64,000 bases of DNA from Ulva prolifera. Lineage: Eukaryota; Chlorophyta; Ulvophyceae; Ulvales; Ulvaceae. This document shows positions 1 through 64,000 of this stretch, in pieces. The notes beneath the pieces were generated by a model. It saw only the letters and a list, made by a program, of their open reading frames with translations, searched no databases and was not told the DNA's origin. The translations under genes were made by a program, and so were the position numbers. Numbering within the stretch: position 1 is the first letter of the stretch; every line of letters starts with the position of its first letter. The DNA lies in the NCBI GenBank assembly GCA_023078555.1, contig CM041204.1:3440430-3504429 (forward strand), read 5' to 3'.

Positions 1-1801
1 ACACGCAGAGCGGTCAGCGCGGTAAGATGCTCCAGCAGGAGCCTCATGGAGCAGCCGTAGCGTGTGGTGGAGCTCATGAGATGCAGGTCGAGGTGCTGGA
101 GGTGCAAGTGGGACAGACGTGACACGCATGGCCGCCACGCATCGGCCTGCTCCACCTCTGAGCCGCTCATGCGGCACTCAAGGACCAAGCTGGTCAGGGA
201 AGTCCGCCCCTGGGTCACCTGGAGGGCCAGCCCCTGTAGAGTCTGGCTGACTGTGGTTACGCATGCAGTGAGGCGGAGGTGCTGCAGGTGGCGCTGCACT
301 GCAATTGCGCGGGGCACGTGCAGCTGGACGGTGCTCTGGATGGTGTTGCCTCCCGCGTCTTCCGGGCAATGCAGCTCGAGCCTTTGCAGGGAGGTGAACT
401 GTGAGAGGCGGCTGAGGAGGAGCTGAACGTGCTCTGAGGCTGCAGCTCGAAGGCGACCATGCATGCAAGGCATGAGGTCAAGGCGGGTGAGAGGGGCACT
501 GAGGTGGCAGAGGAGGGGGCTGAGTGCGGCGGGCGTGGCTAGCACGACGCTGAGCTGAACGAGGGCTGGCAAGCGCAGAGGGGCAAACGCTGAGAGGGCG
601 GTGTGCCCTGTCTCGTCCGTTCCTTTCACGCTGAGAGAGGTGAGGGCTGTGGCGTTGGAGAGCATTGCTGCGAGGCAGCACACAGGCGCAACGAAATCAC
701 GCTTCCGCTTCCGCATGTTCTCGCCGCAGGTCAGCACCAGCGCGAGGTCCTCTAGCTCCGGCAGCGCTGCGAGAGCCCGGCCAAGCACTACCGGCGAGTA
801 TGCGTCGACTCCTGCTTGGAGGTGGAGGGACTGCAGGGATGTGAGGGCACCGATGGCTGGTGAGAGAAGCTGGACCGCTGCAGGGTCGATACACTGGAGG
901 TCCAGATGCAGGCAGGTCAGGTGGGAGTGGTGCTGCAGTGCTACTTTCAGATGTGGGGCTGTCTCCCGCCAGGCCGATGCTGTCATGGCAGAGCACCGAG
1001 GGAGGTTAGCCTTTTCATAGAGGTTCAGCGAGAGAAGCTGTGGAGGGCTCGCCGGAAGAGCTGCGAGACACTGGACGAGCGGCATGGAGTGACGAGCCAC
1101 AGACAAATTGAGAGCTTTGTCATCCGTCATGAGTGCTGCAGCGACGGCTTGGTGGAGGTGGGTCGGCAGGAAGCCGAACAAGTGGCGGTGGTTGTATGGA
1201 TCACTAGCAACGTGCGCAAGGACGCGGCGTTGAAGGTGAGCAGGCAGGTTGGATAGGCTGTCAGCAATAGCTTCAGGTGTCTCCTCTCTGTGATTCCGAT
1301 TGGCAGACGCGGTATGGAGAAGGCGCCGTGCTGCACGCTCGACCCACTCGGCCAGGTCAGTGTCGTCTAAAGCATCGGCGACCTGAAGCACGCACCCCGT
1401 CATGCGGATGCCTCCTTCGGTACCAGGGCCCAATACCTAATATCCTTTACGCAAATTACGCGGAAGGCCAGGACATCTACACGGTAGCACAGAGCAGACC
1501 GATCAGGGCCTGGCAGGTCAGTGCTCACCTCGAGAACCGTGCACAGCGTAGAGCACATCATCTTCTCCACTGCTTCTTTCGGTGCTGTAGTAGCCGTCAG
1601 CCACATCTTGAATTGAGACAACGTCACGGCTTCTGGCAGCAAGGCTTCCCCGCCTGCTTTGACGATATCCGACAACACCCCGCTCTTCGAGCATGTGCTG
1701 GAGTGGACCACATCATGGAAGATGAGCTGTCCAGAATAGTCAGCATGGAGCGCTGTGCGTGTCAGGCATACCGGGCCGTTGAACAGTGCTGCAGCTGCCA
1801 T
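1..1801 (-). CDS. SKP1/BTB-like plus LRR protein, array copy A (3' end beyond window)
   Basis: Exon 1 is 1529-1801 (91 codons from ATG at 1801) and exon 2 runs from 1382 off the left edge; the 146-base intron 1383-1528 is GT-AG and phase 0. Translating the visible part of exon 2 by eye gave an open frame. Exon 1 carries the family signature GPVCLTRTALHADYSGQL and ends CTVLE; exon 2 opens VADALDDTDLAEWVERAARR. Leucine-rich repeats follow, together with the basic motif MRKRKRD. The closest relative is copy B next door. The function is unknown. The fold similarity suggests a ubiquitin-ligase adaptor/receptor role, which is inference. The C-terminus cannot be judged because it lies outside the window. 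Confidence 0.8.
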
Positions 1802-1873
1802 GGCGAATTCGAGACGTCTTCGGGACGTCTGCGGGACTGGTCTACAGTTGGCTCAAGGATGAAACAGTTGGCG

Positions 1874-1885
1874 GGGTATTTAACA
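1874..1885 (-). promoter_or_regulatory. TATA-like element upstream of copy A
   Basis: A TTAAATA sequence on the minus strand lies about 75 bases upstream of the copy A ATG. It sits in a block closely similar to the region upstream of copy B, where the same position reads TATAAATA. Conserved position is the only support. Confidence 0.3.
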
Positions 1886-2354
1886 TAGCATACTCAGGTT
1901 TGTCCGTCACATAAACAGTATATAATTCCGGCAGAAGAAGCTTGAGATTGCAGTGCTTCGCCGACCCCACCGGCAGACCAGGCCCTGAACGCCATCCGAG
2001 ATGGTGAGAGGAGCTTGAATCGCAGGCAACCACGCGCTATGTGTTGTTGCGCGGGCGGTGGCCAACATGCATGCGGTCAGACAAACACGCCTTTGAGTGG
2101 CTGTGGTGACCCAGGTGTAGGTGCATATCACGTCGGGTGTCAGCCGTGGTAGGACCTTGTTGTGCTGTGCAGTGACCTGCACCAGGACATGTTCGATGGC
2201 ATGGACATGCCTGCATGCTCTTCAAAGCGCCCGGACAGGTGTGGCATGGCAGAAGCTTCTTAAGCAACGAACGGACGCCTGCGGCAGAGTCACGCACTCA
2301 TGCATGATCACATGGACGCGGTGCGTACATGCATCGGAATGTGCGGTGGCAACG

Positions 2355-2795
2355 TCAGGATGTGTTACAAGGACAAAGGCAGCAAGTCGGGCAGCACCGC
2401 GAAAGGAGCAAGCAGACGAAGCAAACACCAAGACACCCACGAACATCGCACCCATCACCGGCGTAGCAAGCGACACAGATCCGCAGACCGCCAAGCACAC
2501 ACCCACATACCAGCACACACACGCACAGACCCACACACCCACAAACCCAAACCCACACACGCGCACGCACAAACCCCACGGCCGACACACAACATCACAA
2601 CCACCAGCACCACAACGCCCGCCGCCGCACGACAGGGCCAAACCCAACACACTGCTGCCTGAGGCCGCCCATCATGGCCGCCCGATTGCCGGGGGCCGCA
2701 CTGGCCCCAAGACCCACCCCCACCCCACCAAGCCACAGCATACCACGCCAGCCCGGCACACCGCCGCGCAGCCTCGTCAGGATGTGTGGCGGCAC
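2355..2795. repeat. CA/CCG-rich dispersed repeat, copy R1
   Basis: The start (ACAAGGACAAAGGCAGC, about 2368) matches the starts of R3 (about 24500) and R2 (about 61920). A CACA-rich low-complexity body follows. The equivalent place in the unit between B and C (about 7720-7740) has no such sequence, so R1 looks like an insertion. Its flanks carry related sequences: GTCAGGATGTG occurs on both sides (about 2354-2365 and 2777-2790). No transposase or reverse transcriptase was seen. Confidence 0.5.
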
Positions 2796-2849
2796 AAGTA
2801 GATCTTACATACTGGGCTATGTCGCACGCATAGGCTGCACACTGTGCAA

Positions 2850-2870
2850 GGGGTTAGGGGTTAGGGGTTA
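2850..2870 (+). repeat. Three perfect GGGGTTA units
   Basis: Three tandem 7-base units resemble a telomere-type repeat but lie inside an intergenic region. The tract is too short to be a telomere end. Confidence 0.7.
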
Positions 2871-4851
2871 TGGCATATTTCAATGCAAATATGTACATCA
2901 TTCATTTGAAGCTCTCATCAATATCAATAGATTCTCCTGAACCGCCACCATCACTCATCGTGCTGCAAGGTGGCCTCGGCTCACCCGGGCAATGATCGTT
3001 TCCACTGTTCGCCGCATGCATGCAGGCAAGACCTTGGACGCCACAGTCCAGGACACAGTCTCAGGCATCAAGCAGATGCCCTGTATAGTCTGCTTGACTG
3101 GACCAAACGGAACGTGACGCTTTGCGGTGGCCCGGTAATGGCCCAGACACTCCTGGAGGCCACACTCCAGCATTCTCCTTCAAGCATGGTCTGATGATCT
3201 CCATGTACGGGTCATGGCCCTGTCTGCAACACACGAGTCCGCATTCTTGGGGCAGGCATCATGCCTCAGCCGCAGAATCAGGGTATGCCGGTTGTGGTGA
3301 CTCCTGCGGGTCTAGTTGCAGTCGTGATGCTTCGCAGGCATTAACAGATGACGTGTTCCGGCATGGGGGTTGTGTGGACATGAGGCTGATGCAGCAGCTG
3401 TGCATGTGAAGCATATGAGAGCACCGGATGCCTGGCGGCACTGCCAGGCACTGCCACCGGTACCTCAGATCAAATTATCATGGCACATGGTGCGATAGCA
3501 CACCCAAGTTAGTCAATCAGCCAGTGCCCCTCGTACGCATTGACAATATCGGCAACACGGCCTCCATAGTTCGATTGGTAACACCAATTTGGTATGAACT
3601 GTCTGAGCTGTGTCACCTGGCATGGCCACTGCCTACTTTCTTCTGAGCTTTTTCATCCTTTGCATTACGTACCTCGCATGATCAACACGTTTTTGGTTTA
3701 ATATTGTCAGAGTATTTTCAAGCGGACCAGGCACCAGAGGCGCTCTCGACTGATGCGGCAGGTGTCCTGGCGAATATGGCCACGTCGGTGAACATGCCAG
3801 CTCAACTGATATGATCAACTGCGCTGCACACACCCATCTGCTGCCAGTCAGCACTGACGATTCGCAGACGCATTAAAAAATCTACCCTCGGGCTTCCAGC
3901 CCCTCCTGACAGCAAGTATGCACCCTAGCATGCTCAAGCTCCCCGCGACTCATGACAGAACATCTGCATTGATTGCAGCATCTTCTGAATTCTCAAAACC
4001 TCAGACCATGCTCTGCTCAGCCAGGTGAGTCATCAAGGTACTCTGCCGGTGGGCGATCTGCGCTTATGTGGGCCAGCGAGCAGGCTTGGGCACACCGCCC
4101 TCGCATGGGCCGCATGGAGGGCGGAGTGGGGGCCTGCGCACAGATGTGGCCGAATCAGCGCCTGGTGGTTGAGTGCTTGCCTGCCAGTGATCACATCATC
4201 ATGATGATGGTCTCGCCAATTGAAACCGTGTATGCCCTATCGAGAACAGAGCAAAGAAACAACAAGTGCAGCCCCTATCATACCGCTTGCCAAGCTGAAA
4301 AGCTCGCAATATCGATTCAGCATGCCGCCAATTACTGAGCAGTGAATGCCGTAGGGCTGTGGCTGCTGCTTGCCCTTTCTTGCAATAACCAGTCGCCTGG
4401 CTGATCTGCTCACAGCTAGATTACTGTCATGCTGCCTCTTGGCAGGCTGCAGCTTACTTGGTGAGGAGCTCCTCTATGCAAGTACTGTGCGGTATTGACT
4501 CATACAAACCTGAAGTAAAAGCCATGCCCTGATGCAAGGCTGCCACACGCCAATGCTGCGCTGCGTGCAACATGGTGACTGTACTTGGCAGCATCATGAT
4601 GGCCATGAAGGGAATCGGGCTTCCACAGGAGCCTGCCGGCGCAACAGCATGCATACGTGGCACGTACACCAAAGCCCACACTGTTTAATTTAACCCCACG
4701 TCCCCCATCATGTTCGTGTACCAGATCATACAGTATCATACATGATGGGGGGGTTTCATGCACAAGCATGTCAGAAGCAGCCCGGGGTCAGACAGGAGCA
4801 GAAGAGGTGCGCACCTCTACTTTCTGCCTCCGAGAAGCGGATCACCAGTGC

Positions 4852-7173
4852 TCAGAACGGGAATTCCTGCCCAATCGACACCGACACAGCGGCCCTGCTT
4901 GCAGCCGCCTCCACATACCGAACCTCAGCATCTCGGTCAGCACTCGTATAGAAGCGACCACCACCGACATCATCAAAGCAAGAGGGGCAGTCCAAATGTA
5001 GTGTGAGCGCTGTCCGTGACCGCAGCATGCGAGCAAACTCAATGACCATGTCGGAGTTGTCACGCTCGACGGAGAGTTGGAGGCTGAGGTGCTGCAGCTC
5101 CGGCCACGGCCGAAATGGCCCGCCTCTAACCAGCACCATGAGGAATGCGGCATTGAGAGCGTGCCCTTTGATGGTGAACGCAAGGTTGGTCAGGGTGGAC
5201 TGCAGGAGCAATACGCTAGCAAAAAATGCATGTAGTTCGGCCGGGACGTTCATGCGGAGGAGGTGCAGCTTGCGGAGGCGGGGCATGCATATGGCTTGGA
5301 GGGCCGCAGCATCGGCCTTGCTGTGGAGGCAGTCCCAGCCGCGGACGCGCAGGGCCGTCAGCGTGGTGAGATGCTGCAGCAGGGGCGCGAGGGAGTGGTC
5401 GCTGCATTGGCTGGAGCCTGCCAGGTGCAGGTCAAGGTGCTGCAGGCGCAAGCGGCCCAGGCGCTGAATGCATTGCGGCCACAGGTCGAGCTCCGCAGAG
5501 CTTGGGCCGCTCGAGCGGGCGCAGATGACCAGGCTTGTAAGAGGAGATCGCCCGTGGGCAGCCTGGAGGCACAGGCCCTGCAGAGCCTGGCTGATCGTGG
5601 TCAGGCATGCATCGAGGTGGAGATGCTGCAGGTGGCGTAGCACTGCGATTGCGGGTGGGGCATGGAGCTGCACGGTGCCCCGGATGGTGTCGTCACTTTC
5701 TATAGCGTCTGTGGGGCAATGCAGCTCTAGGCGTTGCAGCAAGGCGAATTGAGAGAGGCGGCTGAAGAGGAGCTGGACATGCTCTGCAGCGGCCGCGTAG
5801 TAGCAGTCGTGCATGCATCTCCTGAGGTCAAGCCGGGTGAGAGGGGCGTTGAGGTGGCCGAGGAAGAGGTTGAGTGCGGCGGGCGCAGTCATCGAGATGC
5901 TGAGCTGGACGAGCGCTGGCAAACGCAGCGGTGCGAAGGCTGAGAGGGCGATGCTGCCTGAATCGTCCGTTCCTTTCACGCTGAGGGAGGTGACGGCTGT
6001 GGCGTTGGAGAGCAGTGCTGCTAGGCAGCACATGGGGTCGGCCACATCCCGCTTCCGCTTCCGCATGTTACTGCCACATGACAGCACCAGCGCCAGATCT
6101 CGTAGCTCTGGAAGCGCTGCAAGAGCCCGACCGAGCACTGCTGGCGTTTCCGCGTCGATGTGAGCTTGCAGGTGGAGGGAGCGCAGAGATGTGAGGGTAC
6201 CGATGGCTGGCGAGAGGAGCTGGACCGCTGCAGGATTGATGCAATCCAGATCCAGATGCAGGCTGGTCAGGTGAGAGTGGTGCTGCAGTGCCCGGACGAG
6301 ATGTGGGGCTGTCTCCCGCCATGCCTGGCCTGTCATGGCTGTGCACCGGGACAGGACGGCGGCTTCATGGAGGTTCAGCGAGAGAAGCTGTGGAGGGCTT
6401 GCCGGGAGAGCTGCGAGGGACCGGACGAGGGGCATGGAATGACGAGTAAGACACAACCGAAGCGCTTTGTCATCGGTCGTGAGTGCTGCAGAGACGGCTT
6501 GGTGGAGGTGTATCGGCAGGAAGGCGAACAAGGTTCGGTGCTCGGATGCATCCCCAGCAGCGTGCGCCAGGACGCGGCGTTGAAGGTGAGCAGGCAGATT
6601 CGAGAGGCTGTCAGCAATAGCTTCAGATGTCTCCTGTTTGTTGTGCCGATTGGCAGACGCGGTATGGAGAAGGCGCCGTGCTGCACGCTCGACCCACTCG
6701 GCCAGGTCGGTGTCGTCTAGAGCATCGGCAACCTGAAGCATAACTCACATGATGCGAACGCCGCCTCCACATTCGATTCACAATTTTCACTTGCACTGAT
6801 GCGAGTTCGCGAATTCGGAACGCCGGGGATGCTGCGGGACATGCTAACACAGAGCAGGTCTCGTCTAGACTGATCAGGCCTGATCAGGTGTGGCGCCCAC
6901 CTCAACAACCGTGCACAGCGTAGAGCACATCATGTTCTCCACTGCTTCTTTTGATGCTGTTGTAGCAGTCAGCCATGTCTTGAACTGAGCCAGCGTCACG
7001 GCTGCTGGCAGCAAGGCTTCCCCGCCTGCTTCGACAATACCCGACAACACCCTGCTCCTTGAGCATGAGCTGGAGTGGACCACATCATGGAATATGAGCT
7101 GTCCAGAATAGTCAGCATGGAGGGCTGTGCGTGTCAGGCATACCGGGCCGTTGAACAGTGCTGCCGCTACCAT
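4852..7173 (-). CDS. SKP1/BTB-like plus LRR protein, array copy B
   Basis: A complete model: exon 1 6901-7173 (91 codons, ATG at 7173), intron 6733-6900 (168 bases, GT-AG, phase 0), exon 2 4852-6732, stop TGA at 4852-4854; 717 aa. Residues 1 to about 145 resemble SKP1/BTB: the pattern is VCL..., an S-x-VL helix, LLPAAVTLAQFKTWL, then VADALDDTDLAEWVERAARR. They end with ETSEAIADSLSNL, like SKP1's C-terminal KTPEEIRKTFNI region. FLPIHLHQAVSAALTTDDKA (about 161-180) has an F-box-like spacing. The remaining residues are irregular leucine-rich repeats of RNI-like type. MRKRKRD at about 314-320 resembles a nuclear localisation signal. The protein ends QEFPF. No transmembrane or signal segment was seen. 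Function unknown. Confidence 0.87.
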
Positions 7174-7229
7174 TGCGAAACGTCTTCGGGACTGGCCTAC
7201 TGTTGGCTCAAGGATGAAGTAGTTGGCGG

Positions 7230-7240
7230 GATATTTATAT
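7230..7240 (-). promoter_or_regulatory. TATA-box-like element upstream of copy B
   Basis: TATAAATA on the minus strand (7232-7239) lies 59 bases upstream of the copy B ATG at 7173. A related TTAAATA occupies the same place upstream of copy A. Confidence 0.35.
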
Positions 7241-8251
7241 GTGACATAGCATACTCAGGATGTCCGTCGCATACACAGTGTATGCTTCCGGCAGTCGTAG
7301 CTTGAGATTGCAGTGCTTCGCCGATACAACTCGCAGACCAGGCCCTGAACGCCACTCGAGATGGTGAGAGGAGCTTGAAGCACGGGTGACCACGCGCTAT
7401 GTGTTGTTGCGCTTGCGGTGCCCAACATGCATGCGGTCAGCGCAGCCACTAACAAGCACGCCATAAAGTGGCTTTGGTGCCCCGGGTGTGGTTCAACGCC
7501 GCGTCGGGCGGCAGCCGTGGTAGGTCCTGGTTGTGCTGTGCAGTGACCTGCACCCGGACATGTTCGATGGCATGCACATGCATGCATATGCATACTCTTC
7601 AAGTCGCCCGGACACGTGTGGCATGACAAACGCAAAGGACAGATGCCTTCGGCAGACTTGCACACACACGAGGACTCGGTACGTACGTGCATCACGGTAC
7701 TTGCATCGGAATGTACGGTGGCACAAGCAGATCATGTGCGGGAGAGGCACATCGGCAGCACCCTGTGTGCTGTGTTTGCTGAGTCCAGTGCATGTCGGCG
7801 CAATGTGACTGTCCACGGTGCTGCTGGCATAGACACTGTGGCACTCCTTGTGGCCACACTCCAGCACTCTCCTCCAAACATGGTATGACAATATCTATGG
7901 AGAGGTCTTGGTCCTGTCTGAATCACAAGTGTCCGCTCTCTTTGGGCCAGGCGGCATGTCTCAGCCACAACAGCAGAGTACGTGGGTTACGGTCACGCTG
8001 ATGGGTCCTTTCACGGATGGGAGCTTCCGTTGGCATATCGAGGCGGGCGGCCTTGGCAGGGGCGCGTGGTGACATGTGGCTGATCATGTGGCTGCGCGGT
8101 AATACAAACGTGGGCACCAGTTGCCTGGCGACATTGCCACAGGCTCCTCAATGCCAGTGGCAGATTATCATGGAACGCAACATGGTAGCAAACACAGTCA
8201 CTCGGCCGGTGGGCGGGTTCAGCCCTGACGACGGCGGCGGCACGATCGTTT

Positions 8252-8254
<3 letters not shown>

Positions 8255-8312
<58 letters not shown>
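8255..8312. repeat. (AT)29 microsatellite
   Basis: An uninterrupted AT dinucleotide tract of about 58 bases in otherwise GC-rich DNA. The matching place in the A/B intergenic region has no such tract. Confidence 0.97.
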
Positions 8313-8315
<3 letters not shown>

Positions 8316-9508
8316 ATGCTTTCTTTGGTTGTGAATTGTCTGAGCCACTTCACATGGGCAGTGCATACTTGCATAGACACAATCACTGTTCAACATGCTG
8401 CAATTACTGAGTGAATCAAGCACCGGCGATGCCCTGAAGTGATGCGGCAGGTGTGCCTGTGGGTATGGCCATGGGCCACAGGTCGACAGGCAGGCTCAGC
8501 TGACTCGATCACACAGTTTGCGTAAGCCTATCTACTGCCAGTTTGCGATCATGCATCCGGAACCCTGCCCTCGGGCTTCCGGGCCCTCCTGACGGCAAGT
8601 CTGCACCCTGGAATGCACAAGCTCCCCAAGATTCTTTACAGAACATCTGCATTGATCGCAGCGTCTTCTGAGTTCTCGAAGCCTCAGACCACGTTCTGAT
8701 GCAGTCAAGTGGCTCATGAAGAAATTCAGCCGGTGGGCGATTAAGGCGGTTTTAGGCCGGCGAGCAGGCTTGGGCGTGCCGGCCTTACTCGGTCTGCCCG
8801 GCGGCCACACTCGGGGCCTGCACACAAATATGGCCGACTCAGCACCTGGTGGACTGATGCATGCACACCAGTGCCTCTGTTTTCGCCGCTGAAACCCTCG
8901 TAAGCGCTATCAAGAGCAAAACAAGGATATGCGCAGTTCATACACTAGCATACGGCTTGTTAAGCTGAAGAGCCCGCGATATCAATTCAGCGTTCCGACA
9001 ATCTCCGCGCCCTCAGCTCATTGGCGTTGGGCTGTTACTTTGCCTTCCTGGCAATGGCCAGTTGCCCCGCTGATCGGCACACAGCAACGTCACAGTGACA
9101 TGGTTACAACTGTTGTGGAGCCACTACTTGGTAATCCGCGTTGTGTTTGATGCGCAGGTCCTCCTATCTGCGCCTCGGCTATGTGCAAGCAAACCAACAT
9201 CAAATCTTTGATGAACTGACGCACACTTGCGCTGCTGTGCAGCATGCGAGGTCCAAACCGCACTTCCCAGCAGCCTGGCACGACTCATACAGGGTGGGCT
9301 GCGAAAGCAGATGGGCGGAACAGCACGCACACATGGGATGTATGCCAATGCCCAGACTGTGCGAGTTGCCAATGCAGTCTTCATCAAGCGAAACCCTCAT
9401 CCACTCAGTGGGCGATGTCAGGCATTACATGCCCAGAAAAAGCATAGATATGAGATAGGAGTGGCGCACGTGTCATATTCGCCCTCCTGGACAGCAGATC
9501 ATCAGCAC

Positions 9509-11788
9509 TCAGAAAGGGACCTCGTGCCCTATGGTCACCGGAACCCCGGCCCTTCTCGCAGCCGCCTCCACATATCGCACCTCAACATCCAGGACATCAG
9601 CGAAGGCATGACCGCTGTCCTTGTCAAAGCGATGGGGGCACTCCAAGTGGAGTTTGAACTCTGACCGTGTCCGCAGTACACGGACAAACTCAACGACAAT
9701 GCCAGAGTTGTCTCGCTCGAGCGCGAGCTTGAGGCCGAGTTGCTGGAGCGCCGGCCACCAGTCGCAAATTGGCGCGACGCAGGCCAGCGCCTTAGTGAAC
9801 ACGGCGTTGAGAGCTTTGTCTGCGATGATGAATGCAAGGTTGGTCAGGTTCGACAGCCGGAGCAATGCGTGAGCGGAAGGTTTAAGCAGCTCGGCGGGGA
9901 CGTTCATGCCGAGGAGGTGCAGCCGTCGCAGCCGGGTCATGGTCCCGAGGGCGGCAGCGTCCGCACTGCTGTGGATGCAGTCCCAGTCGCGTACCCGCAG
10001 GGCCGTCAGCGCTGTGAGACACTTCAGCAGGGGTGCGAGGGAGTGGTTGCTGCATTGGCGGGAGCCCGTCATAAGCAGGTCCAGGTGCTGGAGGTGCAAG
10101 CGGCCCAGGCGCTGTGTGCATTGCGGCCACAGGTCGAGCTCCGCAGAACTTGGGCCACTCGATTGGCAGCAGAGGACCAGGCTCGTAAGGGGAGATTTCC
10201 CTTGGGCAGCCTGAACGCACGGGCCTTGCAGAGTCTGGCTCACTGTGGTCATGCATGCAGCAAGGTGGAGGTGCTGCAGGTGGCGCAGCACTGCGATTGC
10301 AGGGGCGGCGTGCAGCTGGACGGTGCCCCGGATGGTTTCGTCACTTTCTATGGCGTCTGTGGGGCTTTGCAGCAAGGCAAATTGAGAGAGGCGGCTGAAG
10401 AGGTGCTGGACATGCTCTGCCGTGGCTGCGTGATAGCGAGAGTATTTGCTGTGTAGGAGGTGAAGCTGAGTGAGTGGAGCGCTGAGATGGCTGAGGAACT
10501 GGCTCAGTGCGGCCGGCACGAGCATTGCAATGCTGAGCTGGACGAGCGCTGGCAAACGCAGTGGTGCGAAGGCTGAGAGGGCGGTGTGCCCTGTCTCGTC
10601 TGTTCCTTGCACGCTGAGGGAGGTGAGGGCTGTGGCGGTGGAGAGCATGGCAGCGAGGCAGCACACAGGGGCGACCACATCCCGCTTCCGCTTCCGCATG
10701 TTCTGGCCACAGGACAGCACCAGCACCAGATCGTGCAGATTTGGCAGCGCTGCAAAAGCCCCGCTGAGCACTGACGGCGTTTCTGCATCGACACTAGCTC
10801 GCAGGTGCAGATAGCGCAGGGAAGAGAGGGTAGCCATCGCTGGCGACAATGCCTTGACCGTTGTGGGATCAATGCACTGCATGTCCAGATGGAGGCAGGT
10901 CAGATGCGAATGGTGCTGCAGCGCCCGGGGAAGGTGTTGAGCCGTCTCCCGCCAGGCCACTCCTTTTGCCGGCAATGGATGCCATTTTCATTAAGATTCA
11001 GTGAGAGAAGCGGCCGAGGGCTTGCTGGGAGAGATGCCAGAGACCTGATCAGCGGAATAGAATGACGTGTCAGAGACACCTGAAGCGCTTTGGCATCAGT
11101 CGTGAGTGCTGCAGCGACTGCTTGGTGGAGATGGATCGGTAGGAAGGCGAACAAGTGTCGGTGGTGGGATACATCTCTAGCCGCGAACGAAAGGACGCGG
11201 CGTTGAAGTTGAGCAGGCAACATGGAGAGGCTGTCCGAAATAGATTTAACTGTCTGATCTCTGTTCATGTGTTTGGCAGATGCATCCAGAACGAGGCGCC
11301 GTGCTGCACGCTTGACCCACTCAGCCAAGTCAGTGTCGTCTAGAGCGTCAGCAACCTGGACCATACACGACGTCTTGCGCAAGCTGGAACAATCTAGTTT
11401 CAGACTTGCATTTGGCAAAGATGCGGAGACGAAATTCTGGCGTATCTAACATGCACCTGGAGCTACCGGTCAACACAATATAGGCTGGGCCAGGACAGGA
11501 GGGTGTCGCGCCCACCTCAACAACGGTGCAAAACGAAGAGAACGGCATGTTATTTATTTCAGCCAGAGTTGCTGTAGTAGCAGGCAGCCACGTCTTGAAC
11601 TGAGCCAACGTAACGGCTTCTGGCAGCAAAGCTTCCCCGCCTGCTTCGACAACACTCGACAAGACCCCGCTCTTGGAGCATGAGCTGGAAGGCACAACGT
11701 CATGGAAAATTAGCTGTCCGGAATAGTCAGCGTGGATTGCTGTGCGTGTGAGGCATACAGGTCCATCGAATGCAGCTGCGCAGGCCAT
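9509..11788 (-). pseudogene. Array copy C, frameshifted SKP1/BTB-like LRR gene
   Basis: Exon 1 is 11516-11788 (91 codons, start MACAAAFDG); the intron is 11356-11515 (160 bases, GT-AG); exon 2 runs from 11355 to the stop at 9509-9511. The frame from the splice site reads through LSLNLNENG and ends out of frame. From about 10975 leftwards the family sequence (VAWRETAQH onwards) continues in another frame. Between the shared GAA and TGG codons, copies A and B have 42 bases and C has 32, a net loss of 10. A second, in-frame loss of six codons lies further on (FALLQ joined directly to SPTDAIES). The C-terminus HEVPF and the MRKRKRD motif remain. Either a young pseudogene or an assembly error; most of the frame is intact. 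Confidence 0.75.
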
Positions 11789-14727
11789 GGCGAAGTGTGT
11801 CCAGGAATTGTTCACAGCAATACATGAAATGATCGAAACAGTTCATGATAGCCATGAAAGCATGCTCAAAGTATATGTCTTGAACTCAGAGTTTTGTCTC
11901 AGCAAAGCTTGGTCACGATTGCATTCCTTCGGCGATCGACCTCACCTCGAGCGCTCGACACGGCCATCGACATCCCCCGATGGGACGAGCTGACTTGCGC
12001 ACAGGCAGCCATGCATTGCGTCTTGTCTCGCTTCGGCGTCGCGCTGGGGCACGACATGCATGCGCTCATCACAGCCGTTAACAAGGCTGCTGAAGCACGC
12101 CACGGCGTGGCTGCGGTGCCTCAGGTGCCTAACGCTGCATCAGGTGGCCGCGGTGGTCGGACCTGGCTGTACAGCATACCGAAATGTTGCAACCAACATG
12201 TGCATATGTGAATGTGCAATGATCCAGCAGAACAATGATCACATGCGCTCTTCAGGGCTTCCCGAAGGAGGCAACGTGGAGAAAAAGAAGCAGAGCTGCC
12301 TCCTAGCTAGGTGCATGCGGCATACCCGCACACTGTACATGACGTCATGCATACAGATGCAGTGCATACACGCGTGTGACCACCTCGGAGGTTGCGGCGG
12401 CACTACATGGTGTCGGGCAATAGGTTAGTTACTTTAGAAGCTCATCTTACTTTGGAAGCTCATCGCCAGCATGTACATTCGGCGCTCGTTGCGTCATCTC
12501 CAATGCTGGGGCGGGGCGGCCTACATATGTTGCGCCTCCACATGGCAGGTACCGCGGCGTCGCCCATCGCGCTGCAAGGCGACCGCGGCTCACTGCGATC
12601 ATGATTGCATGCACTTCAGCATGCAGCCAAGACCTCGGGCGCCACAGCTTGGGCATTGCATCGGCTCAGGCGGATGCCACGCCTGCTCGAAGTGTGCCAG
12701 TCCATGGGCCGAATGACTGTGGCTGATCAAGGCGGCCCTGGCCTAAACGCCCCTGGTGGCCACACTCTGGCGCTTTGCTACAACCATCATGGAGGTCCCG
12801 ACGCTATCCAGCACAGAATCGTCCGCGCTCACACGCACTGGGTGGTCTAGGATGCGCGGCTGTAGCAATTCTGTTGACTGCAGCAATTCTATGGATTTCG
12901 GTTGCCGTTGTGGACTTCCAGACGTGGGCAGGTGGTGCACCTCTAGGGTGCACCTCTAGGCACTTCAACGTTGATGGCTGGGGGTGTGGCTACGCATGTC
13001 ATGCCCAGAGTGTTGGCACGTCGAACACCATGCTGCGAAAGAGTGTCCCCTGGCCACGCCGGAGCATCAGTCGCTGCAGGCTGTGTTCTGAAGGCGATGC
13101 AGCCAACGCACTGATAGTCTATCGACGTGCTTTATTCTCAAAAGCATCATACCTGTGGCATGAGTCAGGTGAGTGCTGTCACTGACCCGACGCTGCGTGG
13201 ACACAGGTTTGGCTGTCGCCAGGCTCAGGCAGAGTGCAGATGGCACGCTGGCCTACCAGGTGACATCCTACCGGGCGCGGGCAATACCGCTGATGCGGGC
13301 TTCGCAGGTGAGAGGAGCATGATGGTGTGCTTTGACAAAGTTCCGTTTGCAGCTCATGCGTCACAGGCCTGCGCCGATATTCTGTGATTCACTCCTTGGG
13401 CTTTTGATCTCGCGCGCAGCTGCTAATTGATAGATATGCTCGCCCGAAGCACCTCTTCCCTCCGATGCACCCCCGATGGACTGTTCAATGTCAGGCCTAC
13501 TTTTGTCTGTGTGATACTAATCAGATGCATATGCAGGGGGCAGCAACTGTGCAAACTGTGACGAGCCCCGCGTCGTTGGTGAGCTGAGTGACAAGCGAGG
13601 CCACAGTGCTGCAGCTGCCTACAGAGTCTCATCGTGATCTCATGGAGACTGCGGTCATGGTGGTGACAGGTGCATGCATGCGGTGGCGCCTCTTGTTTTC
13701 AATCCGCTACCGGATCATGCATCTGGCACAATCGGAGTGATCACCCGACAACGGAGCGCACATGTTCACTGCCTTCAGCAACCAACTGTACCATAGCTAT
13801 CATGATCAGCATGTGAGGCTCTTGCAACAACAGTTGCCCACAGTGCTGTGAGTATCAACCACACGTCCACAAACAACTATAGATCCGCCGCTGCAAGCAG
13901 CTGCATGCACTATCTATATGGTGCTGCATACAGAGTGATGCACCACACAGTACCCTTTTCGGAGATCTACATCCGCCCTTCCCCCCCCATCCCCCCAACC
14001 GCCCCCGGCCAGGCGCGGTGACACCGCCCCCGCTGCAGGCATGGCCGCACAGCCACTGTGCATGTGTCCATCTTCATCGCACCGTGCACATTTGCGAGCC
14101 TTCCGACGTGACTCAGATGCCACCACAGTGATCTCATGCAGCCGCCGTGCTGACAGCCTCGCCCATGCACTGTCTCCAGCCGCAGGCCGGGGGGCGACCC
14201 AGGACATAGGGCGGGCCGCAGCGGCAGAAGAGAAGGTGCCCTGGAGCCGGCTGCGGCGGGGGAGGCAGCCTCACCTTGGTGGCGGCATTCTAGATACCCC
14301 CGAGCCTGTCACAATTTGATGGCGGATCGTCCCGCTACCCGTGCCCTGGGCTGCCGGCCTCCTGACCTCGCGGCGGGAACATCGGGGGCCTGCAGGCAAG
14401 GTGCGTACATTGGGAGAGGTGATCAAGTGCATGCCGATGTGTGCTTGTGAGGTGTAGCTGCCAGGCAGCTGCACGATGGTGGCTGCCCGGGCAGGGCACT
14501 GGCACCGATCCGTGGACGGCCGCTCTTGACGGACCATGTGCCAGATGGCGAGCAGGCTGACAGTCAATCAAGGCGGGCGGCTTGCAGCTGAAGTAAACAA
14601 CAACTTCGCAGGAGTGCCATGTTCCGGCCCATGGGGAATGTCCAGGAGGTGACTGATAGCGTCCGATCACAGGCGACAGCGGCATACCTCCTCATCAGGT
14701 CCCTGAAGGCTGCAGTCGGCAAATGAC
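11789..14727. other. Intergenic part of duplication unit C/D
   Basis: No gene was recognised. The parts at about 12000-12180 and 12540-12800 match unit blocks near 2050, 2960-3080 and 3150, so this belongs to the same duplicated series. Small direct repeats occur at 12430-12470 and 12935-12960. The stretch 13960-14300 is C-rich and shows loose similarity to 21050-21250, which also lies downstream of an array gene. Confidence 0.5.
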
Positions 14728-17016
14728 TCAGAAGGGGAAGTCCTGGCCAGTGCACACAGAAACATTTGTCGCCTTGGCAGATATCTGGCTGCATGACACC
14801 TCGGCCTTCCAGCGCTCATAATGATAGAGTCGGGGACACTGCAGATGGAGTTTTAGCGGCAGCGTGTTCCGCGATGACAGCACCGCGGCTAAGCGGAGCG
14901 CCGGGTCAGCACGTTTCTGTCCGAACATGTGCAACAGGCCAAGAAGCTCGAGCTTCGGCCACGGCTTTGCCTTCACAGCCGCGTACAGCGCCGCTGCAAA
15001 CGCAAAATTGTTTGCCTCAGGTTGGATGGTGACTGCGAGGTTGGTGAGGGTGGTCAGTGCCACCAGAGAGCGGGCAAATGCCGGCTGCAGCTCGGCGGGG
15101 ATGCTCATGTCAAGGAGGTGCAGCTTGCGGAGGCGGGGCATGGCGGCGAGTGCGGCCGCGTCCGTGCTGCTGCGCAGGCAGTCCCATTGCCGTACGCGCA
15201 GGGCCGTCAGCGCTCTGAGGTTCCGCAGCAAGGGCGCGATGGAGTGGCCGTGATACGGAGGGCAGTCAATCAGGTGGAGGTCGAGGTGCTGGAGTGGCAG
15301 GCGGGAGATCCGGTGGCTGAACGTTGGCGAAGCCTGCAGCTGTGCCGTGCATGAGTGAGGCAGCCGGCAGTCGAGGCTCAACCGTGTCAAAGACTTCAAT
15401 TTCGCCGTGATGGCCACCTTGAACGCGTGGATGACCGTGTCCATATCTGCTTCGATGCGCATCTCCTGCAGCTGGTGCAGCGCTCCGAGAGCAGTGGCTG
15501 CGTGCTCTTCGATGGCGTCGCGGACATCCTCGGCAATGCTTTCTTCGCCAGGGGCTTCGCTGGGGCAGAACATGTCGAGCCTCTTCAGCGTCTTGAGCTT
15601 CGCGAGGCTGCTGAAGAGGATGTGGACTTGATGTACCGTGGCTGTTGGCGACTCGCCGCGCAGGCAGTTCATGAGATCGAGGTGGGTGAGGGGGGCACTC
15701 AGGTTGTATAAGAACGAGGCGAGTGCAGCGGGCTGAGTCAGCGCCATACTGAGGTGGATGAGGGACGGCAGGCGCAGCGGGGCAGACATCGAGAGGTGGG
15801 CTATCTCCTGCGATACGTCGATCTCGAGGGAGGTGAGGGCTGTGGCAGTGGAGAGAGTGGCCGCAAAGCAAAACCTGGTTGCGGACGCGTCTCGCGGACG
15901 CTTTCGCGGCTTGGAAGATTTGCCCAGACTCAAGCTGATGCTCTTCAGCACGGGCATGGCCGCAAAAGCCGCGCTGAGGTCCGCGGGCGTGTCTGCGTCG
16001 ACGTCGGCGCTCAAGCGGAGAGTGTGCAGGGACGTGAGTGAGGCCAGCGCGGGACACAGCAGCTGAACGTCTGCAGCATCAATGCACTCCAGGTTCAGCA
16101 GCAGGCTGTTCAAGCCGGAGTGATGTTGCAACACTCGAACGAGGTATGGGGCTGCCCGCATCCAGGTGTCTTCTGCCGTGAGTGAATACTCCGATCGCAC
16201 GGCAACATGGTGGAGATCGAGGGAGAGCAACGAGGGCGGGCTTGCCGGCAGCGCTGCAAGAGCAATTGCGATCGACAGGAAACAGTCATCCACAGGAAGT
16301 CGCAGTGCTTTGGCATCTGTGATGAATGCTGCGACGACTGCTGGGTGCAAATCGTCTGGCAGGAAGGCAATCAAGGCATTGAGGTGGCATGTATCTTTGG
16401 CGGCAAGCGCAAGGACGCGATGCCGAAGCTGATGCATCACGTTGGCAAGGCTCGTTACGACTTCTTCGTCGTCATCAACTAGGTCGCATGGCGTTTCAGA
16501 GGCATGTTGGGTGAGGCGTTCAGCTGCAAGGCGGACCCATTGGGCCAGGTGCTTGTCCTCCAGAGCATGTCCGACCTGGAGTACATAGACACTCACGCTC
16601 GGTTGCGATCGGACCCATTCAAGTTCACCTCACACTTTACAACGCACAAGCTTTTTGATAGCGCAGACAGGGATGCTGAATTCACACAGACAAAAACAAG
16701 CACAGGGCAAGCCTGCTATATATCAGCTGGCGGATCCAGAGCCCACCTCAAGAATCTTGCATATTGAAGAGAACTTCATGCTTTTGTACTGGTCTGGGTT
16801 TGTTGTGATAGCGGTCATCCACAATTTGAAATGGGCCAGCGTCACGGCATCTGGCAGCACCACGTCCCCGCCAGCTTCGAGGATGCCCGACAACACCCCA
16901 CTGCGAGAATGTACACAGGAGTGAACAACATCGTGGAAGATCAACTGTCCGGAGTAGTCAGCGTGGAGTGTTGTACGTGTCAGGCACACCGGTCCATGGA
17001 ACGCTGTACGTGCCAT
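14728..17016 (-). CDS. SKP1/BTB-like plus LRR protein, array copy D
   Basis: Exon 1 is 16747-17016 (90 codons, ATG at 17016), the intron 16576-16746 (171 bases, GT-AG, phase 0), and exon 2 14728-16575 with stop TGA at 14728-14730; 705 aa. It keeps the family frame (GPVCLTRTTLHADYSGQL, then VGHALEDKHLAQWVRLAAER) but is the most diverged member of the first subfamily. An acidic stretch VDDDEEVV replaces the usual linker after the SKP1-like part. The basic motif is PRKRPRD instead of MRKRKRD. The protein ends QDFPF. It has no frameshift despite the divergence, which argues that it is under selection. Confidence 0.87.
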
Positions 17017-19574
17017 GGCGAGACGTCTTCCGGGATGGTCAACAGTCGCTCGAGACAGATTGAGTCTCGTGAATACAATGAGTCAATTGAAGCATCTCCT
17101 GGAACACTTCGTACACTACGGCGACACGTTGTCGTCTGTGCATGCACGCCTGTCGAGGTGAAGAGAGAGGCTACATGCAGGGACACACACTCCTGTAGCC
17201 ATCGTCGTTTCCGCCTTCGACCAGCTGCAGTGTACATTGTACCTCCGTTTGCAAAACCTCAAGCGCCCCACCCGCAGGTCAAACTCGGCATATTGATGCT
17301 GACCTTGACTCAAAGTACTGAACGTCGCCCAAGCAACTTTAACCGAGCTCCTTGCTGATCCCAGGAGATCAAATCTGTGTGCATAAATGCCGCGAACGCA
17401 AACATAAATTCAATTGTCAGCAACAAATCCATAACCTCGAATGGGGACGTTGTCGCAAGCTGCAGAACTGGATGATGAGGCAGGGACCGATGTACGTGGG
17501 CGCAGTCCGTCTCATGATCACCCGGACGAACGTTTAGCGTGTGCTGGACCCTTGCGCTACCGAGAGGAACATTATTCCAAATGTGACGACATAGGAACCG
17601 CCGCAGCAATTTACCACAAGTGGCTTCAACTCAAGCTCTCAGCACGAAGGTGAGCGTGGGCACCTATCCGGTCAGGCCATGGCCAATGCCAAAACAGTAT
17701 GGACCACGATGACGTGCTGTTTGACCTGCTCACTCAGCCACGTACTTCACGATCCACATCAGTTCTCATGTTCCAAGTCAAAGTTCATAATCTAATGTGC
17801 CCTACTTGTTGGTTGGCGGCACTGCCACTGGCTCCTCAAGGCCAGGTTGCCATGGAACACAGTGTTCCGCACACTACATGGTCGCAAACACAAGTCAAGC
17901 AATCGACCGATCACCGTTTGACCGCAGTAACGACTTAAACTGCTTGAGGCACAGCTGCTTCACATGCACTGCAGAGTCATGTTCTCTCTGAGCTGCGTCA
18001 AGCCCGGCACTGTACACCTGGTCACTAGAGATGCTCTCAACACATGAGATGGCGGTGAGCATGGCCCCCAGAAGCTGTTGATTCGACAGCCCGGGACTCG
18101 ATCGCATCTCACTACTACTTCAGTCCATCGGCCAACATGCCAACCAGCCCTGCTGATTCGAATCCGGCATTCCCAGAGTCTCCCTCAGGCCGCCGGCCCT
18201 CATGGTGGTGAACCTGCATCTGTACTTCCGCATGTATCATCTCCACTGATCTTTGCAGAACGCGCTCGTTGATCGCCGCACCTGCTGCTCCCCCATGGCC
18301 CCAGGCCGCTGCTGCTGCACGAGTACACACCGGCATGCACTCGTGCTGCCCCGCCCTTGTCTACAATCAAGAGACATACTCATCACAGGTGCTCTGCCTT
18401 TGTATGGATCAGGCCCCAATGCGGGCGCCGAGCATGCTTGTGCTTGCCTGCCGTGAACGGTCCGCACGGTGCGCAAAGTTTGGGCCTGCACACAAGGCCG
18501 CAGATTCTTCGACCTCTGCATTCGTATGAATGCGCACGTGCCATGTGCCGCTGCTTGACGGCATGAGATCTCGTGACCGAACCTGGCAGCATCCTGACAC
18601 GCGGGGTTCTGCATGCGATTTGCGAAAGAGCATGCACACGTAGCATGCAAGCCGACAATAATGACAGGACACCTGAAGCAAAAATCGCCTGTTCTCCGAA
18701 TGCCGTGCGGAGGTACCACACGCATGCATGTCGGAAGCGTCTGGGGTTGCAGATTGAAGTGACAGTGGCACACGTCCGCTTCCAGCCCCCTAGACCGAGC
18801 AGACACCTGTGGGCTGGCCAGCATCATGATCTCCACGATGTGGTTTGAGGTGTGGCCACCAGGGGAATTTCAGTCGGCGCTGCCGTCATTACTCAAGATC
18901 CATCAGCCCGGCCAAGCAGTCTTGAAAGGGCATCTGCCTGCTGTTTGAGAGGGTCAAATACGCCCTGTGGCGCTCGAAGCCTTGGTTACATGCATGTGGC
19001 AAACGCTGCAATCGATCACAAGGGCGGAGTGAGCACATGTCTCCACCGCTGGACACCTCTGCCCATGCACCACGTGCTACTTGCTTCTTTCGCAGTGCTG
19101 CCCGCCTCGCCACCTACAAGGATAAAGCTTTATCCTTGAAACACCACGCACGGCACAATAGAGACCATGATCTACATCCCGCAGCTGAAACCTCGGGACT
19201 CCCGACTCGTGAGTGCCTGCCCGGCCAACGCAAGAGTGCATTGAGTCCATGGATGTGTGAGAGTCTGCCGCGTCTGGATATGAATGGGAGTGCCTCACCT
19301 CTCCTACGCCGCGGACTGCCTGCTCAGATTGAGGAGTCTTAACTGGCAGATGTGCTCATGATTCGGCCCTGGTTACGGCTCAGGGGCGCTATGTGGTGTA
19401 CATCACAATGGAACTGCAGCTCCCGACACCGCGGCCACCCGGCGCAACTTTCAAATTTACCGAATTGCACGGGTGTCTCGAGATTCGTGGCCCACAAGGA
19501 GACAGTGCATGGCCCACAAGGAGACAGTGCATGTGCCACATGCACTGGCCAGTGGCGGAGTTGTGCGGAGCACA
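17017..19574. other. Intergenic region upstream of copy D
   Basis: No gene was recognised. Parts match other unit spacers: 17800-17900 resembles 8120-8200 and 3430-3530, and 18160-18260 resembles 8560-8660. A 22-base direct repeat (GGCCCACAAGGAGACAGTGC core) occurs twice at about 19489-19532, just before the inverted gene fragment E. Confidence 0.45.
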
Positions 19575-20215
19575 CTAGTGCAGTACTGCACGGCTCCCCC
19601 AGTGATCGCAGTGATCGCAGCGCCACCTGCAGCACCTCCATCTTGCTGCATGCATGTTCACGATCAGCCGGTCGTTGCACGGGCCGGTGCTCCCGATGGC
19701 CCAGGGGCGGGCGATGGCCCTGACGAGCTTAGCCCTCGAATGCCGTCTGTCCGGCTCAACGGCGGTGCAGCGGGAGGTGTGGCGGTGGTGCACGCAGCGC
19801 CTGTGCTGCCTGTGCCTCCACCTGTGCCTCGATCTGCGCCTGACCGGCGCACACCCACACAGTGCGCGCCACTCCCTCGCACCCCTGCTGGAGGATCTCA
19901 CCGCGCTGACAGCCCTGCGTGTGTGCGGATGGGACTGCCTGCGCAGCACCGCGGACGCGGCCGCCCTCGTCGCCATGCCCCGCCTCCGCAAGCGGCACCT
20001 CGTAAATCTGAGCGTCCCCGATGAGCGTCCCTGCTTGCGCCGTGCGCACACGCGCTGGCCGCTCTGTCCGCACTCACCAACCTCACAGCCGCCGTTACAC
20101 CGGTACCTAGACCCCAGAACTCCGCGCTTGCAGCGGAGTTGGCCGCGGCTGCTGCGCCGGCACAGCTGTGGGCAGGTCTCCGGCAGATCGGCGTGGTGAA
20201 TGCCGGACACGACGG
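19575..20215 (+). pseudogene. Inverted 3' fragment of an array LRR gene (relic E)
   Basis: This plus-strand stretch aligns with the last third of copies C and F: RHLQHLHLAACM, then LTALRVCGWDCLRSTADAA, then ALAALSALTNLTA, then LWAGLRQIGVVN. The frame changes at about 19620 and again at about 20030-20060. No exon 1, no SKP1-like part and no C-terminal EFPF motif remain. Orientation is opposite to the whole array. It fills the unusually wide gap between copies D and F. Confidence 0.82.
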
Positions 20216-21753
20216 CCGTGACCCAGTACTGGGTCACTAGTGTGTGGGCTTGTCATATCGCTGATGCAGTGGACGTAGATGACGATCGCCATCCACAACA
20301 CGCGCTGCAACGCTGAGTCATTGAGACCCTGGGGCGGGCCGCCAGGAAAAAAACGATGGCGGGGCGGTGGCCATCACGCGGTCTGAAGCTGCGGGATGTA
20401 GATGCATCATGTGGGCTTGCGTGCAAGTTGGTCTTGTTCTTGTGGTGCGCACAACTTGCGGTGCTACTTGCCGTTCCGAACTTGAAGCTGTCCTTGCTTC
20501 GCACCTGAACCTGGGGGATGTACATCACGGACAAGGCAGTTGTGTGGTGTGACACTCCGCATAAAGCACTATGTGTAGTAAGGGCTATCTCTCACCGCAC
20601 CGATACTATCCGATTTTGATTTATGTACATAACAAGACAGCATGCGGCAGCTGCCTGCGGGGTACCGGTCTCATTGATTACCACCGGCTGCGGTGGTGAC
20701 ACCCAATGTCAGACAGTGGCACTACCTGCCTCTCACGCATGCACCCATCCAAGGGTTCATGCATGTAGCACATACGGCACTTGCTGTGTGTGATCGACTG
20801 GGGTCGTGAAGGGGCTGATCAAGGTGGGGCGCAGCGGGTGTTTGCAGCGCCTCGAGCAGACACATGTACCCTTTCCTACTGGCTTGTTAGCCTCGTGCAG
20901 CATACTGACATATCATCAAGACATCAAGCACACGCACGTGGACGGTTTAAGCATGGTACTGGTGCTGCAGGCGGCTGTCTAGCCCCGATCTGATCTGATC
21001 ACCACCACCGTGGTGCTGTGTCCCGAGTGCTGCTCCATACACAGTCCATTTCTGTGCTCTACATCCCCCGCCCCCCCCCTCTACCTTGCCCAGCCGGGTG
21101 TGGTGAAACACCGCCTTTGTAGGCTTGGCCTGCTTTTGAAGGGGATTTGTAGTCACTGTCCCGGCCACAAGTGCGGTCTGGGGCATGACACAGGTGTGGC
21201 CGCAGTTTGTTGCCTCCCCTGCTCGCGCAGCAAAGATGATGCCTCACCCACACTGCGATGTTTGCACAGCAGTGCCGTGAGGTGTGCGGCAGAGGCTTCC
21301 AGGCGCCGGGAGCTGTGCCGCCGGTGGCCGGCAGCAGCAAGCAGCGGACGAAAAGGTCCCCAGGCGAGGCCACAGTGGTGACGAGGCCCTGCAAGCAGAA
21401 CAACACACAGTGTAAGGCAAAGTGTATGGCCACCAGGCATATATGTTCACCGCAGGGTTCACCGTAGGGCACGTGCGGGCTGCGTTTTAACATGCACCGA
21501 AAAAAAACACAAAATCAGCTGCATCCTGCTTTGACAAGAACACGTTGAAGTGGCATGCGCACTGGGCATGTGAGCCGGCAGTGACAACAAACAACATGAA
21601 GCCAAAGCCACCACTGCCCCATCTCAGTCTGCCGTGCACGAGGCGGGGACATGCATATTCATGCATGCATGCCAGAAGTAGCCCTAGGCATAGGTTGGGC
21701 ACAGCAATTGCGCACCTGCGCTCCAAGTCTCTCCAGCAGCTGATCATCAGCAC
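20216..21753. other. Intergenic region between relic E and copy F
   Basis: No gene was recognised. The part at 21290-21450 resembles 25925-26110, which also lies 3' of an array gene, so it may be a 3' flank carried by the duplication units. The rest is unassigned. Confidence 0.4.
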
Positions 21754-24086
21754 TCAGAAGGGAAAGTCCTGTGTAAAGCAGACCGAGACCGACGCCCTTT
21801 TTGCAGCCGCCTTCACATACTCCACATCAGTGCAGTGACGTGCATACAAGGCGGCAAGATCGTCGGTGCCTGACAGCTCTTGGAGATTCGAAGCAAGATA
21901 CAGTTTCAGACCTGGTCGCGCCGACGGACGAAGGATGCGAGCGAATTCGACAACTGCGTCAGAAACCCCGCGCTGGTTTACAAGTTTGAGGCCGAGGTGC
22001 TGCAACGACGGCCACGGCCGCGCCGGCCCGGCTGCAGCCAGCACCTTGGCGAGAGCAGCGGTTGGGGCTTGGCCCCTGACGGTGATTGCGAGGCTAGTGA
22101 GGTGTGACAGCGCCTCCAGCGCCCCCCCACACCGCGGGAGCAGCTCGGCCGGGACACTCATGTCGAGGAGGTGCAGCTTCCGCAGGCGGGGCATGGCGGC
22201 GAGCGCGGCCGTGTCCGCGCTGCTGTGCAGGCAGTCCCATCCACGCACGCGCAGCGCCGTCAGCGCCGTGAGCTGCGTCAGCAGGGGCGCGATGGAATGG
22301 CCGTCGTACGGGTCGGCTCCCGTCAGGTGCAGATCGAGGTGCTGGAGGCTCAAGCGGCACAGATGCTGCATGCCGACCTGCCACCCCTCACGCTGCTCTG
22401 ACAGTGAGCCCTGCATATGGCATTCAATGGCCAAGCTTGTCAGGGCAGTCGGCCCAGAGGCCGCCCCCAGAAGCTGCCCCTGCAGCCCCTGGCTGACTGT
22501 GGTCATGCATGCAGCGAGCCGGAGTTGCCGCAGGTGGGGCAGCACTGCGGTCAAAGGGGGCAGATGCAGCTGCAGATTGGCCTGGGCGGTGCCGCCACGT
22601 TCTCTGCCATCTTCCGGGAAACGGAGCTCCAGGCTTTGCAGCGCGGTGAAATGTGACAGGCGGCTGAGCTCGAGCTGGACATGCTCTGCAGCGTCCACCG
22701 GGACGTGACCATACTCCGTGCTTTGCATCAGCTCCAGCCGGGTGAGAGGGGCGCTCAGGTGGCTGAGGAGGGGGCCGAGTGCGGCAGGTGCCGTCAGTTC
22801 GATGCTGAGCTGGACGAGGACTGGCAAGCACAGAGGGGCAAACGCTGAGAGTCCGGTGTGGCGTGTCTCATCTGTCCCACTCACGCTGAGGGAGGTGAGG
22901 GCTGTGGCGTTGGAGAGCATTGCTGCGAGGCAGCACACAGGGGCGACCACATCCCGCTTCCGCTTCCGCATGTGTTGGCCACAGGCCAGCACCAGCGCGA
23001 GGTCCGTCAGCTCTGGCAGCGCTGCTAGAGCTTTGCTGAGCACTGCAGGCGTTTCCGCGTCGATGTCGGCTTGCAGGTGGAGGGAGCGCAGAGATGTGAG
23101 GCCAGCGATGGCTGGCGAGAGCAGTTGCACGGCTGCAGGGCCGATACACTGGAAACCCAGATGCAGGCTGGTCAGGTGCGAGTGGTGCTGCAGTGCCCGT
23201 ACAAAATGTGGCTCCATCTCCCGCCAGGCCGATGCTGTCATGGCTGTTTGCTCGCGATAGCGACGGCCAGTGACGCCAATCTCATGGAGCTTCAGCGAGA
23301 GAAGCAGTGGAGGGCTTGTCGGGAGGGATGCGAGAGACCTGACCAGCCGCATGGAGTGACGGGCCAGAGACAGATGGAGCGCTTTGTCATCCGTGGTGAG
23401 TGCTTCAGCGACTGTTTGGTGCAGGTGGATCGGCAAGAAGGGGAACAGGTTGCGGTGATCAACTGCGTCACCAGCGGCGAGCGCAAGCACGCGGCGTTGA
23501 AGGTGAGCAGGCATGCCTAACAAGCTATCAGAAACGGCCTGAGGTGTTTCGCCTCCATGCCTGCCAATCCGCAGCCATGCAGCCTCTCGGGCAAGGCGCC
23601 GTGCTGCACTCTTTATCCACTGGGCCAGACCAGCGTCGTCCAGAGCATCTGCAACCTGAAGCATGTACTCTGTTATGCGGAAGCCTATCCGATATTGACA
23701 GCATCTGTAGGCATGGCTGCAATACTGGATAGCTGGGGCTTCGGGCATGTATAAGCTAGCAAAGTGCAGGCCGGCATGTGGCAAGGCCTACAGAGTGTCG
23801 CGCCTACCTCAATGACCGTGCATAACGACGAGAACAGCATCTGCCCCACTTCTGACTCCTCTGCTGTGGACGCAGTCAGCCACGTCTTGAATTGAGCCAG
23901 CGTCACGGCTTCCGGCAACAAGGCATCCCCGCCCGCTTCAATGACTGTCGACAAAACCCCGCTCCTAGCGCATGCGCTAGAGTGGACTACATCGAGAAAC
24001 ATCAGCTGTCCTGAATAATCAGCATGGAGTGCTGTGCGTGTGAGGCATACAGGTCCGGATCCGTCGCACAGCGCTGCAGCTGCCAT
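21754..24086 (-). CDS. SKP1/BTB-like plus LRR protein, array copy F
   Basis: Exon 1 is 23808-24086 (93 codons; MAAAALCDGSGPVCL has two extra residues relative to A and B), the intron 23656-23807 (152 bases, GT-AG, phase 0), and exon 2 21754-23655 with stop TGA at 21754-21756; 726 aa. The junction reads CTVIE/VADALDDAGLAQWIK. FLPIHLHQTVAEALTTDDKA gives the F-box-like spacing. The basic motif HMRKRKRD is present and the end is QDFPF. It is the last member of the first subfamily before the switch to the G/H/I type, and the intact gene closest to relic E. Confidence 0.87.
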
Positions 24087-24491
24087 GGAGAAATGCCTTG
24101 AGAAATAGTCTACAGATGGCTCATAGTTGTACACTGAGTTCATGGGATCTGTAAACAACAACGTTCCACCAAATCGTGAACGATCACATAGCATAAGCTG
24201 CAATCAAACCTTGGTGAACACTGCGATGTATCGCGATGCACCTCACAGACGAGGCCCCGCCGATATAGTGAGAGAATCTTGAAGGACGCGCCGCGCTGTG
24301 GTGGTTCAGCATGCATGTGGCCATCACAGCCGTTGACAAGGGCGCCCAAGCAGGCCATTGAGTGTCACGCGTGCAGCGGTGGCTCATGCTACGTGCAGCG
24401 GTGGCTCACGCTACGTGCAGCGAAAGCCGCGACATCTCTTCTCGCAGCGCAGGGTCATCTGGGCTCACCCGGATCCGCCCACAATCATATA

Positions 24492-24640
24492 CATTGCGTC
24501 ACAAGGAAAAAGCCAGCCAGGCAGGTAGCACCGCAGGCCACCAACAGGGCCACCTCACACCCACGCAACCAGCAACTCGCAATACAGACCAACACACCCA
24601 TGCAACCTCGTCGACGATGATCAGCGCCCGCCCTGGGTGC
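24492..24640. repeat. CA-rich dispersed repeat, truncated copy R3
   Basis: It starts with ACAAGGAAAAAGCCAGCC, followed by GGCAGGTAGCACCGCA as in R2 at about 61945. It is cut after about 150 bases. The minus-strand frame encodes LLVACGATCLAGFFLVT, close to the R2 peptide PLVLACGATCLACFVLVT. Confidence 0.5.
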
Positions 24641-25559
24641 AGCCATATGCATTGGGTGCCCCATGCGCGCGGCCCAGACGAGCCACGGGTGCCATAGTGT
24701 GGGCATGACCGGCCCAGCACACGGATGCCTTGCCTAATTAGGCAGCTTGGATCATCATACGTTAGATGAGCTGCTCGACTCGACTAAAGGGTTGTGACTG
24801 ATCATGGCAGCGCTGGCCTGAATGCCAATGCATGGTGGCCACATTGCAGCGCGCATCATGGAGAGCATGATCACGAGGCCATCAGGCACAACTCTGTCGC
24901 CGCTGATGGGCCGAGCATGGCGTCGCAGCTGTACATGCATGCTACATGGGCTGCAGCAGCCACGGTGGGATCGATAGACGGTTAAGCACTGTGTGAGGAC
25001 ATGGACCAGGGGTGTGCCCCTGGCACCTTCTGCATGTGTCTGCGTATGACTGCACATTGCTGGAAAGCATCCTTGGTGAAGCCAGAGCATGCATCGTCTA
25101 CGTACCGGTGATATGTTCCCATGCAGCGCCGATGTGCTCGTCTTCCGGTCCGCCGGCTGCGAAATAAACCGCCACAGCAGGCTGCACACGGACGGTTATG
25201 GGACTCTCTGGCCAGGGCCCAGTCAATGCAGCTGAACGCACGGGCCAATGTGTGTGTTGCTAGGGCACGGTCTTCAGAAAGTCACACATAATTCTGGTTC
25301 ATGCATCCTTCGACACGCTGCGCATCCGGCATGTGATCACAATCGCCTGTGCCTGTGAACGGTCAAACGATACGGCGAAGCATTGCACAGTACCTCTACC
25401 ATAGACATGTGCTAGCTGCTATCAGCATGCAATGCTGTGGCTTCAGCTTCACCACGGGATGTTCCACTCAAGCTCATGTCCATGACTCAGACGACTACGT
25501 TACCGATGTTTGATAAGAGGCAGCTGTCTGCTCCTGGTGCGGCATATAAAAACCTGCCA

Positions 25560-25592
25560 CCCCCCCCCCCCCCCCCCCCCCCCCCCTCCCCC
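25560..25592. repeat. Poly-C tract (C27 T C5)
   Basis: A 27-base C homopolymer, one T and five more C. A similar C28 tract occurs at 44947-44974. Length in an assembly is unreliable for such tracts. Confidence 0.95.
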
Positions 25593-26715
25593 AAAGCAAC
25601 AACAACAAAACGAAATCACGAGCCCGCAGTCAGCATGGCCTGCCTCAGGACGGCACATGCCCACAGGCGCCGCATCAGGCATGCCCACAGGCATTCAAAC
25701 ATGGCACAGTTGCAGCCGTGGCACGCTCTCTTCCCAAGCACACAGAGTGGTCACTCCCTCACCCGCACTGCTATCGCACGCGGCGCCTCCAGATGCAGGC
25801 CGGGCCCCGGTGGCGCGCAGCAGTGTCGGGTCGCCATGCAGCATTGTTGGGGGTCCCATCCAGAAATGAGACCCGAGTAATTGGAATTGTTCTATGTGAT
25901 CGGGCCCGACGCCCCAACGCTGGCGTGCAGTGGCACCTCAAGCGCTGCCGCCGGTGGTCAGCAGCAGCGGCGGCGGAGAAAACGTGGCCAAGGGCAGGCC
26001 ACAGCGAGAGAGCAGTCCCTGCAAACACCGACGCACAGCATGTAGCGCACAGCATGTAGTGCACAGCATGTAGCGCATTGCATGGCCACCAGACATACAC
26101 AATACCTGAAGATCGCGCGTGTGCTACCTCTGTCCACGTGCGCATGCATATGGTTGCACAGGGCGACATTTGAGTCCTGCCACAGTGTCCAGAGGAAGCG
26201 CATTGGGTATGGCACGGCTGTGCAGGGGGCGGGACGTGCCACACACAACAGAAGCGCGGAAGGTGGCACCTGCAGCTGCTCTCGATGTGGCGCGAATCGT
26301 GTCATGACGTGTGACCAGCGCCTGGACTGCCATAGGCAGTGTTGAACAGGGGTACCTGCTGTCCGTAGTTGTGATGCCGTTGAGAGGCGCAAGCCAGAGA
26401 TGTGAAGCTACGCAAAAGCTGAGCAAAATGGTTCTCTGATCAAGACAGAGTGCGTCGAGCTCGCGCCAGCTGAAGGCCCTGAGAAAATTGTGAGCACTCT
26501 GCAATCTAGACAGAATCTAGCAGCCTAAGCGTATAACAGACAAGCGCCAGCATTTTCCAAGCCAATGCTTGGCATGTGCCTCAAGACTGGCCAGAACCAC
26601 ATGTACAGCATGGAACACATGCCACGCGGCTCACAGCCACAGCAAAACCAGCGGGCAGATACACAACAAAAAACACTGGATCACACCTGAACACGCGGCG
26701 CAGCTTTGATGCAGC

Positions 26716-28985
26716 CTAGAATTCAAAGTCATCATCGAAGGAGACGGTGATGCCGGCGTCAGACGCCTGCCTCTTGATTCGCGCCACCACATCAGCATGA
26801 CTCTCGTCCTCCTCTGCAGGACGCACCTTCCGCTGTATATCGAAACCCAGCCACGTCAGTGCCGGTCTGGTGCGCGCAAAGGAGAACACCTCATCAGTGT
26901 CATAGGGGTGCCACAGCTCCATGCTGAGCTCCCGCAGCGCCGGCCACGCATGCGGCGGCGCTTCAGATACCAGCGCGTCCGAAAGCGAGCCCCCCGGCGA
27001 ATTGCTCGTGTGCGCGAGGGCGGTGAGGGCCGGCAGAGCCTGCAGAGCGCTCACCGCGCTTGCGTGCAGCTCCTCCTCCACGCCCGCCTCGAGGAGGTGT
27101 AGAGTCTGGAGCCCCGTCACGCGGCCGAGCGCGGCGACGTCCTCAGCGCTGCTCAGGCACCCCCAGCCTTTCGTCCGCAGAGCCGTCAGCCGCGTCAAGC
27201 CGTTCTCGAGCAGGCTGGCGATGCCCGGAAGTAAATTATTGATTTCAAGGTCCAGATTGAGGTGGCGCAGCGGCAGGGCGGCTAAGCCGCTGATGAACTC
27301 GGACGTCTCCCAGGGGGCGTCGTGGCCATGCGACCAGCAATCCAGGTGCAGGTTCGTCAGGGCAGTCGCCCCCGCCAGCAGCGGCAGCGCCTCGAGGCAC
27401 GCGTAGAACCCTGCGGCAAAGTGGAGGTGCTCAAGCTGGCGCAGCTTGCCGAGCGCGGGCGGCGCGGCGTCAGCGTGCGCATGCCAGATCCCCCAGTCGT
27501 TGCCGCGCCCGTCTGACGGATCTCCAATGCACAGGTGCCGCAGCAGCGTGAACCGCGTGAGGTTGCTGTGGAGGCGCTCGATGTGAGCGTGGTATTCATC
27601 TGTCCCGACTTGTAACCAACGGTGCTCCGGGCGGAGGTTGAGGGAGGTGAGGGGGGCGGACAGGTGGCTCAAGAGGTGGCTGGAAGCGATTGAGGCGCAC
27701 TCCGTCGTCGCGCCGGTGAAGGCCGTGTCGACAGGACGCGCGAACAGCGCTTCCAGCCGGCTCAAGCATGGCAGCTTCAGGGGTTTCGTGACGACGAAGC
27801 GCCCCTGGGCATCGGCTGCCTGGACTCGAATCAATCGGAGCGAGGTGAGGGCGGTGGCGGGGGACAGCAAGGTTGCGAGGCACAGCTGAGTGGGGCCTCC
27901 AGAGCTGCCACGCGTGCGCTGCCGCTTCAACGACTTGGAGACGAGAACGAGGGACAGCTCGAGGGCCTGTAGGTGCGGCAGGGCTCGCAGCATCTGCTGC
28001 AGCGCGGAGGAGGTGGTGGGGTCGATGCCTGTGCCGAGGGCGAGGGCCCGCAGGGACTTGAGGGAGGTGATGGCTGGGCGAAGCAGCATCACCGAGGCAG
28101 TCTCGTCGCAGTCATAGCGCAGGAACAGGCTGGTCATGGCTGAGTGGTGTTGCACAATCTGAGCCAGGTGTGGGGTTGCGTCTTGCCAGGTCTGCGCTGG
28201 AATTGCCGTGCCTTCTGGGTTGCGAACGGTGAACGACAGAATGGACGGAGGGAGGGTTGTCATGGCCTTGAGATATGGGAGGGTATCGTCGTAAAGGGGC
28301 ACTTCGAGGACCCCGTGAGGTGTGATGGTGGCTGCAAAGACTGTTTGGTGCATGTGGGCTGGCAGGAACTCTTGCAAGTTTTGCACTCGGTCTGAGAGGC
28401 GCGTGGTGGCGGAAAAGAGGCGATGTTGAACCGAGGCAGATAGCGTCAGCAATATATCAGCAATCTGCTGCGGATCCAAGCCGCCGTGGCTCTGAGCAGT
28501 CGAAAACTCATGCAGCCGATCTGCAGCCATCTCGATCCATTCGTCCATTCGCGCGTCATCAAGAGCATCTGCCACCTGCGACATGCCCCTGAATTACGCA
28601 AGCCCTGTACCCTCGCGATATGACAGTGGCAACAAGCTGAAGCGCGTGCATTATACTTGCAACCGGCGATTTGACGAGCTGGGCGTGCCGGGCCATGCGC
28701 AGCCGTAGCCGAGTGGCATACCTTAAGGACGACGCAAATGGACGTAAACGGTAAAGCATGAAGCATGTCGTTGGTGGCCGTGGTGGCAGTGAGCCACGTC
28801 CTGAATTCCGGCAGCCTGATTGCGTCCGGCAACGCCACCCCCCCGCTAGCTTCAGCGATACATGACAGGACGCCGGAACTCGAGATGGTTTTCGGGTCAA
28901 TCACATCGTAGAAAATCAGCTGTCCGTTGTAAACGTCTAGAGGTGCGGAGCGAGTCAGGCACACAGGGGCGTCGAAGACAGCCAT
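26716..28985 (-). CDS. SKP1/BTB-like plus LRR protein, second subfamily, array copy G
   Basis: Exon 1 is 28722-28985 (88 codons, ATG at 28985), the intron 28576-28721 (146 bases, GT-AG, phase 0), and exon 2 26716-28575 with stop TAG at 26716-26718; 707 aa. Exon 1 shows the second-subfamily signature FDAPVCLTRSAPLDVYNGQL and ends ICVVLK. Exon 2 opens VADALDDARMDEWIEMAADR, with DPQQIADILLTLSASVQHRL matching the SKP1-like tail. FLPAHMHQTVFAATI follows. The basic motif is SLKRQRT. The C-terminus is DDFEF, the only copy with Glu at the x position. It is the most diverged of the G/H/I group. Confidence 0.86.
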
Positions 28986-29819
28986 TCTGTAACAACTTGC
29001 AACCGAGATCAGCCGAACGGATGAATGCCAATTGGGCCTGACTTTGTCTCGCATAGTTGTAGCTTGCGATCTCGATGCACAGGCGTGCGATCTCGAGGAT
29101 GGGCCGTGCATCTATCAACATGCCGCGGTATCTCCTAGGAGATATTTCTACGAGACGTCTGGATGCGTTACACCGGAGCATGATCATTGGTCAACACGCT
29201 GGACTCTGACAGAAACTTCGCCAGCCTGTTCATTAACGAGTGATAGGTAGCAGTGCCCGCGTGCACACGGTCCAAAGCAGCAACAAGTTGCCGCCAAGAC
29301 CAGCCATGCCAGCTGCACGTCACACCGGCTGAGTCTACCCACAGCTTCACCGACCAGAGCAGGTGCTTGTGGCATGGCCAATCCATGCAGCATAGTCGCC
29401 CGCCTCATGCGTGCACCCCGAGCCCTGACACCCGCCCACCAGGCTGGGTAGTCTGCAGCAGATGCCTATGCCATATGGTCTGACGAAGGTTCAAGCATGC
29501 AGCATGCCACCTACTCGTTACAATGCAGCCGGCACGAAACTGCATATGCTAGCACCGCTTGGAGCCGGTGCGGAGCTACGTGCTGGCTACTATACCGCCA
29601 GAACGGCTCGTCCCACCACCGCTCGCACCACGCTCTCTTCATGCGGCTCGGACGCCGCCAGCCCCAAAACGCGCATCTACGAATCCGTGCATGGGTTACT
29701 CACATGAACCTGGACACCCCCCAAAACACGGGAGGCAGGTAGTGCTGCTACCCATGCTTTGAAGCTGGCTAATCCATCTACTAGCAGACGCAGCCGCGAA
29801 TTGTCTGCCACATGTGTGC
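28986..29819. other. Spacer between copy G and the thiolase relic
   Basis: No gene was seen. The spacer has about the same length as the stretch between copy H and its thiolase relic (32931-33854) and between copy I and the real thiolase gene (36868-37680). The three are at least partly homologous near the thiolase side. Confidence 0.45.
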
Positions 29820-30165
29820 ACAACACCTTGCGAGAACAGAGTGACTGCCCTCGCAATGGCACGAGGCCGCGCGAGGGCGCTGACACGGCGTCCGTCGAGA
29901 GGAAACCCTGGGGGCTGTAGGCGGCCGTGGGGCGGCGCCGTCGCCCTGGGCGGCCTCATAACACTCCCTGCTGGGCGCCGCCCTCATAACACTGACCAAC
30001 CGAACCACGCCGGAGCCGATGCACGTCGTCCCGACGCCGGAGTGTGCACCGCGGCCGCGCCGCCGTACCTCGTGCAGCGGCGTCGCCATCATGCGCTCGC
30101 CGGGTCGGCTCTCGCCCCCGTTCAGGTTCACCTGAAGACACCGCGCGCTCGGCGTGCTGTGGGCC
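29820..30165 (-). pseudogene. Decayed copy of the thiolase last exon, relic 1
   Basis: It aligns with 37650-37965: the CGTCGAGAGGAAACCCTGGG block (compare 37692-37712), the alternating CG-rich middle, and the CTCGTGCAGCGGCGTCGCC block (compare 37848-37866). It then runs across GTTCAGGTTCACCTG, the position of the exon 7 acceptor, into GTGCTGTGGG of thiolase intron 6. Several indels and stops break the frame. The copy lies on the same strand and in the same position relative to an LRR gene as the intact thiolase. Confidence 0.78.
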
Positions 30166-30665
30166 GCAAAGCAGGCGCAGCGTGCGGACTGCTGCGAAGC
30201 TTTGCAGAGCTTTGCCAAGCCGCCTCCACAATCGGACAGACCCGTCGCACTTGCAACTGACCCGGTTGCGGGGAGCATTTGCAACGATGGTAAACGCAGC
30301 GCACCAAACGACACCCACAACGCTCATGATCCCGCGGTCTGGGGGACAGGTGTGCCGCTGCCCGCGAGCACTCTGCCGCAGGAGGACACCCATGTCGCAC
30401 AGCAAAGCAGTCCACACCGGCTCGCCACCTTTATCCATGTAAGACATCAAGGCAGTCCACGAGATTCAGCCCTTCGGACATGAGCCTGGAGGCTGCTTCA
30501 AATACGGTCAAAGATCGGCCTCGAGTCTCTCACATGCTGCACAGAACGCGTACCGCAGCATGAACCACGCCGTAGGCTGCACACGGTGCCCCAGCTGGCC
30601 TGAGCAGTAGTCAATGGTGAACATAGAATTCTGAAAGGTCTCCACACCTTCATGGCCGCAGCCGC
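30166..30665. other. Spacer between thiolase relic 1 and copy H
   Basis: No gene. The first 270 bases resemble 34150-34380 downstream of relic 2 (shared GGAGCATTTGCAAC and GCAGTCCA words). The duplicated block therefore continues past the thiolase fragment. Confidence 0.45.
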
Positions 30666-32930
30666 TTAAAAGGGGAACTCTTCTTCAAAGGAGAGTGTGA
30701 CTCCGGCTTCAGCTGCCTCCCTCTCCATGCGCGTCCACACATCGGCATGGACCTGCTCCTGCTCCGCAAGAGCAGGGCGGCGGTCAAGACCCAGCCACGT
30801 GAGAGCCGGTCTGCTGCGTGCAAAGCGGAAGACTGCGTCGGCCTCAGAGGGCTCCCACAGCTCCAGGTTGAGCGCCTGCAGCGCCGGCCACGCGCACGGC
30901 GGCGCTTCAGCCACCAGCGCGGCTGTACAGGAGTCGATGTCTGTGTATTCACTCGTGTGTGCGAGGCTGGTGAGAGCGGGCAGCGTCTGCAGGGCGCGCA
31001 CGTAGCTGGCATGCAGCGGCGTGTCCATGGGAGCATGCAGGAGGTGCAGCTTCTGGAGGTCCGTCATGCGTGCGATCGCGGCGATGTCCTCAGGGGTCTG
31101 GAGGCACTCCCAGCCCCACATCCGCAGCGCCGTCAGGCGCGTCAGCCCTCGCTCGAGCAGGCTGCTGATGCCTGGCATGTCTTTGTCAATTTGCAGATCC
31201 AGATTCAGGCTGAGCAGCGGCAGGACGGACAGACCGCTCACCAAATGAGCTGTGTCCGCGGGGGAGTAGCTTTGAAGAAGGGAGCAGCCGCACTCGAGCT
31301 GCAGGTGTAACAGGCCGGTCGCCCGCACGAGCAGCGGAAACGCCGCGGCACAGATGTTGAGTTCGGCGGCGAAGTTGAGATGCTCAAGCTGGTGCAGCTC
31401 TGCGAGCGCGGGCGGCGCGGCGGCGGTGCCCGTTTCCCATATCACCTTCTGCTTGAAACCTTCATCCGCAGGAATCCTGATGCGGAGGCGCCGAAGGTGT
31501 GTGAACTGCGCGAGGCCGCTGCAGAGGCGCAGGACATGGGCAGTGTCTTCTGGGCGCAAGACATCTCGCCAGCAGCGTCTGGGGTGCAGGTCCAGGGAGG
31601 TGAGGGGGGCAGACAGCTGGCTCAGGAGGTGGCTGGACGCGACTGAGTGGGAGTTGGTGGTCCGGATTTCGATGGTGTCCGGATCAATGGGAGCATCAAA
31701 AAGCATGTCCAGCTGGGAAAGGTGTGGCAGCTCTACGGGGTGCAGAGTGACAAACTGGCCACTGTCTCCATGGACATAGAGCCGAAGCGAGGTCAGGCGG
31801 GAGGTAGGAGAGAGCATGGCCGCCAGGCAGAACTCCGGTGTGCACGCGATATTGCCATGGCGCTGGCGTTTCAGACTGTCTGAGACGAGCCTGAGGGATA
31901 GGGAGAGATGTTGTAACTGTGGTAGAGCTTGCAGCATCTGCTTCAGTGTGACGGAGGTGCTGGCGTCAACGCCTGAGTGCATATGGAGGGACTGCAGTGA
32001 CTTGAGTGAGGCGATGGCTGGGGCGAGCAGCTGCGCTGAGGCTGCATCAATGCATGGGAGATCCAGACGCAAGCTGGTGATGCCCGAGTGGTGTTGGAGT
32101 GCCTGAGCGAGGTGCGGGGCTGCTTCTTGCCAGGCCTGGCCTTGCATTGGAGAGTGTTCTGGACCGTGAACATTGAGAGAGAACACAGAAGGGGGTGCGG
32201 GAGGGAGGGCTTTGATGGCCCTGACAAGCGGGAGTGACCCATTCAGCAGAGGTGCTTCAAGCATTTTAGCAGGACTGATGGTGGCTGCAACGACCGCTTG
32301 GTGCATATGGCCTGGCAGAAAGCCCAGCAACTTCTCTGTCTGGCTTGCACAGCGAGTCGCAGCCGCAAGGAGGCGATTCCGAAGTGAATCAGACAGCAAA
32401 GATAAGCATTCAGCAACTTGGTGAGGGTCACAGTCATGCTGCTGCGCGTACTTCACGTCGCAACGCGAATACTGGGTCAGCCGATCTGCAGCAACGTCGA
32501 TCCAGCCGTCCATTCGTGCGTCATCTAGAGCATCCGCCACCTGAAGCAGTGATGGGTTTTGAGTACGCTCTGTCGTCACAGTGGCAAGACGGTGCATACG
32601 TTTTAAATTTAACCGATGACTTCGCAACCCACGCGCGGCTGGCCATTCTGTTGCTGAAAGCCTTACCTTCAGGACGAAGCAGATGGATTTAAATGGCAAT
32701 ACATGAAGTACTGCTACGTCGGCAGTCTTCGCGAACAGCCAAGTTCTGAACTCGGACAGCCTGATCGAATCCGGCAGCACCACTTCTCCGCCAGTCTCGG
32801 CGATGCAAGACAGAACGCCGGAAGCAGAGATCGTGTCAGAATCAACGATATCGTAGAAGATCATCTGTCCTTTGTAGGCATCCAGAGGTGCGAAATGTGT
32901 CAGGCACACGGGGGCGTCGAAGCCATCCAT
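30666..32930 (-). CDS. SKP1/BTB-like plus LRR protein, second subfamily, array copy H
   Basis: Exon 1 is 32667-32930 (88 codons, ATG at 32930), the intron 32541-32666 (126 bases, GT-AG, phase 0), and exon 2 30666-32540 with stop TAA at 30666-30668; 712 aa if spliced. The intron has no stop and is a multiple of three, so the unspliced message is also open (754 aa). The spliced junction ICFVLK/VADALDDARMDGWIDVAADR matches the other copies, so splicing is preferred. DPHQVAECLSLLSDSLRNRL is the SKP1-tail-like part and FLPGHMHQAVVAATI the F-box-like part. The basic motif is SLKRQRH. The end is EEFPF. Confidence 0.88.
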   Translation of the reverse strand: MDGFDAPVCLTHFAPLDAYKGQMIFYDIVDSDTISASGVLSCIAETGGEVVLPDSIRLSEFRTWLFAKTADVAVLHVLPFKSICFVLKVRLSATEWPAARGLRSHRLNLKRMHRLATVTTERTQNPSLLQVADALDDARMDGWIDVAADRLTQYSRCDVKYAQQHDCDPHQVAECLSLLSDSLRNRLLAAATRCASQTEKLLGFLPGHMHQAVVAATISPAKMLEAPLLNGSLPLVRAIKALPPAPPSVFSLNVHGPEHSPMQGQAWQEAAPHLAQALQHHSGITSLRLDLPCIDAASAQLLAPAIASLKSLQSLHMHSGVDASTSVTLKQMLQALPQLQHLSLSLRLVSDSLKRQRHGNIACTPEFCLAAMLSPTSRLTSLRLYVHGDSGQFVTLHPVELPHLSQLDMLFDAPIDPDTIEIRTTNSHSVASSHLLSQLSAPLTSLDLHPRRCWRDVLRPEDTAHVLRLCSGLAQFTHLRRLRIRIPADEGFKQKVIWETGTAAAPPALAELHQLEHLNFAAELNICAAAFPLLVRATGLLHLQLECGCSLLQSYSPADTAHLVSGLSVLPLLSLNLDLQIDKDMPGISSLLERGLTRLTALRMWGWECLQTPEDIAAIARMTDLQKLHLLHAPMDTPLHASYVRALQTLPALTSLAHTSEYTDIDSCTAALVAEAPPCAWPALQALNLELWEPSEADAVFRFARSRPALTWLGLDRRPALAEQEQVHADVWTRMEREAAEAGVTLSFEEEFPF

Positions 32931-33854
32931 TCTGCAGCACGTTGTTGTCGAGTGCAGCGGAACGGGTGAATGGCACGGGAATTCGACTCGGTCTGCTCGT
33001 CAGAACTAGTACACTGCATACTCAAATATAAGTGCTCTCGATGGTGGGCAGCCTGCGTCGAAATGCCATGGTGCGCCCAGATTTGAAATTCCGGAGCACC
33101 GTCGCACTCCGACACACCAACAGCCGAGATCCCGACCAAAACAACGACGCTGACATACTTCCGACAAGTAGTCTGCACCACTGTAACTGAAAAAGGGTCG
33201 GCGTGGGCTTAGGCCTATGCCTTGTTCATGCCATTACATGTTCACATACACGTGCTCTAAACGAATGACTCTGCAGTGAATTTGCACAATACAGCTGGCT
33301 GGCATCACTGCTCACGGCTGCTAGTGGCCTCTATCATCTCCACCGCCGTGGAAACAGCTGCAGCAATTCATCCGTGGACGCCTACTTCTCCCCTGTCCGG
33401 CAGGTGATGTACGTGAATGGCACCAGAGTCTGCCGGCAGAGTCAGTCTGCCGGCAGAGTCGGCCTACCGGCAGAGTCAGTCTGCCGGCAGAGTCGGCCTG
33501 CCTGGCTGCCCGCCCTGCAGCCGACGCCAGGGCCTCAGTGGACAAGGGACAGGGTGTGAAGAGCCTTGCATGCATTACAGCCACGCTCACTTGCATACTC
33601 ATGCACTATCGCAGGCAGGTGATGGAATGCTCCCTGCCAGCTCGACCAGCACCACTGCTCCTCTGTCCAGCGCTCTCGTCGCACACTCGGCACGCTGCAC
33701 AGCCCTAGAAACGACAGAAAGCGTGCACGCGGGATATCAAGTCGCACGAACTGGGCACACCTCGCAACACGAGACGCACCGACCGCGGCTGTTGAGCTGG
33801 ACGCCTCTCCTGCGACAAGGAATAACCGCGAAAAGATTGCCACACTACACCATG
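32931..33854. other. Spacer between copy H and thiolase relic 2
   Basis: No gene. The stretch 33600-33790 aligns with 37375-37560, part of the I/thiolase unit. It contains the 17-base minisatellite at 33430-33497, which the other units lack. Confidence 0.45.
33430..33497. repeat. 17-base minisatellite, four copies in alternating types
   Basis: The units are CTGCCGGCAGAGTCAGT, CTGCCGGCAGAGTCGGC, CTACCGGCAGAGTCAGT and CTGCCGGCAGAGTCGGC. The endings alternate, so the array is two copies of a 34-base dimer. Each unit holds the palindrome TGCCGGCA (TACCGGCA in the third). Confidence 0.95.
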
Positions 33855-34150
33855 AGAATACGGCACAGTTGCTCTCACAGCGAAAGAGCGGCAGTCAAAC
33901 AGCGTCCTTCGAGAGGAACGCCTGGGGGGTGTGGGAGGCAGCGTCGGCAATGCCGCCGCCCTGGTTGCCAACCTCATAACCCTATGCGCCCACGCCGGAG
34001 CAGATGCACATCAGCACAACGCGCCGCGGTGTCTCTTGCAGCAGTGCCACCATCATGCGCGTGCTAGGTCGGCCCCGGGCGGCGCCTGGTGCGGCCGCGC
34101 CTCCGTCCGGTTCACCAGAAGACACCACGCGCTCAGCGTGCTGTGGGGCC
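33855..34150 (-). pseudogene. Decayed copy of the thiolase last exon, relic 2
   Basis: It aligns with 37640-37965: GCTCTCACA upstream, then AGCGTCCTTCGAGAGGA (compare 37686-37703), GCCGCCCTGGTTGCCAACCT (compare 37743-37762), GCCGGAGCAGATGCACAT, and CAGCGTGCTGTGGGG of intron 6. Indels shift the frame. It is closer to the real gene than relic 1, which suggests a younger duplication. Confidence 0.8.
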
Positions 34151-34599
34151 CAGCGCAGGAGCAGCGTGTAGACTGGTCCGCCACAAAGGCGCCTCAACAA
34201 TTGTACACACTCTGCACACTCACAGCTGACCTGGTTGCAGGGAGCATTTGCAACAACAGACTGCGTAGCGCAACCAGCCCCGACAACGCTCACGCGGGCT
34301 GTGGAGCAGGTGTGCCGATGCTCGTGAGGACTTTGCCACAGGCAGACACACATGTTGCGCATCAGAGCAGTCCATGAAACACACTTCTCCGGGCGTGAGG
34401 ATACAATCTGCCTCAAAACTGGTCACGGATCAGGCTCTCTTACCCAGTATGCCACATTGGACGGCAGCATGGGCTGCACGTGCTGCCCCAGCTGGCCTGA
34501 CGATCAGTCAATGCACATCATGATCAGTCAATGCACATCATGATCAGTCAATGCACATCAACAAGTGGAAGGTCGCCACACCTTCATGAACATGGCAGC
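34151..34599. other. Spacer between thiolase relic 2 and copy I
   Basis: No gene. The first part matches the corresponding spacer at 30166-30440. It ends with three 20-base tandem repeats at 34502-34560, about 40 bases from the copy I stop. Confidence 0.45.
34502..34560. repeat. 20-base tandem repeat, three near-perfect copies
   Basis: The unit is GATCAGTCAATGCACATCAT, with the third copy one base short. It lies in the probable 3' flank of copy I. Confidence 0.95.
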
Positions 34600-36867
34600 C
34601 TAAAAGAAAAATTCGTATTCAAAGGAGAGTGCGATTTTGGCTTCAGCAGCCTCGCGTTCGATGCGCCTCCGCACATCAACATGATGTTGCTCCTGCTCGA
34701 AATCGGAGAAGCGGCAGTCAAGAGCCAGCCGCGTGAGCGCCGGTCTGCTGCGCACAAAGCGGAAGACTGCATCGGTCTCCCAGGGATCCCATAGCTCCAA
34801 CCTGAGCTCCTGCAGTGCGGGCCACGCGTGCGGCGGCGCTTCCGAAATCAGTGCGATGGAAAGGGTGTCAACGTCTGACTCTTCACTCGTGTGCGCGAGG
34901 CTGGTCAGAGCGGGCAGCGTCTGCAGGGCGCGCACACAGCTGGCATGCAGCTGCGTGTCCGTGGGAGCGAAGAGGAGGTACAGCTTCTGGAGGTCCGTCA
35001 TGCGTGCGAGCGCAGCGATGTCCTCAGAGGTCTGGAGGCACTCCCAGCCCCACGTCCGCAGAGCCGTAAGCTGCGTCAGCCCGTGCTCGAGCAGGCTGCT
35101 GATGCCTGGCTGGTCTACATGGACTGCCAGGTCCAGGTCCAGGCTCAGCAGCGGCAGCATGGACAAGCCGCTCACGAGCTCGGCGATTTGCACGGGGGAG
35201 TAGTCGAGGCGATGCGAGAAGTGGCACTCCAGCTGCAGGTGCGACAGGCCGGTCGCGCTGACCAGATGCGGAAGCGTTGTCATGAAGGTGGTGATTTCGG
35301 CGGCGAAGTAGAGGCGCTCAAGCTGGCGCAGCTCTGCCAGCGCAGGCGGCACGGCGGCGGTGACCGCATCCTGTATCACCAACTGCTTGACGCCTTCGTC
35401 TGCGGGAGCTTTAATGCACAGGCGCCGCAGTTGTGTGAAGTGCGCAAGGCCGATGCAGAGGCGCAACACATGCGCACTGCCATCTGCATGCAAGGTGTCT
35501 AGGCCGAGGCGTTCGGGGTGCATGTCCAGGGAGGTGAGGGGGGCGGACAGCTGGCTCAGCACGTGGCTGGCTGGAATTGAGTGGGAGTTGGTGGTCCAGT
35601 CAGTGCTGTGGCAACCAACGGGCCGGCCGAAGAGCAAGTCCAGCTGGGAGAGGTGTGGCAGAGCTAGGGGGTGTGCAGTGATGAAGCACTCCTTGCCCCC
35701 GTCTGCATGGCCATGGATCCGAAGCGAGGTCAGGCTGGTGGCGGGCGACAGCATGGTCGCCAGGCAGAACTGAGGTGAGCCTGCGGTGCCGGCATCGCGC
35801 TGGCGCTTCCGGCTCGCTGAGGCGAGCATGAGGGATAGCGAGAGGGTCTGCAACTGTGGTAGAGCTTGCAGCATCCGCTTCAGTGTGACGGAGGTGCTGG
35901 CGTCGACGCCTGAGTGCATATGAAGGGACTGCAGTGACTTGAGTGAGGCGATCGCTGGGGCAAGCAGCTTAGTTGAGGCAGCATCGATGCAATGCAGTTG
36001 CAAACGCAGGCTGGTGACGCCCGTGTGATGTTGCAATGCCTGGGCGAGATGTGGGGCTGCTTCTTGCCACTCCTGGCTTTGCAGTGGAGAGTTTTCTGGG
36101 CTGTGCAGATTGAGAGACAGTACAGAAGGAGGTGCGGGAGGGATGGCTTTCAGGGCCTTGACAAACGGGAGTGATTTTTTCAGCAGGGGTGCTTCAAGCG
36201 TCTTGGTGGAAGTGATGGTGGCTGCAACAACCGCTTGGTGCATGTGGCCTGGCAGAAACTCAAGCAAGTTCTCCACCTGGCTTTCACTGCAAGTCGCAGC
36301 CACAAGGAGGCGGTGCTGAAGTGCATTTGATAGCATAGATAGACCATCAGCAACTCGGTGCGGTTCAGAGTCTTGCCAGCGCTCGTACTGAACATGGCTA
36401 CCCGAGTACCGGGTCAGCCGAAGTGCAGCAAAGTCGATCCAGCCGTCCATTCGTGCATCATCTAGAGCATCCGCCACCTGAAGCAAAGCTATGTTGTCAG
36501 TACCCTCCTGTCGTTGCAGTGGCAAGACGATGCATATGTTTTGATCCAACCGATGACTTCGCAACCCACGCGCGGCTGGCCATTCTGTTGCTGAAAGCCT
36601 TACCTTCAGGACGAAGCAGATGGATTTGAATGGCAATCCAAGAAGCACTGCTATGTCGGCAGTCCTCGCGAACAACCATGTTCTGAACTCGGGCAGCCTG
36701 ATCGAGTCCGGCAGCACCACTTCTCCGCCAGTCTCGGCGATGCACGACAGAACGCCAGAAGCAGAGATCGCGTCAGAATCAACGACATCGGAGAAGATCA
36801 TCTGTCCGTTGTAGGCCTTCAGAGGTGCGGCACGTGTGAGGCACACGGGGGCGTCGAAGGCATCCAT
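34600..36867 (-). CDS. SKP1/BTB-like plus LRR protein, second subfamily, array copy I
   Basis: Exon 1 is 36604-36867 (88 codons, ATG at 36867), the intron 36478-36603 (126 bases, GT-AG, phase 0), and exon 2 34600-36477 with stop TAG at 34600-34602; 713 aa if spliced. As in copy H, the intron is stop-free and divisible by three, giving 755 aa if retained. Exon 1 has FDAPVCLTRAAPLKAYNGQM; exon 2 has EPHRVADGLSMLSNALQHRL and FLPGHMHQAVVAATI. The basic motif is SRKRQRD. The end is YEFFF. It is the closest paralogue of H and lies directly downstream of the intact thiolase on the same strand. Confidence 0.88.
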   Translation of the reverse strand: MDAFDAPVCLTRAAPLKAYNGQMIFSDVVDSDAISASGVLSCIAETGGEVVLPDSIRLPEFRTWLFARTADIAVLLGLPFKSICFVLKVRLSATEWPAARGLRSHRLDQNICIVLPLQRQEGTDNIALLQVADALDDARMDGWIDFAALRLTRYSGSHVQYERWQDSEPHRVADGLSMLSNALQHRLLVAATCSESQVENLLEFLPGHMHQAVVAATITSTKTLEAPLLKKSLPFVKALKAIPPAPPSVLSLNLHSPENSPLQSQEWQEAAPHLAQALQHHTGVTSLRLQLHCIDAASTKLLAPAIASLKSLQSLHMHSGVDASTSVTLKRMLQALPQLQTLSLSLMLASASRKRQRDAGTAGSPQFCLATMLSPATSLTSLRIHGHADGGKECFITAHPLALPHLSQLDLLFGRPVGCHSTDWTTNSHSIPASHVLSQLSAPLTSLDMHPERLGLDTLHADGSAHVLRLCIGLAHFTQLRRLCIKAPADEGVKQLVIQDAVTAAVPPALAELRQLERLYFAAEITTFMTTLPHLVSATGLSHLQLECHFSHRLDYSPVQIAELVSGLSMLPLLSLDLDLAVHVDQPGISSLLEHGLTQLTALRTWGWECLQTSEDIAALARMTDLQKLYLLFAPTDTQLHASCVRALQTLPALTSLAHTSEESDVDTLSIALISEAPPHAWPALQELRLELWDPWETDAVFRFVRSRPALTRLALDCRFSDFEQEQHHVDVRRRIEREAAEAKIALSFEYEFFF

Positions 36868-37680
36868 TCTACAGCACGTTGATATCGAGTACAGCGGAAC
36901 GGGTGAATGGCACGTGAATGTCACTCTGTCCACCCGTCAGGACTAGTGCTTCGCATCTTTAACCAGCAGCCGCGATCTCGACCCACACGATAATTTGGAC
37001 AAGCTTACGAGTAGTCGGCAGCCCTGTACTGCTTGAAAGGTCAAAGTAGCTCGATGCCTCTGTCATGCCATGACACTTCTGCATACGCCTGCTCTGAGAT
37101 CAACAAATTCCACAAAGACAGCAGATCGGCATCACTGCCCACGGCTGCTGGACTCCTAGACTGCATCATCACCGCTACCACTGCAGCAACAGAAACTCAT
37201 CAGAGAACGCCTGCACCCGTCTTGTCCAGCGGCAGGCGACACCACGCGAATGGCAGAGTCAACTCGCATGGCTGCCCGCACTGCAACCTGTACTGAAGGC
37301 AAAGCTCAACACAGCAAAGATCGTAATCAACGTTTCGTGCGTTACATTGTAACGGCCACACTAGGGCTCACATACATACTCTTGCACCACCGCGGGCAGG
37401 TAGAACAATGCTCCAGCTAGCTCCACCCGAAGAGCGAGCTGCTCCTCCAACGCTCTCAGCAAACACTCAGGCAAGATGCACAGCCCCGCCCCGAAAAGCG
37501 TCCACGCAGAGACTGGGCATCGCACATGCTGGGCACCCTCACAACACCAGATGCAGCCACCGCGGCTGCCCACGTTTCGAGACTGGCGACCTCTCCTGCG
37601 CCTGGAGGAAGCCGTATATTGTCTGCCACGTTGTACCTTGAGAAAACAGCATGATTGCTCTCACAATGACGGACGGATCA
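36868..37680. other. Region between copy I and the thiolase 3' end
   Basis: No gene was seen. It holds the promoter region of copy I and the 3' flank of the thiolase gene, and is the parent-type sequence of the spacers at 28986-29819 and 32931-33854. Confidence 0.45.
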
Positions 37681-40648
37681 TCAGACAGCGTCCTTCGAGA
37701 GGAAACCCTGGGGGGTGTGCGCGGCGGTGTGGGCCGTGCCGTCGCCCTGGTCGCCAACCTCGTACACCGCCGCCGCGCCCATGCCAGAGCCGATGCACAT
37801 CGACACGACGCCGAAGCGCGCGCCGCGGCCGCGCCGCCGCATCTCGTGCAGCAGCGTCGCCGTCATGCGCGCGCCGGTGCACCCCAGCGCGTGCCCGAGC
37901 GCGATCGCGCCTCCATTCGGGTTCACCTGCACGCACCGCATGCTCAGCCTGCTGTGGGGCCTGGGGCAGCGATGTCAAGTCGTCAGGCGCAATCAGATGG
38001 ACCAATTTCGTATAGTTATGTCTTCAACAAAGCACACATGGGCCCGTTCATTCGGAGTAGTCGATGTCCTCGTCGGTCACGGATCAGCAAGTCCAGAATT
38101 ACTTTACATAGCCCAGGTTCCAGCTTACAAATTGACACGCCGACTGGCGAGGGGGATGCGCAGTGCGCACCTTGTCGGCATCGAGACCGAGGTCCCGCAC
38201 GCAGAACAGCGCCTGGCTCGCAAAGGCCTCGTTGATCTCATAGACGTCGATGTCGGCGAGCGTGAGGCCGGCGCGGCGCACGGCCTCCGGGATCGCGACG
38301 GCCGGCCCGACGCCCATGATGGCCGGGTCGACGCCGACGGCCGCGAAGCTGCGGAAGACGCCGAGCACCGGCAGGCCGCGCTGCTGCGCCTCGCGCCGCG
38401 TCATCAGCAGCGTCACCGCCGCGCCGTCGCTCACCTGCACATGAAGCGTGGAACTGACCCGCGTGGGTGGAGTGCTGCGCTTTGTCCGCGGCATGCATTT
38501 GGTGCCGCTTAAAGGCGGCTTCTGACAGTGGCCTGCGCGGGACACGCTGGGGCGCCGGGGCCCATGTGTGTGGCCACGAGCGGCACAGCAGGTCATGTAT
38601 GCGCTACCTTATGGCTGTGACAAGGGGAATGGACGCAGAACGGGTGAGGATGCTGTCCGCTCGAGTCCGCCCACCCCGGGTCTGGGGGTGTCTGAGAGTG
38701 ACGGTGGATGTAGCTGTTTGACTTCTGTATGCTGCTGCCAAGCAGCCCGTTTGCCCCACTGTGTGTGCTCGTGCTTGCACACAGCTGCCACTGGCCGCAA
38801 TGCCGACGGTGCCACCTGTCATTTCCATTGCGTCTCTGTGGCACAGCAGCTGCCAAGTGTACAGCAGGCGCACCGCAACACCAGCAGGCCCTGTGAACAG
38901 TGTTACGCTACGTAGCTGCAATTCCGCACAATACACGCACAGACAGGCGAGGAAGCGGCGCAGCGACAGCTCACCACAACACCCAGGCGGTGAGTGTGCA
39001 TCCCGCGCTGACTGGCACACCACAAGGGGGCACGAGTAGGGACCGCGTGGAGGCGGCGCACCTGGGACGAGTTGCCGGCGGTCGTGCTGCCGTCGGCCTT
39101 GAATGCCGGCTTCAGCTTCGAGAGGCCCTCGGCGGTGCTGCCGCCGCGGATGCCGTCGTCCGCGGCGACGACGATCGGCCGCGTCTCCTTCGTCTTGGGG
39201 TCTGTCACCTTGGTGTGCACGGGCACGATCTCGTCCTTGAACTTGCCGGCGCGGGCTGCGGCGGCGGCCTTCTTGTGTGACGCCGCGGCAAACGCGTCTT
39301 GGTCTGACCTGCACGGGGGTGGGCGCCGGGTCAGGTGCAATTGTCTCATGCAAACGACGGCTCTGCTATCTGACACAGAGCGGCCACGGTGGCCAGGAAA
39401 CTGTGTACTTTGTATTCTGCCTCGGGCTGTGACACGGTGCATTGGCTTGCATCTCCAGGTGTGGTGTCTGTTGCAGCGGATGACAGGCAGGGGAGTGAGT
39501 GAATGTGGCTCTGGGAGGATGCAGATCTGGGCAATGGCAGAGACAGAGTTCGCACCTGGTGACACCGAACTTAGCAGCGACGTTCTCGGAGGTGATGCCC
39601 ATGGGGAGCATACATGACTTGGCCTGCTTGACCATTTCAATAGCAGGGTTGACCCCGCCTTGCCATGTCATCGGGTTGGAAGACATGGACTCGACGCCAC
39701 CGGCCAGCCCGACGGTGTAGTATCCCGCTTTGATCGATGCTGCTACGCTAGCGATGGCTTGTAGTCCTGACGAGCATTGCCTGCACCAACTTGCGCCTGT
39801 GGCACTGACGACATGCCATGTCTTGCAGGAGAATCTCGACTGATGTATCGGACAATTAACACGACCTCTATCATACCAGTGAAGCAATCAAGCATAAAGA
39901 CACACCGGTTGACAGTGTGCACTGGCACAGTTTCGGGCATGCCTGCCAGGAACATGGCTATCCGGCACTCATTGGCTCGTTGGGAGGAGGGGCCCAGGAC
40001 GCTTCCAATCACCACATCCCCCACGTCCTTCGGATCGACTCCAGTTTGAGCAAATGTGGCCTTGAATAGAGTAGCGAGCATGTCATCAGGAGGTGTGCTG
40101 GCAAGACCTCCACGGCGAGCCTGTGATGCGGGAAGCTTGTGAAAGATATAATTGCTGTAGCTATACAGCGACACATTTGAGAGTTGATCCATGTTGTTGC
40201 GGAAATCTCTGGCATACCTTACACGTTGCTGTCCGCAGCGACGAGACAACCACGACGTCGTCCAGCGCGGGAGCTTGACGAGCGTACGCAGCTGAATCCC
40301 CTGCTGAGCATGGATTGGCCTACATACAATTGCTAACATGTAAGTGCTAGCTGGACTGAGAGCTTACGTGTACATTGCAGGCTGTTTCGAGGTAACGTCA
40401 TATCGTGAATTACCCCACATATGGAAAGCGCACCATCAGCTCTCGCGAGCCCTGATCGGGAGCCTGCAGCACATTCTATACATATTATCTCGCCTAGAAG
40501 TCCGTGTTATGAGTGTATCGTGCAACAGGCACACAGGAACTGCTGTCGACGCCACCCAGGGACTTGGCCTCCCTTCGCAGTGCCCGAGCCGCACCTGACT
40601 TGATAATTGGCTGTTGAACACCGCCAGTCGCTGTGCAGCCCTGTCCAT
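37681..40648 (-). CDS. KAT: Peroxisomal 3-ketoacyl-CoA thiolase (acetyl-CoA acyltransferase)
   Basis: It cleaves 3-ketoacyl-CoA with CoA in the last step of peroxisomal beta-oxidation. Seven exons join in frame, all GT-AG: 40595-40648, 40218-40319, 39906-40120, 39556-39780, 39062-39308, 38171-38434 and 37681-37926; 450 aa, against about 460 in plants. Exon 1 (18 codons) encodes RLAVFNSQL, a match to the PTS2 form R-L-x5-Q-L. Exon 2 has AGDSAAYAR and [15 protein letters not shown]. The catalytic residues are Cys126 (QCSSGLQ), His381 (GHALG) and Cys413 (VSMCIGSG); NEAF is at 349-352. The usual GHPLG is GHALG here. The end is LSKDAV, like plant KAT2 LSKDAR. An upstream in-frame ATG at 40684 is possible, but a start at 40648 places the PTS2 as in plant enzymes. 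Confidence 0.94.
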
Positions 40649-41129
40649 AGTTTCGAGCCTTTTTCTGGGAAGGTCACGGAACAAGCGAGCCTAAGAAGCC
40701 TTCACACCGCTGCAGAGTCAAAGTCGTTTTCCGTGTTGATCGCCTTGGCGAAGCTACAAATCCAATTATGGGAAACGATGGTGCGCTGTAGCTCAATTTG
40801 AGTCAGGCTGATGCCATGGCTGGCCGGGAGCACTCTCTTCGAGGCGCTGACGAGGCAGCGTGACGAAAGGCGTCCTCGCCGCCAGGCCGCCGCCGTGCAC
40901 TTGTGGCGAAAAGAGATCCCGACAGAGGCACGTACCAAGACTGTTCGATTTCATAGACACGTCCAAACTGCCTGGTGGTGGGCAACAGATCTATCTTCAG
41001 ACTGATAATATCAGGTCACCAATGTTGCACGCGCGATTTGCTTTCTGTGCGTTCTTGCAGACGATTCGCGGCTGATCCGGGCTTCAGACGAGCAGAGACT
41101 GCACTGCACTGCAGCCTGAACAGCTCACT
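40649..41129. promoter_or_regulatory. Shared intergenic region between divergent thiolase and MiaB-like genes
   Basis: The two start codons face away from each other with 481 bases between them. The region must hold both 5' untranslated regions and promoters, perhaps as a bidirectional promoter. I saw no clear TATA box. Confidence 0.5.
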
Positions 41130-44100
41130 ATGAGAGGCTGCTCATTGAGACGTGCTCACTGCGCACCCAGCGGTCGAGCCATCGCTGCTCGCGCACGTAC
41201 AGCTGATCTACCTGCGATGCCCAATTTGCTAGAAATCGAGCCTCCAGAGCTGTTTGATCCAATCGATTCCCGTACCACTGGAGATGAGTCAGAGCACTGT
41301 GGAATGGCAGGTGTGTTTCTCCACTTGGCTAGCTGTAGGACACTTACGACGTCACCCAGCCACTTGCATCACCGCCCAGCACGTATACGTCTTGACCTTG
41401 CTGCGTGAAGTTTGACGTTGATATTCCTTCATCGCAGCATAAATTGTGTTGCATTCATTCACCCGTGTATGCGCCCTGTGGGTGGCCTGGTTCAGTGTCG
41501 AAGCACTTCAGCGACGGTGGATGCTCAATTCGCAGCGCCCTGGCGGCCATCATCGCTCGGAAACCGTTGACAACTTTCTTATCTGTGCGCACATCTATGT
41601 TGTTCGGGCTGAACGGACTGCTTCTGCTGCGGCGATGTTCAACTCAACACTGAAGCTCAACAGCACCTCTGCTGAAAGCGTCACAGCCCAGTCTCAAAGG
41701 CTTGGTCATCGCCTGGCATCGGACTCGAGCTTCAACAAGCCATCCCAGGCCTTTCCACTCGGCCGAGTGCCCCTACCCACATCCTCAGCCACCTCATCAT
41801 GCCATGCAACTCCACACAACCATCATCTCACGCACCACCCACCTTGATCTGATCGGAACACGACCTCCTTCAGGCCTATGTACCTCCACTCCCCCGATTC
41901 ATCTGCCTGCAGCTGATGTGCGTACACCTGGGGCGACCGCCGTCCCAGAAAGCAACAGAAACCCGCCACCAGTCTGCCCCCACATGCAGGATCTGTCCTG
42001 GAGCGCGCCGCCCCCGCCAACGCCGCCGGCCGCAAGTTCTACGTGCACACCTTCGGCTGCCAGATGAACCTCGCGGACAGCGAGCGCATGGCGGGCGCGC
42101 TCGAGGCGAGCGGCTACGAGTGCACCACCGACCCCTCCGCCGCCGAGGTCCTCATCTACAACACCTGCAGCATTCGCGAGAAGGCCGAGAACAAGGTGTA
42201 CTCGGCGCTCGGGCGGCAGGCGAAGCGCAAGCGCGACCACTTCCGGGACGTCAAGATCGTGGTCGCAGGGTGCGTGGCACAGCAGGAGGGGCAGGCGCTG
42301 CTGCGGCGGGTGCCGGAGGTCGATGTCGTGATGGGCCCGCAGCACGCGAACCAGATCGTCAGCCTCGTCGAGCAGGCGGAGACCGGGCAGGTGCGCTATG
42401 GCGGAACTGCGTGCTACCGTGCGGCAATGCCTGGTCGTGTCTGTGTGGGGGCGTGCACGTCAGGCCAGCGCCGTGCCGGGTCCGCGATCGGTGATCGGGG
42501 GAACGAGCGCCTCGGATACGATGTCGGGGGCCCCGCTCATGGCCAGGTGCCGTCCGCATCGAGTCAGTGTGGTTGTGGATCAGTCTCCAAGCTCCCCGTG
42601 CCCTCTGTCATCTGTGACCCGGGTCGTGGGCGACCGCATTCTGTCATCGGCTCAGCGCTCGGCTGTACCGCATCGGTCACGTGTACCGCATCGGCATCGG
42701 TCACGTGTACCGCATCGGTCACGTGTACCGCATCAGTCACGTGTACCGCATCGGTCGCAACAGTGTGTGTCTCTTGGAGCTCCGCATGCCGAGCGGCAGG
42801 CGTGATACTCACCGATGTCACCTGGTGGAGCACACCCCATGCCCGATGAGCACAGCGGGAGGTTTGATTGCAATGCAGTGCGATGGATCATGTGATCCCA
42901 TCATGCAGTTCTGCAAGTGCTGTTCTGGATGCGAGATGCCGTACAACTTGTCACTTTGACCCCCTCTTCAAATACGTGCTGTTCAACGATGAGGCAGCCT
43001 GGACGCGCGCCGACGGTGTCGAATCGACACCAGCAGTACGGGCACCCCTCGGGCCCACGCCAGCAAATGAATGAATGAAATTACGGAGCCGCGTGCAGGT
43101 GCTCGCGACGGAGTGGACGGAGATCATTGAGGACGTTGCGCAGCCGCGCCGCGACAGCGACATCACCGCCTGGGTCAACGCCATCTACGGCTGCAACGAG
43201 AAGTGCAGCTACTGCGTCGTGCCGTACACCCGCGGCGCCGAGCAGAGCCGCGCGCCCGCCGACATCGTCGCCGAGGTCACCCGCCTCGCGGCGGACGGCT
43301 ACCGTGAGGTGACGCTGCTCGGCCAGAACATCGACGCGTATGGGCGCGACCTGCCGGGCATGGCGCAGGACGGCAGCGCGCGGCGGCTGCACACGTTTGC
43401 GGATTTATTGCGGGCGGTGCACGCGGTGGAGGGCATCGCGCGCGTGCGCTTCGCGACGTCGCACCCGCGCTACTTCACCGAGCGCCTGATCCGCACGTGC
43501 GCGGAGCTGCCGAAGATGTGCGAGTTCTTCCACATCCCCTTCCAGGTGCGCAGCCTCTCCCGCCGTGTCTGTACGGATCACTTGTGCGGGTGTGTGCCGG
43601 CAGCTGAGCGAGGTAGGTCATGTGCGGGACTCCCGTCTGGGTATTTGTGGGTAGAGGTGCGCTTCCGCACATCCGACTCGATTGCATCGAGTTGCTGCTC
43701 TCTCGTGAGAGCTCACCTGGTGGGTCCAGGACGGCAGATGGGGAGGCGGTAGCCCAGTTTTAATCGACGTCCGGTCTACCAGGAACATGGGCTTTGGTGA
43801 CATCAGGAGCGGTGCGTCGGCACGTATCGGTGCCGCAGCATGCAGACAAGGCCGCGTACCCCCCCGACAGTGGTACCCCTTGAGCTGCGCAAGCGCTCCA
43901 GCCGAGCTCGCCACACACTCCTCCCCCCACGCATGCAGGCGGGCGACAACGACATCCTGCGCCGCATGCTGCGCGGCTACACGCACGGCCGGTACCGCGA
44001 GACCGTCAACAACATCCGCCGCTACATGCCCGACGCGTCGGTCAGCGGCGACGCGATCGTCGGCTTCCCCGGCGAGACCGAGGAGCAGTTCCAGCGCACG

Positions 44101-44864
44101 GTGGCGCTCGTGCGGGAGGTCGGCTTCGACCGCGTCAACACCGCGGCGTACAGCCCCCGGCCCAACACCCCCGCCGCGGCCTGGGAGGACCAGGTGGCGG
44201 ACCTCGTCAAGGCCGACCGCCTCAACCGCCTCAACGCCGTCGTCAACGAGGTCGCGGAGGAGCGGGCGCAGCGCTTCACCGGTGCGTGCTGTGGGCGCTG
44301 TGTGTGCTGCGTGCTGTGATGTGGGGGTGCATGCGTAGATGCGTGTGTTTGTGGAGCGGGTCGCGGCGTGTGCTGTGTGCTCAGCATGCTGTGCTATGTG
44401 ATGTGCTGCGGTGGCAGAGCGGTGCATGGCGGCTGGATTTGCGAAGGAGGGGTGGTCACGTCACGTGTATGATGTAATGTGTGGCGCAAGGACAAAGGTG
44501 GCGAGGCAGTTGGCACTGCGGGAACAGTGTGCGGGTAAGAACAGCACACGCTGAAGCGATTGCCTGCATCCCACGCAGAATGAGAACGCCGCCCGACATT
44601 GCGACCATGCAAACAATCCATGGCGCAAACAAGCAGATTTGCACGCAAGAAAACTCCCTGATGTGTGAGTGTGTGTGCGCAGGGCGGACGCTGGAGGTGC
44701 TGGTGGAGGGTGTCAACCCGCGGGACCCGGCGCAGGCGATGGGCCGCACGCGGCACAACAAGCTCTGCTTCTTCCCTGGCGACGGTGCCGCCCTCAAGGG
44801 CGAGCTGGTGGATGTCAAGATCGAGGGCATCCGAGCATACACCCTGGCCGGCACCCTGGCGTGA
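41130..44864 (+). CDS. tRNA-2-methylthio-N6-dimethylallyladenosine synthase, MiaB/CDK5RAP1 type, probably organellar
   Basis: A radical-SAM methylthiotransferase that adds the 2-methylthio group to A37 of tRNA. Five exons join in frame: 41130-41310, 41990-42390, 43099-43545, 43939-44281 and 44683-44864; 517 aa, against 474 in E. coli MiaB. Exon 1 (60 codons) is Arg/Ala/Ser-rich at its start ([20 protein letters not shown]), like a transit peptide. The auxiliary cluster cysteines are Cys84 (FGCQMN), Cys120 ([12 protein letters not shown]) and Cys155 (AGCVAQQEG). The radical-SAM triad is Cys226, Cys230 and Cys233 in [15 protein letters not shown]. Exon 5 encodes the TRAM domain (LEVLVEGVN ... 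[10 protein letters not shown]). The exon 1/exon 2 junction is supported by matching phase 1. Divergent from the thiolase gene. Confidence 0.94.
42667..42758. repeat. 18-base minisatellite in intron 2 of the MiaB-like gene
   Basis: About five units of ACCGCATCGGTCACGTGT. The second unit has an internal 6-base duplication and the last is truncated. Each full unit has a CACGTG E-box core. It lies inside the 708-base intron 42391-43098. Confidence 0.93.
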
Positions 44865-44928
44865 TCTGTGATGACATAGAGAGCTGTGCTGCTCTGTGAT
44901 CTAGTTTGGCAGCCATGCGTATACATGA

Positions 44929-44933
44929 TGTAA
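44929..44933 (+). promoter_or_regulatory. Possible TGTAA polyadenylation signal of the MiaB-like gene
   Basis: TGTAA lies 65 bases after the stop codon at 44862-44864. TGTAA is the usual poly(A) signal in chlorophyte algae; position fits, nothing else supports it. Confidence 0.4.
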
Positions 44934-44946
44934 CTACATATGCCAA

Positions 44947-44974
44947 CCCCCCCCCCCCCCCCCCCCCCCCCCCC
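44947..44974. repeat. Poly-C tract (C28)
   Basis: A 28-base C homopolymer 83 bases downstream of the MiaB-like stop codon, similar to the tract at 25560-25592. Confidence 0.96.
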
Positions 44975-45439
44975 GACGTCAGGCGTGGGCGGCTTGGCCT
45001 GGTCATTTCTGCGCACACGAATGTGCTGATGTGGCAGTCAATTGAGCGCTGGCGGGATCTGTCCGCATGGTACATTCCACTTGCCATGCTTGTGCTGTCT
45101 CAACGTTGGAGTTTCAGCTACATATTTGTGACAAGGTCGTGTTGTCCTGACTTGAGGTGGGCAGGACATCAGGGCGGGTCGAGCATGAGTTAAAATGTAC
45201 CAAACCGAACCACCGAAACAGGCGGACACGTCTCCAGGAATACTGCTGCGCGGCATCCAGGCGGGCGGCGTGCATGAGCAGACAGTTTGGAGTCTGCAGT
45301 GGAAAATGTGGTCACGCTGCTCTGGGGTCAGCGGCCGCCATTGCCACGTGGTTCAGGGGCATCCAAGCTGCGACGCACTGTGCAGGGTTCACAATCAACC
45401 GGCAGTGTCCACGCGCGTGGCCGAGAGAGAGAACCATAG

Positions 45440-45532
45440 CCAGACCGGAAGGATGGTAAACGGAATGCTGCATGACGAGCGATGCCCTTCAGGTCTGGCT
45501 CGTCATGCAGCCTTCCACTGACCTTCGTTTAC
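45440..45532. repeat. Nested and interleaved inverted repeats
   Basis: A perfect 13-base stem CTGCATGACGAGC (45468-45480) pairs with GCTCGTCATGCAG (45498-45510) over a 17-base loop. It is nested in a second pair, GTAAACG (45456-45462) with CGTTTAC (45526-45532). A third pair, CCAGACCGGAAGG (45440-45452) with CCTTCAGGTCTGG (45486-45498), has one mismatch and interleaves with the first. No gene is associated. Confidence 0.85.
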
Positions 45533-45878
45533 TGTAGAGTTGTGTGGATACCCAGGGGATCCACGGTCCCATGCATTGGATAGATGGAGGGAATAGCCGC
45601 AGCAAGCGGGCGCGTTTTAGAAGGCTCATGTGGGGTGGCATGCGCTTGGAGTTTGTGACATTGCAGAGGGGTTCCTCAGAGATGGATCGGAAGCCTGGGC
45701 TTGCCATCTTGGTGTCAGCAGGGGCTGCACTGCGGTTGGTGGGTACAAGGTCCCAAACCTGCCGGGCAGGGACGTATGAATGTGTGCCATCCACAGCTTG
45801 AGACTGCGTTTGGGAGCTGCTTTGGAAGGGATGGTTGCGTCGTGTTTGTCTGTACCCATTCTCTCTTCTTGAACCATG

Positions 45879-45886
45879 TATCAAAG
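45879..45886. repeat. Target site duplication, left (TATCAAAG)
   Basis: Identical to 47460-47467, directly flanking the inverted-repeat element. Confidence 0.9.
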
Positions 45887-47459
45887 AGGGGGGTGGGCAC
45901 TCAGCCCTCATGCACGTCCACCGGGAGCGCGGGCACCTCAGAACGCTCTGGAAAGCGCTGGGAACGTCTACAGACTAATTAAAGCCTCCTGGGTGCCACT
46001 GTACCTTTGTTTCAAGTCGCTGGGCAAAGTCGCACGTTTCCGGCAAAATCGTATGCATGGCTGGGCATAAAGACAAGTTTTGCCCAACGCTGCCCAGCGC
46101 TCGCCCATTGGGCTCAGAACATCCATGAAAGTTATACATGGCCCATAACGAGGTTGTCTTGGTATATGGTGGTGCTGTGGGTGCTTCAGCAGCAGTTTTG
46201 ACATGTATGGGTCGCTGCACACCACCTGCAGCCTTCTTGGAAGCTACACTGCACGAAACAAGCACCATAGAAGTGTGATGTCAAGTGTTGAGCTCTCCTG
46301 CTGATGTACATGCTATTGCGCTGCCTCGATGGCTCAGGAAGCATTGTGCAGTGAGCAACACACTAATCACAGATTGAGTTAGCAGTATATGGCTGGCTGC
46401 TCACATCAGTATGAAAGGCTGGCTGGTTTACGAGCTAAACCTTGCTCGGGTCGTGTGACACTGAAAACATCCAGTTGTGTGACAATTAAACCGCTTCTGT
46501 GTGACAAGATACGTGTGTAGATGCCATGAGTCCTATGATGCTGCTGCGTCTTTCAATCGGAGACTTATCAATTGTCGCGTCCGGTGTGGAGTCAGCTATG
46601 TTTTGTTGCAAGCCACTCCAGGTGTGAGCACATGTAGGCGTGCTGACATGTTTGTGAACGTGCACAAGAACTAGGTCTGATGCATCAGGTGATGTATCGC
46701 AGTGAGACAGAGCTGTCACTTCATGGTATGAGAAAACCACAGCAGCATGCGTTGTGCGTCACTCTCATGGCATTGTGCACTGCACTGCACGCCAGATCAA
46801 TGCACATGAAGGCTTGGCCTCAGCACAACCTTTCCGTCTTGTGAATTCAGAATCAGTGGACCACGGTCAGTAATGGGCTGCTTCTTGCCTAGTGGCCAGG
46901 TACTGAACGGAAAGTGACACGTCAAATTGAGTCTGGATATCGAGCTTTCAGCTCGAAGCCAGGATGGTGTCTCATCAACCTGTTCCGGCAGATTGACACA
47001 ATTGACAAATGCTTTGTATAGTAGAAAACAGACATAATATTCAGCAATATATGCCTAATCGTGGTGATCAGCCCCGGCGAGCTGGTCGCTCGCCGTGGCC
47101 ACGCTGACGAGTTGTCGCGTCCCGTGCCGTCAAGTCAGACGGACACTCAACAACCAGCTGACTTATCAATCATCACCAGTGACACATATTATGGTGTTTT
47201 CGAGGTGTTCTCGGCCCACCGAGCACAATGGGCATGCGCTGGGCGCCATTTGACGCCACTTGAGCCGTGCTGGGCAAAACAGCACTTTTGGTCAAGAACC
47301 CCTTGTTTCGCTGGGCATTCATACGTGTTTCGCCCAGTATGCTTAAGATCTATTCAGGTTGTTCTACTCAGTCTATAGCTCTTTAAAGCGTGTTCCAGAG
47401 CGTTCTGAGGTGCCCGCGCTCCCGGTGGACGTGCATGCAGACCGAGTGCCCACCCCCCT
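45887..47459. mobile_element. Non-autonomous hAT-like DNA transposon
   Basis: The 1573-base element begins AGGGGGGTGGGCACTC, and its reverse complement begins with the same 16 bases. The two ends then stay nearly identical for about 66 bases, including CGTCCACCGGGAGCGCGGGC. Weaker inverted similarity continues to about 46155 on the left and 47195 on the right. Perfect 8-base target duplications TATCAAAG lie at both sides. An 8-base duplication fits the hAT superfamily (P elements also make 8). No open frame long enough for a transposase was seen, so it must depend on enzyme from elsewhere. The long subterminal inverted arms could let it fold back on itself. Confidence 0.9.
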
Positions 47460-47467
47460 TATCAAAG
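47460..47467. repeat. Target site duplication, right (TATCAAAG)
   Basis: Matches 45879-45886 exactly. Confidence 0.9.
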
Positions 47468-50152
47468 CAGCATGTACATGTGCGGAACGCTTGGCCTGCC
47501 CGCCAGGCTTGTCTCCGTCCCGCGAGCGTGCGGCATGTTTCGATCTCTAGATGAAAGTGTGACAGATGCAGCCTGTGAGTACCACATGGCAGCGCCAGCC
47601 TCGGCACTAGAGGTGCCTCGCCTGGGCAAGCTGTACATGTTTGACAGGTCGCGGGCAGTCAGGCGGCCTGAACATTCAAGCAGGCCATATAGAACTGCCA
47701 GTGTTAAGCACGGCGTACCTTCAATTCGAAACACCATGGCTTGCGCAGCATGTTGAGGTGTGCTTCCAGATCACGCTGGCAATGCGCATGCAGCCACACC
47801 TGACCATCTCACCTCCCAACGATGATTTCAGCCACAGATGTGGCCGCTAATACGTCATATTCATGGCATGGGCGTCCGTGTAGCTTGTGATGTGCCGTTT
47901 CGTTGAACACCAATCAGCGGCCGAGGCCGCGGCCTGGTAGCAGCGCGCTCCAGCGCATCGCAATCCGGACTCGGCTCGAGCGTTACTAATGACCCGCACA
48001 ATTTTGTTCTTCCAACAGCGACCACCGCGCCTTGCCATACCGGGGCTGGCATACCTAAAACATTGCTTGCACTCATCGCAACGTGTGGGAAAAAAAGGGG
48101 GTTTGGTGGGACACCCGAGGAGCCTAGCAGGGATGGATATTGACTGTTTACGCCGTAGCCGGTTGTGCAGCCCGCGACGTTCCTATCCACTGGGAGGACT
48201 CGATGTGCCTGACGACGATGCGGCCTTCGCGACATAAGTACATATTTCTTGAACACAGTCGTCCAACAGTACCTACACGCTATAGATCTGTAGAGTTTAG
48301 ATGCTTGCCTTCGAATGAGGCATACACATTGCTGATGGCGCATTCATGCATTGGTTCTGATCCCTCGCGGACACGCATGCAAGCGTTGAGCGAATTTGCC
48401 GCGGCGTGTCCTCTACGCAAGACTTGGAGTGGGAGTGCGGCAGCTTAATACGCTTGGAGACGATTACGTGGTCGCGACAATTCCGTGTTGCTCCTGCCAC
48501 TCGTGGTCCATACACGAATTGGGGCATGCTCTGTACTGCAGCAGTATCTGCATGCCCTGTATCTGCATCATGGCCTTGACTCGCTAAAAATACTGGAAGC
48601 AGTGCCTGTATGATTGTCTGCGCTCCTGTCTTGATTTGTGCCGTGCTCGGTCTCGTCGCGCCACATGCACAATCCGCTGCAACCCGGGCTGAGTAGCTCC
48701 AACGTCAACCTGCAAGGACTGCCAATCGCTCTCACAGTGACGAAGGCTGGATCCGGGCGGAAGTTGTTGAGGCTGGACTGCCTTTCCAAAACGTCCATGC
48801 TGACACCACTGTTTATCTGGCGTGGGGCGAGTGTCAATCGATCTGGTGTACAAACAAGGAGCCTGACAATGTGAGGGGCACGGACTAGGGATGCATCTGG
48901 TTGAATCACACTGGGCTGCATACTTGTCGACTTTGCTGAAGGGTGTGCACCTCATTGTAGTCCAGACCAATGTACACGGAGGACAGGGTGGTCAGTGATG
49001 GCCGGTCACCACCAGGGCCCTTCCGGGACGACTGCCACATGCAATGTTCTGGCATCCGAGCATGTCACATGGACTTGATCTGAACGTTGCACGAACCTCC
49101 GTGGACACCGCCATTCCATCCGGGAACGGACACACTTATACAGCTACATGTCCGCATGCTCCACGTGGCCGCAGGTGGATACCACTCTACCGCCCATCGT
49201 GGCTATCTCGACACACGACGCTTGCACTTGCAGGATGCAAACTGCACAAAACAAAACAACCGACGAAGCACATCAACATAGCGGGAGCTGTGATCCCGTT
49301 GCCAATTTGTCAGCACGCAGGTGCATGTAGTGCCCTTTGGCGAGGCCGAAACATGTTTTATGACCGGTCCGTGACGTTCATGTAATACAGCTTTAACCAG
49401 TGAACTATCTACCTGAAGTAGTACATGTGATGCGCTGCGGGCTGACACACCTGCATGCCAACACAAAATGCGTCACACCCACACTGCGGTCACATGCCTT
49501 GCAGCAACTCTGGTGCTGCAGCACCAGGCCAGAGGGCAGCCTCCTGCCACAGAAACCTCTCCCCGAGTCGACTCTCATGCATAGCAGCATGCTGATCGCT
49601 CTGCACTATGGCCTGCACCACTGCTCTTTGGTTGTGTCTGCTTCCTCTCTGTCTTTCTCCTTTCCCATTGCACGTCTCGTCCACTGCATTCCTTTCCCGA
49701 TAAGGCCAGCATGATTCTGCCATTCCTTGCATCTGTTGCATTCTCCACTCACTCCTGCTCGACACTTCCACTACATGCATCTTTTGCAGACACTTTCTGC
49801 TCGTCCTTGAAAGTCATCGCTTCGACATCCTCCCGTCACCTGAGCCGCGCACACATTGGAGCAGGGGCGGGCACGCGGGAACACTCCAGCTGCACGATGG
49901 CGCTATTGCTTCCTGACCGCGTCCAGTCCTGCATGGGCCGCTCTGACAAAAGCGATACCTGCCCATCGGAACCCATCTCTACATCTTGCACACGATTGGC
50001 TGCAAACATGTAGGTCTAACTGTGACTTTCTATCTAATCTGCGGCCGTGCGCAGGTTTCACTATCCGACACAACCTCCTGAGGGTGCCAAAGTTCATGCT
50101 CCACGCCGTGCGAAGTACACAACAGCGCAGGCGCTGAGAACTACCCTTTGCA
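47468..50152. other. Region without an assignable gene
   Basis: I found no convincing gene. On the minus strand at about 48930-49060 a short frame reads GDRPSLTTLSSVYIGLDYNE, which looks like coding sequence and could be an exon or a leftover of a leucine-rich protein. Its neighbours could not be joined to it. The stretch next to the POP1 stop may include POP1 3' sequence. Confidence 0.4.
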
Positions 50153-53100
50153 TCAAAACATGACCACGCTCCGCCGGCATGATGCTGCGTACGGGTTCAC
50201 AACGTAGAGCCGCGCCTGCCACGGCACAGCCCCACCTCCATCGACCACACCCTCGCGCTGGGCCCCCACGGCATCCTCCGACAGCACTGCCTGGCCCCCC
50301 ACCCACCCAGCCATCCGCGGGCTCACCGCAGTCGTCACAAACCCTACAACCCGCCCCTGTGCCACATCGGCGCAGCCGCAGCGGCCAGCGTCTCGCACGC
50401 CCCCGGCCAGGTCAGCGCTCCCCGGCCCAGAGCACACGGAACATTCACACATACACACCGCCGCCCCACTCTCACAAGCACCCTTCCCCACCACCTTCAA
50501 CTTCACCCGCATCCACCCCCCCGCCCCGCGCTCACGCTGTGCGCTGCGACCGGCGCTGCCGCTCAACGCACCGTCTGCTGCGGCACCCGCAAACACGCGC
50601 TCCCAGCCGAGTGCGGCCGCATGCAGCCGCTGCGCCAGGCGCTGCACGCATGCATGTGAAGCCGCCGGCGCCCTGGTGGCCACAGCCGCCTGCGCGGCTT
50701 CTAGCGTCCGTAGGTCGGCGCTGCGCGTGCCCGCCCCGCACATTGCCGAATCTGCAGCAGCTCCCTCATCCATGGGCGCCGCATCAGAACCAAGCTCCTC
50801 CCCGCTGTCCATCTGCGCGGCACCTCCCACAGCGATGTGTTTGCTTGCCGCTGCTGCCCTAGCTTTGGGGTGGGCAGTCATCGGTGCACCTCCGGGAGGG
50901 CCGCCATGGCTGCTCCGGGCGTGGTCAGGAGCCGGACCGCTGTGGGAGACGCCCCAGAAGCCGCCGTACGCCTGGCGCAGGCACGTCGCCGCCTGCCCGA
51001 CGGCGTCCCACGGCGGAAGAGCGACCGGCAGCTTGGGTGCACGGCCAAGCGGCCGCAGCGCGGCGAGTTGCGTGGCCTGAAGAGCGCTCTCAGTGACGAC
51101 TGCCCTGCAGACACTCACACTGTGCTGTGAGGACAAAGAGGGTGTACAGCGTTGATTGCGCAACTATCCGTCGCGATGTAGGCGCCTACAAGGAATCTGA
51201 TGCATACACTGCCGCAGAACGTGCGCTGTGTGGAGTCGGCTTTGGAACCCACAAGCACAGCATGCATGGGGCATGCTGGCCGCGTCGGCGTAAGCCACTC
51301 ATCATCTACATGAATGCCATGGACACGGGGTCCGCTGCGAGCATGCAATGTGCACCTGAGGCCTTTTCATTTTGTCGTGTCATTGAATTGATGTTGAATA
51401 GAATTGAGCTGATTGATATTGCAACAATCACACAAACACATGGACGACTCACAGCCATCGTGAGGAGACCGATGCGATGCCGCGGGGCGCATAGCGGGCG
51501 CCGTACCTGTACGCCTTCGTCTCTGGAAAGTCCTCCGGGAACACCGGCTCGAAGCGCGCAGCAGAGCACTCCCGCCACTCTGCCTCCCCCACCACGACGG
51601 CGCCACATCGCTTCGCCAACGGCAGCCACACCGCCGCCCACGGCGCCGGCAGCGTGACGACTGCGGCCTCCACACCGGCGAGCCCTTGCGCGCGGCTCCC
51701 CAGCGCCACGCTATCCCCAGCCTTGCAGTCCATCGGGGTGACGCCGTCAGCGATGTCCGCCGCAATCTCAATGTCATTAGATTTCTCGGCATCCTCACCA
51801 CCAGACAGTGCTGGGGCGGCACGCGCTAGAGCCGGGGAGCGCTGAACGTGGGACAGCCGGCTTGGCCCCGGGCCTCCCTGTGTGCCTGCATGCATGCAAA
51901 CAATGGTGTCATCTCGCAACGGCTGTTTGTGGTCGCTGGTGTCCAGCATACCACAGGCGGCGGCATCTTTGATGGGGTGCCTACATCAGGTGTGTGTGGA
52001 CTGATTTTTAGGTGATGCAGGCACGCAGAGCAGAGGGTGAGGAATGAGAACAGGAGCTCGGCACAGGGTAATGTGCAGTCCATTTCAGGCTCTCATGCAT
52101 TAGCGTAACAACATACGCTGAAAAGCTGCAGCATGTGCATGCAAACAAACAGTCAGAATCGGGAACGCAGACGCAGATGCATGGCTCCGCAGCATCCCGG
52201 CTGTCAGAAGGCTGCCGCACGCCCACTGAGTCCAAGCACCAGAAGTCGCACCACTGACAGACGCAGCAGACCTTTCCCCCACCACAGCACGCGCCGTGGC
52301 TTGAAACACAGCAAAGCGCACAGCACAGTGCGAGCCACAGGCACGGCCCCGCCACCGCGGCACGCCGGCCGCAGCGCGCACAGGCCCGCCGCCACCGGGC
52401 GCCGGGCCCGCCACGCTGAGCCGCAGCGCGTCGCGTGCTGCGTGCTGGCGCACGTCGCTCACGACGCACTCATGCGGCGGCGGCAGCCGCGCCGCCGCGG
52501 CCCACGCTGAGCGCGCCGCGGGGTCCGCGCGGCGGAGCGCCGCGGACACGTCCACGGCCGCCAGCGCGCCGCCGCTGCCGTGCACCGCCGCGGCGGCGGC
52601 AGGCTCCATGTCGGAGAGCCGCGGCCACGGCGAGTCCTGAAGTGCGCCGCCCTCGCGGCGGACGCCGCCGTGTGTCTGAAGGGCCGACAGCACCGACGGC
52701 AGCGTGACGGTCGCGGCTGGTGCGGAGGAGGGCCCCTGCGGACCCCCACACCCAGCCGTAGGAGCGGCAGTGCGTAGCCGTCCTGCTGTGGCAGCGGCAG
52801 GCGGCGGCCCGGCGGGGTGGGTGGTGTCTTGCGGCGGTTGGCTGCCGTCGCCTTCAGATCCAGCTTGCGTGATGTCACGCGGCAGAGAGGGCACAGACAC
52901 GCAGTGTGATTGTACTAGCGGAACTGCCGGCGGCAGCTCTGAGATGTGGTGCGGCCGGACCAGGAGGGGGTGTGGCGCCTGCACGGACGGGGCAATGGGT
53001 GAGTTGGAATGCGTGCACCGGTAGCCACACACACATGGAGCTCATGTAACGCAGTTTGTGTCTGGGGTGAGTGCTGCGGCTCGGTGGTTGAGAGCATCGC

Positions 53101-55415
53101 AGCTGCGGCCGCTGCGGTGTAGTGGGCCTCTGGCACGCCTGAGCAGCCATGCACGCTCCTGGCACCCACGTAGCCACAGCGCTTGCATGTTGCCACATAT
53201 ACTCTCCACAAGCCGGGGGCGCGGACAGCACATGGCGTGCGTCGGGGCGTACAAGGACATGCGACACAGGCGCCACCGCCATTGCCTGAGAGTCCACGGC
53301 TGCCCGTGCACTTTGCCGGGTCGGCTCTGCATCCGCAGTGGGCATCGCGGTGGGGCGGACGGCGGCATGAGGCGCGAACATGCTGCATGCTATGGCGCCC
53401 GCGCTGTGGCCACTCAGGCGCCACCGGGCCTCACGCTGGCTGCTGGCAGCTGCCACCAGAGGAGGGCCTGCAGGAGCCGCGCCTGCAGCACAGTCTGCGG
53501 CATTGCAGAGCCCTGCAAACCTACATGGCTGTGCATGCCTGCCTGCCCAGTAGGGTGATCGCAGTCTGCAGCTGAGTTTTGTTGCAAGGGTAAACGTGGC
53601 GAGGGGTGCAGCACTGGGAAAGTGTCAAGCACGTCGAGCGCACGACCAGCAATCCGGTCCAACGCACCTGCGCCATCGCTCCCGTCACACTCACGCCACG
53701 CACACAAAATCCACAACACCCCCACCAAACGACACAGACTCCCACACCACCAAACACCCACACCCACAGCTGAGTTGTGTGCTCGAGCTGTCCACAGCAG
53801 AGGGATGAGGAGGAATCCCAGAAGCGGGGAGCAGAAAAGCGCCAGGCGGAGGCGCAAGCGCGGAGCTGGCCAGCCAGTGGGGAAACAGCAGCGAGCCTGA
53901 GAACTGATGCATGCTTGATGTGCACTCGGTATCAAATGCGATCTAGAGTCAAGCCATATTTTGTCATGTCATCGACTGCCCCTGGGTGGTGGGGCTATGT
54001 TTCGTTTGGGCTACGTTTCGTTTGTGCATGGCAGCACATGGTCACTGCTGAGAGACTCTGTCAGCATTGATGAACAGCGATCATAATTCACAGCAGGTTC
54101 CACTTTGACTGCACAATGACTGCAAACCTACTGCCATCATGGAACAAAGAGAACTGTTGCGATGGCAGGGCAGTGCCAAGTCCAGGCATCGGTGCTGTTG
54201 ACACAGCAAGCATTTGTATCAAAGCCCAGCGTTTCACAAGCAGATTGAAGCTGCAGGACGGGTGGGTGCTGCTGCGCATTGGTGCTTGGTGCATGAGCAA
54301 GGCATGAACATACAACACGAATCCGATTCTGAACCCATTCCAGTTGTCAATATCCCTTGGACATGGTACTGTGATCATGCATGCATGAGAGCACAGAGCA
54401 GCTGCTTCACACCTGTGGCTACATCCACAGCCTGCTGCAGGAGCGTGGAAGCCTGATGAGCCACACGTGGATGAATTGTAAGGGAAACACATGCTTCAGG
54501 GCCGCCTGGCGCCGAAGGAGTGGGAGCTGGGAGCACTGTGGGCTGTGAATTGGGGACACCTGCAGCTGTGCAGTCGCTTCTGTGCTCAGACCCGGGTGCA
54601 GATAGCAAAGGCACAGGGCCAGAAGGCCTGAGTGCTGCGGAGGGCTGGTCTGCGCTGGCTGCCAGGACCTCGGCGATGCAGGGGCCGAGTGATTGCCCTT
54701 CGCTGTCCACGAGCCAGGCATCAATGGTGTACCCACCAGCGATGCAGCACTCGAGAACAGCCTGCTCGTCCAGACCGTGCAAGGGACTACTGCTAGTCTG
54801 ATTGACTGTCTGGTGTGGTTGGCAGTGCAAGTTCTTCGACAGGAAAGCGGCGATGAGGGAGGCTGGGCCTCGAACAGCTGCAGTGTGCCAGTGTGAGATG
54901 TCATGCAGCACTGCTTGGCCAAGCATCGCCTGAGCTAGGCTTTGTCGTCTCATGCCCTTGCCATGAGCGTGTATTGGCACGTTGTTGCCCATACGCGATG
55001 CCATGACAAACCGCTTTCCAAGCCATGTATCGGTTGTGGCCCTGGGCGCGGAGCTGGAAGTGCGCGCTGATTTCATCCGATGACAAGCCGCTAATTCAGG
55101 CTTGTTCCGACGCATTCTGCGATTTGTGCCGCGCTGATAGCGTCGTTCAGCGTCAGCGCGAGACACGACTTGGTCGCTGGATCCGACGGTCCCAGGGAGG
55201 TCAGCATCGGCATGGAGCGCATCTACCGCACTGAGCTGAACAGACGCTGCATGTGGATTAGCTCTGGGACGCTTAAATCGTACATAGGGACTGTGTGCAT
55301 TTGCTCTACGCCGCTTGAAGCGCTTGAGAGCTGGCGCGCCGAATTCAAGGCCTGGGTGAGCCTTGAGGACCGCGCACACGCTTGCAAGCTGCAATCCATT
55401 GACATGTTGAGACAT
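50153..55415 (-). CDS. POP1: Probable POP1 subunit of RNase P/MRP (middle exons unresolved)
   Basis: POP1 is a protein subunit of nuclear RNase P and RNase MRP, which process tRNA and rRNA precursors. Exon 54423-55415 (331 codons from ATG at 55415; the donor at 54422 is probable) has the POP1 N-terminal pattern: basic RRMRRN at 99-104, TWLGKRFVM at 130-138, HGKGMRR, and LHDISHW at 170-176. A downstream exon ending at 51507 has the POPLD-like block LPAPWAAVWLPLAKRCGAVV followed by FPEDFPETKAY. It joins through a 402-base GT-AG intron, phase 2, to 50153-51104. That last exon ends with GRVVGFVTTA ... LYVVNPYAASCRRSVVMF, like the POP1 C-terminus. The part between about 51850 and 54420 is Ala/Pro-rich and its exons could not be fixed. 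The span is one gene model by inference. Confidence 0.6.
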
Positions 55416-58149
55416 TTTTCGAGTTGCTGGCAGTGTCTAGGAGCTCCAGTGTCTATTGTAAATGATAACGCGCCTCTGCACTGCGTGCTGCCGCAAAATT
55501 CTGGACATCAAAGCTCCTCGACGCCTCCATCACGCATCAAGATGGATCACAAGATGCAAACTTGACGCATTGTGATACTTATAGCCGCTGAACAAGGAAC
55601 TTTGGGCGACTCGTTGTAGATCTCAGGCATGGGCCATGCAGGAACTTGGACACGATAAACCGCCCTGGGAAGGAGTGGTGATGTAGCTGACTCTACTTCC
55701 CTCCCATCTGATGTAGTTCCGGAAGATGCCGCGTCTCTGCAAAGCGGCTTGTGTTTTCCCCCACATACGCAGTGAGAACGCGTTGGTGAAACGTGTTTGC
55801 CCCAGCGCCACCCTGCACAATGTTAAAGTGCGCTGGAGTGTTAGCTCTCATCATTGGTGGCGATTTTGTATACACATGTACGCATCTAAGCTGTGACGAC
55901 CGAAAGCACGAAGACTTGCAGATTCATCACGCACACGTGTCGATTTTTAGCTTCAGATCTCGAGTAGTCATCGGTGCATGAGCGGATAATTAGAGGTAGT
56001 GATTCTGACGTAACAAACGATCGCGATGCGAGATCAGCGCGGCAGCACCGGCATGGAAAAACAGACGCAACGGCTGACGCATCGGTGACAACGTTGTAGC
56101 GTTTATATGCCCTGCAGAAGGTTGTTCAGTCGATCCCCACCACACCGCTCTGGCATGGATGTGTTGCCTCGAGCTCGATCGTGCTACTGCTGACTGTCGA
56201 TTCACTCGAGAAGCGCACGCTGTTGCTATTGACCATATCGCTATCCTCACCAATACCTGGCCTGTGATTCAATCGAGCATCATGTCGTACACGGCATGCA
56301 ACGCATGTGGGTGATGTGCTCGTGGCCTTCCGGAACTACTTGATGCTGTCGCGCGAAGATCACAGAGTCTGCAGTGGCGACGCCCGTCCAGTAGATATGC
56401 CGTGATATTCATGAAGCTGCTAAAGTGGCGTTGCATTGTATGTCAGACTAGGTGCTTGATCTGGTTCCCGTCACAGAGCGGGTCATGCTCTGTGCGTTGC
56501 GCACTCTGAAGACCTCTCCGTAGTACAGCGTGCCGCTTCTTCATAACGAATTTCTGCTGGTGCAAGCATGTGGGGCAGCTGGGAGGCCGTCTCCATGTGT
56601 GGTGTCGTTTTTTCCAGCCATCAAGTGTTTTCAGCCATCAAGTATCGCCTATTCCATTGACCAGCCTCACCAGCACCGGTCCATTCCTCTGTGTATCGCC
56701 ATAAACAGAGCGTACGGCATAATCACGATTACCTGTCAACTTCAAAGGTACCAACCATTCTTGGTGGTCCCATCCCATCTTCGTCGACAGCCCTTGCCTT
56801 CCCTACACAAAGCATGCCCTGATGTACACTGACATGCCTGCTTGCACTTACATACCTGCCTCAAGTGATTCATGTTCACATGTCGCAGCATGTTTCTGCC
56901 TGCGGCAGCCGCATGTGATGCTGCTCAAAGGTCATCTACAAGCTGCAGTGTGGAAGTGTGTTCTGCTGCCACATCTGCTGCACTACGGCTGTACTGCTTC
57001 TTCATTCGCACAACAACATCCTCATTATGGTTCCAGGCATGACCGCGACACCGCAAGTGCGTTTACAAACCGAGTTCGCCTGCCCAGCACGGCCTCTCCA
57101 TGTCCCGATGTTTGGCAGTGGTGACAAGGCAGTGGTGACAAGGCAGTGTTGTTTGCCTCTGTTCAGGAGGCGTTGATGAAGTACAGTCGAATAATCAGCA
57201 CTGTGTTGTGGAGGGCCTCCATGGAACAGATGCAGGCGACTATACTTCTGCAGCATCTCCGCATGCTGCCGATGGATGCCCACACCCCAGCCACATCGCA
57301 GCTGAGCAACAGGAAAGGCTAGCCACTGCACGTGCAGGCCTCCAATCACAGCGTGACAATTGTTAGGCATGTGCCAGCTGTGTGCATTCGTGGATTCCCT
57401 TCTCAGCGTCTGGATGGCACACAAGCAAAGGCTGCCGTTGCCCCTCGCCGAGTGCTAAGCACACCGCGCTGCTTCGCGCCTGTTGCTCTGTTGCGCTTGC
57501 TTCAGCCTCTGACGTTCTGGGGCTAAAATCCTGTCATGTCACTGTGACCATGGTGACTGTGTCTACTAACACACACTCTTCAACCAAGTTGGCTGGTGGC
57601 ACTTGTTTTGGCAATAACGCGAAGGAGCAGCCGGGCAACCATGACCATGCTCTGCCATGCATTGCAGAACACCTGATGCGTGGATGTCTTCAAAACCTTG
57701 TATGGCTCCGATCATATCGTCAAGGAGAACGAGAGTCACTTACACAGGCTTTTGCCATGAGCATCAGGTCGTGAGGCCTGTGAGCACAGCATCCCATCGA
57801 CTATCTAGCTCGCACTTTGGGACAGCCGTCCCCAATGGACTCTGCCTGAACCAACACTGGTAACTATGCACACATACTCTACATTCTGCCTAAGGATAAC
57901 TCCCCCCCTGAGAGTGAGCTAACTAATACAATATCCTGTAGCATCAGCATGAGGCGCGAACCTGCAGCCAACTCAACTCGTGAGCATCACCGCCCCCTCG
58001 TCTCGTCCACCGGCAGCTACACGGGCAGGCGGTCTCCCCCACCTCACCTATGCAAGCATGCACCCGCAACCTGTATTGCATATGCTACATGCATGGGCGC
58101 CCGCAGCGTGGCGCAGCATGCAGGGCCCCACCGAGTGTGCCCGCCAAGC
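55416..58149. other. Region without an assignable gene
   Basis: No gene was recognised on either strand. A minus-strand frame at 55693-55875 (HFNIVQGGAGANTFHQRVLT) reads plausibly but is short and could not be extended. A 16-base direct repeat (GTGGTGACAAGGCA core) lies at about 57115-57145. Confidence 0.4.
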
Positions 58150-61100
58150 TTACGCCTTGACCGCGGCAGGCGCCCGCGCTGTGAATCGGATCGGCATGCG
58201 GGTCGGGTGTATCGCCGACGGGCCAAAGTTGATGTCATGCTCCTCCGGCGGGACGGTCAGGGTGTCGACCTCGCGGGCCATGATGGCGAGGGTGGTGATG
58301 ACCTCCACCATCGCCACGCTCTGCCCGACGCACCGCCGGGGGCCGACGCCGAAGGCTAGGTTACCTTTGCCGTCGTTGCTCTTGGCGGCAGTGCCATCCG
58401 CATTGATCCACTGCGACGGGTCAAACTCCCCTGTGCCGGTCCCTGTCTCTGCAGTGGGCTGCATAAACAAGAAAACTGAAAAAACCCTGAAGAGCCAGCC
58501 TGGGTTCTGTTGTTTTCGGTCAAATCCGCCGAGTCTCGGTTCGCAGTGCTGGCCGTCCTGCTGCTGCGCCGGGGCAGTGTGCCGCGCTTGGTGGCCAGGA
58601 ACCTAGGAGCAATGTTGCACCACACGCGGCAACTGCAGGAAGCGTACCTTGCGGATGTTGATGAGGACATTTGTGCCCTCAGGAATGGACACGCCTCCCG
58701 TGGTCGTGTCCCGGGCCGCTCGGCGGAAGAGCGCCGCAGCTGGCGCGTTCAGCCGCAGGACCTCGATCGCCATCGCTGACGCGACGTTGCTGCGTGACAG
58801 GACCTGCAGCGGTTGAGCGCCCCTGAGCCACTGCCTGGTTACGTCTAACTGCCCGTCTTTGGCGCAAGCACGGCAGAGGCCCCATGCATGCATTCTCACC
58901 TCACCTCATGCACATCGATATCAGTCATGCATGCATCCGCCCTTTGTTCATGCGCAGATCTTGCACCAATGCTTCACTCGCGGATCCCTTGGTCGACAGC
59001 GGTTACAACATATCTGGTAACCAGACAATCAGGGCACCCCTTGTATACATCTGGTTGTTCAAGCTTAAGAGGCACTCTTAAGAGGCACTGCACGGCCACT
59101 TCTAACTAGGCCCGACAGACTCTGAAACCCTGGCAGTACTGCCACTAGTCATCAGCACATCTTTGTCAATATGACCAAGCTACTGTCACACGGTAGTGCT
59201 CTGAATTGTACTTAGACTGATGCAGCACCCGAGTCTTACCTGATATGTGTACAGTCACAGATATACTTCCAAAGCCTTGAAGCCGGTGACGCATGCTGGA
59301 ACCATGGCACATACATGAATGGACACCGGAATGTGCAAGGGTTGGGGGCGACAGGCACTCACCTTGCGGTCGATGGCGTCTCCGTACTCAGCCCGCAGCT
59401 GATCCTGCTCATCCTTGAGCCTCTGGAACCACTCTGGATTCCTGTCCAGCACCAGCGCACACTTCATGAGGGTGTAGGAGGTGGTGTCGGTGCCAGCAAA
59501 CATCAGGAAGAAGGCGTCCTGCGTCAGCTTCCGGGCGATCTCCCTGCACCGGCCAACAGCATGTCCAGTGCAGCTATGGCCAAGCACAGATCAGTGATCT
59601 ACAACACCACCATGAGCACAACCCTTGCACTATCAATGCAAGAGGTCTTGCATCTGTGGAGCTGTGGACAGCTGCAATGATTACATTGTATTTTATCACG
59701 ACTATATCCGTAAAATTATGCACGTGTAATGGCATGCCAGCGGTTCCACACGTGCAGATACGTGCGTGAGCTCACAGCCTCAAGGCTGTGTACGTACAGG
59801 CATGTACGTGACAATGCATGAAGCGCTGCGCAGACCGTCAGTACCCTTCAGTACATCCGGGGCGTACTGGAACTGACAGCTTGTCACAAAACAACATGAA
59901 ACAATTAATCAGATGCGTGGGATATCATACACATAGACACCTGCACGCGAGCACAGAGGCACAGGTGGGGCCCGCGGCGCACGCGTTGCTCATTGCTTCC
60001 GCGCCGGCCTGCTGCTCGTCAAGGAGGCCCTGGTACATGCGCAGCACCGCGCAGCGCTGGCTGCCGAGGCGCTCGGGGTCATCAATGGCGGGCTTGATCT
60101 TGGCGTACAGGGCCGCCTCGATGGCCTTGCGGCGCTGCATTGACTTGTGGAAGGCGGTTCCGGGGATGCCTTCGGGGAGCCCAAAGTTCTGCAGCGGCCG
60201 CGCAGCATATGTATGCATATGCATGTTGGCATGGCCGTCATCAGTGGGGTACCGACAACTCTGAGATTCGGAACTGCGTCGCATATGTGCATCAAGCACA
60301 CCTGCTTGATGCACACAACAGGTATCGTGTGTACACATGTCCAGTGGCAGGAGCGGTCATGGAAGAGCATGGTGCAAAACAATCAATCAATGCTCAAGCA
60401 TCATCCATTCTCAAGCATGGGTGGTGGAGCACCAGGGCGCCGGTGACGGCGATGCCGTCGTACATTGCACACAGGTCGTCCACCTCGTCATCCGCCACCA
60501 GCGTTCCCATCGTGGCCCTCGTGGCCACCCCAAACGCAATCCGGCGCGCCTTCGTGTGCCAGAACACCTGCACAGCATGCAGAGTCACTGACCCCCCAGT
60601 TGCACCTGATAGGACACCTCCACATCATGACATCCGGAGCCTTTATGATAGGCCGAGTCGTTGCAGTGCTGCATGGATGGGCGCCTAAACCCATGGCCAC
60701 AAGCACAATGCCCAACAGGATACGGCTCAGTGAATTTAGATTCACTTTACTTTACAGTGCAGCGTGAGTCGCCACGGATATCAGACTTCAAAAACTGCGG
60801 GCACGATGACTCAGCTCGGAGCTGGGCGCATGCGCTCACACTCTGCGGCGAATGTGCTACTAGCGGCACGAAGCATATGCATGCAGAGAAGCACTCAGGC
60901 ATTGAAGAGCATGCTCAGAAGCGTTCAGGCTGAAGAGTCCATGCATGGGACCGTCCGCACCTCTTCTCCAGCCGAGGCGATCGCCCGCATCTGGGTGGTG
61001 ACGTCCTGTACCATCAGCGGCAGCTGCAGGCTCATCACGACCTCGGGGGAGAGGGCGCTCGACAGGATGCGGCGCCAGGGTTTGGCCTGCGCGTCGGTGA

Positions 61101-61716
61101 TCCTCACACCCTGCGGCGCCGCGAGCAACGTCACCACATCTGCACCCACGCCGCACCTTGCTGTGCACCCCAGCAGTGTTGGGTCATCGGGCCCGATTAC
61201 ATAGAACACTTCCGAATATATAGGTCTAATTTCTGGATGGCAGCCCCGGAAATGCTGGAAAGCGACCCAACACTGCACCCCAGCCATGCAGTTCAGTCCT
61301 CTCAAGTCAATAAGTCCGTCCGACGAATGAAAACACTTGCTCAACTCAACACTAGCGAGTCGCTAGTGACGAGTCGAGAAAGTGATCTTTGAAACCAAGG
61401 AGTCGGGGGACGCAACCATTGTAACTGCTTGCAAAACAATGTGTAAAAGCAAGACAATGCAAATGCACTCATGACACCTTTACTGGTGTACACGTTGCAG
61501 ACGCAGCACCTGGCCAGGCAGCGTAGAAGCGGTCATCGTTGGAGTCGAGGATGTCTCGGGCAACCTCGGGGTCGCAGGTGGCGAGGTGCCAGCCGCCGAG
61601 GGGCAGGCCAAGGTTGACCGCGATCGTGTCCCCGAGCTCGGCATGCAGATCGGACAGGTCGAGGTTTTTCTCCCAGAGGTAGCCAAACATGCCCATCAGA
61701 GGCATCCCCGCTTTGC
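58150..61716 (-). CDS. Cytochrome P450, CYP85-clan (CYP26/CYP120-like), 5' exon not found
   Basis: A haem-thiolate monooxygenase; the substrate is unknown. Seven exons join in phase with GT-AG introns: 61510-61716, 60961-61208, 60433-60567, 59983-60188, 59363-59543, 58648-58803 and 58150-58458, about 480 aa. The first exon found opens in phase 1 at KAGMPLMGMFGYLWEKNLDL, so an upstream exon with the start codon (and any membrane anchor or transit peptide) is missing. Motifs in order: WRRILSSALS (C-helix type), IPGTAFHKSMQRRKAI, the I-helix AGTDTTS, ExxR in EVLRLNAP, FDPSQW, and the haem loop FGVGPRRCVGQ. The IPGT...K..R pattern suggests CYP26/CYP120 relatives, which act on isoprenoids. The sequence 5' of it contains a dispersed repeat at 61915, which may interrupt an intron. 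Confidence 0.87.
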
Positions 61717-61914
61717 CTGCACACGCCGGGAATTGCGGCGCAACACATGCTCAATTGATTCGCAACCGACTTGGCGTGCATCTACTTCTGGGTAAAAAGA
61801 TACATTGGCTTGTATCTCTGGAGATACTGCAACAGCTCTGCCAGCTGTATACCGTTCCGATCTACGTTGCACAGAAGTGGCGGGTGTCCAAGAGCCGGCG
61901 CGGATAGACGTTGC

Positions 61915-62500
61915 AAGTGTTACAAGGACAAAGCAAGCGAGGCAGGTAGCACCGCAAGCAAGAACCAGGGGAACCGCACACCACGCAGCCAGCCACACGA
62001 AGCGCACACCAAAACACCCACGCAACGGCAGCACCCGCGCCGGACACAGCCACACAGCCACACAGCCACACACACGCCCACGCCCACACGCTTACCCCCG
62101 CCCGAACCCCGCCCACCAGCCAGGCGCACGAGCCCCGGAATCACAAGCAGCCAAGGCCGCCCAGCAAACAAACAGCGAGACCGCAACAACCCCCAGCCCG
62201 GGGAGGCCCCCGCCTCCCCCACCACAACCCCCAAAGTCCAACCCTCGCCCACCACCCCGCCCGCCCGCAAATCCACACCCGGATCCCCCAAAGTCCAGCC
62301 CAGCCCGCCGAAACTACCCGGCCGCGCCCCAACGGCGGGCCACACGCAAGCGCACGGGGAAGACACCAGCGAAGCGCGGCACGCCCGAGCCGCCACCACA
62401 ACAAAGCGGACGAGGCCACGAGCGCACACGCTGTGGCGACTGCCTACCATGCAGCCCGGGCGGGCGCGCAGGGCCGCTCAGGCCGGGTGGCCTGTGAGCG
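61915..62500. repeat. CA/CCG-rich dispersed repeat, longest copy R2
   Basis: It starts TGTTACAAGGACAAAGCAAG and shares its head with R1 and R3; a long CACA- and CCG-rich body follows. The minus strand encodes PLVLACGATCLACFVLVT, also seen in R3. The plus strand has a Pro-rich frame ending in RCGDCLPC, which faintly recalls a CXXC zinc finger. No reverse transcriptase or transposase was seen, so the class is open. Confidence 0.5.
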
Positions 62501-64000
62501 GCGTACGTCACGTGAGGTCATCGGACGGGATCGCCAGCCCCGTCAAAACTGCCTTGCCCGCACGTTGCAAGTGTGAAATCGCTTTTTTTAAGGCATCACC
62601 AGCAGTCTTGCCTTGGACTGCTGGTGTTCTTTCCAGTCTCTATCTCCGTCCCGCGACATGTGCACGTTGGCAGCAAGGCACGAAAGAACTCTGAATCTGA
62701 ATCGCATTCGCTTAGCGAACATGTAGACCAAGCGTTTTTAAAATATTGAATACAGTCGCTTACATTGAGGTATGTACAAGCTTTCTAGAATGACCGCTGC
62801 TTGACACCCGTTCATGTTGAATTCCAGTGATGTGACCGCTACACCACTAGACCGGTATACGTCGCGACAACAGTATGCCCTGATACGTCATCACGATCAT
62901 ACAAACGGGCTCTGCTGGCGGTAATCGCGAGATCCGGCCATGCACGTCACAAACATGTCCGACCTGCAGCGGGGTGTTTGTCAAAAGCCAGGCTCGGCAT
63001 TACAAAACGCACTTGGCAGGTCCATCAGGCCAATAGCAGCTTCGGACACATCTCCCGTGCTATCTTGCACTTTCGCGGAAGATTTGCAGGGAACAACTCT
63101 TCTGCAGCTGACCGATGCGCGCGGCTGAAGCTGCAGCCCTGCCCGCGGGGCTGGAAATGTCGCACGGCCTGTCATCTAAATCCGGATTATCTTACGGTCT
63201 ACCCTTGTGGCACGACGATTTTGAAAGTTCCACGAAGCCCGCTGTAGATGCAACTCACGGCGTGCGACGGAGGACGACCAGTGTCCGTGACTCTCAAGCT
63301 GTTTACCGTCCCAAAGCTGTTCGTGCCGGCAGTGTTGTTCACCATAGATGCGGCGGTGCATGCTGTTCTGTTGGCGTTGTGATGAACTGCGGTCCTGAAC
63401 TCTGCAGATGCCGACTTGAGCTTCAGGCCTCGCGATGTCTGCAAATACGTGGTTGCGCTCGCCCTCGCCAACTTGATCCGACACCATGAGTATGCATGTT
63501 TCCTCAGGCAAGTTGTCAGTCCGCTTGCGGACGCAACGAGGCCGGCACGCGGACCAGCAGCAGCGTGGTTGTGCACATATGCAGGATCCAACCTCGAGGC
63601 TGCAGCTGGGCTCATAGTCTGGCCAGCAGACGCACGAATGCCTCAACGCAAGAGCACATGACTGGGGTGCGGTGTGCTACGATAGCGGGCATTTGCAGAC
63701 TTTCGGAGTTGGGGATTGTATTCCGTACGGACTCTGGGAGCAGCTGAATACATAAGTCAGTTGGATAGCGCGCTATAGCGCGGCAGCTGTCTCCGACTGT
63801 GCACACCACGATCCTACGTTTCGGACACCTCTATGGATATCTTCGATTTTAAGTACATGGGCATGCAACGTGCATAGACGAACGTTCACGGCATCACCAC
63901 ACCACTCTTGCGTGGCTGTGTACATGATGCCTCGATCGTGCAGCTCTTGGAGTTGTTTGACTTGGCAACGCACGCTATTGCCCTTGCCCATATCGCTACT
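62501..64000. other. Right end without an assignable gene
   Basis: No recognisable gene. The minus-strand frame 63199-63615 (138 codons, ending GTFKIVVPQG) has balanced composition and may be an exon, but I cannot link it to a family. The perfect short palindrome GCGCTATAGCGC lies at about 63770-63781. Confidence 0.35.

Follow-up and report, generated by a model that had tools for sequence, protein, structure and literature searches.

A eukaryote-wide survey of ubiquitin genes describes F-box and LRR as often occurring together and gives ankyrin, Kelch, BACK and NPH3 as the partners of BTB (PMC4327156). Here we describe a family of genes in the green alga Ulva prolifera whose proteins probably carry, in one chain, a POZ-like domain, then helices, then LRRs. 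This order was the core of the original prediction, and it is made probable by an N-domain that matches a BTB profile in register and by LRRs of the ribonuclease-inhibitor (RNI) type.

A tandem array of two-exon genes

Searching with exon-1 and exon-2 queries by tblastn reveals eight tandem paralogues on the minus strand of positions 1-36867 of the window (the whole 64,000-nucleotide stretch that was analysed), with exon-1 matches starting at 1783, 7155, 11773, 17004, 24053, 28985, 32930 and 36867. The motifs quoted in the original prediction are found on the minus strand of this same span. That prediction counted seven intact or near-intact copies; seven are indeed open, but there are eight in all, and the reading frame of copy C is broken. 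The features, by position, strand and content, are as follows.

1..1382, minus: copy A exon 2; leaves the window at its left edge, frame open in the genome (646 aa)
1529..1801, minus: copy A exon 1, BTB-like N-domain
4852..6732, minus: copy B exon 2; N-domain end, helical linker, LRRs, stop
6901..7173, minus: copy B exon 1, BTB-like N-domain
9509..11355, minus: copy C exon 2; frame broken at ~10.93-11.0 kb, probable pseudogene
11516..11788, minus: copy C exon 1
14728..16575, minus: copy D exon 2
16747..17016, minus: copy D exon 1
19618..20025, plus: inverted LRR relict, at 3460047-3460454 of contig C9, 57% identity to residues 369-503 of the copy B exon-2 frame
21754..23655, minus: copy E exon 2
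23808..24086, minus: copy E exon 1; nearer Met as start, by comparison with A-C
26716..28575, minus: copy F exon 2
28722..28985, minus: copy F exon 1; nearer Met as start, by comparison with G and H
30666..32540, minus: copy G exon 2
32667..32930, minus: copy G exon 1; intron 126 nt, stop-free
34600..36477, minus: copy H exon 2
36604..36867, minus: copy H exon 1; intron 126 nt, stop-free

Each copy in the window consists of two exons, and a phase-0 intron of 126-171 nt separates the "FKTWL" and "VADALDD" motifs, with (G/A)AG·GT at the donor and CAG·GT at the acceptor (the dot marks the junction). For instance, exon 1 of copy B ends in ..CTVVE and exon 2 opens with VADALDD... The motifs had been read as one continuous frame, a view that the intron corrects by splitting those of exon 1 from those of exon 2. 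The introns of copies G and H are 42 codons without a stop, so the frame runs through them. Each gene encodes a protein of ~710 residues, in which the N-domain spans exon 1 and about 24 residues of exon 2. Across the eight exon-1 translations (alignment A1), 24 of 93 columns are invariant. Judged by eye, the proteins have no obvious membrane segment.

The array is part of a much larger family. Strong exon-1 matches number at least 91 across the genome, 83 of them on one 5.7-Mb contig; C5 carries a divergent cluster, and divergent relatives are also present on C2. All 53 family loci outside the window, picked by their exon-2 match, also have an exon-1 profile match (weakest E 2.8e-11, in a search of these loci and the window), and both exons have dN/dS values below 1, indicating purifying selection; together these results show that the family pattern is not due to chance. 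Constraint is graded along the protein, being strongest in the N-domain (omega 0.28, versus ~0.54 at exposed LRR sites). At exposed strand sites of the LRRs omega is no higher than at other exposed sites (0.54 versus 0.54-0.55), and diversifying selection on a binding face is therefore unsupported.

The N-terminal domain

Pfam BTB (PF00651) is found in none of 20 members, nor in the consensus or four divergent relatives. With the N-domain invisible to Pfam, any annotation that genes of this family received would be that of LRR proteins. The PDB likewise contains no relevant sequence match to this domain. Profile comparison is more informative. Combined with the divergent relatives, the N-domain profile aligns in register with a 13-sequence BTB profile at scores of 20.1 and 21.3 (0 of 150 shuffles each), a level seen only once these relatives join the profile. 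A repeat comparison gave the expected register over ~60 columns, with 0 of 100 shuffles at the score, and with a mixed profile of 16 sequences 2 of 150 shuffles scored as high. Without the divergent relatives the signal is marginal, being reached by 8 of 200 shuffles, and in global mode it is gone (159 of 200); a BTB profile built from Kelch-type sequences alone gives none (21/40 and 6/40 shuffles). Two other segments of the family scored slightly higher in a BTB check, 15.9 versus 14.8, over 14-16 columns.

The dependence on divergent relatives, the silence of Kelch-type BTBs and the absence of a relevant HMM-level or PDB sequence match would all suit an N-domain with a non-POZ fold of its own, whose profile match reflects a coincidence of helix spacing and an S-x-V..LP..F..W pattern. 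An AlphaFold model in which the N-domain was not built (pLDDT <50 over residues 1-51, from 14 rows and a chain that included intron translation) would suit such a fold too; a fold prediction was what the original prediction had named as its refuting test, and in this part the model is too poor to weigh as one. However, for the two main query profiles the score was reached by none of 150 shuffles and none of 100, with ~60 columns aligned in the register expected. This argues against coincidence, as does the weak recurrence of this register against SKP1, and we regard a separate fold as unlikely. The profile matches lend moderate support to a BTB/POZ-like N-domain that is short and strongly diverged.

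A closer kinship with SKP1 had been proposed. The predicted register does recur against the POZ part of SKP1, but the alignment is weak: with three query profiles, 28, 4 and 10 shuffles in 100 scored at least as high, the 4 belonging to the divergent relatives, and further SKP1 profile comparisons gave 71 of 200 and 118, 23 and 73 of 150. Neither Skp1_POZ nor the Skp1 dimerisation domain (PF03931, PF01466) is found in the 20 members or the consensus, and the four divergent relatives have no Skp1 match either. Genome matches to these two domains amount to five rows on C2, C3 and C6, and the canonical SKP1 of U. prolifera is encoded by a gene apart from the family. In the family consensus, conservation is poor across the segment that had been compared with SKP1 "KTPEEIRKTF", and a SKP1 identity of the N-domain is unproven.

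Helical linker and leucine-rich repeats

Between the N-domain and the LRRs lies a linker of about four helices, at the place where a BACK or 3-box segment would sit. The F-box proposed at FLPxHLHQAV finds no backing. No Pfam F-box is found in 20 members (E<=1) or in the consensus (E<=10), a scope in which HMMER filters discard most matches above ~0.1. The sole F-box profile match covers 10 columns elsewhere, at LSxLPxxLQxRV (8 of 200 shuffles as high), and none of the 23 genome rows for F-box-like PF12937 falls at a family locus. These results weigh, together with the weak SKP1 scores and the missing Skp1 Pfam domains, against a self-contained SKP1/F-box/LRR chain in direct contact with a CUL1-type cullin, the main reading of the original prediction. 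In its favour are the SKP1 register, best for the divergent relatives, and the alignment of FBXL17 and FBXL2 chains, which begins at model residues 174, 166 and 203, within the pre-LRR helices or close to them; for a third FBXL17 row the alignment starts no earlier than residue 282. We judge such a chain very improbable. The alternative offered alongside it, a BTB-BACK-LRR adaptor, is the best fit, with BACK assigned by position only: Pfam BACK is absent from the matches of the 20 members, the consensus and the four divergent relatives.

The LRRs that, as anticipated, follow the helices form a solenoid firmly assigned to the RNI type. They superpose on ribonuclease inhibitor and NLR LRRs and also on F-box LRRs, with sequence identity of only 14-18% in the ribonuclease inhibitor and NLR rows.

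Proposed function

We tentatively propose, with a little less than even confidence, that these proteins are BTB-like LRR adaptors in which a constant N-domain would act as a docking module for the same partner throughout the family. By precedent of BTB adaptors, this partner would probably be a cullin ligase scaffold, and the LRR horseshoe would bind different targets in different paralogues. The helices may play a BACK-like role, and tandem duplication, mostly on one chromosome, would add specificities. Cullin matches occur at three places in the genome. A bolder version, in which more than 100 one-piece ubiquitin-ligase receptors (POZ-like plus LRR), mostly on one chromosome, form an algal counterpart of the F-box-LRR and NLR repertoires of land plants, is rather doubtful.

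The same protein could also work independently of ubiquitin, with a POZ-like domain that forms oligomers or brings in a signalling partner, and LRRs that sense self or foreign molecules in the manner of intracellular recognition receptors. The size and clustering of the LRR family, the constraint on its N-domain and the faster evolution of its LRRs would suit this, as would LRRs that superpose on ribonuclease inhibitor and NLRs as on F-box proteins, and the cullin contact is itself one that we infer. Against such receptors, Pfam scans reveal no convincing nucleotide-binding or signalling domain and the exposed strand sites show no acceleration; we consider them possible but fairly unlikely.

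Comparison with known systems

Unlike the F-box LRR proteins (FBXL2, FBXL17, TIR1, COI1, D3/MAX2), the algal family has no F-box that we could find and seems to bear its own POZ-like domain, and might thus not need SKP1. It differs from NLRs in that its Pfam matches include no NACHT or other NLR domain. With SKP1 and Elongin C it has in common a similarly short POZ domain and the S..L..(gap)..LP..W order, together with the weak same-register alignment to SKP1, but it lacks the Skp1 Pfam domain and the canonical SKP1 gene is separate. Compared with the BTB-BACK-Kelch adaptors (KLHL, KEAP1, gigaxonin), the family has LRRs in place of Kelch, no BACK match, few residues before the first conserved motif of an N-domain that lies below Pfam detection, and no signal against Kelch-type BTBs alone. 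Like these adaptors, however, it appears to combine in one chain an N-terminal POZ-superfamily-like domain, which matches a mixed BTB profile in register, a middle part made of helices and a recognition repeat at the C terminus. A BTB-like/LRR chain on this scale would offer a further way of building a large recognition repertoire.

Gene structure and coding status

The family is represented by eight tandem paralogues (copies A to H, from left to right) on the minus strand of window 1-36867. Each consists of a short exon 1 (~90 codons) and a long exon 2 (~600 codons), separated by a phase 0 intron of 126-171 nt with a predicted AG/GT donor and CAG/GT acceptor. The splice junction lies immediately upstream of VADALDD; if the protein is read as SKP1 or BTB, this position would be within the helix equivalent to LFELILAANYLD. 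The original prediction read across this predicted intron; the motifs it quoted are present, but not in one continuous frame. Frames are open in seven of the eight copies, with A staying open past the window edge and C being broken. The introns of G and H (window 32541-32666 and 36478-36603, minus strand) are 42 codons without a stop; if retained, each would lengthen the protein by 42 residues and interrupt a predicted helix midway. The window also contains the following features:

Window 19618-20025, plus strand: remnant of the LRR part in inverted orientation, sharing 57% identity with copy B
Window 38903-39667, minus strand: thiolase exon (Pfam Thiolase_N, 4.3e-26)
Window 41917-42849, plus strand: UPF0004 exon (2.5e-32), of the kind present in methylthiotransferases

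A frame with FGVGPRRCVGQ (window ~58150-58500, minus strand) resembles, by eye, the haem-binding end of cytochrome P450.

Selection was assessed from 115 pairs with dS of 0.05-0.9, which are non-independent through common ancestry. Omega was 0.28 in the N-domain and 0.47 in the helical part. At LRR strand sites it was 0.31 (buried) and 0.54 (exposed), at helix sites 0.44 (buried) and 0.55 (exposed), and in loops 0.54. These values support translation of both exons, and they support the N-domain as the most conserved part. No positive selection on the LRR face was demonstrated in this 115-pair comparison.

Distribution in the genome

The host genome comprises 88.9 Mb in 44 contigs, and the window corresponds to C9:3440430-3504429. 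Searching it with the exon-2 frame of copy B gave at least 67 matches (E<=0.001), and the exon-1 consensus gave 132 at E<=1, 91 of them with E <1e-10. These strong matches fall mostly on contig C9 (83), with three on C3, two on C5 and one each on C4, C6 and C8. On C9, a 5.68 Mb contig making up 6.4% of the genome, they span 1.47-4.03 Mb. An exon-1 match is present in all 53 loci fetched beyond the window. Of 61 gene models, 57 were retained, and 50 of these encode at least 650 residues; one of the remaining seven, A, falls below this length solely through the window edge. In each of three pairs of loci on C9 (L053/L057, L023/L026 and L024/L028; ~2.43-2.50 and 2.53-2.57 Mb) the two copies match in length and almost match in exon-1 score, which suggests recent segmental duplication or assembly duplicates. 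Clusters of LRR_14 matches at C4:7.32-7.53 Mb, C6:2.31-2.61 Mb and C8:5.23-5.28 Mb, many with frames of 800 to 2500 aa, are apparently distinct LRR families.

Divergent relatives cluster at C5:9.00-9.10 Mb, where a member used as query gives 15 exon-1 matches with E <1e-10; weaker ones, with E between 1e-5 and 0.9, occur on C2, mainly at 10.4-11.7 Mb. Five divergent loci were fetched. Four have the exon-1 domain, a presumed intron and a VADALDD-like exon-2 start, and the sequence of the fifth (L072) is too short to show this order.

Identity of the N-domain

Pfam gave no relevant N-domain match in 20 members (E<=1) or in the consensus and four divergent relatives (E<=10), and neither did a PDB sequence search. 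Profiles were then compared with a BTB profile of 13 sequences, four taken from the host genome and nine from outside it. A 55-copy N-domain profile scored 15.0, with 8/200 column shuffles as high, and gave no signal in global mode (159/200). Adding the four divergent relatives raised the score to 20.1, and these relatives alone scored 21.3 (0/150 each; 0/100 for both when the query side was shuffled). A 16-sequence mix scored 19.0 (2/150). The ~60 aligned columns place SRSSVLSCIAEAGGEAKLPDAVTLSEFRTWL..CTVLKVADALDD opposite BTB ARSPVFSAMF..VEINDVEPEVFKEMM..LLAAADKYAL. Reversed BTB scored 10.4-12.9 against these three profiles. Other family segments scored 8.0-15.9, the top two over just 14-16 columns and one (13.9) over 44. 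The signal varied with the BTB subset: shuffles as high numbered 0/40 and 1/40 for ZBTB-type sequences, 5/40 and 1/40 for the alga's own four, 21/40 and 6/40 for Kelch-type, and 0/40 and 0/40 for the nine without the alga's own. E-values from single hhalign comparisons were modest (0.003, 0.0065 and 0.011).

Against SKP1 the N-domain aligns in the register proposed originally, but the score is weak: for three queries, 118/150, 23/150 and 73/150 shuffles were as high against a SKP1 profile, and 28/100, 4/100 and 10/100 against its POZ part only. Judging from these profiles, the N-domain seems closer to BTB than to SKP1, though the SKP1 profile is thin (five sequences), and it is likely to be a POZ-superfamily domain. 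Foldseek found no match with a model of copy H, which is neutral on this question because both predictions used contiguous window sequence, so that the 42 codons of the intron interrupt the key helix of H, the 14-15 rows were mostly single exons or exon fragments, and residues 1-51 had pLDDT below 50.

The helical part

Models place four helices at residues 169-215 (read-through numbering), after the last N-domain helix and before the first LRR strand (223), with block pLDDT of 73-92 in the short model and 65-88 in the full one. The VIA comparison aligns two chains of FBXL17 from model residues 174 and 166 onwards and FBXL2 from 203, but a third FBXL17 row only from 282. The family pattern holds two similar motifs, LSxLPxxLQxRVLxAA and FLPxxLHxAVLAA. 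An F-box had been proposed at the latter; a small F-box profile match falls on the former instead, and Pfam found neither F-box nor BACK in the helical part of 20 members and the consensus. We judge this part BACK-like by position only.

Possible function and literature

On the favoured reading, the constant N-domain would dock on a partner and the LRR part would bind a target, with tandem duplication diversifying the targets. The host genome has cullin matches in three places, one SKP1 gene (on C3) and, counted by exon, at least four canonical BTB exons. A second Skp1_POZ match (G000:C2:4190908-4191069, plus strand; 22.5 bits) is barely above the cut-off and lies outside the places occupied by the family. 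Literature searches, judged by titles and abstract openings, found nothing on such a family, and nothing was found under 'BTB-LRR' in the literature searched. In PMC4327156, the F-box is frequently combined with LRRs, and the BTB domain is combined with ankyrin, Kelch, BACK and NPH3.
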